DNA of 64,000 nucleotides, taken from positions 372,001-436,000 of the forward strand of contig JARBJD010000005.1 of assembly GCA_033064195.1 (NCBI GenBank), read 5' to 3'. Under the pieces are notes generated by a model that saw only the letters and a list, made by a program, of their open reading frames with translations, did not search any database and was not told where the DNA came from. This document shows positions 1-64,000 of this stretch, in pieces (within the stretch, counting starts at the first letter, position 1; each line of letters begins with the position of its first letter). Both the position numbers and the translations under genes were made by a program. Source of the stretch: Blattamonas nauphoetae (lineage: Eukaryota; Preaxostyla; Oxymonadida).

Positions 1-1
1 T

Positions 2-1212
2 TCGCCCACTATCAGGCCTCAAAAGCGAGAATCTTCAACTTCCATTGCGTCTCTTGGAGAACTCAAAAACAAACAAAGACAAGTCTTTCTGTCAGCAAAA
101 CCAATTGTGCCAATTCCAGAAAGTGGAGGAATCATTTGGTCGAAGTATGACGATGCAAACTTGTGGAAACAACTCAGATTGGAGAAAGACACTCTTCTTC
201 ATCTCTCCGCTCTCATCCAATCGAATTGTCCAGAATACAATCATCCAGGACCAAAGGGGAAACTCACTCTCAAAGATGAATTAGTCGTTTATCTTGAATG
301 GTTGAGCTCAACAGTTAAAATCAATCGACTGGCATCGGCATTGGGAATCAGTCCAAATCTCGCATCTAAAGCAATTCTACACATTCGCCCTCTCCTGTTC
401 ACTGTCCTTCAGGAACGATATTCTGTCCCGCCTCGCCCAACTCCAAATTTTCAAGCCAATTTCCCTTTCACCGCGCTTTATATTGATGCAACAACAATTG
501 TTGTCCCCAGACCATTGACGGATTTTGAAGATAAGAAAGTACTTTGGGAAGGTCATCATTATTGTTATGCGATGAAGGCTCAAGTGTGTGTTGAAGCCAA
601 ACCACCCTACAAAGCGCTCTTCGTTTCTGATTGTGTTGCTGGCTCAATCCACGATGTTGCTCTACTCCAAAAGACTCTCCAACCGATCGAACAATATCTG
701 AACAAGACAGACCAGGAGAAAGAGCTCTATCCACAAGACAACGACCCAAAATGGGGAATTCAAGGCGACATGGGATATCTCGGAGATTTTCCAACTCTTC
801 GATTCAATCGTCCGAACAGAAGAAAAAAGAAAGAACAAACGAAGAAGAACAGAATGAACTCAATGTGAGAATTGCGTCTGACAGAGTTCAAGTGGAGAGA
901 TTCTTCGGAAGACTCAAATGGCTGTGGCTTCGAATGGGAGGGAAATACACTGCTGGCGTCAAACATATCACGCAAGACTTCAAAAATGCGTGCTGGTTAA
1001 CCAATATTCACCTCGAAAAAGGACACAATTACCGACTTCCAGACGATTTTCATGAGAGGGCTCTTTCGGCCTCTTCAAGAAAAGAATCACGAATTCCACG
1101 GAGAAAACAACTCTATCGAAAACATCAAGCCGAGATTGAGGACTTTGAGAATGATTATGATCCAAGAACAACAGGATTCGATGGAGTCTTTGATATTTCA
1201 GATTCTGACTAA
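2..1212 (+). pseudogene. DDE superfamily (DDE_Tnp_4, PIF/Harbinger- or IS5-like) transposase, 5' truncated by window edge and frameshifted
   Basis: The reading frame is already open at the window start, so the N-terminus lies outside. Visible parts in order are a helix-turn-helix region (INRLASALGISPNLASKAI, about 325-385), a first catalytic Asp in LYIDATT (about 478-498), a second in SIHDVALL (about 640-663), GDMGYLGDF (about 768-792), and the catalytic Glu in RVQVERFFGRLK (about 883-918). This D..D..E layout and the ERFFGRLKW tail are typical of DDE_Tnp_4 endonucleases of plain DNA transposons. The Glu segment lies in a different frame from the Asp segments. The frame changes once between about 800 and 868, most likely in the A-rich run near 821-835. 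The copy is therefore probably inactive, unless the shift is a sequencing error. TIRs were not identified because the left end is missing. Confidence 0.8.
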
Positions 1213-1971
1213 AATATTCATCACAATTCACAACACACACTTACTTTTTCTCAATTTTGTTGAAAATGTTCTCAAAACGACGTTGAAGAGTCTTAAACTG
1301 TCATAAATGATAAAAACTCCCACATTCTTGTTTTTCATGTTTTTTTAGAAATATTTGATTTGTTTTCTGTGTCTAATTCTTTAGACAACGTCTTGCTGTT
1401 AGGCCCACATTCTGGGCATCCTCATTCTGTTTCCTGGCGACTGACATTCACTTCGACACTTGGGGAGGACCATATTAGCGCGAGCCCATGAAATCCTACC
1501 CGACCCAAGTTCCATGAATGATGTCTGCGGACAGCGAGAGGGGAACCAATATCCAAGCAAGAGCGACTTACATCGAGATGACACAGAACCTACTTGAGGT
1601 AAGTTCAATTCAAATACGTAGGGGCGTCGCCGACGGTTATAGTGAGAATTTTGGAAAAATTTCGATATAAGGGTCGGATCGACTTCGAATTTTTTAAAAG
1701 AGTTTTTCTTCAATAATTTGTTTCTTTTCGTACTAATGACAAGTTATAAATGAGGAAACACGATGAAATGAATCAATTCGACGAAAGTTTGTCAAGATCA
1801 ACCTGAAAAAAATGTTATGGGGTGAGAACTCGAGTGAAGTGTGGTTTATTCGGTTTTTCTGCTGTTTATTCGGTTTTCACAAGGTATCTCGAGTTAAGTT
1901 GCGTTAACCGAATTGCCCTTCGTGATCACGAGTTTTCCCATTATACACGGGTTGGGTCTATTCATTGTTCA
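1213..1971. other. AT-rich stretch between transposase and HEAT-like gene; no gene seen
   Basis: There is no convincing coding region here. A splice-donor-like GAGGTAAGTT occurs near 1596-1606, but I could not attach it to an exon. The 3' end of the transposon carrying the upstream transposase should lie here, but no inverted terminus can be paired because its left end is outside the window. Confidence 0.4.
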
Positions 1972-4152
1972 ATGGGAAACAGTTCAAATTCAGAACAACA
2001 CCGTCACCTCCGACCCTTCAACCGAGATCGGCGCCAGACCCAGATCATCTTTCAACGGAGAAACGGACCAAGATACGCAAACATCGGATCATTGGAACAC
2101 ATCGCTCAGCCATTCATGTCGCTCGTCGACTACATCAGGGAAGGAAACAATCTGGATAACCAAGCGACTGAAGATGCATGCTCTCTCATGAACCAGTTAA
2201 TCGATCTCTGTCGCAGTTCGGACACAAACGACTTGATTCTCTTCGAGCTTGTTCCGTCACCTGATGGACCTTGTTCTGGTTTCACAGAATCTCTTCTGCC
2301 GCTCCTCACATCGTCCAACATGAGACTTGTGGAGACAACACTCATGCTCCTGGCCTTCGCAATTCATTCCAGTTCAACCGAAACACGCTTTCTTATCATC
2401 GAGACAGGATTGTTCCAACGTCTTCCAAACACATTCTATGAACGTGACATGCATCTTTTAGATCCATCCGCATTGCATTTGATGGACAGTGTGGTCTATC
2501 TGTGCGAATCCACGATGACTTCGCACTATCCTCAAAAACGCACCAGATTGAGTTGTGACCACTATAAGGAAGAGGAGATCACTTCTCATCCCTTTCTTTT
2601 GCCATTTCATTCCTTGATCCTGACATTTCGCTCGCCCATTTCAAAATATTCGAATCGACGGCGTCAACTTTTGAGACCTTGTCCATCGCAGAAAGACCGA
2701 ATTCCACTTTTAAATATCCGAGTATGTGACCTCTTCATCATGATATCTCACAAATTCAGCTCTCTCGTGGTATTTTCGTTCAGAAGAAAATGAAGTCCAT
2801 TGTTTTTTCCTGATCTCCAACAATTGAAAGGATGATTAGATCAAACACCACATTCTTAGTGTTGGCAGCTCATTTCAAACATTTTCCCGAACAATATTCT
2901 CCTCAGACGAATACAATCAAAATCTGGCAATTTCTTTGTTCAAGCTCAATCAAAGAACATGGTCAATCAAAAAATCACACAAAACTTTGCTGTTTTCAGG
3001 AATCATCTCCCAACAGATGCTCTTCTGGGTCAAGCACAAGAGAAACAGACTCCAATAGACACTTCACGGCTATTCGTAATTAGACGACACCAGACATAAT
3101 AATCCAACTTCATCGTGTTTGATCCCTTTTTTATCAACATTTTCAGACTTGATACTAGTCAGTCACCATTCAGTTCCCGTGTTTGCTTCGAACCGACTTC
3201 TGAAGTCGAACTTATCCTTTGCGAGAATAAACTCAGGATGTTCTATCACTAAAAACAAGAACAAAGTCGAATAAGATTATTTTGAATGACACACGAGACA
3301 TTGGGAAGTCAATTTCAGCAATCTGATCAAATTGTCGGATATCACCGTGTTTTGGTGGTTTGTCCTTCTAGCTCCAGTTTCAGCGTCAAAACATTCACTG
3401 TCTGTTATTTTCCAGTTCAACCAAACCGAAACCTCACATGTTCGAAGATAATGATGACAGAAGAAAGTTTCGACCGTTCATCACTATAGAGCTCGTTAGA
3501 AGAGAAATTAAGATGCGTCGTGGAATCTCACTTCTGATTCGGTTTTATTCTCTGATTTGATTCAAAAAATTCGAAAGTGTGTAGTCAACGTGGATCCGCA
3601 CATCTTCTTTTCGCTTCAGACTCTGACACAACTGAAAGAATCTGTCGAGACAGATGCATTTCGATGGACTCCGTCCATGAGATCTACACAACCAACTTTT
3701 TCCATCCGATCGAAACTTTTCTGGAGTTCGCATTCCAGAATCGACGACGAATCACAGAAGAAAGAGGACAGTATGATGTCACATCACTTCTTGGAACACT
3801 CCTTCAATACACACCATTCATGGACCAGATGACGCAGTTCATGGTGTCTTCTTCGTTTGCTCTCGCATACACAGACTTTCTCCATTTCTGGGAATCGGGC
3901 ATCCAAACTCGCCAGCTCCTCCAAAATGTGGTGACAGCAGTCAGCGCGTGGAAGATGGAAGATGCGGTTGTTCTGAAGCGAGGGCAGCAGATTCTGATCA
4001 GACTGTGCGAGGAAGGGTTTGAGGATGAGATGGAGTTGCCCTTCCCGTTCAGCGGGCTAACATTTCGTGGAAGCCGCATCGCCTCCGTGCGAGTTTGGGT
4101 GATTAGCGAAATGGGTGGGAACGCTCCATTTTGGAATGAATGGAACGATTAA
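1972..4152 (+). CDS. HEAT/ARM-like repeat protein, two coding blocks separated by about 1.1 kb
   Basis: The first block starts at an ATG at 1972 (MGNSSNSEQ) and is coding-like to about 2520, with helical stretches such as LEHIAQPFMSLVDYI, FTESLLPLLTSSN and VETTLMLLAFAI. The second block, about 3660-4152, continues the same style (NFFHPIETFLEFAF, YTPFMDQMTQFMVSSSF, KRGQQILIRLCEEGF) and ends at TAA. The paired amphipathic helices suggest an alpha-solenoid of HEAT/ARM type. I recall this as a large lineage-specific family in oxymonads, function unknown. The gap of roughly 1.1 kb is either an unusually long intron or an insertion, and I found no terminal repeats or target duplication for it. A longer frame upstream of 1972 has only a GTG start, so I chose the first ATG. 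The gene may be a pseudogene. Confidence 0.5.
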
Positions 4153-5520
4153 TGGACATTTCCAATTCACAATGACTCATTTTTCATCAGACGGATCTTT
4201 TCACAGATTCTTTGACTTGTATGAAATTGAGCAAAGGTGAAAATAGATGGATCATGGTGACGATGTGCCGATGAGATGGCACAAATGCTGTGGAAAAGCG
4301 TCCGAACGAGTAATTTTCAACAAGCAGAACCCTCTCTGTGGCCTGGATGCTCACGAAGCCAACCCTCCCCTCCTGAGTTCCTGCTGATAGTCCCCTCATC
4401 AGGCCGTACATGTTCATCAGGCCGTACAACAACGATTTCTTGCTAATTTATATTTTTTTCATTTCATTACTCGAGTTATTGGTATGATGTGACTTTTTTG
4501 ATGATTTATTTGGATCAATGGGTTCATTTTCAAATCAAATGCTGAATGCACAAACATCGACAATCTCAGAGTTTGTTTGGCGCATCAACATTGAGTTTCA
4601 AGACCTCCCTCCCCGCTAATTCAACAGATGTGTCTTTGTATGTCTGAAATTCAGCTCTCCTTCCATGTTCTCCTCTGTGAAGCTTTTACCTTGAATATGC
4701 CGTTTCTCATCCATTTCTCTCATATTTTAAACTTTTTTGATCCAATCTTGATTTCTAGCTGGTCCATCAATACGGAACAAGTTGCTTCCAATCATCAGTT
4801 CACAACCCATCTTTCAAACCTCTTCATGTCTCTGATCCAACCCCTCCCGACATGGTTCCGACGTCAATCCACCGCACACCCTCACCTTTTTCATCCACTC
4901 CATCGAGACTTCGTAGGATGGACGTGCAAAACGTCGACTTCCTTGTGCTTCGGATCTGGAGGCTCTGTGGAAGGACTCGATCTTGTCGCCCTTGAATCCA
5001 GATTCTGCTACTATTCCACCTCTAACCACGGACAACACGTTCGATCTCTGCGGCGGAGAGCACAGCGGGAAAATCGTTGGTCACTTGATCAAAATGTCAC
5101 TCAACTCCCCCACCCCAACATGCACACTCCTCTCCGAATCCATAGACGGTAATTTCACACCCTGTTTCAACCCTTCTGAAATTTATCTCATCTTAACTGG
5201 TATTTTGACGTCAATTTCTGTCTTTGGCTATCTTGTTTTTTAAACTATCTTCTGGTTGATCCCTTTCCCAGTGTAACATTTCAAGATTTTATAGTTGGCT
5301 TCAATCTCAGTTTATTCACAAAGAGACATAAGAGGTGGAAAAAAAAATGAATGGATTGATCGATGGATAACTTTGCGTAGAAGTGAAAAATGTGTGGTTT
5401 GATATCTGTTTCATCACGTATGTGATTCGATAGTTCTTCTCTAGCCTTGGTACGACTTGATGAACAAGTCCGGCTTGATTTGGTAACTATGAACCGACTC
5501 GACCGATCAGTCTGACAGTT
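4153..5520. other. Mostly non-coding; possible gene fragment near 4980-5150
   Basis: Short open stretches occur, the best around 4983-5148 in the plus strand (TDNTFDLCGGEHSGKIVG) ending at a possible donor GTAATT. Nothing is recognisable. A 14-bp direct repeat, CATCAGGCCGTACA, lies near 4397-4425. The stretch ends at the target site of element Y. Confidence 0.3.
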
Positions 5521-6000
5521 GGGTGTTTGGGGACCGACTATAACCCATCAAGCAAAGCGACTAAAACCCATCAAGTTTTGCTCAACCCACCCAACCCGAC
5601 ACACTCGCCTCCATTCGCTGTTCTTCCGTCTGACGAGGCGAGCGTGAAAGTGAAAGAGAAGGCGAATGAGGAGGACGAGGAGAACTGGATAGGAGACCGA
5701 GTGTCGAATGAGCCGTCGATGCACTCCAACCCATCGTCGTCATCCTTCTCGTCGTCCTCGTTCGCAGGGTCTCCTCTTCGGCAGACGGAATAGATGCAGC
5801 GATCGCCCAACGAGGACGGCACAACAACACAGGCGCCTGTCCACTTTCTCCACCCACTCCAAACACACCAACCTTGCCCCACACAAACACTAATGCTCGA
5901 TTTGGAGTCGTGTCCTCGCGTCGACGAATCAGCTGTGGACAAAGGTGGAATGGGGCGTGGAAGGGATTTGCGATGGAAGGAGAGGACTGTGCCACTCGAC

Positions 6001-9000
6001 GGGTAGGTCTAGACTCAGATCTGAAAAAGTCTAGACGCAGATCTGCAGATCCGTCTAGGCGCAGATCTGAAAGTCTACACGCAGATCTGTCATTTTCTCG
6101 TTCATTTCAACTAAACCACTTTTCTAATCAATGATTTCGATGTGAAATGTGAAGTTTGTGTCGATACTCTCGCTTTTTTGGGATTATAAGTTGGAGTTGA
6201 CTTTTGAGTTGATCTCCCCCACGGAGGAGAGTAAAATCGTTCAGTGAGCTTTTGAAGAGCTTCTTCGTCATGTAAACAGTGATGATCTCACTCACCGTTT
6301 GATTTTTCTCTCTTTCTCAATTTATATATCATTCGCTTTCCTCAGTCTGTTTTGTTTCATTTTCACGATCGTGATCGCAGTTCCAAATGAATTTGAAGCT
6401 CGCACACGCGTCACCGTTACCCTGCTCACTCCATGTTTGTTGATTTTCTCTTTCACTCCTGTTTATCTCTTGACGATCTTCGTGCGTGAATTCAAATCGT
6501 CTACAGACGAAAATAGAGCTCTAAAGGGACCACAGGTTGAATCCGAGTTCTCTCCAATTCTGCGACATCTATTCCTGACTCCAATTTGTCTCAACCAACA
6601 ACACAGCTCGACAAAACCGAACCACACAATATTCTTTCGATTGGGAAGCTTGATTTGGAATGGAATACATCAATGGTCTGCCAACACCTTTTCTATGCAT
6701 TTTGCAACTGTTTTCCTTTGTTTTAGACTCGACTCACTCGATACATTGTGAATAAGATGTACGGGAATCCATACGGAAGCGACACAGTTCTCCTCAATAT
6801 TACAACAGAGTTTGTCGCAATTTTGCTTAATATTCCCTTTCTAGATGTACTGATGATACCCTCCCAGGGCTAGCACTCTCCTATGCCTTGTTCCTGTTCT
6901 CACGAGTCATACGAGTTCTCGGCAACCTGAACCAAATATCTAAGCCCGATATGCATTATCAAGCAATCTGTGCCCTTACAGAAATTGTGACTCTGATCAA
7001 CAACACAGAATATACACTGGATTCCAAAGAGAAATGCCAGCAAATCACAAAAGCCCCGCCGCCGGTTGATCCCAACCGAATACTTGACATTGCTGGAGCT
7101 TGGCGGGCTGAATGCTGTATTACTGACAAGCCCGTATGCTTTTGTTGGATCTTTACTTGCTTATTCCAGGGTTTCGAAGGTGGACGCGCCAAAGCTATCA
7201 AATGCTACTTCATGCATTTCTCATCATTGTCAGTGACCACATTTTCGTCTACATACCTCGGCGCGTTCACAGCTGTTCTTTGCATTTGTCTTTAATCGCT
7301 GAGATCCCTCGTATGAACCCCTTCCCGAATGATGTTCCCGGAACACGGGCACTGTCATCGCTGATCTTTCCTTTCCTCCAGTTTGTCCTCTCAGAGGTCT
7401 GCAAGCCCCTCCCTCATTCCCCAGCCCCATCCCAACGCGGCCATCCGACGAGACGCGCTGACCAACCTCACCTCGCTCTATCCGTTCGGAAACCACTTTG
7501 GCGACCTGGCCAACCCTTCCTTCCCCGATGCCGTGTACACCGACGTTCCACATTCCCTTTCCGGAGTTCTTCTTGGATTGGGACAGCTGCGCCAACAATC
7601 CGTCGAAGGAAGAGGAACAACCAGACGCGGTGACAGAATTCAAGGCACTCTACACTTTTGTATCCCCTTTCCTCTCTCACTCTCAGCAGGAAGCCCGTCC
7701 GCACACTTTCCGCGAATTGTCCTCCGCCATTTTCTCGCTCCTGATGACACTTCTGAAGAACGGCGAAGAGCCTGACTTCAGCTGCTTCTCTCGACTGATG
7801 TGGACACTTACCAATGTCATCCACCACGAAACCAGCAACGCCCAGGAGCTCGACGCAAGACCTTCAGACCCGTTTGCGCAGCACAATCCGGTTCGCGAGG
7901 AGCAGTACAACTCGATGGACCGCGCGACACAAACCATCCAAGCCATCTTCAACTATTTCCAGAGTCCGTGCATCATGACCATGGTCGGCGGAGACAATCG
8001 ATCGTCTGTTGGATCGAACGGGCCCGAGATTCTCGACTCGGAGAGGCACATTGTCTGCCTCGACAGCATCCACACCGTCGGATGTCTGCTCAACTTCCTC
8101 TCCACGCGTCCTCGCACAATCTGCATCGACTGCATCTCCAGCCTCATCGCAACAACTCAATCGATTGTCATCTCCACACAACGCCAGATCTCGTTCGGAA
8201 ACAGCAAAGCGGACGAAGAAGCTGTGTCGTACTCCCTCCTTGTTTTGACAGATCTCTGCTGTTATTGTGCAGAGACACTTCTTGACCCAGCACACAGCTC
8301 ACTCCACGAATCACTCTTCGTCCTCATTCAACTCTGCCTCCAATCTCAAAGCCACTCACCGCACACCCTGTCCGACTCCCCTCAAGTTCACTCCGTTTTC
8401 CACCTCGGATACACTCTCCTCAGAAAGAACGGCATGTTCCCCTCCCACGACACAACATCCTCCTCACATGCCCATCCGGACTTCTACACACAGAAGTCTG
8501 TGACTGAGTGGACAGCGCAGGCGGAGAAGGTCCGAAAGCATACCGAACGCAGTCTCTCCCAAAACCTCAATTCGGACGAAACATCATCGCCACTCCCGTT
8601 CCACGCAGGTTGCACTCATTCTGATCTTCCGAATCACTTTGGACCGCCGACAGTCTCCCGCTTCTTCCTCCAAAACAACGAGTCTCTGATGATGATGCTG
8701 GAGTCGCCTCCCGATCCCTCGCCGGAAGACGTGGAAGCTGCCCAAGTTCCTTTCACACGTCTTTTCGTCAGTGCTCCTCTCGCGGACAGTGCAAGGAATT
8801 GTTCAATTCGGAAGACGACGACCCGCTGTGCATCATGCTAAGGAAGCATCTTGGAGAGGACCAGACCGTCTTCAGCATGCCCACCGAAGTTGTGATCGAC
8901 GACCAGCTTCCTCTCTTCCGCACCTCATGGTCTGACACACCCACGGTGATTCCTCGAGACGCCGTTTATGCCTCGTCGACACAACAAGCAGATAACATCC

Positions 9001-9536
9001 AACAATCCACCACTCCATCGCACAAGCCATCGGCATTTGATTTGGAGACGGGCACTCTATTTTCGCCCACATTCCGTCCTTCTGTGTTCGATCCTGCACG
9101 TCCACTGTTCTCTCGCTGCATGCCTGGTGAGTTCTCGTTCATTTCGCAGTCACGCCAACTTGTCTCTCAGCTAGGCCTTGTCAACACAGCGTCAGCTGCA
9201 GACACATCCATCCACTTCCTTCAATTCTTCCTCACCACTTTTCGTCACAAAACCATGTCGTCTCGAGCAGTTCTTCGTTGTGTCGTTGATTAGACTTGAT
9301 CAACCCAGGATCCTTTGGTCAGATCTAAACATTGAATGGGATATTGTAGTGAAGTGGTTTAAAAAGCCAAAAAACATGATGTGATGTCTGTATTTAGGTT
9401 GTAGAAGAATAAAATGTGATAAAAAGTCGAAAATTCAGGGATAGTGACAGATCTGCGTGTAGACTTTCAGATCTGCGTCTAGACGGATCTGCAGATCTGC
9501 GTGTAGACTTTTTCGGATCTGAGCCTAGACCTACCC
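6001..9536. mobile_element. Family X TIR element, copy 1 (Pack-MULE-like), nested in Y
   Basis: The inverted termini are about 93 bp (6001-6093 and about 9444-9536) and start GGGTAGGTCTAGRCTCAG. They contain repeated AGATCTGCAGATC-type palindromes. Perfect 9-bp target duplications CCACTCGAC lie at 5992-6000 and 9537-9545. The family is shared with the element at 10480-20283, including about 150 bp of subterminal sequence next to the right TIR (for example GATCAACCCAGGATC near 9299). The cargo is a fragment of a RalGAP-beta-like gene, and no transposase is visible. The insertion lies inside element Y, so X-1 is younger than Y. Confidence 0.9.
6540..9293 (+). pseudogene. RalGAP-beta-like gene fragment (HEAT-rich region, no RapGAP domain)
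   Basis: Several exons can be read. They are about 6570-6674 (NILSIGKLDLEWNTSM), 6727-6850 (VLLNITTEFVAILLNIPFL), 6880-7133 (RVIRVLGNLNQISKPDMH, DIAGAWRAECCITDKP), 7171-7230 (GFEGGRAKAIKCYF), and about 7430-8800. I recognise the order from the RALGAPB family: a GN..xIxxP block, then F..GRA.A, then RRDALTNLTSLYPFGNHFG, then FFLQNNESLMMMLE. In the family this protein is the non-catalytic partner of the Ral GTPase-activating complex. Candidate introns are 36-50 nt. Near 8785-8800 the frame changes by one base, and the alignment I expect from the family makes a real frameshift more likely than a 23-nt intron. The gene ends at TAG (9291-9293), well before a RapGAP domain. It lies wholly inside element X-1, so it is probably a captured fragment. 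Confidence 0.65.
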
Positions 9537-9901
9537 CCACTCGACATTGTGAACATTTTGGGAGTGGAGTCGCCGCGCTTGTATTCCAACAATCTCAACT
9601 TCACTCTCTCACTCTCGCCTTCATTCCTGTTCGACCAGTCCTCTCCTGCTGTGTCTCACTGCCAGCGCGACGAAGCCTCTCACCTCGACTGACTCAGGAT
9701 GACTCTGTTGTGAACACTCAGAAGTGTCATCGCCGAAATGTCTTGCATTAAAAAAAGAGTTTGAGACTTGATGGGTTTTAGTCGATTTGCTTGATGGGTT
9801 ATAGTCGTTCCCGGGTGTTTGTCCCTCCAAACGGCTGACATCCCCGCCATGCTTGGCTTGTCTGGACGATCAGAGAGATGACGACATTCTCGAATGGGGT
9901 T

Positions 9902-10470
9902 TCAGACGTCGCAAAAATCCATGGTTCGTCTTCTCTGTTTTTGACAATGTCGTCTGATTGTGGCGAGAAGAGTCCCAATCACAGCGATCCCTTTCTCGTA
10001 GTCATCCAAGAACGATGAACACGACACAGCGAACACGAGACGATCCAACAATCCTTGCCTCACCAATTCAATCCGAATAGCGTCAGAAGAAGCACGAACC
10101 AAGCGATGGAAGAACTCGAAGGCGATGGATGGGCGTTTATGATCTGGAGTTCTGAGAAGATGAAGAAAGAGAAGACAGACAGAAGAACATCTGAATGAGA
10201 GGGAATCATGGGGAGTGCGAGATGAGACTGGGGAATACCTGTGGATGGATGAAAACAGGAGTGGAGAGACCTTTGGATGGCAGAGATCGCACGAACAACG
10301 AGAGAAGCGCGATGTGTTTGTTGGTTGGGTCGCCTTCAGAATCAATGCGTTTGAGATTCTCGATGCAGAACTGGGCTGTGAGTGGTGTGACGAGAGAGGC
10401 GATTCCCGAGTGGGAGGGAAGGATCTGGAGGCAGCTTCTCTGAGCACCAACCAGAGAAGGCAGATGACAG
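9902..10470 (-). pseudogene. HEAT-like family gene, C-terminal side, split from its other part by element X-2
   Basis: On the minus strand the reading includes FEFFHRLVRASSDAIRIEL, VRQGLLDRLVFAVS and FLDDYEKGIAVIGTLLATI, ending at a stop at 9902-9904. This is the helical style of the other HEAT-like genes in the window. The upstream coding part continues on the far side of element X-2 (20284-20664). When the 9-bp target duplication is collapsed, the frame stays open across the junction. Element Y sits about 80 bp past the 3' end. The gene is probably dead, because nearly 10 kb now interrupts it. Confidence 0.6.
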
Positions 10471-10904
10471 AGGAGGGGAGGGTAGGTCTAGGCTCAGATC
10501 TAGAAAAGTCTAGACGCAGATCTGCAGATCGGTCTAGACGCAGATCTGAAAGTCTACACGCAGATCTCATTTGTTTCGTTGATAGAACACCTTATTGAAC
10601 AGATTGAGAAGAATAAATGATGTGAAATGATGAAATAATAGTTTCAGGTCAAAAGAAGAGAGTAATTGATGGGACGGGATTCTGGTCGAGTTGAAGAATG
10701 GAAAAAGGGGTATGATCACAACGAGAAATGTGATTGACTCAATAGTATGTGGGATGAAATGTGTGGATCGTCTTCACAGTTCCGACAGGCTGATAGCTCC
10801 TCTTTCCGCTTCGTTAGACCTTGTCGTTTGATCATTGTGCATATCACTCTTCTTCGTGTCTTTCTGGTGTTCTCACCTACTTTACGAGAATGTTGGAGTG
10901 ATCA

Positions 10905-11745
10905 TCAAATGCTGCGACGGAGTGAAGTGCGAGGAGAGTGCGAATGAACGAGATGAGAAGACGATACCCCCGTTTTTGTTTCGGCTGTGTACCATTTCCG
11001 TCGGAACTCGAGTGGTTTCGGAAATCGTTTTGCGAAGTCTTCGAGTCGGCCTGGTCCGAGTGTTTCTTCCAACTTTCCGGTGAGGATATTCCACATCGAG
11101 ACAATCCCATCCTCGTCCTGACAGAGCACGTGAATCTGGTCAGGAAGGGAGTGGAAGGCGACGAGGCCAGCTGACGACGGGATGGTGAAGGCAGGTGCAG
11201 TGAATCCCCCATCGAGAGGATCACGCATCATCGGCTGGAAAGAGTGAGGAGAGAAGAGAAAGGGATACCCACAACTCGACGTCCATGTATTGCCCTTTCA
11301 GGAGGCCGTTTGGCTCCTCGTCGCTGATCAGTTGAGTTGTGTCTGTCCCAGACGAACTCTTCTGCCGCTCAGGCTGTCGCATCTTCTCAGCTGGCTGTTG
11401 TGAAATGAATTGAGGTTGGAATTGAACCTCACGCTGCTTCTTCTGCTGTGGAGGGAGTTGCGGCGGCGGAGATGGTTCGGCATTGTTTGGAATTGGTTGG
11501 GCAGCCTTCGGGGATGGTTCAGGTCCCTTCTCGCTGTGCTTGTGGAAGAGAGAGTACGACGGGAAGCGACACCGTGCTTTTCGATAAGAACAAAACGACC
11601 GAGAGGTCTTTCGCGAGATGTTCTCGTGAAGGATGACGGACTTGATATCACTCTGTGCGGAAGAGAGAAGACCCCGTGCAAAAGTGTGGTGGACTCGCTG
11701 GTGAAAATTGTGGGAGACGGGAATGTCATGCTGCATGACGATCAT
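10905..11745 (-). pseudogene. WDR48/UAF1-like fragment (last WD repeat and start of C-terminal region)
   Basis: The minus-strand exon at about 10965-11234 reads APAFTIPSSAGLVAF, QIHVLCQDEDGIVSMWNI, LTGKLEETLG and DFAKRFPKPLEF. In WDR48 the last WD repeat has the same sequence of features: HVLTKD, then VAxWDVL, KxEDLG, and FEEEIKKRF, then WFSVDxKTG. Here the last of these appears as KWYTAETKTG. WDR48 is an activator of the deubiquitinases USP1, USP12 and USP46. An exon upstream (about 11281-11600) is Gln/Pro-rich and joins through a candidate 46-nt intron (11235-11280). The N-terminal propeller and most of the C-terminal region are absent. Downstream of KTG a donor GTATCG exists, but I could not find a frame-consistent next exon. 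The piece lies inside element X-2, so it is probably captured and incomplete. Confidence 0.55.
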
Positions 11746-11821
11746 ATTCTGGGAGACACAGTCATCGAAGCGAAGGAGAGTGCAAGCGGTCTGAAGGGAA
11801 GGATGATGTAGTTTTTGGCGT

Positions 11822-13300
11822 CTACAACCTGATTCGGGGCGTTTTGGACGGAACGATCACATCGTTTGTGCTCTTACCTCGCTCCCCTTCTTCCACTTTT
11901 TCCTCTTCATCTTCTTGAATCACAACTTCTTTGCCGTTTTCTTGTTCGATTTCGTCTTTTTCGCCTGATTCTTTCTTTGTGGCTTCGGATTTTGATTCGA
12001 TGTCTGTTTCACGCACCGATCCTTCTTCTCCACCTTCTGTCTCCCTAAAATGCTCTTTCTTCACAATTTCGTCGTCATTGTCATTTGTTTCCGAGTGATG
12101 CTCTGGTTCCTTGTCCGGCTGAGAATCGAAGCTGTTTCCTTCCTCCTTTCCATATTCTTGTTGGTCTTCAAACACTTCCTCCTGTCCATCTTGTTCTTCA
12201 GGTTTGTTTCTTCTAGGAAATCCAATTTTTCTGCTGAAGAGCGTGATTTCCGAGATTCGGAGTTTGATCTTTTTGATGTCCGATTGGACTTCGAACTCCG
12301 CGACGATTAGTCTGCTTTGACAGTCTCCAGTGACTTGACTGAATAGATGCTGCTTTCTTCTTTTTCGGCTTCTAATTCTGTCCCTTCCGCTTGTTCATCG
12401 TCTTCAAATTGATCGTCGGCTTCTGCTTGTTCATCCGCTGCTTTGCAAACTCCTCATCAAATTCATAGTTTAGCTCATTTTCTTCCATCTCGTTTTCTTC
12501 ATCGTTTGATTCTTTTTTGCGCTGGTGCACCAAACGAGTGCGTTTTGACTTCATCTTCGATTTCTTCGTCTTTAACTTGGTGTTATTTGACATCTTCCAG
12601 TTCATCAGCTTTTCAATCATCTTTCTCCTGCAAATATTCATGTTTCGATTCAGCTTGCTTCTTTTCAGGACCTGTCGCGTCAGGATCCTCATCGTCGAGA
12701 TGGTTGTTTTCGACAACTTCATCATTCTTGGTTTCTTCCCCTGGGGTATTCTGTTAAGAACCGAGATCTTCGTCCATTTCTTCTTACTGTTCCTCTGCAT
12801 CTCTGTCTTCACGTTCTGATTGCACAATTTCTTGTAGGTTGCGATCGGCATCTCCATTGTCTTGTTCACACTCATCTTCAGCTGCCTCTTCCTGTTTGTC
12901 TTCAACATTGTCGTTTTCTTCATCTTTTTCCATTTCGCCAGTTTGTTCATGTTCGTTTTCTTCAACTTTCTCATTCTCTCCCATGCTTCGTGTTCCGTCC
13001 TCCTCGTTTTCTGCTTGTTCATATTCTCCTTCGATGTCCTCATTAACCTCAATTTTTGGTCTTCATCCCCTTCCCTTTTGCTTCCTTCGCTTCGTCGCCT
13101 TTCTATGTTGTTCTCACAATGTCGAACTGTTTTCGCTATTTTTGACGTTCTGCATCAATTCTTTTTCTTTTCTGCAAGGAGAAATTCTCAGTTGTGAGCT
13201 GATTCGATGTCTGGGTGACCACCGTCCGTCGAGGTTGTCGATTGGAGATGGAACTGACCTTTCAGACGGGACATAGTGGAGGGTGGGCTCGGATATCAAG
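11822..13300 (-). pseudogene. Acidic/lysine-rich low-complexity stretch, frames not resolvable
   Basis: The minus strand is strongly GA-rich, and all frames give Glu/Lys/Asp-rich translations. The most protein-like are 11822-12175 (EEDEKVEEGERG-style) and 12784-12984 (EKDEENDNVEDKQEEAAEDE), which lie in different frames. This may be a degenerate acidic coding region upstream of the WDR48-like fragment, or simple-sequence DNA that only looks coding. Nothing specific is recognised. From 13301 to 13456 I see nothing. Confidence 0.3.
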
Positions 13301-13520
13301 GAAGGTGAACTTGAATATCAGGGAAGAGAAGTGAAACGATCAAATGGAATGCATACTTCCGGCTGGGCAGTGGAAAATGAAATGGTGGCGGTGTAGAGAA
13401 GACGGAGAGTCGGAAGGGCTACCTGTTCGTGAATCCGACGACAAAGTTCCGGACGAATGTCTGGAGGCCATCTCAATTTAAAGTTGGTTTTCTCGAGTAC
13501 CGTTGGTATTCTAAGCTGCA

Positions 13521-13577
13521 GTTGGTTTTCTGAACGACCGTTGGTTTTCTGAACGACCGTTGGTTTTCTGAATGACC
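13521..13577 (+). repeat. Three 19-bp tandem repeats in the left Z arm
   Basis: The unit is GTTGGTTTTCTGAACGACC at 13521-13539, 13540-13558 and 13559-13577, the last with one change. Partial related units flank it on both sides. Confidence 0.9.
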
Positions 13578-13646
13578 GTTGGAAATCTGCAAAAAAAGTT
13601 GGTTTTTTTAAACCATATCAGTGTGGATGTTTGATCAAAAAAAATT

Positions 13647-13726
13647 GTACAAATAGACGAGTTGGTAGATTCAGAGACTTCCGCTGTTGGGACCCAGGTT
13701 CGAATCCCGGGATCGTCAACTTTTTT
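13647..13726 (+). ncRNA. tRNA-like Pol III unit in the left Z arm
   Basis: An A-box-like TAGACGAGTTGG lies at 13654-13665. A canonical B box, GGTTCGAATCC, follows at 13697-13707, and a T6 Pol III terminator at 13721-13726 starts a few bases after GATCGTC. Spacing is that of a tRNA of about 72 nt. The acceptor stem does not pair in the normal register (GTACAAA against GATCGTC). Pairing GACGA with TCGTC instead would leave only about 62 nt. I therefore call it tRNA-derived rather than a tRNA. The same unit is present in the right arm. Confidence 0.6.
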
Positions 13727-13950
13727 CTTCAATGGATTTTTCTGACATGATCATACACATTTTTGTGAAATTATAGCAGTATTCATGATCGGATGAGTAA
13801 TGTTCGACAATTGGATTGAATTTGCCTTTTTTTGAATCGGATCATCCCACTCTCTTAAACTCACCTCTTCTCTCCAATCAACTTATTGAGACTCTTCGAT
13901 AGTTCAGGATGCACCATACAACAGCAATCAACACCTGGATGCGAAGCGCT

Positions 13951-16900
13951 TGTTAATTTCCGTGAATTAGAAGTACTAACTGTCTTCGATTCCATCATCA
14001 TTTCCAGTTCAGCTCCCAACAGAGCTTGAATCGATCTTGATCGCGATCTTGCGTACTTATATCGTTGTTACTTCAATCGTAATACTACAACTGTTGGTGG
14101 AGGAGCAATGCATCTTCATTCACCATCAGTCATCCACATCGAAGATGGTGGCTTCAGAAGCAATTCAGCTCCAAAAAACCTACCAACAAAAGATAAACGT
14201 GCTCAATGAAGTGGAATTGACATATTTTAACAGCTTATATCACGAATTCAACAAACTCAGAAGTAAACATGGTCGACTGCAATTCCACGCCCATCTCTCC
14301 AAAAAGTGGACATTCCAACAATCCATCGGCAAATGGTGTTTCTGCAAATGAATCGTCACTTCTTCCTAATTTTGATACTGAATCTGTCCAAACACTCACA
14401 TCTTCTCTGTTCTTCGCCGAAAGTACTGCTCTAATAAAGCTTCTTAGGAATGCTCGAACATCCGAAGAGTTTCCACTCCTTTGTTGAAACTGAGCATCTC
14501 GGTGGAGCTGGTGGTGAAGAGAAGAATGATACCCCAAACACGCCAAACTCCGCCACTCCTGCCTGTTGAAGGAAAATCTCATTGTTCAATCTACATTGAG
14601 TGCGACAATCTTGGTTTTGATGACACTCATTGCGTCCTGTTCGTCAGCTGGGAAGGCAGGTACGTTGACATTCTCGGCCAGTCCGACGCGCGTTCAATGA
14701 GCTCTGCACCTCTCATCCCTCTCCAAACGACTGAAAACTGCCACTAATGTTCACATTTTCATTTTCCTTCGAAACTCTCCCCACCTTCAGTCGCTCCGGC
14801 AGTCATACTCAGATCTCGCAGAAATTTGACACTTATTGCGAAAGTTTTGCAAACTTCAGTCAGCATGGACACATTTGAAACGAACGAAAGCTATCTACAG
14901 AATATGGCATACCCATTTATCTTCTCTGCGCATAAATTGATGCTCAACAAGTTCTGCACAGATTTTGTTGATGTCAGCACAAAATTTTAATATATCGAAG
15001 CCTCTCCCAAACTTTCCGACCTCCCACGTTCCACAACCCATCTACTTCTTCTTTTGGGATTGTTCCGCCAGGCTTTCACCCTCACATCACATCGACCACC
15101 TTGATCACCCTCCGTGGTCTCTTCATTACCCAATAGAGATCTCTCCCTTTTCCTTCACCCGTCTATCGTATACTTTCCACTCTGGGCTCGAAAATTCCCT
15201 CAGAACACGAATTCCACGCTAAGTCGACACAAATGTTCATTGACTACCGCCCCACAGTGGAAAGACTGAAGTCGCCCTCTCTTCATCCCCTCTCGCTGCC
15301 CTTGCTTCCAAGGACGACACCCTTTGAACGTTTTAATTCTCTCTGTTGGTGAGACAATGGAAGCTAACGATCATAAGCTCGATCATCCCGAACCGACCCT
15401 TCCGCCATCACTCCAACTCGACGACGAGCTGAAAGAAGAACCAACACACTAATTGTCGTGCTTCTCACAGCTTCGTTCATATCATTCGTCGTCTTCACTC
15501 GTCTCTCCTCCGGTCAACAACCAACTCATGTTCTCCATTCCTCGTACCATCCCGACATCTCACTCGACCAGATCACAACCTGTGTCTCCAGCCTCGCCTG
15601 AACAATCAATCTTCTTGATCAGCTTTCCACGAAGATTTCAGAATTGGGTCTCGTCCACTTCCTCCACCTCGTCCCCCCATTTCTCTATTTCCTCTTCCAT
15701 CTGCAACCAACCTCCTCTTCTCCATCCTTCCACTCAACGACGAGATGCTGATGAGCGGAAGGTCGAGTGGAATGAAGGAGATGGGAGAGAGAAGAAGAAC
15801 AGGCTTGTAAGGAATGAAAGAGTCGACAGAGCTCAGATTGGACAATTGTAGTCTGTACACTCCAAGACCACGTCCATGAACTCGAAAATGGTGTGAGAAG
15901 AAGATGAGGAGAGTGGTGAGGATGGGAGTAGAGAGGGGGAGAGTGGTGGAAGGGATGGTTGGGGTGTTGGGAGTGTTGGAGGAGGAAGTGATGAGAGGAA
16001 GGAGGGATGAAGATGAGAACGACTCGCTGGATGAGTATCAAACAAGTGAAGAGAACGAATGGCTGAAACAAGAATCTAAACGGTTGAACGAGCAAAACAA
16101 CAACTCGAAGCCTAAAAATGCACTGGAAGAAGAGCGAAGAAGAGGAGCAAAGAACGAATGGGACATTCCTGGTGAAGAAGAAGCGGAAACAGGAGGATTG
16201 GCGAAGAGGGAGGAAGAAGAGAGGACGAGCTCACAATGTCCACACTCACTATTGTCTCTTCTGTGGAAGGTTGGACAATGCCAGACGATGCAGGCGACAC
16301 TGTCAGCTTGAAATGTTGTGCATCAAGTTTCGCGAGCCTGTCGAGTGTTGGGAGTGTGTTGGAGAAAGATCAGCAGATTGTGGCTGCGTGTGAAGGGGGA
16401 GAGGAGAATCTTTCTTCCGCCAGGTCAGATGGGGGAAGAAGAAGAGAAGGAGTGGGCGAAAAGGGAGGGTATGAGACAGAGGGGAACATTCTTGTTGTCA
16501 CGTGACAGTTTCACTGTTGCGTCGGAAGACGACAATCAATTTGGGGAGTTTGCTCAACCAAGCGCGTCGTGTCCAACTCACACACACCCCACAATCCCTT
16601 CTGGATTCACCACAATCACACTCACCAAACAGATGAACAGAACAGAAGATTTGGCAGCGCTGTTCCTGGAACCCAGCGGACTCACAGCCTCATAACTGAC
16701 CTCTTTGCTGCCACGAACATCAATGTGTATGGATGATCTGGCATCCTCCAAACTGATCGTCGTTCTTCCATCGACCCTGTCATCCGCGTCTGTCGGAACT
16801 CTGCCCTCCCGTCCAGCCTCGTCAACATCATCCCATCATCAGAGAATGCTCGTTCTCCACGTGATCCTCCACACATGACGGCAGAGGGATCTCGATTTCG

Positions 16901-17269
16901 TGTCCATCCAAATTCCCACCTTCAAGTCTTGTCACCGACTCAAAATTCGATTCAATCTGTCAGTGTTCAAGCGGACAATCTGGATAATGGATTTTCATCT
17001 CCGCCTTCGACTACTCATCACTCCTCATCTCACACTCGATGTCAAGGAAGTCTGTCAAAAATGTCAGCTTCAGGCCTATTTTTGATGTGACAGTCACCGC
17101 CTGCACATACACATCCTGCTCAACAACCTCCGATACAACTTTTGGCGTCCTCTCCATATCGCACTCTGTCAGACACAGTTCATCCTCACTGGAACAGCAG
17201 CCATCACAACATGCACGTCACAGTCAATGTGATTAGCCGACGTACTCCACTTTGCGAGAACTCGGACCG
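13951..17269 (+). other. Interior of element Z upstream of the phosphatase-like gene; degenerate open stretches
   Basis: Plus-strand open pieces exist, but I cannot join them into a gene. An ATG at 14269 opens a 72-codon frame (SVQTLTSSLFFAESTALIKL) ending at 14487, with another frame continuing with a Gly/Asn/Thr-rich piece. Further pieces at 16236-16505 (DAGDTVSLKCCASSF), 16318-16695 and 16900-17085 are unassigned. These may be exons of captured host sequence or relics. The minus frames at 15600-16095 are Pro/Ser shadows. Confidence 0.25.
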
Positions 17270-18922
17270 ATGATGGTTCCTCCATCTCCACCCACGCCTG
17301 TGTCTAAGCTGATGCCTCAATTGTTTTTGGGGAATGAGGATACCACTTCTTCGATTGCTGTTCGTTTTCTTCTCGCCGTCATTCTCCTCGTTCGCAAGTT
17401 TCTGAACACTCAACGAATCACTCATGTGGTGATCTGTGGAACTGGAACGACATCTGGTTCGAATGTTTGGAGTGTGAATAACGTGTCGATACTGTCTCTG
17501 CCGATGTCTGAGTTAGATCCTTCGACATTCTTGGCATCGCCAGCGAAACATGTGAGCCGTGTGTGCAGCTTTCTTGACAAAGCACTTGATGGTGACGGGG
17601 TGATCCTGGTTCATTCACCTCAAGGGCACAACCGCGCGATGCTGATTGTATCGATTTTTCTGATTCACCACTACAGTTGGTGAGTGGAGCATGCGATGGA
17701 AGTGACGTCGCTGAGCCGGCGGACTCGGATGAAGCGATCGTTCGTTTCGGGGTTGAGGAAGCAAGCTGGAGTGATTAGTCGTCTTGTACGAACGCCTCGT
17801 CTTTTGCAGGAATCGTTCACTCTTCACAAAACGTCGTTCAACCAGGCAGTGCGACTGACTCAGTCTGCGCCGAGTGTGCGTACTGCTCCGAAAGTGAAGC
17901 TCCCCAGCTCACTGGCGCCGTGTGTTGTGAAACCGAAATCGAGCTTGTTGACGAAACGACCGCAGACGAGTGAACCGACAAGCGGGACGGAGCCTGCGGG
18001 ATCGATTCTGCAGTCGGGCGATGCGAGGAGACACCGAATGCCGCTGAAGTTGGCGAAAACGAGCCAGCTTCTTTCGCGTGTCGCCCACCCGCTGACCAGC
18101 GCTTGCTGAAGCTACACTCCACTCGGATTGGACGTGCCGCAGATTAATGTTCAGAATGTGCCGGCACAATTCTTGGGGCACCCGACGATTCTGGAATTGA
18201 TGGAAGCTAGAAGCCGAAACTGTCAGCTCTTCGGACAATCGAACAAAACGCCCTCCGACGGCAAGGATCGGCCGGGCACCGCTCCGAAATCGTCGGCAGA
18301 ACCACTTCGCAGTCCTGCGACGAGTTTGGACCGAAATACGCCATCGCCGAACACACGCGCCAAATCAGACTCGACCACTCCCGAACGGCATGCCCGGCCG
18401 CCCACACTCACACAAGTCTCGTCCGCAGCGTCACTGGATTCGCTGGCCTCCTCCTCGCGAATTGATTCGCCGACGTGCGCAACGAGCGAAGAAAGCGAGT
18501 CGGTGATTGAACTGAACCCCACCCCGCTCTCACTGCGCACCGACCAGCACTTCCTGCCGCTCTTCTCGCCCCCACCGCACACCCCTCCGTCGGCAGCGGA
18601 CTACAACACAGACCGCTCTCGCCCCTCGTCGCCCACACTCACAAACCCCCTTTCGCCTCCGAAGGACCACGCGAACTTGAACGAACCGCCGAGTCCTGTT
18701 CTTGTGACGATGCTCCGGTTCTCGCGCGGGAATGGGATGCACTCGCCGCAACACTCGAAGCCAGCCCCAAAGTTGGTCTCGCTCCCCACAACCCCTCCCA
18801 CACCCTCCCCCTCTTCCCCAAAATACGGCAGTGTGCATTCTGCGAGTGTGAAGAAGAGAACACCGACAACACCAGTCGCGAAGGGGAAGGCTGTGGCTGC
18901 GATGAAGAAGCACCATTTCTGA
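17270..18922 (+). CDS. Dual-specificity phosphatase-like pseudophosphatase (STYX type) with Ser/Pro-rich tail
   Basis: The ATG at 17270 (MMVPPSPPTP) precedes a DSP fold: LMPQLFLGNED, RITHVVICG, then VHSPQGHNRAM. In active enzymes the P-loop reads HCxxGxxR. Here the nucleophile Cys is Ser (codon 17615-17617) while His, Gly and Arg remain, as in STYX-like pseudophosphatases that bind but do not cleave phosphopeptides. Candidate introns that restore the expected spacing and frame are 17360-17398, 17680-17715 and 18080-18142. The last two remove in-frame TGA codons at 17681-17683 and 18107-18109. After the domain comes a long Ser/Thr/Pro-rich tail (SPSSPKYGSVH, KKHHF) ending in TGA. The gene lies wholly inside element Z. 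The splice model is inferred. Confidence 0.6.
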
Positions 18923-19490
18923 TTGTTTCTCCGATCGGATTGGGTGGATCTGCCGTCGTGGCCCGTTCCCTTTCTTTTGGTTCGTGTCCCATCCTCTTTC
19001 TTCCTCCGCGTTCTGTTCTGCTTCGAAGCTCGTCATTATTTGGCTGTCCTGTTCTGCGCTGAATCTCGCTGTCGCTTTCTGTTCTGGCAGTGTCTTGCTC
19101 TGTGCGTCCTGCCCGTTCTTGCCTGTACATGAGACGTTAGAGATTCGGGGGAGGGGATCTGAGGCTATTATCGTTTTACCCATTCTTTGCCAGTTTCTGA
19201 GCCTATTTTCGCGAATATTTTGTTTTCTTGATTGCTTGTGACATGCACTGAATGAATTGAAGACGTGATATTGTCTTGTTTCCGAAATATTGGTTGGTGA
19301 AGTGTTCAAAAACAAACTGGATTTGTGCAGCACAGGAGTTGGGGATGACCTACTATCTGGTTCCAGAAAACAATGAAATCCATATCATATGAATCGAGTG
19401 CGTTTCAACCGTCCAACCAATCTGCAGATGGCAGTAGAGAATGAGGAGAATTGGATGGCTTCAGTATTCTTGATCTCCGCTTCAAACTTC
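18923..19490. other. Non-coding 3' part of element Z interior
   Basis: No supported gene. The plus-strand frames here are Cys/Leu/Phe-rich and look like chance. Confidence 0.4.
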
Positions 19491-19990
19491 AGCGCTTCGC
19501 ATCCAGGTGTTGATTGCTGTTGTATGGTGCATCCTGAACTATCGAAGAGTCTCAATAAGTTGATTGGAGAGAAGAGGTGAGTTTAAGAGAGTGGGATGAT
19601 CCGATTCAAAAAGGCAAATTCAATCCAATTGTCGAACATTACTCATCCGATCATGAATACTGCTATAATTTCACAAAATGTGTATGATCATGTCAGAAAA
19701 ATCCATTGAAGAAAAAGTTGACGATCCCGGGATTCGAACCTGGGTCCCAACAGCGGAAGTCTCTGAATCTACCAACTCGTCTATTTGTACAATTTTTTTT
19801 TATCAAACATCCACACTGATATGGTTTAAAAAAACCAACTTTTTTTGCAGATTTCCAACGGTCATTCAGAAAACCAACGGTCGTTCAGAAAACCAACGGT
19901 CGTTCAGAAAACCAACGGTCGTTCAGAAAACCAACTGCAGCTTAGAATACCAACGGTACTCGAGAAAACCAACTTCAAATTGAGGCAGCC
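19491..19990 (-). repeat. Right arm of element Z
   Basis: This is the reverse complement of 13466-13950. It includes four copies of the 19-bp unit (19860-19935) against three in the left arm. It also contains a short HEAT-family-like open stretch (SHPGVDCCCMVHPEL) followed by a donor-like GTGAGT at about 19577. Confidence 0.9.
19712..19790 (-). ncRNA. tRNA-like Pol III unit in the right Z arm
   Basis: On the minus strand the A-box-like element is at 19772-19783, the B box GGTTCGAATCC at 19730-19740, and a T5 run at 19712-19716. The sequence is the same as in the left arm, so the two units point toward the interior of Z from both ends. Confidence 0.6.
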
Positions 19991-20283
19991 ATGTCTGGAA
20001 GGGTCTCGAATTGAAAGAACCTTTAATTGGATGGAACTGAACGAGATCAACCCAGGATCTCTTCATCAACTTTGGACCCCGATTGGAGGAATGTCATAAA
20101 GGAAGAAGTAAATCCAAAAAATAGGAAGTGATGTGGATATTTAGGTATTTGTTGAATAAAAAGTGGTCAAGAATCGAAATGAACCAGAAAAAGACGGATC
20201 TGCGTGTAGACCTGCAGATCTGCGCCTAGACGGATCTGTAGATCTGCGTCTAGACTTTTCTAGATCTGAGTCTAGACCTACCC

Positions 20284-20664
20284 AGGAGGGGAGAGTCGAA
20301 GTGAGGGAGGAATGCTGAGCCAATGAAGAGACACAACAACACTCCCAACATCTCTCAACAGACTCAATTCATTTTCATCCGGTTTCGAGTCGAATGGAAC
20401 CAACAACTTGAACACTTCTGCGAGAGACGAGCAAGCACCGAAGGGAGCCACACTTCCACAGAAATTTCGAACACAATACAGAAATCGGATCCAAATCACC
20501 TTGGAGGCTCTGAGGAGGCGATCAGAGGAGCAGGGAAGTTGGAGAAGGCGAGGAGGAGGGAAATAGCAGAACAGGTTGGACAATTCATGGAATGGAATAT
20601 GTTGGTCAGAAATCATCGCATCAATTTGCATTAGTTGGACATTGTTCGTTTCTTGGAGGACCAC
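20284..20664 (-). pseudogene. HEAT-like family gene, upstream side, separated by element X-2
   Basis: The minus-strand frame reads LFCYFPPPRLLQL, WIRFLYCVRNFCGS and FDSKPDENELSLLRDV, then runs into the X-2 target duplication at 20284-20292. Its continuation is at 10470 downward. The initial ATG is not certain: the frame opens with a GTG at 20664, and upstream exons may exist. Confidence 0.5.
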
Positions 20665-20914
20665 TCAGATGCATCCGATATTGCGTTATTCTGAAAAATG
20701 CAATTGGAAAAGAATATGACCAAAATGGGGTGTTTTATGGAATGAGAACCCATACTTCATTGGTTCTGGATATCTCTCTTAACAAACGGACCAATAGATT
20801 CACAGATGATTTCCAAACCGTCTGTTGTGAATGTGGATCTCTCAGTGAGTGCTTTGAACTGTCCATCCAGTTGGAATCTGGTTCGTTGAATTCGTGATTC
20901 ATCTCTCTCGTTCT
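20640..20914 (+). other. Open stretch upstream of HEAT-like gene, unassigned
   Basis: A plus-strand frame (LRCIRYCVILKNAIGKEY, GMRTHTSLVLDIS, CCECGSLSECFELS) runs to TGA at 20895-20897. It may be an earlier exon of the HEAT-like gene or part of a separate relic. I do not recognise it. Confidence 0.25.
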
Positions 20915-22968
20915 CAGTCAACCATCTCGTCACATCTCGAAGGATTACAATGTGATAACGAAGACTTCATTGTTGAAACACTCCGAGAATTGCAGAAAGT
21001 GGCATCTGGTGTGTGGTATTTATTTCTTCATCGATTCGTTGCTGACCGTTTTGGCTGTTCTGGATGTGTTTCAGTATGTGGGTTGGATGATTGTTTTGTT
21101 CGTTGGTGTCCGTGTCTGTCGCCATTGTGTTGTGGAACACACTCATCTGCACTTCTGGTCTTTCTTTTTCTCATTTGTTCATTCTCGCTTTTCAGGTCGA
21201 ACTGATGAAATTGGTTTCGATTCTTTGTTTGTAGTTTTCTTGGTTGTGATGATGGATGTCTTTCTTGCTTTATTTCAGATTCGAAATCGCCATCGTTCGT
21301 TCGCTCTTCGCTTTCATCAAAAATCCCTTATTTTGTCATCAAACAATTTGGAGATTGGTCTTCATGTCCTGCATTGGAATCAGTATGCTGATTTCTTTCT
21401 TCTTACTCATTGGTTTTCAGTGTTGTTCTTGCATGGAATCACTTTGTTTTGAACCTGAAATCGTCGACTCACTTTTTCTCCAACACAAGGACTTCATCAT
21501 TTCCACATTCGAAACGATCAGAGAATCATCACCTCCATCTGCTGTTGTCACCACTCTGGCTCGTATCTCTCTCTTCCCTCATCTCAGAATCGCCAACAAC
21601 TCTCTCTTGGCGTTTTATCGAGTCGTTCAACAATATCCACCTGCTCTCACACATCTTCCCTCACCCATCTTCCCATCATCTTCCCCGTACCAACAATATT
21701 CTGGTCTCTCATTCCTGACCGCTCTGACAATGAAACTCCGAATCGTTTTCTCCGAATTCCAAACTAATATCCCAACCGATCATTCATACCTCCCAGAATA
21801 CGTCCAGTTGACGAAGGATGATCCGTATCTCATCACACGTTCCCTTCAATTCTGTTCATATTCATTTTACATCCCAACAATCCTTCTGAACGCCACCCCA
21901 CCAATGGACGTGTGTTTTATCTCTTTTCATCATTCCTCGCCATTTCAGGTTGATTCTGACATAATTCATGATTTTATTCTCTTTGTGAAAGAAGCTCTCA
22001 CAACGATTCTCACGAGCATTTCAACTTTCGACACTCTCATCGCTTCTCTTCCCTCCGACTCTTCTCCAACAACTCCCTTGATTTCTGGAGTTGACACCTC
22101 AATGAATGATTCTCTCGATCATCTTCGAGATCGATGTGAAGTCTACATGAACAGATTATGGGGTTTCTTCATTGAAGTGACATTCAGAATCGCAGAACCC
22201 CACAAGTCATCCTTCCAACAAATCATTCTCGACGATCCGTCCTTCCCTGACCTCATTCTCAACACTCTCAAACTCAATCACGGGGGAATCATGGATAAAC
22301 TCTTACGAGCCATCAAAAACATCACTATTCACTTTCCATGGATGAAAGAAAAGTTCATGGCAGCGAATCTCGTTGGTCGGATGTTTGAAACAGTCGATTT
22401 CGTTTCTCTTCCTCTCTCGGAGTCCAACACTCTTTTCCATCTCACCATCTTCATCGCCTCCATGTTCATCCCGATTGGAGACAATGAAGAAGCAATCTTC
22501 CAACAATATCCTCTCATTCGTGTTTCTGTGTTCGAGCCAGCAAAGCACTTCATCACATTCATGTTCAAGAATTCGGGCAAACTCATTCTGGATGAAGAAG
22601 ACAGAACAAAACTCGAGAATCAATTCTGTTGGATCCATTATCACATCAAAAACATGGAACTTGAATCTGACGAACACGACACCGACGTTGTGTCAGAACT
22701 TCTGAAATGGGAAATGCGAACGATGGTCGAGATGGAGAACGAAGACAATTTTGAGAACGTTTTCCAAAACATGCTGAACAGAACTTGTGAATGGAGACAG
22801 AACAAACGAGAGCGGCAGAAGAGTCGAGAAGTGCTTTTGAGAAAAGAAGGGTGGGACGATGCATTCGAACAGCGAGTGGTGGGGATCGAAGTTGACACCA
22901 AACAGAGCTTCAACACTATTGCAAGACGATTCAGAATCGAGCTGAGATTGAATGCGGACGAGCTCTGA
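20915..22968 (+). CDS. HEAT/ARM-like repeat protein, intron-containing 5' part and long 3' exon
   Basis: The long frame is open from 21256 (ATG) to TGA at 22966-22968 and is confidently coding from about 21410. It is helical throughout (IVDSLFLQHKDFII, FVKEALTTILTSIS, MKEKFMAANLVGRMF, NTLFHLTIFIASMFI). It ends with a charged tail, RQKSREVLLRKEGWDDAFEQ, that I recall as recurrent in this oxymonad family. An upstream exon-like piece at about 20918-21007 (LEGLQCDNEDFIVETLREL) ends at a GTGTGTGG donor. Several T-rich CAG acceptors lie at about 21073, 21196, 21279 and 21420, so the region between probably holds short introns and I cannot fix the joins. No catalytic motif is seen and the function is unknown. 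Confidence 0.6.
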
Positions 22969-23066
22969 TCGAAGTCGGCTGACTGTGGAAACCACCTCCT
23001 TCGCTCTTCAACTTGCTTTAAACTACATCTCATCTCATCGAAGACTTCTCACCTCATTCTCATAGT

Positions 23067-25940
23067 CCCTCCACAAACCCGTCAAAAATATATAAACCCG
23101 TTTTTATTCGGCTAGACCCAGAATTCGTACTATAGTCGAAAATTGTTTTCATATTTCCACTAATAAACTCATTGACAATGGTAGTTTGAGAGAAAAGTGT
23201 CCATGCAATTGATCGATGAAATGAGAAAGAGTCCAATGAATGGGGAGATGAAAAGAATGGATCACATCCACTGGCTTTCAGGCTTGCACTCTGGTTGTCC
23301 TGTCTGGGTGCCTGTCCAGCTGGCTGGGGGATGTTCGACCCGGTCTGGCGAATGCCCAGTGTTGGTGAGGACGTTGACAGAGTCTTTGGGGATGAGACTT
23401 GGAGACTGTGAGGACGTCCGCGTCTGCGACAGTCGACGGGACAATCCCCGAGCAGAGCCATTTCTACTCGGACGGCAGTGTCTGTGGCGGGTCAGCTTCG
23501 TCTCTCTGTGAAGTGGAACTTGATGTCGATTCTGACTCTGAGTTCATCTCAGTCTCCTCGTTGTCGTAGGTGGTACGTGTTGATGCAGCGACGATTGACG
23601 TTGATCCGAGTGACGAGAGCGTTGGTGTGATGGCGCGTTGTGTAATGAGCGGTTCAAGTACCTCTTGCGGCTCACTCCCCGCCGTCCTTGTATCGAGAAG
23701 TGCTTGTTGGGCAGTGTCGCTTGGCTCTGTCCTGTCTTTTGTCGGACTGCTTTTGGTCTTTCCGGAGGAGAGTGCCCGAAGAGCGGGTGGTTGGTCTGCT
23801 TCGGAGCAGCCATCGAAGAAGTGGAGGACACCTTCTGATGAGCGGGCAAGGGATCAGCCGAGCGCTTCGCGTCTGCTGCGAGTTGAGAGGAGGAGGGTGT
23901 CTCGGAGAGGGTCTCAATTTCCATGGCCTGCTTCATCAGAGCCTCTTGTTCTTCTTCTCGTCTCTTTCTCCGCTTCTCCTCTCTCAATTCCTGACGTTTC
24001 ATGTCAAAGTCAAAACTTAGGCGAGCGAGCAGCTGTTTTCGTTCGTGCGCCCGCCGCTCTTCTTCCTCCCTCTCTTCCGCTTCGTATGCATCCACGTCCT
24101 TCTTCAAGTCCACCATCCACCTTCCTCCGCAATCGTACGCACCGCTGCTCTGCCCCACTTTGCCAATGATGGGAGTCATCGGGGTGGCCCCTCTGAACGG
24201 CACCTTCACCTTCCCGCCCGCTCCCACACAAATTGTTGGATGTCGCGCTTCTTCATCGTCCGAATCTCAGTCGTCGACGATCGAGATGTCGACCATCTCG
24301 CATTGCGACAGAAGTAGAACGGTGGAAGTTGACTCTGGTGGGAGAATGATGAGGGATAAGTTGGACTTGATGGTGACTGTCGTGTGTGAAGTGACTGTCA
24401 ATTCGACCGGAGACGGGATGACCTTCTTCATTTTCGGTGGAACAGAAAGGTGAGAGTGAAGGAAGGCAGCGAGTAGATGTGAACAGTTGGTTTGGAGGGT
24501 GCCTTCTCTTCCTTCTTCTCTTCGTCGGGGAGTGGCTCCGGTGTAGTGTCTGGGACGGTCTCTTCTTTGAAGGTCGAGAGGGGCTGCGTGAGGATGGTGA
24601 CTTTCCGCTTCTTGACGAACAGATTCCCTTCCTCGTCGTCTTCTGCTGTCTTGGGTGGCTGTTCGTTGAGTACTGGCGGTTCGGGAGCAGACACTTCCAT
24701 CGAGATCACTCGCTCCTCCTCGTCTACCTCGATAGACCATTTCACCTTAACCACCAAATTGATGTTCCGTAGAGCAATGACGGCGTCTGACAGACTGAGC
24801 GGAACTTGGTCGCTCTTGTTGACATGCGAGAGAGGGATCTCGTCGTGGTTCGTTGGCAGCTGGCGTGGTTTCGGAGCGGCGAGGTTGGACGAAGAGTGGG
24901 CGAGGAAGGAGCTCGCAATGGGTGATGATGTTTGAGAGAAGCTTAACGATCGATTGGAGACACGAGGAGAGGATGCGAGAGAGCGGGCTTTGGTGTGCGA
25001 GAAGGAAGGGATGATGGGGCTGCGGTCGGCCCGGGTTCCATTCCACTGCTGGTCCAATGACGAGTCATCCTCTTTCGAAGTGAAGGTGCGTTTTGAGCTG
25101 AATCGTGGGAGGCGCAGGTCGGATGAATCAAGTCGCAGTTCGTGGACAGTCTCGACACCCTTCTGGACGGTTGTAGCGACTGCTTTTGGGGGAAGGTTGT
25201 TTGGCGTTTGTTGCTTCTTTAGATTCGTCATCACTGTCGATGAAAATGCGGTTCCGGGGCGCTGATGATGAATATTACCTTTGCAAGTGGCGGGAGGATC
25301 ACAAGCGGAGAATGATGTGATGGACGGACATGGATGACCTGCCACGGAGTCTTTCGAAGACTAACTTTCAGGGAGGGCGAGTGAGGGAGCGACGGCGTCT
25401 GTGTGGAGAGAGACGACTGAGCTTGCTGGAGGTGCACCTGCTGTGGGGAATGTGTGGCGCGGGAAGGCCAGGGCGGACGGGTTGGTTGGTGTGAGCGGGA
25501 GGTGACTACTTCCTTATCGAGCCCTGGTGTGCGAGTGGGATAGGAGACGGGCGGGGAGTGAGTTGTTTGGTTATGTTTGTTTCTCCGAGTTCTCAATTAG
25601 ATCTCCGGAGAACGAATTGATCATTGACTTTTGCGATGCGTTGAGGAGCTTGTCTATCGATGAGGCAATCGTTTGAAAAATCTGTTGTGATGATGGAGAA
25701 GAGGTGGTATTTGGCAAATTTGGCATCGATGATCTTAAATTCTGAGATAGAAGATATGATTCAATTAAGTACCCATTATTTGAAAAAGAGTCACAAACAT
25801 TTTAAATCAAGTTCAGATAACCTAATTACTACAACTGGTTTTTAATACACCACATTTTGACTCCCTACCGAGTTGAGACAACTATTCATTTTATTTTTGA
25901 ATAAAGACGGGTTTATATTTAAAAACGGGTTTGTGGAGGG
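23067..25940. mobile_element. Candidate family W TIR element carrying a gene
   Basis: An inverted pair of about 43 bp bounds the stretch, 23067-23109 and about 25898-25940, starting CCCTCCACAAACCCGT (left) and CCCTCCACAAACCCGT (right, reverse complement), with a few differences inward. The flanking 9-mers TCTCATAGT and TCTATCAGT match at only six positions, so a 9-bp duplication is possible but not shown. The interior holds one minus-strand gene. The layout matches the X and Z elements nearby, but the boundary call is weaker. Confidence 0.55.
23544..25345 (-). pseudogene. Unrecognised coiled-coil/low-complexity protein, interrupted frame
   Basis: The first block (25345 down to about 24470) is Ser/Pro-rich and then ordered (LSLSDAVIALRNINLVVKVK, VISMEVSAPEPPV). 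A likely ATG is at 25231 (MTNLKKQQTPNN), because the longer frame opens with GTG. A frame change or intron near 24430-24490 leads to a second block (MKKVIPSPVELTVTSH, NLSLIILPPEST). At 24267-24269 an in-frame TGA follows VDISIVDD. The same frame then continues immediately with DSDDEEARHPTICVGAGG, a strongly charged coiled coil (EEREEEERRAHERKQ, REEKRRKRREEEQE), and a Ser-rich tail. I know no family for it. It lies inside candidate element W. Confidence 0.45.
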
Positions 25941-26197
25941 TCTATCAGTCTTCTTTTTCTCTTCTTATCTCTCTCCTCATGGCGTCGAATGGGAGAAGAA
26001 GAGAGAGAGAACGCGGAGTGCGAAGAGAAGAGTGTTTTCAAAGTTAAAATTATGTCCTCATTGACGGTGGGGCTCCATTTCGAACAGTTTGACTATGACA
26101 GTCCGTACGTTTGAAAAAAGAAAAGAACACTCGGAACATAACCTCGAAATACAAGAAAGAATAAGACGACTAAACATATTACGAACAAACATAGATA
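25941..26197. other. Intergenic, no gene seen
   Basis: This is a short AT-rich stretch between candidate element W and the TIR element at 26198. No coding signal is seen. Confidence 0.4.
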
Positions 26198-26739
26198 CAG
26201 TAACTCCTACATCCGACTAATGTCTAATGACATGACATGACAATCTTTCTACCAGTTTTTCTCGACAACCCAACAAAATGGAGACTTGCGGTTTTCAGCA
26301 TTGTCAATGTTGTGAGGGATACTATCTGTTTCTGAGATTTGCTAGAATGTGTGACGTCTACCTATTTCGGAAATCACACACCAAAACATACCGTGGTCAA
26401 AAAATGGAGTTTTTCTTTCCAACGAACAGGCGATTCCACATTGGTCTACCTCCAATCGAGATGAACTCGATCGAGTAGATGTCAACTTAATTCACGTGGG
26501 TGAATGTTTGATGCAGAATGAAAAAGCGGCGAAATTCTCCTCAAAACTGTGATTTTTGACCGAACTGCCAAAATTGAAAGTCATTGAAAAGGCTTGATAT
26601 TTCCAGAAGGAATTGGGTGCTTCGAACCTTCCGCATTGCTGAAAACCAGATGTCTGAACTTTGCTGGGTTGTCGAGAAATACTGTTCGAAAGTTTGATTT
26701 GACGCGATATTAGACATTAGCCGGAACCAGGAGTTACTG
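26198..26739. mobile_element. 542-bp non-autonomous TIR element (Tc1/mariner-like ends)
   Basis: Both ends start CAGTAACTCCT and share CTAATGTCTAAT further in, giving an inverted repeat of about 36 bp with a short divergent patch. Subterminal blocks (TTCTCGACAACCCA, GGTTTTCAGCA) are also inverted. The element is flanked by TA on both sides, and the direct repeat extends to TAGATA (26192-26197, 26740-26745). CAGT...ACTG ends with TA duplication fit Tc1/mariner MITEs. No coding capacity. It sits 13 bp past the stop of the beta-helix gene on the minus strand. Confidence 0.8.
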
Positions 26740-26752
26740 TAGATAACAGCGA

Positions 26753-28876
26753 CTACTCGTTCTCATTCATCGAGAGAAGCACAAATTCACCCTCCTTTTC
26801 GGCTTCCTCGTTCGAGCCGATCATGAACAAGGCGAGAGGGAACACGGCACTGGTCCGATCCTCCTGTCCGACCAGCACCATCCTGTCTGCTTCTGGAGTG
26901 TATCGCATCGGTTGCAGCGTCCCGTTGAACGATCTGGCATTCACTGTCGCTCGGATGTCCTTTCCTATCAGTACAACCGATTCGTTCAGTTTCTTTGATG
27001 TCCCATCCGTGAACTTCACACTAAGCATCGTCACTGTGTCCGCCGAGAACGAGCTGCGAGAGACCAGCACACAGTGAGCACGTGTCGGTGCTGTGCAATC
27101 TACGAACCAGACGTTAACCAGTCGAACTGTCCCCCCAAGCGACACAACCACACCCCCGTCGCCTTCAGACTCCTTCGCAATGTGCTGGAAGATCGAGTCC
27201 TCGATCTGCAGAATCCCACTCTGGACAAACACCAGAATCCCCCCGTCTGTCCTCATCTTCCGATCCGCCGACCCGCCCAGTGTTGCATTGACCAGAAACA
27301 CCTGCCCACGTGACACGTTCAGCAGCTGTTTGTGTGATTTCGCATCGACTGGTGAAGTCGTCACGTTCCTCAGATAAGTAAACCCTCCAGCCACGTTCAC
27401 TGCTCCGCAGGATGTCCTGCCTGACAAATGGAAGTCCATCGACGTCAGCTGCAGAGAACCCTGCACCACAAACCCGCTGTCCGTCGGACTATCATAATAG
27501 CTCACTGCGAAGTTGTCACAGTCCAACAGCATCCCCGACTTCACAATCAGTCGGGACGAGGGGAAAAAGGACAGCCAGGCCAACTCATGTTCCAACCCGC
27601 CTTTGAGAATCGTCGTTTTGTGTCGGGTCGCTAAGTCGCTCGAAATGTCCGAGTATTTCATCAGCACAATCGAAGTCTGCCCCTCCGCCTGCCGCGCAAA
27701 CACATAACCGATCGAGTTGCACGGTGTGTTCTGTCGTCCGCAGAACTTGTTGTCCTGTCCCAACACATTCTCCACAAAAACCGGTCCTGTCGTGTACGGA
27801 TAGAACACCTGAGCTACGGAGTATCTCAGACTGCTTTCCGACTCATCCTCACGCCCCAAAATTTCGCAAGCTTTTTCAGGGGTCAGCAAATCGTAGCTTG
27901 GGATGGTCCCAGCGAAGTCGGCGGGAGTGATGGAAGCAGCGAAGTTGGAACCCTGCACGAACACTGCAAAGAAGCTGTTTCCTTCCGGATGGATGAAGTT
28001 TGTGTTCTTGATGATCACCTGACCTTCTTTGAACGAGCTTTCGCTTTGGATGGAGATCAAATGAGGTCGGAATCGTGATTCGCAGTCTTTCGTCGTCACG
28101 TTGTTCATATACAGTTGGATTGTCTTTGCTTTGTATTCCAACACTGAGGGAGATGAGTTGACTCGTGTGAGGTTCGAGAAAACCTGGTCTGTGATGTTCA
28201 GAGAACCGCCAGACACGATCAGAAGTGCTGCGTTTTCGGACACTATAGGCCCAGAATCAGCTGTCGACAGCTTCGATATCGATGATGATCCGCTGGTCAT
28301 GTTCAGAAGGGTGATTGACTGGGTGCCGATGTACGATGTGAGGGCATATCCGGCGATGGTCAGAAAACCACCGTCCATCTTCAACAGCGAGGGATGGATG
28401 GTCTTTTCCTTTGAGCTACTACTCACAAAGCCAAAGGTGCATGCTGTGAAGACCACATTTGTTCGTCCGGTCAGAGCAGCAAACGAAACATGATGGGTTC
28501 GGAGTAATGTCAATGTATCGAACGTTGCTGTGCTTGTCAATGTGAGCACACTTTTCAGTTCACTCACATCTCCATCTCCACCAATCATCGCCTTTCTGGA
28601 TTGCCCATAGAAGTCCACTGGCTTGTCCACCAACGTATTTCTGACTTCGGTACAGATCGAGTTACAACCAATTTCAATTCTATAACCGGCATTTGAGGTT
28701 GATTGAAGTTGTGTGAATCCAAATGCAATTGATTTGCATGGCATCACTGTCGTTCCACAACCAATGGTGTCGCTAGATGCTGAAATGTCTGGGGCAACGA
28801 GGACAGTTGTACCTGCATTGGCAACTTCTGGAAATGCAGCATGGAGAATGCTAAGGAGATAAATTGATACTAACAT
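26753..28876 (-). CDS. Secreted beta-helix protein (707 aa)
   Basis: ATG at 28876, followed by a signal peptide (MLVSIYLLSILHAAFPEV). The body is a run of short beta-strand turns rich in Ser, Thr, Asn and Gly (VLTLTSTATFDTLTLL, GGSLNITDQVFSNLT, LIVKSGMLLDCDNFAVSY) typical of right-handed parallel beta-helices. The motif FCGRQNTPCNSIGYVF (middle of the protein) has the same form as FCGESSRPCSSVEVAW in the tandem receptor genes to the right, so the families are related. No membrane span is seen near the C-terminus (LLSMNENE), so it may be secreted or held by partners. The single exon ends in TAG. The nearest neighbour upstream is another minus-strand beta-helix gene 476 bp away. Substrate and function are unknown. 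Confidence 0.8.
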   Translation of the reverse strand: MLVSIYLLSILHAAFPEVANAGTTVLVAPDISASSDTIGCGTTVMPCKSIAFGFTQLQSTSNAGYRIEIGCNSICTEVRNTLVDKPVDFYGQSRKAMIGGDGDVSELKSVLTLTSTATFDTLTLLRTHHVSFAALTGRTNVVFTACTFGFVSSSSKEKTIHPSLLKMDGGFLTIAGYALTSYIGTQSITLLNMTSGSSSISKLSTADSGPIVSENAALLIVSGGSLNITDQVFSNLTRVNSSPSVLEYKAKTIQLYMNNVTTKDCESRFRPHLISIQSESSFKEGQVIIKNTNFIHPEGNSFFAVFVQGSNFAASITPADFAGTIPSYDLLTPEKACEILGREDESESSLRYSVAQVFYPYTTGPVFVENVLGQDNKFCGRQNTPCNSIGYVFARQAEGQTSIVLMKYSDISSDLATRHKTTILKGGLEHELAWLSFFPSSRLIVKSGMLLDCDNFAVSYYDSPTDSGFVVQGSLQLTSMDFHLSGRTSCGAVNVAGGFTYLRNVTTSPVDAKSHKQLLNVSRGQVFLVNATLGGSADRKMRTDGGILVFVQSGILQIEDSIFQHIAKESEGDGGVVVSLGGTVRLVNVWFVDCTAPTRAHCVLVSRSSFSADTVTMLSVKFTDGTSKKLNESVVLIGKDIRATVNARSFNGTLQPMRYTPEADRMVLVGQEDRTSAVFPLALFMIGSNEEAEKEGEFVLLSMNENE

Positions 28877-29352
28877 GATGGTTTGATTGAGAGAGATGAT
28901 GTTATAAAGATCCTAACCATTATATTGAACTGGTAAATTTGGAGGTGTTCTGCTGGAATCAGCACATTTTGATGTCTTAAACAGTGTGATATCAGATTTT
29001 TCAAGCTCTTCATCATATATCTGTAGACAGAAATTTGTCCGACGTCAGACTCTGAGATCCATTTGTAATGGGATCGATCAATTGCAGTTTTGAATATTGA
29101 GTAGAATTGCATGGAATATCTGTGAAACCTCACGAGCCTTTTCACAGACACAGAATTCTGTAAGTATTTGAGAAAATAAGTTCAAGAAAAACTGCAGTGT
29201 TGGTCAACATAAAAAAGATGAGAGTAAAAAGAACTTTGATGAGAAAGACTCAACACAACAGGGAGCAGAATGCAATATCAAAACACAATCGTTCTTCGTG
29301 TCCCATGAGTATGGATGGGAGCACGATATGGTTCATCACTTTCGGAGTTCGC
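28877..29352. other. Intergenic between two minus-strand beta-helix genes
   Basis: AT-rich and without a supported gene. It must hold the promoter of the gene ending at 26753 and the 3' flank of the gene ending at 29353. Confidence 0.4.
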
Positions 29353-31296
29353 TCATTCCGTCGAGCGTGGAGGAGGAAGAGTGCTTGGAATGTGCTCAGT
29401 CGGAGGCTGCGATGGCTGATACTGTTGGGGCTCAGCTGGCGGCATCTCTTTGTTCACATCCGCTGTCGATGAAGCAGGAACGGAGAAGGGGGCAGTTGGG
29501 CTCAGTTCTTCTGTTTTGGAAACAACAGCTGGTTGAACAGGAGCAGCCCCTGCAACTTGGCCTGCTGGGTATGGCTGAGGATACGACGTGGCGGGCACAG
29601 CGTAAGGAACATAATACGGACACACAACAACAGTCTGAGGGGTTTGGTTCTCAACATCAACAACCCCTCGCTCGCCCTCCTGCGCTTGTTTGCCAACGCC
29701 ACAGCAGCATTTGTGGTTGTTTCGGCAGCAGAATCCCTTCTTGCTTGAGCCACAGCAGCACGGGCAGGCACAGCAACACAAACCCGCACAGCCAAACACA
29801 AAAGCGACAACAATCCCAACTGCCACAATTCCGATCCATGGCACGCCAATTCCGACCCAGCCCTTTCCGGGTGTTTCGATTTGGTCCAACCTGAATGTCA
29901 CTTGGCCACCAATGATAGCGCTCATCTGTTCCGAGGACGATTGGCAGTTCGAGAACGTGGCCACTGAGAACGGCGAGGCAGTGTCGAAGGCCACCAAAAT
30001 GTCGCTCACTTCCGATCCGCGGCAGTAATGGAAGGTCAAGTCGGAAAGAACGAAGGACGGCTCGATTGAATCATCGTCCCCATTTCTTCCTTCTGGATCA
30101 ACTGGCGTGTCGGGATCTTCTGGTGTCTCTGGATCAACCGGAACTTCAGGATCAACTGGCTTGGATTCGTTCCAACTTGTTGTGTCTCCAAACGACAGCG
30201 CTCCTGCTGGCCCAACTGAAGTGCAGGTGTGGAAAAGTGTGCTGTGGATCTTCAACGAGACAGGGACATTTGTAATTGCGAAGGCAGACTCGTTTGTGTG
30301 GTGCACTGTCAGTTCTTTGAAAGAGATAGAATGCATGTTGATCTTGGTTGCGAATGGGATTGCCAGCACAGATCCATAAGAAGTGCACTCTTTGAATGTT
30401 GTCGAGTGGAACGAGAGGACCAGTCCCTTCGAGTTCAAGTTGAGCATGTGTGGACTTTCTGCGATGTCAGCCGAGCTTTCCTTGAAAGTGTTCGAATGCA
30501 TGTACACATTCTGGTTGTCGGGGATTGTGTATGCGGGAACCTTCACAGATGAAAAGCACGACTTTATTGTCGACGAGTGCATCTCCACTTTTTGGGCAGT
30601 GAACAGCGGAAGGACGACATGCGTCAGAGGCGACTGGACAGCGTTAAATGTGTTGGAGTTGAGATACGCTTCAGCCACACCAGTTGTGATCGGTGCAGAG
30701 GCCTCTTCGGTTGATTCCTTGCTATCGGTGAGATATTCGATCTCTTTGAAATTGCACGAGTTGATCTCCACACGAGTAAGACCAGACACGTTGAACAATT
30801 GATTCGGCGCTGTCACTTGGAGATCTGCATATTTCGAGGCGATTGTTTTGAATGTGCCGTTCGAGGCAGACTCACTGCAAATGATCGGAGAATGGACGCG
30901 TGCGCCATTAACTATCAATTCTCGGAACACCCCTGTGCCTCCGTTGATCACTGCAAGTGGTCCTGTGATCACTTCATCCGCCATCACACATCCAACCAAT
31001 TCAAGCAGAGAGCCACTCAAAATTTGAGAGAACGACTTCGCGTTGTTCAGCGACAGCGACATGTTGCTCACCGTGTGCGAGTTCGATTCCGCAACAAGCA
31101 GTGTCATCGCTCCAACTTCTGGACGAAGCATAACATCCGCAGCAGTGGCAAACAGATGATAATCAATGTTTGAGAGAGCGACCGAATCTCCTTCATAAAG
31201 CTGGGCTGTCAGCTCAAAACTTCCCGAGTTTGCTCGAGACAGATCGAGTGTCTCAGCAGAAAATAGTGAGGTCAAATAGAGAATCACATAAAGCAT
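29353..31296 (-). CDS. Type I membrane beta-helix protein with Cys-rich juxtamembrane segment
   Basis: I chose the ATG at 31294-31296 (MLYVILYLTSLFSAETLDLS) because it begins a good signal peptide. The frame extends to an earlier ATG at 31431. The ectodomain has repeated beta-helix turns built on phrases like MHSNTFKES, FHSTTFKEC and IHSTLFHTC. Near 30085-30165 is a Pro/Asp/Glu spacer (PVDPEVPVDPETPEDPDTPV) that may act as a stalk. A membrane span (WIGIVAVGIVVAFVFGCAG, near 29780-29845) runs directly into clustered cysteines (LCCCACPCCCG, FCCRNNHKCCCG), which could be palmitoylated or bind metal. The cytoplasmic tail is Pro/Gln/Tyr-rich (VCPYYVPYAVPATSYPQPYP). It ends in TGA. It is divergent from the hydrolase gene at 31470. 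Confidence 0.8.
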   Translation of the reverse strand: MLYVILYLTSLFSAETLDLSRANSGSFELTAQLYEGDSVALSNIDYHLFATAADVMLRPEVGAMTLLVAESNSHTVSNMSLSLNNAKSFSQILSGSLLELVGCVMADEVITGPLAVINGGTGVFRELIVNGARVHSPIICSESASNGTFKTIASKYADLQVTAPNQLFNVSGLTRVEINSCNFKEIEYLTDSKESTEEASAPITTGVAEAYLNSNTFNAVQSPLTHVVLPLFTAQKVEMHSSTIKSCFSSVKVPAYTIPDNQNVYMHSNTFKESSADIAESPHMLNLNSKGLVLSFHSTTFKECTSYGSVLAIPFATKINMHSISFKELTVHHTNESAFAITNVPVSLKIHSTLFHTCTSVGPAGALSFGDTTSWNESKPVDPEVPVDPETPEDPDTPVDPEGRNGDDDSIEPSFVLSDLTFHYCRGSEVSDILVAFDTASPFSVATFSNCQSSSEQMSAIIGGQVTFRLDQIETPGKGWVGIGVPWIGIVAVGIVVAFVFGCAGLCCCACPCCCGSSKKGFCCRNNHKCCCGVGKQAQEGERGVVDVENQTPQTVVVCPYYVPYAVPATSYPQPYPAGQVAGAAPVQPAVVSKTEELSPTAPFSVPASSTADVNKEMPPAEPQQYQPSQPPTEHIPSTLPPPRSTE

Positions 31297-31469
31297 GGTG
31301 TGATGAATCATCAGATGATTGTTATAATGGGTGACAGAAAGCCATTTTCTAAACATGTTCAAACTGCCGTTTTCTCTCCTATTCCACGATTGTCTTCCTT
31401 TTAACAGGGTTCGTGACAATTTGAGTCGCATTGAGGTGAAGTTGTCTTTTCAAGCCCATTGAAAGGAGA

Positions 31470-32604
31470 ATGAGTTCACAACTGGATCTCTCCATCCCTC
31501 CCAAGCGCCATGAGAAAAAGATTGGCAAACAGAAAGAATATTCGGCGCAAATTCAGAAGCATTTCTCACTGAACGGCGTCTGCCAGTCAAGCGACCAAAA
31601 TGTGGAATTGTATTATGAAGGTGTTCATCCTCTGCTTTGTATCCTGTCACGTGTGTCTCCTGCTCTCAGTGTATGGAACGGGGTCTCAGAAAGTGATCCT
31701 CATTGATGGGTTGGCTTCCCAGCTGGATGACTATCAGTTCATGGTGCTGCACCTCGTGACAACATACGACTGCTCAGTGTGCGTCTTCCAAAACCGACAT
31801 CTGAAATGGAGCACAGGAAAAATGGGAAGATTTACGTATGTTGTTTGTGTTCATTGATGTCTCTTTTTCCACACACTTTTGCAGAACATCTCTTGGAGCA
31901 GCGGACACACTGGCGATTGTGGACAAACTGGGCTGGGAGAAAGTGATTGTGGGTGGGATGTCGATGGGAGGGATGATTACTCTGGAGTTCGCCACGCGAT
32001 ATCCCGAGCGCTGTTCGCGCCTTTACCTCGGCTGCACGACGGCAGGTTTCTTCCCGTCGTGCCGAGTGATTTGTGACATGTTGAAGTCGCTGACGATGTC
32101 AGACCCTGTGGCTCTTGCCAAGCTGAACGGGGACCTGTTCTTCACGAAGGAGTTTCTGGACTCGGACTTCGCGGCGTATGGAGTGAAAGGGAGTGAGTTT
32201 ATCCTGCTCCCTCCCGAACAGCTGTATTCCCAAGAAGAAGTGTGCCCGTCGAATGTCTCGTTTCTGCATATGCTGGCGTGTGTGACGCATCGAGTCAGCG
32301 ATGCTCGTCTGAAGGCGTTGAAGGAGAGCGGGATGAAGATTGTGATTGTGCACGGGACAGAGGATGTGATGATTCCGTACAAAGTGTGTTGATGTTGTGT
32401 TTCTCTCTATTTTGACTTGTGCCTTTCTCAGAGTTCTGTCCGTCTCGCAGAGCTGACAGGGGGGAAGCTATTCACGCTGGAAGGCGAAGGCCATGTTTAC
32501 AATGTGTTTGTGTCTCTCTTTCTTCATATTCATGTTTGATTCATGGCCATAGCTCGGACATTGAAGGAACAAACCGAACACTCGACGAACTGATGAGAGA
32601 TTGA
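31470..32604 (+). CDS. Alpha/beta hydrolase fold protein, five exons
   Basis: The exons are 31470-31620, 31670-31835, 31885-32383, 32432-32505 and 32553-32604. The introns are 49, 49, 48 and 47 nt, all GT...AG with pyrimidine-rich ends, and the joins keep one frame giving 313 residues. The fold is clear: ELYYEVYGTG then KVILIDG (the usual oxyanion HG is DG here, residues 63-64), the nucleophile elbow GMSMGG with Ser132, acid Asp266 in HGTEDVMIPY, and catalytic His293 in EGEGHVY. Order and spacing match the esterase/lipase-like family with a cap domain. The substrate cannot be told. It has no signal peptide; a seeming one in an alternative frame from 31600 is intron 1. It is convergent with the methyltransferase. 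Confidence 0.85.
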
Positions 32605-32876
32605 GATTAACGCCACTGTGTGGTCATCTCTCACCGAGTTCTTGCTTTTTGTTGTCCTTTTCGTGAGAATGTTCAGTATTTGTTGCTTAACGCCTGTTTT
32701 TCTCAAGTTTCGGTCGAGTGGACAGCTCACACGTGCTTTCCTTGACAAACCATGCCATTGTTTCTCAGAAGGAGAGACTGATGTAATTCCAAAATGAAAA
32801 ATTGGTGAACACGTGTATCCAGCATGAAAAGACGAAAGAACTCAAAGTGTCGAATCAAACGCGAATATGAACAAAA

Positions 32877-33854
32877 TCAGAACTTGACTGCTTTGCAAAT
32901 CAGTGCAGACATCCTCACGTGGCAGATTCCTACCGTGTCTGTGTAGCAATCGTCAGATTTCGACAATTCTTCGACAAAAGCGGCCACCCACTTCTTTTTG
33001 TCATCCTCCGTCCAGCCCTTGTCCGAATACCCAAAAAGAGTCCAAAACGAGTGTGTGTGCTCTTCGATAGAGTTCGCTTGAAGCGACGTCTCACATCGGT
33101 CGAATGTGACGATTCCGTGCGATCCAGCGAATCCACCATCCTCGAACACTGACCGAATGAAACTTTCTTGCGTCCAGTTGTCGGTAAACGTGTCGGTGAT
33201 TGACGGGAGATCAGGCCGAGTGAGTTCATCTGCTTTCCGCATCGAAGCAAGAAACCCAACTTTCCCCCACGTCGTGGAAATACTAATCCCTCCGTGCTTC
33301 AGTGTCCTGAAAATGTGGGAGGCCCCCTGAACGGGATCAGGGAGGAAGAAAAGACCAAAGTTTGTGAAGCTGTGTGTGAACCATTCATCATCGAATGTGA
33401 GCTGCGACGCATCCATAACAGTCGCTGTGACATTGTTCCATCCAAATTTCTGGATTTTGGCTGACAATTTGTCGATCATATCAGGCGAGAGGTCAGTACA
33501 GTGGAAGGTCAACTTGGATGGTTGGTCGTCCTGCAATGTCTTCAATTCCATGTTGGCAATGATTGTCTGAGTGACTATTCCAGTCCCACAGGCATTATCA
33601 TGAACAATGGACGAGGAGTCGAGCGGTGGAATCAACGAAAGAAAATGGTTGACAATTGGGACCATTGTCTGCAAAGTGTTTTTGTCGTACTCAGAAGAGT
33701 ACCGATCATACATTCCAAGCGCTTCTTTCTGGTCCATTACAAGTTTGTCAGACTCTGTCATCGTTGAGATTAAGGATTCCAGAGTGACAATTTGCCCCCA
33801 TAACTTGTTTAGAGTTTTCAGTGTGGAAAGGTTTGATTCACGGCGGGTTTTCAT
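32877..33854 (-). CDS. Class I SAM-dependent methyltransferase
   Basis: This is a single exon of 325 residues from an ATG at 33852-33854 to TGA. The glycine-rich motif I is VHDNACGTGIVT (about residues 84-95). It is followed by an acidic residue after strand 2 (FHCTDLSPDM), motif IV-like DASQLTFDDEWFTH, then FFLPDPVQGASHIFRTLKHG, typical of small-molecule methyltransferases of the UbiE/Methyltransf_25 type. An in-frame Met at residue 32 (MTESDKLVMDQ) is an alternative start, because the first 30 residues are not part of the fold. The substrate is unknown. It is divergent from polyubiquitin with only 162 bp between the starts, which must contain both promoters. Confidence 0.85.
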   Translation of the reverse strand: MKTRRESNLSTLKTLNKLWGQIVTLESLISTMTESDKLVMDQKEALGMYDRYSSEYDKNTLQTMVPIVNHFLSLIPPLDSSSIVHDNACGTGIVTQTIIANMELKTLQDDQPSKLTFHCTDLSPDMIDKLSAKIQKFGWNNVTATVMDASQLTFDDEWFTHSFTNFGLFFLPDPVQGASHIFRTLKHGGISISTTWGKVGFLASMRKADELTRPDLPSITDTFTDNWTQESFIRSVFEDGGFAGSHGIVTFDRCETSLQANSIEEHTHSFWTLFGYSDKGWTEDDKKKWVAAFVEELSKSDDCYTDTVGICHVRMSALICKAVKF

Positions 33855-33986
33855 TGGAACAAGTTAGTCCTTTTGACATATTTTAAAAACGTGATTTCGC
33901 ACATTTAAAGCTAAGATAACGAACTAGTTGACAAAAGGAGACTTATGAATTTTCCTGTGGGAGAGGGGCGGACAGGGAAATTCTGA

Positions 33987-34706
<720 letters not shown>

Positions 34707-34780
34707 ACTGATTCACCTTCACATTCCACCCCACCATAAGTCAATCATTCACTTTTTATTGTTTCTGAAAATCGAGTGTC

Positions 34781-34786
34781 AATAAA
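34781..34786 (+). terminator. Possible polyadenylation signal of polyubiquitin
   Basis: AATAAA lies 75 nt past the stop codon. The rules for poly(A) signals in this organism are not known to me, so this is only a suggestion. Confidence 0.3.
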
Positions 34787-35258
34787 CGTAAATCTTCTTC
34801 TTTCGGAATAATTCTTCCTCGTTAGAACGAAAATAGGCTTGAAAATGAGAGGAAACATTTTGATGTGATGGAGAAATGGAAAGAAATAACTCCGAAAGCA
34901 CATAAGAGATTTGTTCAAGAGGAATGCGTCCTATCAGAAGGGTGATCGTTGAAAAAGAGTGTAGGATATTCGGGGGGTCTGAAAAAACCCTCAACTGTTT
35001 CAATTTGAGGTAAAGCTGATCATTTCATCGAATCAGATCAATACCTGTCGAAGTTGAGAAGAATGGACGATTCTGAATGATGTTACAAAGATGGTTCTCT
35101 TCAATTGAGATCGCCAAGTGGTTGTGCAAATTGAACATAACATCACCCAACTCATCATCCGCATAGCCCAACAGATAAATGACGTTTCATTCTTTGTATT
35201 CTCGCGCGACTTTCCATCATTAGCGATCTGACCCATCAGTTGATTTTTCTTCATCAGA
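34787..35258. other. Intergenic, no supported gene
   Basis: No coding signal stands out. A minus-strand frame at 35033-35329 overlaps the next gene and lacks protein-like composition. Confidence 0.4.
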
Positions 35259-38200
35259 ATGTATTCACTGGATTTCGAACAGGACCGCCTCTCCCCTCCT
35301 CCTTCCGCACATTCGCCACCATACTTCATTTCAACTTCACCACGTTTTTCTGAAGAGAATCGCTTTCCGCATTTTCAAGATGCAACTGCCGATGATCTAG
35401 TTCCTCTTTCATTCGGGAGATCGCTGCTACTCCCTCAAGCCGAGGATTCTTTTCCTGATAGCGGTGCACATTCTGTTCTGGGGGAGAGTACGGTCCTAAA
35501 TTCCCCACCTTTCCTGTCTTCATTCACAGACGCAGCAAACCCGTCATTCTCTGAGAGTTTACATGAACATAAATACGAGTCATTTCCTCTTGGTCGTTCA
35601 ATCGATCGTTTTGGTCGAGATGAGGGATTATTCTCACACTTTTTCGACGATTCGAGACCCAGTAATTTGGATCCCACCAGACACTCTCCCACAAAAGATA
35701 TCTACGATACCGAAACAGCCATCAAAAGCACAATAAACGAGGGTGTTTATCCTTCAACCATGGATACTTCATCGTTTTCCAGTGGAAGCAATCGTCACCT
35801 CTTCTCGAGTCCAAGTGCCAATTCTCTCGTCAAACCGATGCCACCATTGTCCAATAAGCCCAGAAAACTCTCAATCACATCATTTCGAACAACTCCGACC
35901 CAAAATCCGGAATCCATTCGCCAATCACCCACAACATCAGCCTCTTCGCCAGTTCTTTTGCAGCAGTACCATCATCTTGTCCAGAAGCACACCGAAAAAT
36001 CTCACTCGCAGGCTTCACCAACTGATGTGGGACCTCCACAGAAGTTCGTTATCCAACGAAAACTCCCTGCGTCGCCAGTGACACTCACCGTTCCTGGAAA
36101 GTCTGTCACACGTTCAAATAAGAATCAGCCTTCTGGACTCGAGTTTTATCCCCTTCCTCCCGAAGGGTCCCCAACGGAACAGAGCGAGAGGACATACACT
36201 CCTGTCGTAGTCCAACCATCACCTCATCTTTCTTTCCCGTCCAACACTGCTAAGACAACCACGACAGCATCTACTGTTCACACTCCTGTCACATTTTTTT
36301 CTCAGCCACCGGTTATTCAGTTTAGTCCACAAGTTAGTACAATCGTTTACGAAACCCCAAGCTCAGCTCCGCTTCTCTTCAACCCACCAACACCCACGCA
36401 CCGCGTGCAACTCGAACCAACCCCATTCTCAAATGACGTCGTTGTTGTTAACTCTGCCCATCAACCTGTCACCAGGAACATCAACGAACCAGTAGTTATC
36501 ACTGTTCCTCGTCTGCCACCTTCAAATGATGATGTTGAACTAATAACGGAAAGAGAGCCGCTTCTTCAGAGACCGAGCGTCTCAACTGTCGTCCAAACAG
36601 TCACACCGCATTCCGAGGACAAAAATCACGAAATTATTAAACATCCAATCCTTGAGAACCCAAAACAGCCTTATTCAATGGTACCTCATTCGAAGATGGA
36701 CACGCTTCGGAACGAGGACGAATCAGACGCTCTCCAATTGAAGCTGCCTCTCCTCACCTCTCCTGAGGAACGTATCGCTCCCGTCCGTGAAAACTCGTTC
36801 ATCCAAAGCACTAAACCGCTATTACTTCACACTCACGAGGATCACATCAAAATTGATCTAAAGAATGGGACGATTCAGAGGACTCTCGATTTATCCCAAC
36901 CAGATGATTCAGTCATCATTGTTTCTGAAGAATCAGACCCAAAGAACGCCAAAGGAGGCTCACCTGGAACAGTCGATCCAACCCATCCTCCATCAACGGG
37001 AATCATGCACTTTGCCAAATCCGAAGGAATTAGCACTGTGTCAAACAGCAACATTGAAACACATCTTTCGGAGACGTCGATTGTGAAGAGAAGGAACCAG
37101 CCGATTCTGTTGACACCGGCTGATCTACCATCACAACGCTCTCCCAACCTCGAAGCGGAGGTTCGCCTCGAACTGTCCCGACCACCACTGCTCAGCCAAC
37201 CGCGGAATCAATCTCCAGAACTGTCGTTCAGTCTTCTCCAACAAAAAGAGAATGACACGACGCTCACAACTCAGTGCTCACATCAACAAGCGCTGACAGA
37301 AACATCGGACGCTTCTGGAGCCGCACACTCGAAAAGTGAAGTTTCGACTGAGGAGAACTTCTCAGATATTCGGATTCAACGCTCGTCTTCGGAAGAAGCA
37401 AGCAAGCCACGCTCTCTCGAACCACTTTTCCCTTCGCCTCCTCCAATCATCGCTGTCCTTCCGACACAGCCTCCAGATTCTCAACAAGCAACGCCGATAT
37501 CGATCCGGACGGAAGGGAATTCGATGGAAGAAGAGGGGTTAGCCAAAACTTCGACATTCTTGAGTGTGGGAGATGTGTTGGAGGGGATCTCGAAGGGTGG
37601 TCGGAGAGGAAAGAATAGAAGCAAGAAACGTGTCGTTCCTCTGATTGGAACCGACGTCGCTACACAGCCGGTGAAAGACACCCACTCCGACTCAGATTCT
37701 GAGAACGACGACTCGTCGTCCTCTTCTTCTTCGATGTCGCCAGTTTCATCAACAACACCAATCAGCGGTGGGTCACACCTGACAGTGGGTTCAGCTACTC
37801 CTGATCCGTTAGCCGGGAAGGGGTTGGAGTTAGTGAAGGTGAGTCGCTGGAAAGTGGAATGTGTGAAAACAGGATTTTATTATCTCCATTCATCTTTAGA
37901 TTGTTGTTCCGAAGTCTTCTCTCTCATCTTCCTTCATCCCCATCATCCCTCCTTCTCATCTCCCTCTCCCCTCCCAGCCATCATGCACTCCATCCCCTCC
38001 GAGCTGAAACAGTCTGTCCATTTAAAACCAGCCGAGCTCCTCGTCCGATACGGCTCGCTCCTCACATCACTCCCCAATGACACTGTTTTCAGTGGCCACT
38101 TCATGCCATCTGTCGATCTTATTCGCAAAACGGGATGGATCTGCGCTGAAGAATTCCCTGACAACGTCTTCTGCGATCTTCGGCGAGTTCAACGTGTGTT

Positions 38201-38455
38201 TTTGTGGAATAACTTTTATCTCATTTTTTGGTAAACTTAAAACATGATTTTTGTTGTTCTTCCTCGTTCATCTTCTTTCTCTTCTTCCTTCTCTCAGCGT
38301 CCCAACTTCCCTTCTGTGTGGGAGGCGCAATTGTTGACTTTCAAATCGAGATCAACTTCCGACCACAATCTTTCTTTGCTGCCGTCCTTCCCACAGTAAC
38401 TCCTCCTCTGCAGTCATCTCGCAAGGATGCCTCTGCGAGCGGAAGCAGCCCTTAG
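35259..38455 (+). CDS. Long Ser/Thr/Pro-rich protein with small ordered C-terminal part, intron-containing
   Basis: The main exon runs from an ATG at 35259 to about 37838. It encodes mostly disordered sequence rich in Ser, Pro and Thr (PPSAHSPPYFISTSPRF, VHTPVTFFSQPPVIQF), with a basic patch (GGRRGKNRSKKRV) and an acidic/Ser run (DSDSENDDSSSSSSS). More ordered pieces follow: LKPAELLVRYGSLLTSLPN, FMPSVDLIRKTGWICAEEF (about 37980-38193), and after a candidate intron 38194-38297, LPFCVGGAIVDFQIEINF to TAG at 38455. The join near 37834-37977 is unresolved. A good donor GTGAGT at 37839 with the visible acceptors breaks the frame, while a weaker donor at 37834 with the acceptor at 37977, or no splicing, keeps it. 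I do not recognise the family. A nuclear or scaffold role would be a guess. Confidence 0.6.
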
Positions 38456-38712
38456 TGGATGGAATGTTCATCGATAGTTTTTAGGGAACTGAAACCCTTT
38501 TCTCTCTTTTTCTTAACCTCTTTTACTAAGTGTGAAACTTTCCTTTTATTCCAGTTTATCTTTTCTTAATCTGTTGTATGATGTGAATTCTCCTTTGTCA
38601 ATCGTTTTCATATCTAATCATCAACAGTTCCGAGCAGGTGGCAACTGCTGAGAGTGTAGAATGAACCATATTATGGTTGGATCCAATCTGCTGGAAACTC
38701 AACGCTCTCAAA
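38456..38712 (+). promoter_or_regulatory. 5' flank of receptor copy 1 with a leader conserved in all three copies
   Basis: The last 45 bp before the ATG (GGTTGGATCCAATCTG and onward) are almost the same as those before copies 2 (47951-47989) and 3 (54778-54816). The leader includes an out-of-frame ATG about 40 nt upstream of the chosen start. Either transcription starts inside it, or a short overlapping upstream frame exists in each copy. Further upstream there is no similarity between copy 1 and the other two. Confidence 0.5.
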
Positions 38713-41700
38713 ATGATCATCTTTTGTTTCCTTTCCACAACAATCATCCTCACAATAGCTTCGGGTGGGAAGGAAACAGAAAGCAGGTCCCTCCGCCTGT
38801 TCCTGGACGAGCACATCCAAAAATCGAACAACGATCATTATGAAGATAATGACATTATTCGTCTTCCAAACGGCAAATTCTCTTCATGTGGATACCCAGT
38901 GATTTCAAGGACGTTGAATGTGGAAGGAATGAAGACAGAAGTCCATATCTCTGTTGAACGGGACGTTCTCGAAACAGACACTCAAAATGGATTTGATTCG
39001 TCCAGTACTGGTGGTGATTCACTGCTGTCGATCTTCAGGATTCGAAATTCGACAGTTTCACTGTCATCACTTTGCCTGAACAGCGAGGCGCCCTCCTCTC
39101 TGATTGCGTCAGTCACATCGTCATTCGTGACAGTATCGGAGAGTGATATTCGCTCAAACGGGATGAACAGTCCGTTTGTGATGCTGGTCGGGAATGCGGA
39201 TGGACAATCACGTGATCTTGGAAGTTCTCTGCATCTCTCGAACTGTCGTCACATTTCGTCGTCCCTCGTGTCTCTTGTGCCTCTTGCCGAAATCTCTCGC
39301 AAGTCTGATCTCGCAGTGAATGCTAGAAAATCATGGACCAGATTTGAAGAAGCGCAATTTGTTGAAGAAATGAGGATATCAGCCTCGGAACTTGCGATCA
39401 GCGATTGTTGCCTGACATTTGGGACTGGCCCTCTGATTGGTTTTGGATGCGACAAAGACCAGTCAGAACTCAGTGGAGAACAAGCAGTCCTGCCTTGGAA
39501 GGTGTCGTCACAGCTGGTGAAAAGCCAGATCACGAACACGACGAGCAATCCATCGGATTGGATTGTGTGCGAAGGAGAACTAGAAAGGATGGAGTTGTCT
39601 CAGCGTTTGACGAGCAGCTGTGTTTGTCTGAGCACAAACCATCTTTATGGAACAGCGTGTGTTGACATGAATGCGAATGTGATGGGAAGTCTTCTGAGTC
39701 TGAACACATCGTTCTCGTCCTGCTTGACCGACGCTCCCACCCATCTCAACCAACACTTCAAAACCCAGCAAACTCCCACCCAATCTGCCTTCTTCAAACT
39801 GTGCACATTCAAAGACTGCTCCTCAACATCATCATATGGAGGCGCAATCAATTCCAGGGCAAAAGGCGCTCTTCTCGTTGAGGACTGTTCATTCCAGTTG
39901 TGCCAGTGCACTGGTACAGGATCTGGAGCCGGTGCCATTTTCTACGCACCGTCATGGACAATCTCTTTCATCGTTGTATCATCATCGTTCATTGGCTGCT
40001 CGAGCGCATACTATGGTGGCTCTATCGTTGTCTCGAGCTGTAAATCGTCGACATTGCTCAACTGTGTTTTCATCGACTCCAAGGCACTTTCGAATGGAGG
40101 GTCCGTCTATCTGCACAATTGGGATGCTCTCTCAACCTCTTCTTCGATCACAAATTGTCTTTTCGAGAACTGCCAGACAACACATTCATCCGCATCCAAC
40201 CCGTACAGCGGAGGGGCCCTGTATATCACCGAGGCTGTCAGTCTTCAGCTCAATTTTGTCAATTTTCGAGGAAACAAGGCAGGTGTCAAGGATGGCAATG
40301 ACATCATGTTTAGCAAGATCACTCCTTCTCGGATAACACCGGAGATGATGGTTGGTTGTACATCAACATCTAACTCTCCTCGCCAACAACTCTATCCTGC
40401 TGTCGGTACAGATGAACATCTAACAAATCCAACAACAACTGCCACACATGTTTCGTGGAATGCAACAGAAATTGATGCGAACACTGCCAAATTCACTCTG
40501 AAGATGAATGAGACCATCACGGGAACAGTTCTGGTGCTGATTGACAATTCTGGTGGGACAAGAACACCAACAAGCGGCCAGGCTCCAAACATTGGACGAG
40601 TTCTCTCTTTCTCACTCGATGACACCGACGAGAGTTCGTGTTCTGTTTCGCTTGGTGAGGATGGTCTCGTTCAAACACCACTCAAAGCTTATCAAGTGAT
40701 CACATCGTCATTTGTCGGAAGTTTCATTCTCTCAACCGACTGTGTTCTGGATGAAAGCGAGAAGAATGTGTTGATCACCATTTCTGGTCGGAACATCGCA
40801 TCAGGCATCCTCCATGTCACTCTCTCAGACAACACAGTCCTCAACTTTCAATTTAAACCACACCAAACGACATCTGAAGTGTTAAATGTCCCTCTTACTG
40901 TAGATTCGCCAATGTTGATATTTGGAAAGACATACAAAATTGTCAGTGCTCGATCACCAACCCAATCTCACAACCCAATCACCCTCCCTTACGATGTTGA
41001 AATCATCGTCCCCAGTCCGCCTCGTCTGACAACACTCAAAGAATCAGTGTACGACGAAAAAAAGAAGACAGTGAGCATCGACTTGGAAGGAGTTAATCTT
41101 GACGGAACTTACAAAGTGACACTGTCAGTGAATGACACTGAGACAATGACGTTTGATGTAGTGTTCAGTTCGTCAAAATTCCAGTTTCAAGGAATCCTGT
41201 TCGACACAGAAACACCAACGAAGGTGAACATGTCATACAACACTCGATATGAGATTGTCGGAATGAAGCAAGGTGAGGAGAACGTGTTGTGTTTGGGAGA
41301 CCTTTCATTCACAACGATGGCTGAGCCAACTCGTCTTGTGACGATGGAATGTGAATTCGATAAAGCGAAGAAGAATGTTTTGATTCAGATTTTTGGACGA
41401 GAATTGGAGACAACATCGACATACAAAGTTGGACTGAGCATTTCTGGGACTCTGAAGCACACTGTTTCCATGACATTCAACAGCTCTTCAGAATTGTGGG
41501 AAGGGTCAGCGTTGTTGTATCCATCAAGTTCGGCTCAGCTGGGATATGGAAAGACATATTCAGTGAGCTCGTTCCAGAAAGGAGGCAACACAACTGAGCT
41601 GTTCTTCGAAGCAAACTCGATCGAAATAACTCCGGAGCCGCAACGATTGGTGAAGGTTGAGTCCATCAATGCAGATGGATTGAACTCGACGACTCTCACT

Positions 41701-44700
41701 CTCTCATCTCTCGCACTGGCACATGGAGCAAAATACGCACTCGAACTGAAAGGCACGCCTCTTGACTCGTCTTCGAATTCTGCTCACGTGGTTCCTTTGT
41801 CGTTCACAGCCACTTCGCAGTCAACGCACTCCTTCACTCTCTCACTCTATCCGACTGATGAAGCCAAGTTGAAATATGGCCACAGCTATTCAGTGGATTG
41901 GATGAAGACTGGAGACACCTCAACCATCATCGAGACTGATGCCTGCACCTTCTCCACATCCGTCTTGCCAGAACGGCTTGTGAAGATTTCGTGTGATGAA
42001 AAATTCTCCGACTCGAAGAAGAAAACGATCACTGTCACTTTCGAATCGCTGGGCTTGAAATCGTTGACAGAATACTCGATTGTTTTCAAGTCAACAACCA
42101 CTGCTGAAGTGCTCTCTCACACGAAGAAACTCAAATTGAAGACCGACGCAAATGGACTCCTGCCTTCTCACACGGCAGTTCTGTTTCCGACAAAGACAGA
42201 TACAGATGAACGAGATGGACAGCTGGAGTTTGGGTTGACATACTCCGTGGATGGGTTCAAACGAGGAGAGGAGACTCTTCTCTATGACACTGAACACATC
42301 ACGCTGACGACACCTCTCGAACCAGCTCGTTTGACTGGTGTTTCGTACACTGGATCGACAGACAAGGAGAAGAAGGCGACACTTACAGTGATGGGAAGGA
42401 AGATGAGTACTGATGAGACATACACACTCACATTGAAAGTGAAGGACAAGACAAGCAACTCTCAACCGACAGTTAATGTGAGCTTCACAACAGCTGAAAG
42501 TGGAACTGGATCAGCTGTGCTCTTCTCGACAACATCGTCCGAGATCCAACTGAACTACAACACATCATACGAAGTGATCGGAGTGACTGACTCTGCCACA
42601 TCACCAATTCTCTTCGAGGATGGACTGACATTCACAACGATTGTTGAGCCAACTCGTCTTGTGACGATGGAATGTGGATACGATGAATCGAAGAAGACTG
42701 CTTTGATTCGGATGACGGGCCAAGTTTTGGATACAACGAAGGAATACGAGATTGAGCTGAACGATTCTGAAAACTTGAAGAAAACGATTGAAATGACGTT
42801 CAACACGACATCATCAAAATGGGAAGGTTCAGCGATTCTGTACTCGCTCTCTGAACCAGTGGAGCTGGAATATGGGAAAACATACTTCGTGAGTGGATTC
42901 AAGACGAAAGGGGAGACATCACCGCATCTTTATGAAGACCTCTCAATCACGATTGAGAACGAACCCAGCCGAGTTGAGGAGGTGTCGCGGATGCTGAATG
43001 GAAAGAAGACAACGATGATCATTTCTTTGTCAGGCCGAGAATTGAAGAATGGGATGGGAAAGCTTGGAGTTTGTCGAGGGAATTCGAAATGGACATCAGA
43101 GATTGGGATCGTTCTTGCTTCAGACGGAAAATGGAAAACAGAATTTCGGGTCGACTTCTCCGAAAGCTCGACTGTTCTTGAGTATGGGTCGACATACACG
43201 CTGTGTGGATTGGATGGGAGTGCTTTCTTCGTGAACGAAGGAATCTCAATCACTGTTCCTCACGCACCAGTCGTGAGCTCGATGATCCCGGAATTGAACG
43301 CAGACACTCACAGAGCGTTCCGTGTTGTGATGTCTGGATCTGATTTGCCGACCGCAGGCTCTTACACAGCTTCATTCTCTGACAATCTTGGATCATTTGA
43401 CATTTCGTTGTCAGAATTGTCAGAATGGAGATCGGACTGGATTGAGGTTACAAAGACAAGCGCGTTCGAGTTCAACAAGACATGCACACTGGCATCTCTG
43501 ATTGATTCGTCTTCTGGATCTGCTGAACATATCTTGTGTTCTGGAGTGACGATGAAAACACCTCTCGGACCGACTCTGACTGGATTTGGAGGAGTGTCTC
43601 TGACAGGTTCTTCGCTTGATTGTGTGTCGATTGTTGTGAATGTTGCTCGAATTGTTGCTGACACATTCGAAGTTTCAGGGTTGGATGTTGATGATGCTTC
43701 GAAAGTGCTGATCCCATTGATCGTCTCTTTCTCGTCATGTGATTCGACGGAAGGAGCGATGACACACTCTGTGAGTTGGGACTCTGCGTTGCAATATGGT
43801 CATCGCTACGAAATTGCTTTGATGTCGAGTTCGACAATGGCTGTCTCAATTCCGTCAAAACTCGTCTTCGAAGTTCCTATAATATCGTCATTTGACAACG
43901 TCTTACTCTCTCACAACTCCATCAACACCTTCATCCGCGTCCAATTCTCTGGAAACGGCTTTCTTGGCCAATATTCAGTGACACTCAATTCAGGTTTCTC
44001 GTTTGTCGTCGCCGCTCAATCAGACACATCCGCTGTCTCTGAAGAAATCGCACTGGGATGGCCAGACAGCCTCACATTCGATACTCCCTTCACCGTCCAA
44101 TCAGTTATCTCCACGATTCCAGATTCAGTCGTCCTCTTGAAGAACATGCTGACATTCACAACACCTCCGAAACCAGATCCTCTGTCTCTGTTTGTGGATA
44201 GGCGAACAGGCGTGACAAGTCAGTTTTGTGGAGAATCATCTCGTCCCTGTTCTTCTGTGGAAGTTGCTTGGGAGATTATTTCTCAACTTGGAGTTCCGAC
44301 ACCAACAGTTGGGATTGTTCACTCGGCGACACTTGGATCACCGATTCGGATTTCGAATGGGATGGTTGCACTTCTTTCGAGTTCTGGAAATGTTGACCCG
44401 AAACTTCGAATTCCATTATCTGCTCGTGAGAATGATGAATCTGGGATGATTGTTGTGTCGTCATCGACACTACAGATTCGAGATGTTGAAATTGTGATGG
44501 ACACTCTCTCTCCTTCGTTCGTCCTCCTGTTTGCTGAGAACTCGAACCTGACGCTGAAAGAAGGTTCATTCGTTGGACCACAGTCAACACCCCCTTCAAA
44601 CGAAGAGACAAGTGCAAATCTTTGCGACTGGACGAGTGGGATTCTTCAGCTGGACAACTGCAACACTTCGATCATTTTCACAGTTCTCGCCAACCTCTCC

Positions 44701-46293
44701 TTTGGAGCTGTGAACATGAAAGCAGGGTCTTTGAAAGTGGAAACAAGTTCATTCCATGACAATTCACCGAACATAACTTCGTTTACTTCGCTTCGCAGAA
44801 ACATTCACTGCTCGAATGGCGGACACATCGAAATTGGGAGTCTGAATGGAGGGGATGGAATTGGGGACAAGATGGGATGGTTCTCTCGCTCTGATTGCAC
44901 TCTGTCGGGAGACGGTGTGGACATCGAAACAGCATTTTTTGCCCCAAAACTCAACACCAATGAATCAACGACGACGTACACAAAGAAAACGAACACGTTC
45001 GAAGTTGAGATTGTTGGATCAGTTTTGATTCCGTGTGGTCTGTTCCTTGAAGTCTTCGAAACAACAAAAGACAAGAAAGAAGCAGACTTCGTTCAGTTCG
45101 AACTGAGTCTGGACTCAACACAATCATTCACTGAAAAGAACATCAAACTTGCCATCTCACAAGCGGAGTTAAAGAAACTGAATTCTGAACTTGAATGGCG
45201 TGGCCGACTTGTGTTTGGAGAATCTCATCGAACAGTGGAGACGATTCTGATTCAGAAGAACATTTCTGAACGCCGATCGGAAGCAACTCTGAACAACATG
45301 AAATGGTGGCTTCCTGTTGTGATTGTTGTATCGTTAATTCTTCTTCTCGTCGTGATTGTGATTGTTTGTTTCCGCCGTCGAAAGAACGGGAAAGAGGCAG
45401 GAGCAACGACATCACTGACCGAGATGGAAGAACAGGAAGACAATGTTGAGAAGATCGCAGTTAATGTTGAAGATGAGCACAATCTTGCTCTGATTCGAAC
45501 AACACGAGAAGAACAACACCAGCAAGAATCGATGAAAGAAGCACCAGGTCAAGGAGAATCGACAAAGAAGGATGGGAATGAGGATGAGATGAAGTTGGAG
45601 GAGATTGAAGCGGTTGTGTGTGATAGGGAAGTGAAAGTGGAAGTTGTTGGGAAGCGCGAGACGCTGTTCGAGCGACTTCATGGTCAGAACAAGAAAAAAG
45701 TGGATGCGATTGTTGTGTGTCGAGCACTGATCAAAGGACTTGTGACAGCTGGAAAGGACGAACGACTGAATGGAGTGCTTCTGACATTGTCGCCTCACAC
45801 AATCATTGTTGACTCTTCGAATCGAATCTGCGTTGTCACTCCATCTGAAGCGAAGGGGAAAGTAGGTACGGAGTTGGGGAAGGAAATGAATGGATCAGTT
45901 GTGGAGGGAGAAGAGCGCTGGCGAGCGCCTGAGCAAGGAAATGTGAAGATTGAAGCTGGGATGGGATCTGAGAAAGTGTCGGTTTTTCGGCTTGGCCTGT
46001 TGCTGCTGGAAATGTGGACGGGTCGAATACCGTTTGGCGAGACAGATGGAGTGAATGCGTCTCGGCAGCTGGGGATGGGGATTCTGCCGCCTTTGGAAGG
46101 GATGTCGAGTGAGATGGAAGAGATTGTTCGGAGATGTCTGTCTGTTGATTTCCAGGATCGTCCTCGTCTTACTGAAGTGGACGAGCTTCTTCAGAGTTTG
46201 AGTCAGAAAGATGATCGGAAAGTGGAAAGAGTCGAAGAAATGAAGAAACTGAATCTGGCAGAAATGCTGGGAACGCAGTCACTGGTTTCATGA
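38713..46293 (+). CDS. Receptor-like beta-helix protein with kinase-like cytoplasmic domain, copy 1 (2526 aa)
   Basis: I start at the ATG at 38713 (MIIFCFLSTTIILTIASGG, a signal peptide). The frame extends 12 codons further only through a TTG. Order of parts: an N-terminal beta-rich region; a Pmp-like beta-helix with GGAI/GGAL and FRGN motifs (about residues 360-530); eleven repeats of about 110 residues (about 665-1817) with PxRL...K at the start of many and LEYGKTY-like ends; a second beta-helix opened by FCGESSRPCSSVEVAW; one membrane span (about 2197-2221, WWLPVVIVVSLILLLVVIVI) followed by FRRRK; and a protein-kinase-like domain (about 2310-2500). The last keeps RWRAPEQ (APE) and FRLGLLLLEMWTG but has LSPHTIIVDS where HRDxKxxN should be and no DFG or Gly loop, so it is a pseudokinase. 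No introns. Confidence 0.85.
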   Translation: MIIFCFLSTTIILTIASGGKETESRSLRLFLDEHIQKSNNDHYEDNDIIRLPNGKFSSCGYPVISRTLNVEGMKTEVHISVERDVLETDTQNGFDSSSTGGDSLLSIFRIRNSTVSLSSLCLNSEAPSSLIASVTSSFVTVSESDIRSNGMNSPFVMLVGNADGQSRDLGSSLHLSNCRHISSSLVSLVPLAEISRKSDLAVNARKSWTRFEEAQFVEEMRISASELAISDCCLTFGTGPLIGFGCDKDQSELSGEQAVLPWKVSSQLVKSQITNTTSNPSDWIVCEGELERMELSQRLTSSCVCLSTNHLYGTACVDMNANVMGSLLSLNTSFSSCLTDAPTHLNQHFKTQQTPTQSAFFKLCTFKDCSSTSSYGGAINSRAKGALLVEDCSFQLCQCTGTGSGAGAIFYAPSWTISFIVVSSSFIGCSSAYYGGSIVVSSCKSSTLLNCVFIDSKALSNGGSVYLHNWDALSTSSSITNCLFENCQTTHSSASNPYSGGALYITEAVSLQLNFVNFRGNKAGVKDGNDIMFSKITPSRITPEMMVGCTSTSNSPRQQLYPAVGTDEHLTNPTTTATHVSWNATEIDANTAKFTLKMNETITGTVLVLIDNSGGTRTPTSGQAPNIGRVLSFSLDDTDESSCSVSLGEDGLVQTPLKAYQVITSSFVGSFILSTDCVLDESEKNVLITISGRNIASGILHVTLSDNTVLNFQFKPHQTTSEVLNVPLTVDSPMLIFGKTYKIVSARSPTQSHNPITLPYDVEIIVPSPPRLTTLKESVYDEKKKTVSIDLEGVNLDGTYKVTLSVNDTETMTFDVVFSSSKFQFQGILFDTETPTKVNMSYNTRYEIVGMKQGEENVLCLGDLSFTTMAEPTRLVTMECEFDKAKKNVLIQIFGRELETTSTYKVGLSISGTLKHTVSMTFNSSSELWEGSALLYPSSSAQLGYGKTYSVSSFQKGGNTTELFFEANSIEITPEPQRLVKVESINADGLNSTTLTLSSLALAHGAKYALELKGTPLDSSSNSAHVVPLSFTATSQSTHSFTLSLYPTDEAKLKYGHSYSVDWMKTGDTSTIIETDACTFSTSVLPERLVKISCDEKFSDSKKKTITVTFESLGLKSLTEYSIVFKSTTTAEVLSHTKKLKLKTDANGLLPSHTAVLFPTKTDTDERDGQLEFGLTYSVDGFKRGEETLLYDTEHITLTTPLEPARLTGVSYTGSTDKEKKATLTVMGRKMSTDETYTLTLKVKDKTSNSQPTVNVSFTTAESGTGSAVLFSTTSSEIQLNYNTSYEVIGVTDSATSPILFEDGLTFTTIVEPTRLVTMECGYDESKKTALIRMTGQVLDTTKEYEIELNDSENLKKTIEMTFNTTSSKWEGSAILYSLSEPVELEYGKTYFVSGFKTKGETSPHLYEDLSITIENEPSRVEEVSRMLNGKKTTMIISLSGRELKNGMGKLGVCRGNSKWTSEIGIVLASDGKWKTEFRVDFSESSTVLEYGSTYTLCGLDGSAFFVNEGISITVPHAPVVSSMIPELNADTHRAFRVVMSGSDLPTAGSYTASFSDNLGSFDISLSELSEWRSDWIEVTKTSAFEFNKTCTLASLIDSSSGSAEHILCSGVTMKTPLGPTLTGFGGVSLTGSSLDCVSIVVNVARIVADTFEVSGLDVDDASKVLIPLIVSFSSCDSTEGAMTHSVSWDSALQYGHRYEIALMSSSTMAVSIPSKLVFEVPIISSFDNVLLSHNSINTFIRVQFSGNGFLGQYSVTLNSGFSFVVAAQSDTSAVSEEIALGWPDSLTFDTPFTVQSVISTIPDSVVLLKNMLTFTTPPKPDPLSLFVDRRTGVTSQFCGESSRPCSSVEVAWEIISQLGVPTPTVGIVHSATLGSPIRISNGMVALLSSSGNVDPKLRIPLSARENDESGMIVVSSSTLQIRDVEIVMDTLSPSFVLLFAENSNLTLKEGSFVGPQSTPPSNEETSANLCDWTSGILQLDNCNTSIIFTVLANLSFGAVNMKAGSLKVETSSFHDNSPNITSFTSLRRNIHCSNGGHIEIGSLNGGDGIGDKMGWFSRSDCTLSGDGVDIETAFFAPKLNTNESTTTYTKKTNTFEVEIVGSVLIPCGLFLEVFETTKDKKEADFVQFELSLDSTQSFTEKNIKLAISQAELKKLNSELEWRGRLVFGESHRTVETILIQKNISERRSEATLNNMKWWLPVVIVVSLILLLVVIVIVCFRRRKNGKEAGATTSLTEMEEQEDNVEKIAVNVEDEHNLALIRTTREEQHQQESMKEAPGQGESTKKDGNEDEMKLEEIEAVVCDREVKVEVVGKRETLFERLHGQNKKKVDAIVVCRALIKGLVTAGKDERLNGVLLTLSPHTIIVDSSNRICVVTPSEAKGKVGTELGKEMNGSVVEGEERWRAPEQGNVKIEAGMGSEKVSVFRLGLLLLEMWTGRIPFGETDGVNASRQLGMGILPPLEGMSSEMEEIVRRCLSVDFQDRPRLTEVDELLQSLSQKDDRKVERVEEMKKLNLAEMLGTQSLVS

Positions 46294-46667
46294 GGATCTC
46301 TTGTCAGTTCTCTTCCCAAAGTTCGTCCATTAATCAACGAACATGATCACCAACGTACCATTCGTGCCACAGCTGCCCTTTCCAGCTCTATTTCTGTCAA
46401 ATCATACAATTTTGACATGCGTATGGTCATTCTTTCGTTTTATTGTTCTGAAGCTTAGTCTTCAGAGCTGACTTCTTTTGCCTTTTTTTTAAAACCTTGT
46501 TTTCTTTCTGTTGTCGACATTTCCTGTCAATTGTTTGCGTCTCTATGCAAATTCCAATTGACAAACAAATAACTTGTTTGTCAGTTGCTCCAGTTTCCTT
46601 CACTCAACTCACATCTCTTCCAGAACATCATTCACACCCCTCTGCTTCGTCTTGGTTTGATCACCTA
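46294..46667 (+). repeat. 3' flank of receptor copy 1, shared with copy 2
   Basis: This stretch is nearly identical to 54245-54612 after copy 2, with a few substitutions, and more distantly similar to 61066-61440 after copy 3. It ends at the TA target of the Tc1/mariner-like element. No gene is seen in it. Confidence 0.85.
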
Positions 46668-47788
46668 CAGTCGAAATCTCATCTGTTCGCGGTTGAATCT
46701 CACATCATTTGTTCTTGCTTTTCCCTTTCTTCTGTTTTATTTCTCATTTCAAATCGGCCCAGATATTCGACATTCGCCAGAATTTGCAGGAAATCATGCA
46801 CGTGATCTAACCCAGAAAATTGTTAACGATAAGACAAAACTAACGAGAATGCTTTCGATGAAATGGTATGACTTATTCTGTATGTGAGAGGAGATAGCGT
46901 GTCATACTTGAAGGAAATGAATGAAACACAGATGTGTGGTTGAAAATGAACAACTCAAAACACTCGAAAAAAAACTCATCAATAAAAAAGGAAATGATAT
47001 CACATCTCCTAACATATCAAGTCTGTCCTTCTCTTTCAGTTCTCTTTTCCAAATTGGAAGATTCAGAAAAGATGAAAATGCAGTCCTCAAGGGAAGAAAG
47101 AGATCCTTCCTAAACTGACGTCTGGAAAGTCGGCCACAGGGATTGCGAGACAAATTCTCTGAAATAAAAGCACGAATCGGAGCATATTCAAAACGTACCT
47201 GACGAATCGAAGAATGAAACGACAAACATAAAAGACAGTCACATGATGCACAAAAGCACAGGAGGATGCCATGATCGTTGCTGAAATCGGTTGTTGTTCC
47301 TACAAATAAAGAGGAGAAATAAATGAAACACTCTACAAGGTTGGATAGCCACAACACACTTTTCTACCATGATCGAACCTCCACAAAGCCCAGTTCTTTC
47401 ACCAAAAGAGAGTTTTTGGTGAAAAATATGGGAGAAACTTTACAAAAAAAGACGTCATACAATTTTTTATCAGAAACTTGTCAGAAGAAGCGTGATGCAG
47501 AAGGATCTTTGCAACCCAATTCAGTTGTCCCTCTTGTCGCTGAAAAAGAGGATGAATGAAGTTCTTGTCGGAAATAGATCCTGGAAATATTATTGAGAGT
47601 GAGGAACATTTGGTGGACGACGGAGATGAACCCATTCTTTTTATCATTTCGATTTCACTTTTGAAAAACCACATTTTACCATTTTTCGAAGAGTTTAAAG
47701 TGGTAAAACAAGGAAATCAATGAGAATACATATGAAATGAAAGAGTGAAATATCGTCCTTCATCCGCGAACCCATGTGACCGTGACTG
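46668..47788. mobile_element. Tc1/mariner-like non-autonomous element between receptor copies 1 and 2
   Basis: The ends CAGTCGAAATC and CAGTCACGGTC (reverse complement) are followed by a shared TTCGCGG block. The imperfect TIR is about 30 bp. TA flanks both sides (46666-46667, 47789-47790). The sequence across the empty site (CCTATCTTCAG) exists intact between copies 2 and 3 at 54615-54625, which confirms the insertion. Inside, open stretches on both strands (46902-47357 minus, 47323-47559 plus) show no transposase motif. Confidence 0.75.
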
Positions 47789-47989
47789 TATCTTCAGTCG
47801 GTCGAAATTGACTCAATTGTTGGCCGTTCTGTTTCCGTTTTTGGAGATTGATCCTTCTATCTCCATCCGATAAGTCATTGTGATCATTTATTCCCTAAAG
47901 TTCGAAAAATAAATACCTATCCTCAAACAGATTTAGAATGATCCAAATAATGGTTGGATCCAATCTGCTGGAAACTCAAAGATCTCAAC

Positions 47990-50900
47990 ATGATCATCTT
48001 TTGTTTCCTTTCCACAACAATCACACTCACCATAGCTTCGAGTGGGAAGGAAACAGAAAGCAGATCCCTCCACCTGTTCCTGGACGAGCAGTACCAAAAA
48101 TCGAGCAACGATAATTGGAAAGAGGATCACATTCGTCATCTTCCAAACGGCAAATTCTCTTCGTGTGGGTACTCAGTGATCTCAAGGACGTTGAATGTGG
48201 AGGGAATGAAGACTGAACTGCATATCTCAGTTGAAAGGCACGCTTTCGAAACTGAATCTCAAAATGGATTTGATTTGTCAAGTGCTGATGACCATTCATT
48301 GCTGTCGATCTTCAGGATTCGAAATTCGACAGTTTCACTGTCATCACTTTGCCTTAACAGCGAAGAACCCTCCTCTCTGATCGCGTCAGTTTCATCGTCA
48401 TTTGTGACCGTGTCGGAGAGTGATATTCGCTCAAACGGGGTGAACTCTCCGTTTGTGATATTGGGAGGGATGGTGGATGGACAGTCACATGATATTGGAA
48501 GTTCTCTGCATCTCTCGAAATGTCGTCACATTTCGTCGTCCCTCGTGTCTCTTGTGCCTCTTGCAGACGTCTCTCGCAAGTCGGATCAACATATGAATGC
48601 TAGAAAATCATGGACAACGAATGAAGAAGCGCAATTTGTTGAAGAAATGAGGATATCAGCCTCGGAACTTGCGATCAGCGATTATTGCCTGACATTTGGG
48701 ACTGGCCCTCTGATTGGTTTTGGATGCGGCAAAGAACAGACCAAACTCAGTGGAGAACAAGCAGTTCTGCCTCTGAAAGTATCTACGCAGCTGATGAAGA
48801 GCCAGATCATGAACACGACGAGCAAACCATCAAACGTGAAAGTGGACGAAGCGGAAACGATGGAGTTGACTCAGCGTGTGACGAGCAGCCGTGTTTGTCT
48901 GAGCACGAACCATCTTTATGGAACAGCGTGTGTTGACATGAATGCGAATGTGATGGGAAGTCTTCTGAATCTGAACACGTCGTTCTCATCCTGCTTGACC
49001 GACACTCCAACCCATCTCGGCCAACACTTCACCGACCGACAAGAACTCGCCTAATCTGCTTTCTTCAAACTGTGCACATTCAAAGACTGCATCTCTTACT
49101 CATCCGAGGGTGGTATGATCTTTCTCAACGAGAAAGGCTCCCTTCTCATCGAAGAGTGTTCGTTCAAGGCATGTCGAACTCCAAGTTCGACATCTTTTGG
49201 AGGCGCCATTTTCTTCAGCGCTTCGACCGGAGCGACATTCAAAGCGAAGTCGTCGTCGTTTGTTGGATGCTCGGCTGGAATGGGTGCTGGATCACTGTAT
49301 CTCCACGGACAGTCATTGACATTGGTCAATTGTGTTTTCATCGACTCCAAGACAGACTCGTATGGAGGATCCACTTTTTTCCAGTTATGGGACGCTGTCT
49401 CGACATCATCCTCGATCACAAATTGTCTCTTTGAGAACTGCAGCACAACAGCAACCTCCGGATCCAACCCGTTCAGCGGTGGCGCACTGTACATCACCGA
49501 GGCTGTCAGTAGTCAGCTCAATTTTGTCAATTTTCGAGGAAACAAAGCAACAAACAATCCTGGTAATGACATCTTGTTCGCAATAATCCCTGCATCTCTG
49601 ATTACATCTGAGACGATGGTTGGTTGTTCGTCAACATCTGACTCTCCTCGAATGCGAGTGTTTGAAGTAGCAACAGGCACAGATGATCATCTTCCCGATC
49701 CAACTCCGATGGTCACACATGTTTCATTCCAAGCAGCAGCACTTGATGCAGACACTGCCGAATTCACTCTGAAGGTGAGTGAGACGATCACGGGAACAGT
49801 TCTGGTGCTGATTGACAATTCTGGTGGGACAAGAACACCAACAAGCGGCCAGGCACCGAACATTGGACGAATCCTCTCTTTCTCACTCGATGACACAGAT
49901 GAAAGTTCGTGTTCAGTTTCACTTGGTGAGAGTGGGCTCGTTCAAACACCACTCAAAGCTTATCAAGTGATCACATCGTCATTTGTCGGAAGTTTCATTC
50001 TCTCAACCGACTGTGTTCTGGATGAAAGCGAGAAGAATGCGTTGATCACCATTTCTGGTTCTGGGGTCCCTTCAGGCATCCTCTCTGTGACTCTCTCTGA
50101 CAATACAGTCCTCAAATTTGAATTTCGACCAAAACAGACAACATCTGAAGTGTTGACTGTCCCTCTGACTGAGACTTCGCCAAAATTGGGATATGGAGAG
50201 ACATACAAAATTGTTAGTGCTCGATCACAAACCCAATCTCGAAACCCCATCAACGTGCCTTTCCTCATCGAAATCGTCGTCCCCAATCCGCCTCGTCTGA
50301 CGACACTCAATGACCCGGGATATGACCCAAAACAGAAGACAGTAAGCATCAGCCTCGAAGGAGTGAATCTTGAAGGAATTCATGCAGTGAAACTCTTGGC
50401 GAATGGAACAGAGACGATAACGATTGATATTTTATTCAGTTCGTCAAAAGGAAAACTTGGAGGAGTCCTGTTCGACACCGACACCCCAAAGAACGTGAAC
50501 ACGTCGTACAACACTCGATATGAGATCGTCGAGATGAAGAAAGATGATGTGAATGTGTTGTGTTTGGGAAGCCTTTCATTCAAGACGATTGTTGAGCCGA
50601 CTCGTCTTGTGACGATGGAATGTGAATACGATGAAGCGAAGAAGAACATTTTGATTTGGATGACGGGCCAAGTTTTAGATACAACGAAGGAATACGAGAT
50701 TGAGCTGAACGATTCTGAAAACTTGAAGAAAACGATTGAAATGACGTTCAACACGACATCATCAAAATGGGAAGGTTCAGCGATTCTGTACTCGCTCTCT
50801 GAACCAGTGGAGCTGGAATATGGGAAAACATACTTCGTGAGTGGATTCAAGACGAAAGGGGAGACATCACCGCATCTTTATGAAGACCTCTCAATCACGA

Positions 50901-53900
50901 TTGAGAACGAACCAACCAGAATTGAAGAGGTGTCGCGCATGCTGGATGGAAAGAAAACGAAGATGATTGTTTCCTTATCTGGGCGAGAATTGAAGAGTGG
51001 GATGGGAAAGATTGGAGTGTGTCGAGGGAGTTCCAAATGGACATCAGAGACTGAGATCGTTTTTGATTCCGATGGGAACTGGAAAACAGAATTTCGGGTC
51101 GACTTCTCCGAAAGCTCGACTGTTCTTGAATATGGGTCGACATACACACTGTGTGGATTGGATGGGAGTGCGTTCTTTGTGAACGAAGGAATCTCAGTCA
51201 CTGTTCCTCACGCACCAGTCGTGAGCTCGATGATCCCGGAATTGAACTCAGACACGCACTCTTCATTTCGTGTTGTGATGTCTGGATCTGATTTGCCAAC
51301 AGCCGGCTCTTACACAGCTTCATTCTCTGACAATCTTGGAACGTTTAACATTTCGTTCTCAGAGTCGACAGGGTGGTGTTCGGACTGGATTTCTGTTTCG
51401 ACAACAAGCCCGTTCGAGTTCAACAAGACATACACGCTGACATCACTGATTGATTCGTCTTCTGGGACTGCTGATCATCTGTTGTGTTCTGGAGTGACGA
51501 TGAAAACACCTCTCGGACCGACTCTGACTGGATTGGGAGGAGTGTCTCTGACAGGTTCTTCGCTTGATTGTGTGTCGATTGTTGTGAGTGTTGCTCGAAT
51601 TGTTGCCGACACATTCGAAGTTTCAGTGTTCGATGTTGATGATGCTTCGAAAGTGCTGATCCCATTGTCGATCTCTTTCTCGTCATGTGATTCGACGGAA
51701 GGAGTGATGACACGCTCTGTGAGCTGGGACTCTGCGCTGCAGTATGGTCATCGCTACGAAATTGCTTCGATGTCGAGTTCAAATGTGGTTGTCTCGATTC
51801 CGTTAAAACACGTCTTCGAAATCCCCGAGCCGCCGTCATTTTCCAACATCTCGATAACAACCAACTCCATCGACACCTTCCTCCGCATCCAATAGTCTGG
51901 AAATGGTCTCATTGGGAACTATGAAGTGACGCTCACTTCTGGCTTCTCGTTTACCGTCACCGCTCAATCCGACACATCAGCCATTTCTGAAGAAATGGCT
52001 CTTGGATGGTCAGACACACTCGCATTCGACACTCTCTTCACCATCCAATCAATAATCTCCACAAACCCTGATATGGACGTCGTTTTGAATGGCACACTTT
52101 CATTCACAACTCCTCCGAAACAAGATTCTCTGTCTCTGTTTGTGGATGGGCGAACAGGCGAGACAAGTCGATTTTGTGGAGAATCATCTCGTCCCTGTTT
52201 GTCTGTGGAAATTGCTTGGGATATTGTTTCTCAACTGAGAGTTCGGACACCAACAGTTGGGATTGTTCACTCGGCGACACTTGTTTCACCGATTCGGATT
52301 GAGAATGGGATTGTCGCGCTTCTTTCGAGTTTTGGAAATGTTGACCCGAAACTTCGAATTCCATCATCAGCTCGTGAGAATGATGAGCCTGGAATAATTG
52401 TTGTGTCGTCATCGACACTACAGATTCGAGATGTTGAGATTCTGATTGACTCTCTCTCTCCTACGTTCGTGCTCCTTTCTGCACTGAACTCGAACCTGAC
52501 ACTGAAAGAAGGTTCATTCGTTGGACCACAATCATCGCCTTCTTCAAACGATGAGTTGTCTGAAGAGATTTGCAACTGGACAAATGGGATTCTTCAGCTA
52601 AACAACTGCACCACTTCGATTTCCGACACGAAACTAAACCATCTCTCCTTTGGAGCAGTGAACATGAAAGCAGGGTCTTTGAAAGTGGAAACAAGTTCGT
52701 TTCATGACAATTCACCGAATCTGTCATCTTTTGCATCACTCCGTCGAAACATCCACTGCTCGAATGGCGGACACATCGAAATTGGGAGTCTGAGTGGAGG
52801 GGATGGCGTTGGGGACAGGATGGGATGGTTCTCTCGCTCTGATTGCACTCTGTCTGGAGATGGCGTGGACATCGAAACAGCGTTTTTCGCTCCTACACTC
52901 AACACCAATGAGTCAAAGACGACATTCAAAAAGAAATCGAACACGTACGAAGTTGTGATTATCGGATCAGTTTTGATTCCGTGTGGTCTGTTCTTGGAAG
53001 TGTTCGAGAAGACGAAAGACAAGAAAGATGGAAATTACAACCAGTTCGAGCTGAATCTGGACTCGACACAATCATTCACTGAAAAGCACATCAAACTTGC
53101 CATCTCTCAAGCGGACTTGAAGAAACTAAATCCTGAACTTGAATGGAGAGGACGACTTGTTTTTGGAGAATCTCATCGAACAGTGGAGACGATTCTGATT
53201 CAGAAAAGCATTTCTGATCGTCGATCTGAAGCGACTCTGAACAACATGAAATGGTGGCTTCCTGTTGTGATTGTTGCTTCGTGTGTTCTTCTTCTTGTTG
53301 TCGTGATTGTGGTTGTTTGCCTTCGTCGTCGAAAGACCGAGAAACAGGCAGGAGCTGCGACGTCATTGACAGAGATGGAAGAACAGGAAGACAATGTTGA
53401 GAAGATCGCAGTTGATGTTGACGATGAGCACAACCTTGCTCTGATTCGAACAACACGAGAAGAACAATATCAACAAGAATCGATGAAAGAAGCACCAGGT
53501 CAAGGAGAATCGACAAAGAAGGATGGGAATGAGGATGAGATGAAGTTGGAGGAGATTGAGGCAGTTGTGTGTGATGGAGAAGTGAAAGTGGAAGTTGTTG
53601 GGAAGCGCGAGACGCTGTTTGAGCGACTTCATGGTCGGAACAGGAAAGAAGTTGATGCGATTGTTGTGTGTCGAGCACTGATCAAAGGACTTGTGACAGC
53701 TGGAAAGGACGAACGACTGAATGGAGCGCTTCTGACATTGTCGCCTCACACAATCATTGTTGACTCTTCGAATCGAATCTGCGTTGTCACTCCATCTGAA
53801 GCGAAGAAAAAAGTGCGAACGGAGTTGGGGAAGGAAATAACTGGATCAGTTGTGGAGGGAGAAGAGCGCTGGCGAGCGCCTGAGCAAGGAAATGTGAAGA

Positions 53901-54244
53901 TTGAAGCTGGGATGGGATCAGAGAAAGTGTCGGTTTTTCGGCTTGGCCTGTTGCTGCTGGAAATGTGGACGGGTCGAATACCGTTTGGCGAGACAGATGG
54001 AGTGAATGCGTCTCGGCAGCTGGGGATGGGGATTCTGCCGCCTTTGGAAGGGATGTCGAGTGAGATGGAAGAGATTGTTCGGAGATGTCTGTCTGTTGAT
54101 TTCCAGGATCGTCCTCGTCTTACTGAAGTGGACGAGCTTCTTCAGAGTTTGAGTCAGAAAGATGATCGGAAAGTGGAAAGAGTCGAAGAAATGAAGAAAC
54201 CGAATCTGGCAGAAATGCTGGGAACGCAGTCACTGGTTTCATGA
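47990..54244 (+). pseudogene. Receptor-like beta-helix/kinase-like protein, copy 2, interrupted by two in-frame stops
   Basis: The same architecture as its neighbours lies in one continuous frame from the ATG at 47990 (MIIFCFLSTTITLTIASSG) to TGA. TAA at 49052-49054 stands where copies 1 and 3 have CAA. TAG at 51893-51895 stands where they have TTC and CTG. Seven of the 110-residue repeats are present, as in copy 3. The membrane span (WWLPVVIVASCVLLLVVVIV) and pseudokinase domain are intact, and the last few hundred bases are almost the same as in copy 1. TAA and TAG both act as normal stops in other genes here, so recoding is unlikely. The rest of the frame is undamaged over 6 kb, which implies recent inactivation, readthrough or assembly error. 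Confidence 0.8.
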
Positions 54245-54816
54245 GGATCTCTTGTCAGTTCTCTTCCCAAAGCTCGTCCATAGATCAACACTCATGATCA
54301 CTAACATACCATTCGTGCCACAGCTGCCCTTTCCAGCTCTATTTCTGTCAAATCATACAATTTTGACATGCGTATGGTCATTCTTTCGTTTTATTGTTCT
54401 GAAGCTTAGTCTTCAGAGCTGACTTCTTTTGCCTTTTTTTAAAACCTTGTTTTCTTTCTGTTGTCGACATTTCCTGTCAATGGTTTGCGTCTCTATGCAA
54501 ATTCCAATTGACAAACAAATAACTTGTTTGTCAGTTGCTCCAGTTTCCTTCACTCAACTCACATCTCTTCCAGAACATCATTCACACCCCTTTGCTTCGT
54601 CTTGGTTTAGTCGCCTATCTTCAGTCGGTCGAAATTGACTCAATTGTTGGCCATTCTATTTCCATTTTTCGAGATTGATCCTTTTATCTCCATCCGATTA
54701 GTCATTGTGATCATTTATTCCCGAAAGTTCAAAAAATGAATGACTATCCTCAAACAGGTTTTGAATGATCCAAATAATGGTTGGATCCAATCTGCAGGAA
54801 ACTCAAAGATCTCAAC
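54245..54816 (+). repeat. 3' flank of copy 2 joined directly to 5' flank of copy 3
   Basis: 54245-54612 repeats the 3' flank of copy 1. From about 54615 (TATCTTCAGTCGGTCG) to 54816 it repeats the 5' flank of copy 2 (47789-47989). This is the junction of a tandem duplication unit. Confidence 0.85.
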
Positions 54817-57800
54817 ATGATCATCTTTTGTTTCCTTTCCACAACACTCGCACTCACCATAGCTTCGAGTGGGAAGGAAACAGAAAGCAGATCTCTCAGA
54901 TTCTTTCTGGACGAGCAGACCCAGATATCGAACAACGATAATTGGAAAGAGAATCACATTCTTCGTCTTCCAAACGGCGAATTCTCTTCATGTGGATACC
55001 CAGTGATTTCAAGGACGTTGACACTGGAAGGAATGAAGACAGAAGTCCATATCTCTGTTGAACAGAACGCTCACGAAACTGAAACAGAAAATGGAATTGA
55101 TTCGTCCAGTGCTGTTGACCATTCACTGATATCGATCTTCAGGATTCGAAATTCGACAGTTTCACTGTCATCACTTTGCCTGAACAGCGACCAACCCTCC
55201 TCTCTGATCGCGTCAGTTTCATCGTCATCTGTGACAGTGTCAGACAGTGACATTCGCTCAAACGGGGCCAACTCTCCGTTTGTGATGCTGGTCGGGAAGG
55301 CGAATGGGCAATCAGGTGATATTGGAAGTTCTCTGCATCTCTCGAAATGTAGTCACATTTCGTCGTCCCTCGTGTCTCTTGTCCCTCTTACCGAAATCTC
55401 TCACAAGTTGGATCAACATATGAATGCTAGAAAACCGTGGGAAACGAATGAAAACTCGCAATTTGTTGAAGAAATGAGGATATCAGCCTCGGAACTTGCC
55501 ATCAGAGATTCATGCCTGACATTTGGGACTGGCCCTCTGATTGGTTTTGGATACGACAAAGACAATACAGAACTCGGTGGAGAACAAGCAGTCCTGCCTC
55601 GGAAGGTCTCATCATCGCTGATGAAGAGCCAGATCATGAACACGACGAGCAATCCATCAGGTTTGATTGTGGACGAAGCGGAAACGATGGAATTGACTCA
55701 GCGTGTGATGAGCAGCTGTGTTTGTCTGAGCACGAACCATCTTTATGGAACAGCGTGTGTTGACATGAATGCGAATGTGATGGGAAGTCTTCTGAGTCTA
55801 AACACATCGTTCTCGTCCTGCTTGACCGACACTGCAACCCATCTCGGCCAACACTTCGTAACCCAACAATACCTCACCCAATCTGCCTCCTTCAAATTGT
55901 GCACATTCAAAGAGTGCTCCACGTTGTCTTATGGTGCTGCGATCTATCTCAGAGACAACGGCTCGCTTGTTGTCGAAGAATGTTCATTCAAGGCATGCAT
56001 CACCACAAGTTCGACATCTGCTGGAGGCGCCCTTTATTTTATAGCGTCAACAGGAGCCACTTTCAAAGCCAACTCATCATCGTTTGTTGGATGCTCGGCT
56101 GGAATCGGTGGTGGTACACTTTGTCACGATGGACCATCAGCGATAGTCCTCAACTGTGTTTTTATCGACTCCACCTCCAAGACGACTGGAGGATGCATAT
56201 CTCTGCACAGTTGGGATGCTCTCTCAACCTCTTCTTCGATCACAAATTGTCTCTTCGAGAACTGCAAGACAACACATACATCTGTATCCAACCCGTACAG
56301 CGGAGGGGCAATTTATGCCGTCCAGGTTATCAGTCTTCAGCTCAATTTTCTCAATTTTCGAGGAAACACGGCAGGTGTCAAGGATGGCAATGACATCATG
56401 TTTGCCCTCCTGAATACTTTGATCACATCTGAGACGATGGTTGGCTGTACGTCAACATCTGCCTCTCCTCGACTACGAGTCTATCCTGATGTCGGTACAG
56501 ATGAACATCTCCCAAATCCAACAACAACTGCTTCCCTTGTTTCGTGTGAGGCAACAGCAATTCATTCAGATGCTGTCGAATTCACTCTGAAGATGAGTGA
56601 GACGATCACGGGAACAGTTCTGGTGCTGATTGACAATTCTGATGGGACAAGAACACCAACCGATGTCCAGGCACCGAACATTGGACGAGTGCTCTCTTTC
56701 TCATTCGATAACACAGACGAAGGTTCGTGTTCTGTTTCGCTTGGTGAGAGTGGGCTCGTTCAAACACCCCTCTCAGCTTATTCCATCATCAGGTCTTCCA
56801 TTGTTGGAAGCTACATTACCTCATCCGAATGTGTACTGGACGAAAACGAGGAGAATGCGTTGATCACTGTTTCTGGTTATGGAATTCCATCTGGCGTCCT
56901 CTCTGTCACTCTCTCGGACAATACTCTCCTCAATTTTGAATTTCTACCAGGTCAGAAAGTGTCCGAAGTGCTGGCTGTCCCTCTGAATGTAGCTTTGCCC
57001 AAATTGAGATACGGAGGGAGCTATCCCATTCATCGTCTGAGGTCGAAAAGCCAGACAAATCACCCCATCACCGTGCCTTTCCTCATCGAAATCATTGTCC
57101 CCAATCCCTCTCGTTTGACAACACTCAAATTCCCGGGATATGATTCAAAACTGAAGAAAGTGAGCATCAACCTGGAAGGTGTGAATCTTGAAGGAACTCA
57201 CAAAGTGACATTCTCTGTGAATGAAACCTCAGAGACGATAACGATTGATGTGTTGTTCAGTTCGTCAAAAGGAAAACTAGAAGGGATCCTGTTCGACACC
57301 GACACACCAACAAACGTGAACATGTCATACAACACTCGATATGAGATCGTTGAGATGAAGAAAGATGATGTGAATGTGTTGTGTTTGGGAAACCTTTCAT
57401 TCAAGACGATTGTTGAGCCGACTCGTCTTGTGACGATGGAATGTGCGTACGATGAAGCGAAGAAGAATGCGTTGATTCGGATGACAGGCCAAGTTTTGGA
57501 TACAACGAAGGAATACGAGATTGAGCTGAACGATTCTGAAAACTCAAAGAAGACGATTGAAATAACATTCAACACGACATCATCAAAATGGGAAGGATCA
57601 GCGATTCTGTATTCGCTCGATGAATCAGTTGAGCTGGAATATGGGAAGACATACTCCGTGCGTGGATTCAAGACGAAAGGTTCCACATCAAAGTATCTTT
57701 ATGAAGACGTCACAGTCATGATTGAGAACGAACCCAGCCGAATTGAAGAGGTGTCGCGGATGCTGGATGGAGAGAAGACGAGGATGATTGTTTCTTTGTC

Positions 57801-60800
57801 AGGCCGAGAATTGAAGAGTGGGATGGGAAAGATTGGAGTTTGTCGAGGGACTTCGAAATGGACATCCGACACTGAGATCATTTCTGGTTCAGATGAGAAG
57901 TGGAAGGCCACCTTTCTGGTCGGTTTTTCAGAAAGCTCGACTGTTCTTGAATATGGGTCGACATACACGCTGTGTGGATTGGATGGGAGTGCGTTCTTTG
58001 TGAACGAAGGAATCTCATTTGTCGTTCCTCATCCACCAATTGTGAGCTCGATCATCTCGGAATTGAACACAAGCACACACTCTTCATTCCGTGTTGTGAT
58101 GTCTGGATCTGATTTGCCAGCGTCAGGGTCTTTCTCTGCTTCGTTCTCTGACAGTCTTGGAACATTTGACATTTCGTTGTCAGAATTGTCAGAATGGAGA
58201 TCGGACTGGATTGAGGTTACAAAGACAAGCGCGTTCGAGTTCAACAAGACATACACGCTGACATCACTGATTGATTCGTCTTCTGGGACTGCTGATCATC
58301 TGTTGTGTTCTGGAGTGACGATGAAAACACCTCTCGGACCGACTCTGACTGGATTGGGAGGAGTGTCTCTAACAGGTGCTTCGCTTGATTGTGTGTCGAT
58401 TGTTGTGCGTGTTGCTCGAATTGTTGCCGATACATTCGAAGTTTCAGTGTTCGATGTTGATGATTCTTCGAAAGTGCTGATCCCGTTGTCCGTCTCTTTC
58501 TCGTCGTGCGATTCGCCAGATGGATTAATGACACACTCTGTGAGCTGGGACTCTGCGCTGCAATATGGTCATCGCTACGAAATTGCTTCGATGTCGAGTT
58601 CGACGATGGTTGTCTCAATTCCATCCCAACTCGTCTTCGAAATCCCTGAACTGTTGTCATTTGACAACATCTCGATAACAACCAACTCCATCCACACTTT
58701 CCTCCGCATCCTACTGTCTGGAAATGGTCTCATTGGGAAAAATGAAGTGACGCTCACTTCTGGCTTCTCGTTTACCGTCACCGCTCAATCCAACACATCA
58801 GCCATTTCTGAAGAACTCGCAATTGGATGGTCAGACAGTCTCGCATTCGAAACTTCATTCACTGTGAAAACCGCATTCTCTATAGATCCACCAGATGCAG
58901 TCATCGTCTTGAAGAATTCGTTGGCATTCACAACTCCTCCAAAACAAGATCCCCTGTCGCTATTTGTGGATGGTCGAACAGGCGAGACAAGTCGATTTTG
59001 TGGAGAATCATCTCGTCCTTGCTCGTCTGTGGAAGTTGCTTGGGAGATTGTTTCTCAGATTGGAGTTCGGACACCAACAGTTGGGATTGTTCACTCGGCG
59101 ACACTTGGTTCACCGATTCGGATTTCGAATGGGATGGTTGCGCTTCTTTCGAGTTTTGGAAATGTTGACCCGAAACTGTCCATTCCCTTATCTGCTTGTA
59201 ACCAAGTGGAATCTGGGATGATTGTTGTGTCGTCATCGACACTTCAGATTCGAGATGTTGAGATTATGATTGACTCTCTCTCTCCTTCGTTCGTGCTGCT
59301 TTCTGCTCAAAACTCGAACTTGACACTGAAAGAAGGTTCATTCGTTGGACCACAATTATCACCTTCTTCAAATGATGAGTTGTCTGAAGAGATCTGTGAA
59401 TGGACGAGTGGGGTTCTTCAGCTGGACAACTGCATCACTTCGATCTCCGACACAAAACTGAACCATCTCTCCCTTGGAGCTGTGAATGTGAAGAATGGAA
59501 GCCTGAAAGTGGAAACAAGTTCATTCCACGACAACTCACCGAACATTGCTTCGTTTTCTTCGCATCGCAGAAACATCCACTGCTCGAATGGCGGACACAT
59601 CGAAATTGGGAGTCTGAGTGGAGGGGATGGTGTTGGGGACAGGATGGGATGGTTCTCTCGCTCTGATTGCACACTGTCTGGTGATGGTGTTGATATCAAA
59701 ACAGCGTTTTTCGCTCCAACACTCAGCACCGATGAGTCCAAGACTACATTCACAAAGAAGTCAAAGCAGTTTGAAGTGGAGATTATCGGAGCAGTTTTAA
59801 TTCCCTGTGGTCTGTTCTTGGAAGTGTTTGAGAAGACGAAAGACAAGGAAGATGGAAACCACATCAAGTTCGAGCTGAATCTGGACTCAACACAATCATT
59901 CACTGAAAAGAACATCAAATTTGCCATCTTACAAGCAGACTTGAAGAAACTGAATCCTGAACTTGAATGGCGTGGACGACTCGAGTTTGGAGATGGACAG
60001 AAAACAGTGGAGACGATTCTGATTCAGAAGAGCATTTCTGAACGTCGATCGGAAGCGACTCTGAACAACATGAAATGGTGGCTTCCTGTTGTGATTGTTG
60101 TATCGATCATTCTTCTCGTTGTCGTGATGATGGTTGTTTGCCTCCGCCGTCGAAAGAACGGGAAAGAGGCAGGACCAACGACATCACTGACAGAAATGGA
60201 AGAACAGGAAGAAAATGTTGAGAAGATCGCAGTTGATGTTGAAGATGAGCACAACCTTGCTCTGATTCGAACGACACGAGAAGAACAATACCAACAAGAA
60301 TCGATGAAGGAAGTGCCAGGTCAAGGAGAATCGACAAAGAAGGATGGGAAAGATGATGAGATGAAATTGGAGGAGATTGAAGCAGTTGTGTGTGATGGAG
60401 AAGTGAAAGTGGAAGTTGTTGGGAAGTGCGAGACGCTGTTCGAACGACTTCATGGTCGGAACAGGAAAGAAGTTGATGCGATTGTTGTGTGTCGAGCACT
60501 GATCAAAGGACTTGTGACAGCTGGAAAAGACGAAAGATTGAATGGAGCGCTTCTGACTTTATCACCTCACACAATCATTGTTGACTCATCGAATCGGATC
60601 TGCATTGTCACTCCATCTGAAGTGAAGGGAAAAGTGCGAACGGAGTTGGGGAAGGAAATAACTGGATCAGTTGTGGAGGGAGAAGAGCGCTGGCGAGCGC
60701 CTGAGCAAGGAAATGGGAAGATTGAAGTTGGGATGGGATCAGAGAAAGTGTCGGTTTTTCGGCTTGGCCTGTTGCTGCTGGAAATGTGGACGGGTCGAAT

Positions 60801-61065
60801 ACCGTTTGGCGAGACTGATGGAGTGAATGCGTCTCGTCAGCTGGGGATGGGGATTCTGCCGCCTTTGGAAGGGATGTCGAGTGAGATGGAAGAGATTGTT
60901 CGGAGATGTCTGTCTGTTGATTTCCAGGATCGTCCTCGTCTTTTGGAAATGGACGAGCTTATTCAGAGTTTGAGCACGAAAGATGATCGGAAAGTGGAAA
61001 GAGGAGAAGTAAAGAAGAAACCGAATCTGACAGAGATGCTGGGAATGCATTCGCTGGTTTCCTGA
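54817..61065 (+). CDS. Receptor-like beta-helix protein with kinase-like cytoplasmic domain, copy 3 (2082 aa)
   Basis: ATG at 54817 (MIIFCFLSTTLALTIASSG, signal peptide), ending in TGA. It is complete and uninterrupted. The domains are as in copy 1: Pmp-like beta-helix (GGALYFIASTG, GGAIYAVQ, FRGNTAG), seven repeats of about 110 residues (about 655-1373), a second beta-helix opened by FCGESSRPCSSVEVAW, a membrane span near 1752-1777 (WWLPVVIVVSIILLVVVMMV), and a pseudokinase domain (about 1871-2056) with RWRAPEQ and FRLGLLLLEMWTG but no HRD or DFG. The 444-residue difference from copy 1 equals four repeat units. The extracellular domain would face outside and the kinase-like domain inside, suggesting a sensing or adhesion receptor whose signal is passed by partners. 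The function is inferred. Confidence 0.88.
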   Translation: MIIFCFLSTTLALTIASSGKETESRSLRFFLDEQTQISNNDNWKENHILRLPNGEFSSCGYPVISRTLTLEGMKTEVHISVEQNAHETETENGIDSSSAVDHSLISIFRIRNSTVSLSSLCLNSDQPSSLIASVSSSSVTVSDSDIRSNGANSPFVMLVGKANGQSGDIGSSLHLSKCSHISSSLVSLVPLTEISHKLDQHMNARKPWETNENSQFVEEMRISASELAIRDSCLTFGTGPLIGFGYDKDNTELGGEQAVLPRKVSSSLMKSQIMNTTSNPSGLIVDEAETMELTQRVMSSCVCLSTNHLYGTACVDMNANVMGSLLSLNTSFSSCLTDTATHLGQHFVTQQYLTQSASFKLCTFKECSTLSYGAAIYLRDNGSLVVEECSFKACITTSSTSAGGALYFIASTGATFKANSSSFVGCSAGIGGGTLCHDGPSAIVLNCVFIDSTSKTTGGCISLHSWDALSTSSSITNCLFENCKTTHTSVSNPYSGGAIYAVQVISLQLNFLNFRGNTAGVKDGNDIMFALLNTLITSETMVGCTSTSASPRLRVYPDVGTDEHLPNPTTTASLVSCEATAIHSDAVEFTLKMSETITGTVLVLIDNSDGTRTPTDVQAPNIGRVLSFSFDNTDEGSCSVSLGESGLVQTPLSAYSIIRSSIVGSYITSSECVLDENEENALITVSGYGIPSGVLSVTLSDNTLLNFEFLPGQKVSEVLAVPLNVALPKLRYGGSYPIHRLRSKSQTNHPITVPFLIEIIVPNPSRLTTLKFPGYDSKLKKVSINLEGVNLEGTHKVTFSVNETSETITIDVLFSSSKGKLEGILFDTDTPTNVNMSYNTRYEIVEMKKDDVNVLCLGNLSFKTIVEPTRLVTMECAYDEAKKNALIRMTGQVLDTTKEYEIELNDSENSKKTIEITFNTTSSKWEGSAILYSLDESVELEYGKTYSVRGFKTKGSTSKYLYEDVTVMIENEPSRIEEVSRMLDGEKTRMIVSLSGRELKSGMGKIGVCRGTSKWTSDTEIISGSDEKWKATFLVGFSESSTVLEYGSTYTLCGLDGSAFFVNEGISFVVPHPPIVSSIISELNTSTHSSFRVVMSGSDLPASGSFSASFSDSLGTFDISLSELSEWRSDWIEVTKTSAFEFNKTYTLTSLIDSSSGTADHLLCSGVTMKTPLGPTLTGLGGVSLTGASLDCVSIVVRVARIVADTFEVSVFDVDDSSKVLIPLSVSFSSCDSPDGLMTHSVSWDSALQYGHRYEIASMSSSTMVVSIPSQLVFEIPELLSFDNISITTNSIHTFLRILLSGNGLIGKNEVTLTSGFSFTVTAQSNTSAISEELAIGWSDSLAFETSFTVKTAFSIDPPDAVIVLKNSLAFTTPPKQDPLSLFVDGRTGETSRFCGESSRPCSSVEVAWEIVSQIGVRTPTVGIVHSATLGSPIRISNGMVALLSSFGNVDPKLSIPLSACNQVESGMIVVSSSTLQIRDVEIMIDSLSPSFVLLSAQNSNLTLKEGSFVGPQLSPSSNDELSEEICEWTSGVLQLDNCITSISDTKLNHLSLGAVNVKNGSLKVETSSFHDNSPNIASFSSHRRNIHCSNGGHIEIGSLSGGDGVGDRMGWFSRSDCTLSGDGVDIKTAFFAPTLSTDESKTTFTKKSKQFEVEIIGAVLIPCGLFLEVFEKTKDKEDGNHIKFELNLDSTQSFTEKNIKFAILQADLKKLNPELEWRGRLEFGDGQKTVETILIQKSISERRSEATLNNMKWWLPVVIVVSIILLVVVMMVVCLRRRKNGKEAGPTTSLTEMEEQEENVEKIAVDVEDEHNLALIRTTREEQYQQESMKEVPGQGESTKKDGKDDEMKLEEIEAVVCDGEVKVEVVGKCETLFERLHGRNRKEVDAIVVCRALIKGLVTAGKDERLNGALLTLSPHTIIVDSSNRICIVTPSEVKGKVRTELGKEITGSVVEGEERWRAPEQGNGKIEVGMGSEKVSVFRLGLLLLEMWTGRIPFGETDGVNASRQLGMGILPPLEGMSSEMEEIVRRCLSVDFQDRPRLLEMDELIQSLSTKDDRKVERGEVKKKPNLTEMLGMHSLVS

Positions 61066-61571
61066 GGCTCTCTCGTCGTTTCTCTTTCCATCACTTGCCC
61101 TTCAATTGTCAACATCATCGCCAAAGTCACAATCGTGCTGTAGCTGCCTTTCCAGCACAAGTTCAGTCAGATTATGCAGTTTTGGCATCCCTGTGGTCAT
61201 TATTATGTTTTATTGTTTTGAAGATCAGTCTTCGTTTCCGACTTCTTTTGTCATCTTCATTCAGTCCTCCTTTCCTCTCTGCTGTCGACATTTCTTGTCG
61301 ACGGTTTGTCACTCTGTCTTCCAATTGGCAAACAAATGGATCATTTGTCAGTTGCTCCGATTTCGTTCACTCACATCGCATCTCATCTCGAACATCTTTA
61401 ACTCCTCGTTTCTTCTAGATTTGGTCACCTTCTCTCAAACATTCTGTCTTTGCTCGATTTGTGACCATTCTGTTTCCAATTTTGGACAATGATGTTTTCA
61501 TCTCCATTCGGCTCTTCTGTGAGATCAATTTTTCTGAAATTCGGGAATCGAATGTTCGAGGGTTCAGAAAG
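61066..61571 (+). other. 3' flank of copy 3 with a relic of the next unit's 5' flank
   Basis: The first part is a diverged version of the 3' flanks after copies 1 and 2. Near 61465-61520 the words CCATTCTGTTTCCAATTTT and ATCTCCATTCGG match the 5' flanks of copies 2 and 3. The array therefore once continued to the right. No gene is seen here. Confidence 0.55.
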
Positions 61572-62471
61572 CAGGGGTTTTGGAACCGGAGGAATTTATG
61601 GGTAATACACTGTTGGTGGAGGCAGAGAAAGTTCACTTTTCGCCACTCTGACGCTCTGGGTGATTCTTTTTTGAAAATAAAAAAACACCAAAAGAGAATA
61701 CGGAGAAATGGCGAGAAAATCACGGAGAAGGTTGAAAACCTCTTATTGAGCAAATGCGGAGCTGATCGTTTTTGCTCATTTTCTTCATTTTTTAAAGTGT
61801 GAACTGGAAAAACAACCATCAGATTCAATATTCAACTCTCCACCTCTACCATTGTTTTTCCTCCATTTCCATAAACTTTCTCCGTTGTCAATGAAATCCT
61901 CAGCGATCAACACTCTCGAACGAGTGTTTGTTGAGCAGGGACACAGAAGTGATATTCGACTTTGGCAGCCGAACTGAAGTTTTCTGGAAGACATTGAAAC
62001 AGAAATTTGGATTTTTACTTGGAATATCATCGATAGCCATCTCGGAATGTCGTCATCTCAATCAGATGGTCGGATCTAGTCATGGAAAAGGACAAAATCA
62101 CCAAATATCCCATTTTGAAACATATACTCGTTCTTGATTCTATTTCTTCCGTCAAAATAGGACCTATTACATCTGTCTGCACTTTGAAAAAAACTGGCAA
62201 TAATTCTATATCCAAGCACATTACCGGCAGAAAATCTCCACTGTTTGATGAAAAATCGCCACATTTTCCGAATAGTCCGATGTGAATACAATCTACAGCA
62301 ATCTGGGTGACATTTGCACTGGAAGCTAAAACGGACTCCAAAACTAGACAATTGAGTAATCACTATTTTCTCTTCACTTTTACGGTTTTTTGCTTCTTTC
62401 CATTTCAAAATGAGATATCTCGTTTACCATATTAATTTATTTAAGGCTGGCCTCCGGTTCCAAAACCCCTG
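61572..62471. mobile_element. hAT-like non-autonomous element (900 bp)
   Basis: Perfect 21-bp inverted ends start CAGGGGTTTTGGAACCGG (61572-61592, 62451-62471). A perfect 8-bp duplication TCAGAAAG flanks it (61564-61571, 62472-62479). CAGGG ends with 8-bp duplications are the hAT hallmark. No transposase is encoded, and the internal frames are short and unremarkable. Confidence 0.88.
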
Positions 62472-62478
62472 TCAGAAA

Positions 62479-64000
62479 GATTCCGACCATGGTTCTGAAA
62501 GAAGAGATGAAGAAAGTTTGAGTATAATTCCCGTGAAATGTTGAATAAATAAGTCAAAAGTAATGAGATTATGTCCTACTTCACTTCACTTGGACCACTT
62601 GGAGTGATCATCCCTTTGTTACGCCGTTTGGAGGTCTCTGAAAGAAGAGATGAAGTCTTCTGTAACTTTTTCAATCTCTCTGACCTACGAGTTGCCGGGG
62701 TGGGTGGTGGAAGTAAACTTTCTTCATCTCTTCTTTCAGAACCATGGTCGGAATCACTCTTCAGTGATTTACGACCTATGGCTTCTTCATTCAGAGATGA
62801 AGAAAGTTTGAGGCTGTTTGGAGACGATATTGGCTTGATGTAGAACTTCCTCAAGACTGTCGAAGACGTTGAAAGTCTTGCCTGCTTCGCATTGTCTAAG
62901 TCCGACATTCCATTCCGCTTGTTCCTAGATCGTCCAGCGTGCTTGAGCGAATACGCTCCATATTTATCGGTGTCCAGTCCAACCGACTTCATGAGCGATT
63001 TTATCCCGGCGGCAATGTCCCCTGCATCCCTTTCCCGTGCCCTCTCTCCCAAGAGTTGTCCTGTCCAACTCCTGCCTCTTCGTTTATCCAATTCTGTAAT
63101 CCAGTCGCAGATTCGCAGGCCCTCGTTCAAATCCCTCTCATTCACTGTCACCCTCTCCCATCCTTCACCTGTCTTCAACCTCGTCATGAAACTCGTCTCG
63201 TACTTACCTTTGCTCATCTGAACGGAATCTCTTCGTATTCTTGCCATCTCTGTAAAGCGCACCGCGTGTTGCATCATCAGTAATGCCGCGATTATTGTCT
63301 GAACCATCTCTTCTTCGACCTGTCCACGAATTACCCATCGTTTGAGGATCTCATCCTCCAGAATCTTCGCGTCCCATGTGTCCTCATACTTAGCCTTCGT
63401 CGGATGGACAGTGCGGATCCCTCTCATAGTCGCTGTCACCGGGAGTGACACGCCCACTTGGCCCTTCCCAAACAGTTGTGAGAGGAAGGATAATGCACTT
63501 CTCGCAGCTTCCGTTGTTCCCCTCGATCCGCTTCTCCTCATCCATCTCGCCAGAAAGTTTGCAACTCTAATCCCATCAATATCTTTCCAGTTCCTGCCAG
63601 CTGCGTCCTCCTCCTCGATCCAACGACGAATAGCGCCCGCATATTGTCTTACAGTTTCCTTGCTCAATCCTGCCAACATCCAAACCATAGTGTCAACCTC
63701 CATTTCCAGTTCATCGACTAATCCCTCCCAGATCTCCCCAGCAAGAATGCTTGGAGGAGACCTGGTGGCAGTCCGCTCCCCGTCGCTACTAAACCCGGTC
63801 CCTTCACGACCACCTCCTCCGTTCTCCCCAGCAACAGCATACGACTCGCTCTCTGTTCTAAAATGTCTCTTCCTGGTATCGACCGCCAATCCGGAGCTAC
63901 TAAAATCAATGTCGTCGGCTCCTCCATCCACTTGACCAGTACCCGCTGAATCAGCGGGATCGGGGGAAAGGCAAAAACGCACTGTTCTCTTCCCCAATCC
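62479..64000 (-). mobile_element. DIRS-like tyrosine-recombinase retroelement, 3' part only (fossil, runs off right edge)
   Basis: The large minus-strand frame (62576 to the edge) encodes a tyrosine recombinase. It has an N-terminal core-binding region (TVRQYAGAIRRWIEEEDA), then the first catalytic Arg in HAVRFTEMARIR, the HxxR box in YSLKHAGRSR, and the Tyr in VLRKFYI. Overlapping it in another frame near 63718-64000 is an RNase H-like end (FPLIPLIQRVLVKWMEE, LILVAPDW). RT/RNase H overlapping a recombinase frame is the known DIRS arrangement. A perfect 41-bp inverted repeat (62479-62519, 62715-62755) near the end may belong to its terminal or internal complementary repeats. The element is cut by the window, so wholeness and age cannot be judged. 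Confidence 0.7.

Follow-up and report, generated by a model that had tools for sequence, protein, structure and literature searches.

Hundreds of giant, apparently cell-surface proteins of Blattamonas nauphoetae have relatives in a second oxymonad genus with the same C-lobe-only pseudokinase tail

Blattamonas nauphoetae harbors hundreds of giant, apparently cell-surface relatives of three paralogues (copies A, B and C) that lie in tandem on the + strand of the window, the whole 64,000-nucleotide stretch of DNA analysed. The C-terminal tail of these proteins is homologous to the protein kinase superfamily in sequence and fold, but it consists of a kinase C-lobe that has lost the catalytic Asp and Lys. 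The tail is under purifying selection, and proteins with such tails are expanded in two oxymonad genera. These proteins may be single-pass receptors or adhesins whose tail serves as a non-catalytic docking platform, a reading that we hold with about even confidence. The features of the locus are as follows.

38713..46293, + strand: copy A, unbroken gene for a giant receptor-like protein of 2,526 aa, ~12 stalk repeats (ORF; database protein P0008 is equal in length)
45598..46230, + strand: copy A C-lobe-only pseudokinase, beta4 to helix I (alignment A1, row 2; placed via the copy C model)
47990..54244, + strand: copy B, paralogue interrupted by two premature stops in frame (sequence reading; description only)
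53549..54181, + strand: copy B C-lobe-only pseudokinase domain (alignment A1, row 3)
54817..61065, + strand: copy C, unbroken gene for a giant receptor-like protein of 2,082 aa (ORF; database protein P0007 is equal in length)
54817..54873, + strand: copy C signal-peptide-like N-terminus (hydropathy; segment end by eye)
54874..56490, + strand: copy C N-terminal beta-helix-like module with GGA/FxxC motifs (model strand pattern, PF13229 in P0009, motif counts)
56524..58941, + strand: copy C stalk of eight beta-sandwich (Ig/FnIII/TIG-like) repeats, ~100 aa each (model, repeat profile)
58942..59700, + strand: copy C second beta-helix-like module, approximate boundaries (model covers the first part; rest by eye)
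60088..60144, + strand: copy C single transmembrane span, then RRRK (hydropathy)
60142..60357, + strand: copy C juxtamembrane linker, ~72 residues, mostly pLDDT <50, where a kinase N-lobe would start (model)
60370..61002, + strand: copy C C-lobe-only pseudokinase, beta4-beta5 and helices D to I (Pfam, hhalign, model)
60550..60582, + strand: copy C counterpart of the catalytic loop, where LLTLSPHTIIV replaces HRDLKxxN, with the invariant His (alignment)
60688..60705, + strand: copy C retained RWRAPE motif (alignment)

Copies A and C each form one uninterrupted frame from the ATG at 38713 and 54817, respectively, and the encoded proteins of 2,526 and 2,082 aa are also present as database entries. 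Copy B does not belong with the intact copies, as it is broken by TAA at 49052-49054 and TAG at 51893-51895 in a frame that is otherwise single and free of frameshifts. Both stops lie inside one open frame, so an intron-bearing gene is rejected. Recoding of the stops to a single residue is disfavoured, because the paralogues (read by eye) have Q at one place and L or F at the other.

The predicted receptor-like topology of copies A and C is supported by hydropathy, the sole measure used. The N-terminus is hydrophobic and signal-like (11-aa mean 2.52 in A and 2.22 in C), and each protein has one strong span (19-aa mean 3.75 and 3.59) followed by RRRK; a signal peptide and a span had been proposed for each intact copy in the sequence-only reading. 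Among database proteins, a crude hydropathy test detects a signal-like N-terminus in only 25 of 68 from Blattamonas and 39 of 122 from Monocercomonoides exilis, so the main support for a surface location comes from the span and from copies A and C. The predicted structure of the copy C stalk has eight beta-sandwich domains. The repeat profile scores nine repeats in copy A and five in copy C, and as copy A is 444 aa longer it probably has about 12; the earlier reading gave seven to eleven repeats.

The modules on either side of the stalk had been read as Pmp-like beta-helices with GGAI/FxxN motifs. In copy A, GG[AST][ILVF] is enriched (its count was equalled in 3 of 500 shuffles) and so is FxxC (0 of 500), whereas FxxN is not (54 of 500). 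Among seven proteins tested, FxxN is enriched in P0010 alone (2 of 500). PF02415 has no genome-wide match at E 0.001, its 19-position profile being a weak test, and none at E 1 in copies A and C or in pieces two and three of copy B. The Pmp-like assignment is thus weakly supported, by the GGA part and not by FxxN or PF02415. PF13229 matches the close paralogue P0009 (E 5e-5; 23.4 bits, below the cut-off of 25.9), several relatives carry precomputed PF13229 annotations, and the strand pattern of the copy C model agrees. Within the N-terminal module of copy C, residues 368-569 follow from the short-strand pattern of the model and residues 32-367 were placed by eye alone.

The kinase relationship of the C-terminal domain withstood profile searches. 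The Pfam kinase match (E 6e-6 in A, 3e-5 in C) is under the curated PF00069 cut-off; PF00069 matches 65 of 66 tails, and when the 66 tails were aligned by hhalign to six ordinary Blattamonas kinases, the probability was 99.2 (E 1.6e-19). PDB matches of the tail include the pseudokinases PTK7, KSR2, MLKL and ILK. The named rows among 50 listed from a viral structure library are kinases, one unnamed ORF excepted, and an NCBIfam search gave no useful name for the family. A whole kinase fold, however, is not retained: strands 1-3 of the N-lobe and helix C are missing by Pfam, hhalign and the model. Pfam hmmscan matches begin at profile positions 154-169 in the proteins with coordinates inspected, hhalign begins at kinase column 78, and the copy C tail model has just two strands (beta4-beta5) ahead of the helices, with a low-confidence stretch upstream. 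The tails lack the Gly-loop, beta3 Lys and helix C of a full kinase domain, and in the predicted model the bilobal pseudokinase fold is not kept. Lacking helix C, the tail could not act through the surface that this helix provides in allosteric pseudokinases with two lobes. A degenerate N-lobe within the juxtamembrane stretch is unsupported; VIA rows whose alignment begins at model residues 66-72 pass through low-confidence residues, with an rmsd of 3.3-5.7.

Selection differs along the proteins. In eight pairs, the pre-membrane, linker and pseudokinase parts have dN/dS of 0.26-0.47 in 23 of 24 values, the remaining value being 0.65. The outer modules evolve fastest, at 0.65-0.72, but dN/dS between copies A and C never exceeds 1 in any region, as judged region by region. 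Of the suggested combination of diversifying selection outside and purifying selection inside, the inner part is borne out, and positive selection outside is unsupported. The dS is 0.15 in the tail versus 0.33-0.45 in the middle, which suggests gene conversion; gene conversion can also make tails look alike. Across Blattamonas, median conservation is 0.29 for the tail versus 0.25 for the ectodomain, the tail being higher in 1,532 of 2,278 pairs. This slight difference is a point against the docking explanation.

If the proteins are receptors or adhesins, the two beta-helix-like modules that flank the long beta-sandwich stalk would carry out external binding, perhaps, as a guess, to gut bacteria or a host surface. 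The inner domain may have descended from a TKL/TK-like kinase, with the C-lobe alone kept as a non-catalytic docking platform. The best-kept stretch of the tail, from helix F to helix G (PFxExDAxNAxR), together with RWxAPE, could recruit a family-wide partner, for which an active kinase or a cytoskeletal or endocytic adaptor would be a candidate. The earlier proposal of a scaffold for active kinases is a plausible hypothesis, and a signalling outcome may follow. Further points against the docking reading are the missing helix-C face, the catalytic-loop Asn, which some other subfamilies retain, and the family proteins P0070 and P0071, which bear K/E-rich tails in place of the C-lobe.

The strongest alternative, which we consider a less likely but serious contender, is a family of variable surface-coat proteins or adhesins whose C-lobe remnant serves solely for anchoring, trafficking or endocytosis and passes no signal. 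The rapid evolution of the outer modules and the different tail of P0070 and P0071 are consistent with this alternative. In addition, trichomonad BspA and Pmp families can raise adhesion and many members have C-terminal endocytic motifs (PMC6701047). However, a folded domain of ~200 aa with 11 residues invariant in 66 tails exceeds the needs of a sorting signal, and the tail type is conserved across two genera.

A new chemistry or ligand for the C-lobe, with the His of the S/T-P/S-H motif in a new site, is improbable. All 66 Blattamonas tails have this His, as does the M. exilis consensus SPHIVLF, but no companion catalytic residues were recognised and the His may be structural.

It is slightly less probable still that the tails are highly divergent but active protein tyrosine kinases, as a few M. 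exilis record names imply. PF00069 matches nearly all tails, 3 of 120 records among the matches listed are named kinases, and some subfamilies keep the catalytic-loop Asn (TAHN and NPHN forms). Nevertheless, this reading is already contradicted by the sequence. HRD is absent from every tail in sets of 66, 65, 8 and 122, the last from M. exilis, and the aligned Asp, Lys and Asn positions are retained in none of the 66. DxG strings (4 of 66 and 3 of 122 tails) sit in the linker or beyond WxAPE, and none is at the aligned DFG place. The N-lobe is reduced to beta4-beta5, with just ~72 residues from the span to the C-lobe. The absence of HRD and DFG and the retention of APE (R183, P187 and E188 in 66 of 66 tails, W184 in 65, A186 in 59) had both been read correctly, so a full kinase with misread residues is rejected, and the alignment supports a predicted pseudokinase, a kinase-derived domain without catalytic motifs. 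Three family loci were deliberately chosen as possibly less eroded, a pair on C590 from the PF07714 matches and one on C168 from a search list. The C590 loci match PF07714 from profile positions 59-61, rather than from at least 154 as in the Pfam matches inspected elsewhere; all three have NPHN at the catalytic loop and no HRD or DFG. C667, likewise chosen among PF07714 matches, holds another kinase-like protein of a more ordinary type that lies outside the family.

A decaying family without present function is equally improbable: copy B is broken, and in 3 of 8 sampled loci the tail ends early or has an altered frame, but long frames are intact in A, C and many listed loci and dN/dS is low inside.

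The family is large in both genera compared, Blattamonas and Monocercomonoides. Scores were obtained for 130 of 1,217, 146 of 1,283 and 140 of 1,235 candidates in three tail searches. Because only part of the candidates were scored, the counts of family size are lower bounds, at least 304 and at least 393; Chapman estimates are 307, 572 and 505. A third protein search, with another subfamily as query, added 8 proteins. M. exilis encodes giant proteins with related tails of the C-lobe type (best E 4.8e-7 from copy C), which group with Blattamonas tails against six ordinary kinases (100/99). The 538 M. exilis candidates, from a capped list of which 120 were inspected, are not a gene count, since some are two models of one gene (MONOS_886 appears twice). 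The Blattamonas repeat profile matched 0 of 122 M. exilis ectodomains, and the expansion is separate in each genus.

No description of a receptor combining beta-helix, repeats and half-kinase was found in the literature searched, in line with the earlier claim of an undescribed class. The family expansion is less new. Karnkowska 2019 reportedly described an expansion of Monocercomonoides 'protein tyrosine kinases'. Of 120 Monocercomonoides relatives among the matches listed, 3 carry the name 'putative Protein tyrosine and serine/threonine kinase', and PMC8767320 places 'protein tyrosine kinases' among the largest Monocercomonoides gene families. The expansion was therefore probably noticed earlier, as kinases. 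From the three record names, the two families may be the same, in which case the literature calls kinases what are here proteins with tails that lack HRD.

Several known systems share parts of this architecture. PTK7, KSR2, MLKL and ILK resemble the tail in C-lobe sequence or fold and have known non-catalytic roles; all are known to be two-lobed, whereas the tail is essentially one lobe. Pmp proteins carry GGA-type repeat motifs, and we know of no giant ectodomain in the Nek kinases of Giardia. The Neks of this other metamonad are likewise a massive, lineage-specific and mostly catalytically dead expansion, but they belong to another kinase group and locate to the cytoskeleton or cytoplasm where tested (PMC3218828). 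Trichomonad and chlamydial Pmp proteins similarly form large families, also in a metamonad (PMC6701047), but the present family differs in the unenriched FxxN of six of seven proteins, the lack of a PF02415 match in the searches above and the pseudokinase tail. The plant receptor kinase EFR, with BAK1, has an ectodomain, one span and a kinase-related tail, and is a precedent for non-catalytic signalling; unlike the present proteins, it has a complete and active kinase domain, and its exterior consists of leucine-rich repeats (PMC11259431). The oxymonad proteins have mostly lost the N-lobe, and their exterior is beta-helix-like and beta-sandwich.

Finally, pseudokinases are usually seen as two-lobed switches. 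It is possible, at slightly less than even confidence, that oxymonads turned a kinase C-lobe, mostly without N-lobe and without catalysis, into a tail shared across one of their largest protein families, joining hundreds of variable exteriors to one docking interior that predates the split of the genera and expanded separately in each. The Monocercomonoides 'tyrosine kinases' would then be largely non-kinases. If so, a constrained C-lobe-only family of hundreds would provide a natural experiment on what a C-lobe can do alone, correct how one of the largest gene families of mitochondrion-less eukaryotes has been read, and give a handle on the way in which these symbionts of the gut sense or hold on to bacteria and the surfaces of the host.

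The source organism is an oxymonad, a metamonad, with a genome of 88.5 Mb and a GC content of 44.96% in the published description of Blattamonas nauphoetae (PMC10703272); the window covers positions 372001-436000 of its contig. The array consists of three tandem paralogues of giant receptor-like proteins:

38713-46293, + strand: copy A, 2,526 aa in one open frame; a database protein has equal length
47990-54244, + strand: copy B, one frame kept, with two in-frame stops
54817-61065, + strand: copy C, 2,082 aa in one open frame; a database protein has equal length

The internal stops of copy B are TAA at 49052 and TAG at 51893, and each of the six gaps in its alignment with copy C is a multiple of three. 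The terminal stop codon is TGA in all three copies. By visual inspection the paralogues have Q at the first of these places and L or F at the second, which does not suggest recoding of TAA and TAG in copy B. DNA identity is 81-88% in the aligned pieces of A and C and 86.5% between B and C. The first 365 bp downstream of A and of B are 97% alike, indicating that the repeat unit takes in downstream DNA. Directly upstream of the array lies a 991-aa frame without any Pfam match (P0006, 35259-38234, + strand).

An extra 1.13 kb (46659-47788) separates A from B and is absent between B and C. It is 100% identical across nearly its full length to four other genomic places and is 66-76% alike to a further 37 matches; its GC content is 0.38 and its longest frame is at most 151 aa. 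It is a recently active, probably non-autonomous mobile element. Weak matches of DDE transposase-like and phage-integrase SAM-like type, each below its curated cut-off, lie at the edges of the window (107-865, + strand; 62579-63997, - strand).

The copies belong to a large family. A protein-database search with the cytoplasmic tail of copy C, a C-lobe-only pseudokinase domain, found 68 proteins, 65 from Blattamonas (two being products of the window itself) and three from Monocercomonoides exilis; close relatives of copy C bear BLNAU_ names. A search from one M. exilis protein gave at least 538 matches; the 120 listed all came from M. exilis and share 68-93% tail identity with the query. Three of the 120 bear the title protein tyrosine and serine/threonine kinase. 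Three tail searches of the assembly (88,311,006 bases) located at least 304 distinct loci on 171 contigs. The membrane-proximal outer part located 116 loci, 27 with a listed tail and 89 without; all eight sampled from the 89 bear the same tail type, whole or partial, though in three it stops early or its frame is changed. The genome-wide count proposed by the sequence-only reading has a lower bound of 304, which would rise to 393 if the remaining 81 loci are alike. The membrane-proximal part also places P0070 (BLNAU_19342) and P0071 (BLNAU_20571) in the family, and their tails are K/E-rich stretches with no half-kinase, indicating that family tails can be exchanged or lost. Five very long frames (3,834-4,411 codons) occur on separate contigs (C5, C1, C68, C346 and C479), and each of their kinase domains matches most of PF07714.

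The sequence-only reading that the tail lacks HRD was borne out in all 65 Blattamonas database tails, eight further ones and 122 from M. exilis; WKAPE or WMAPE is present in 121 of the 122. In a midpoint-rooted tree of 109 rows, in which some long branches meet (73 Blattamonas, four of 77 having been dropped at the motif cut; 30 of the 122 M. exilis; six ordinary kinases), all tails group apart from the ordinary kinases (support 100/99). The M. exilis tails form one clade (100/99), and the grouping of Blattamonas tails is not resolved (54/63). The simplest reading of these sequences is a shared origin of the tails, followed by separate expansions in each genus. An expansion in M. exilis, probably of the same family, was already known as tyrosine kinases (PMC8767320). 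Neither C-lobe-only receptor-like proteins nor pseudokinases in oxymonads were described among the matches listed in the literature searched, which covered few subscription papers.

Comparison of C with A gave dN/dS values of 0.72 (N-terminal), 0.65 (GGA module), 0.42 (repeats), 0.35 (second helix), 0.27 (pre-membrane), 0.33 (membrane and linker), 0.31 (pseudokinase) and 0.49 (final 17 residues). Tests for diversifying selection outside and constraint inside had been proposed; no region exceeds 1, and the pseudokinase value agrees with constraint. Across eight pairs, the pre-membrane, linker and pseudokinase parts together yield 24 values; 23 of these lie at 0.26-0.47, and the exception is a linker value (0.65). 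At the two ends dS is 0.17 and 0.15, versus 0.33-0.45 in the middle, a pattern that gene conversion homogenizing the ends would produce and that makes tail similarity weaker as stand-alone evidence. Median similarity in M. exilis is 0.73 for tails versus 0.28 for ectodomains (tail higher in 7,235 of 7,381 pairs). The difference is slight in Blattamonas, 0.29 versus 0.25 (1,532 of 2,278 pairs), among 68 proteins, after exclusion of five whose tails are unusual or poorly defined.

Both the topology and the pattern of constraint favour a protein at the surface whose tail is folded but does not catalyse. The main alternative is that these are adhesins or coat proteins and that the tail serves only for anchoring or sorting. 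With regard to a folded, non-catalytic tail, PMC11259431 describes a plant receptor whose kinase-dead form still enhances a partner kinase; however, that domain is two-lobed, and the same cannot be assumed for the oxymonad tail. Conservation in the tail is highest from helix F through helix G, where 18 of the 32 invariant or nearly invariant residues fall (205-240). This conservation, together with the polar residues E224, D226, N229 and R232, suggests that this part of the tail may dock a partner common to the family.
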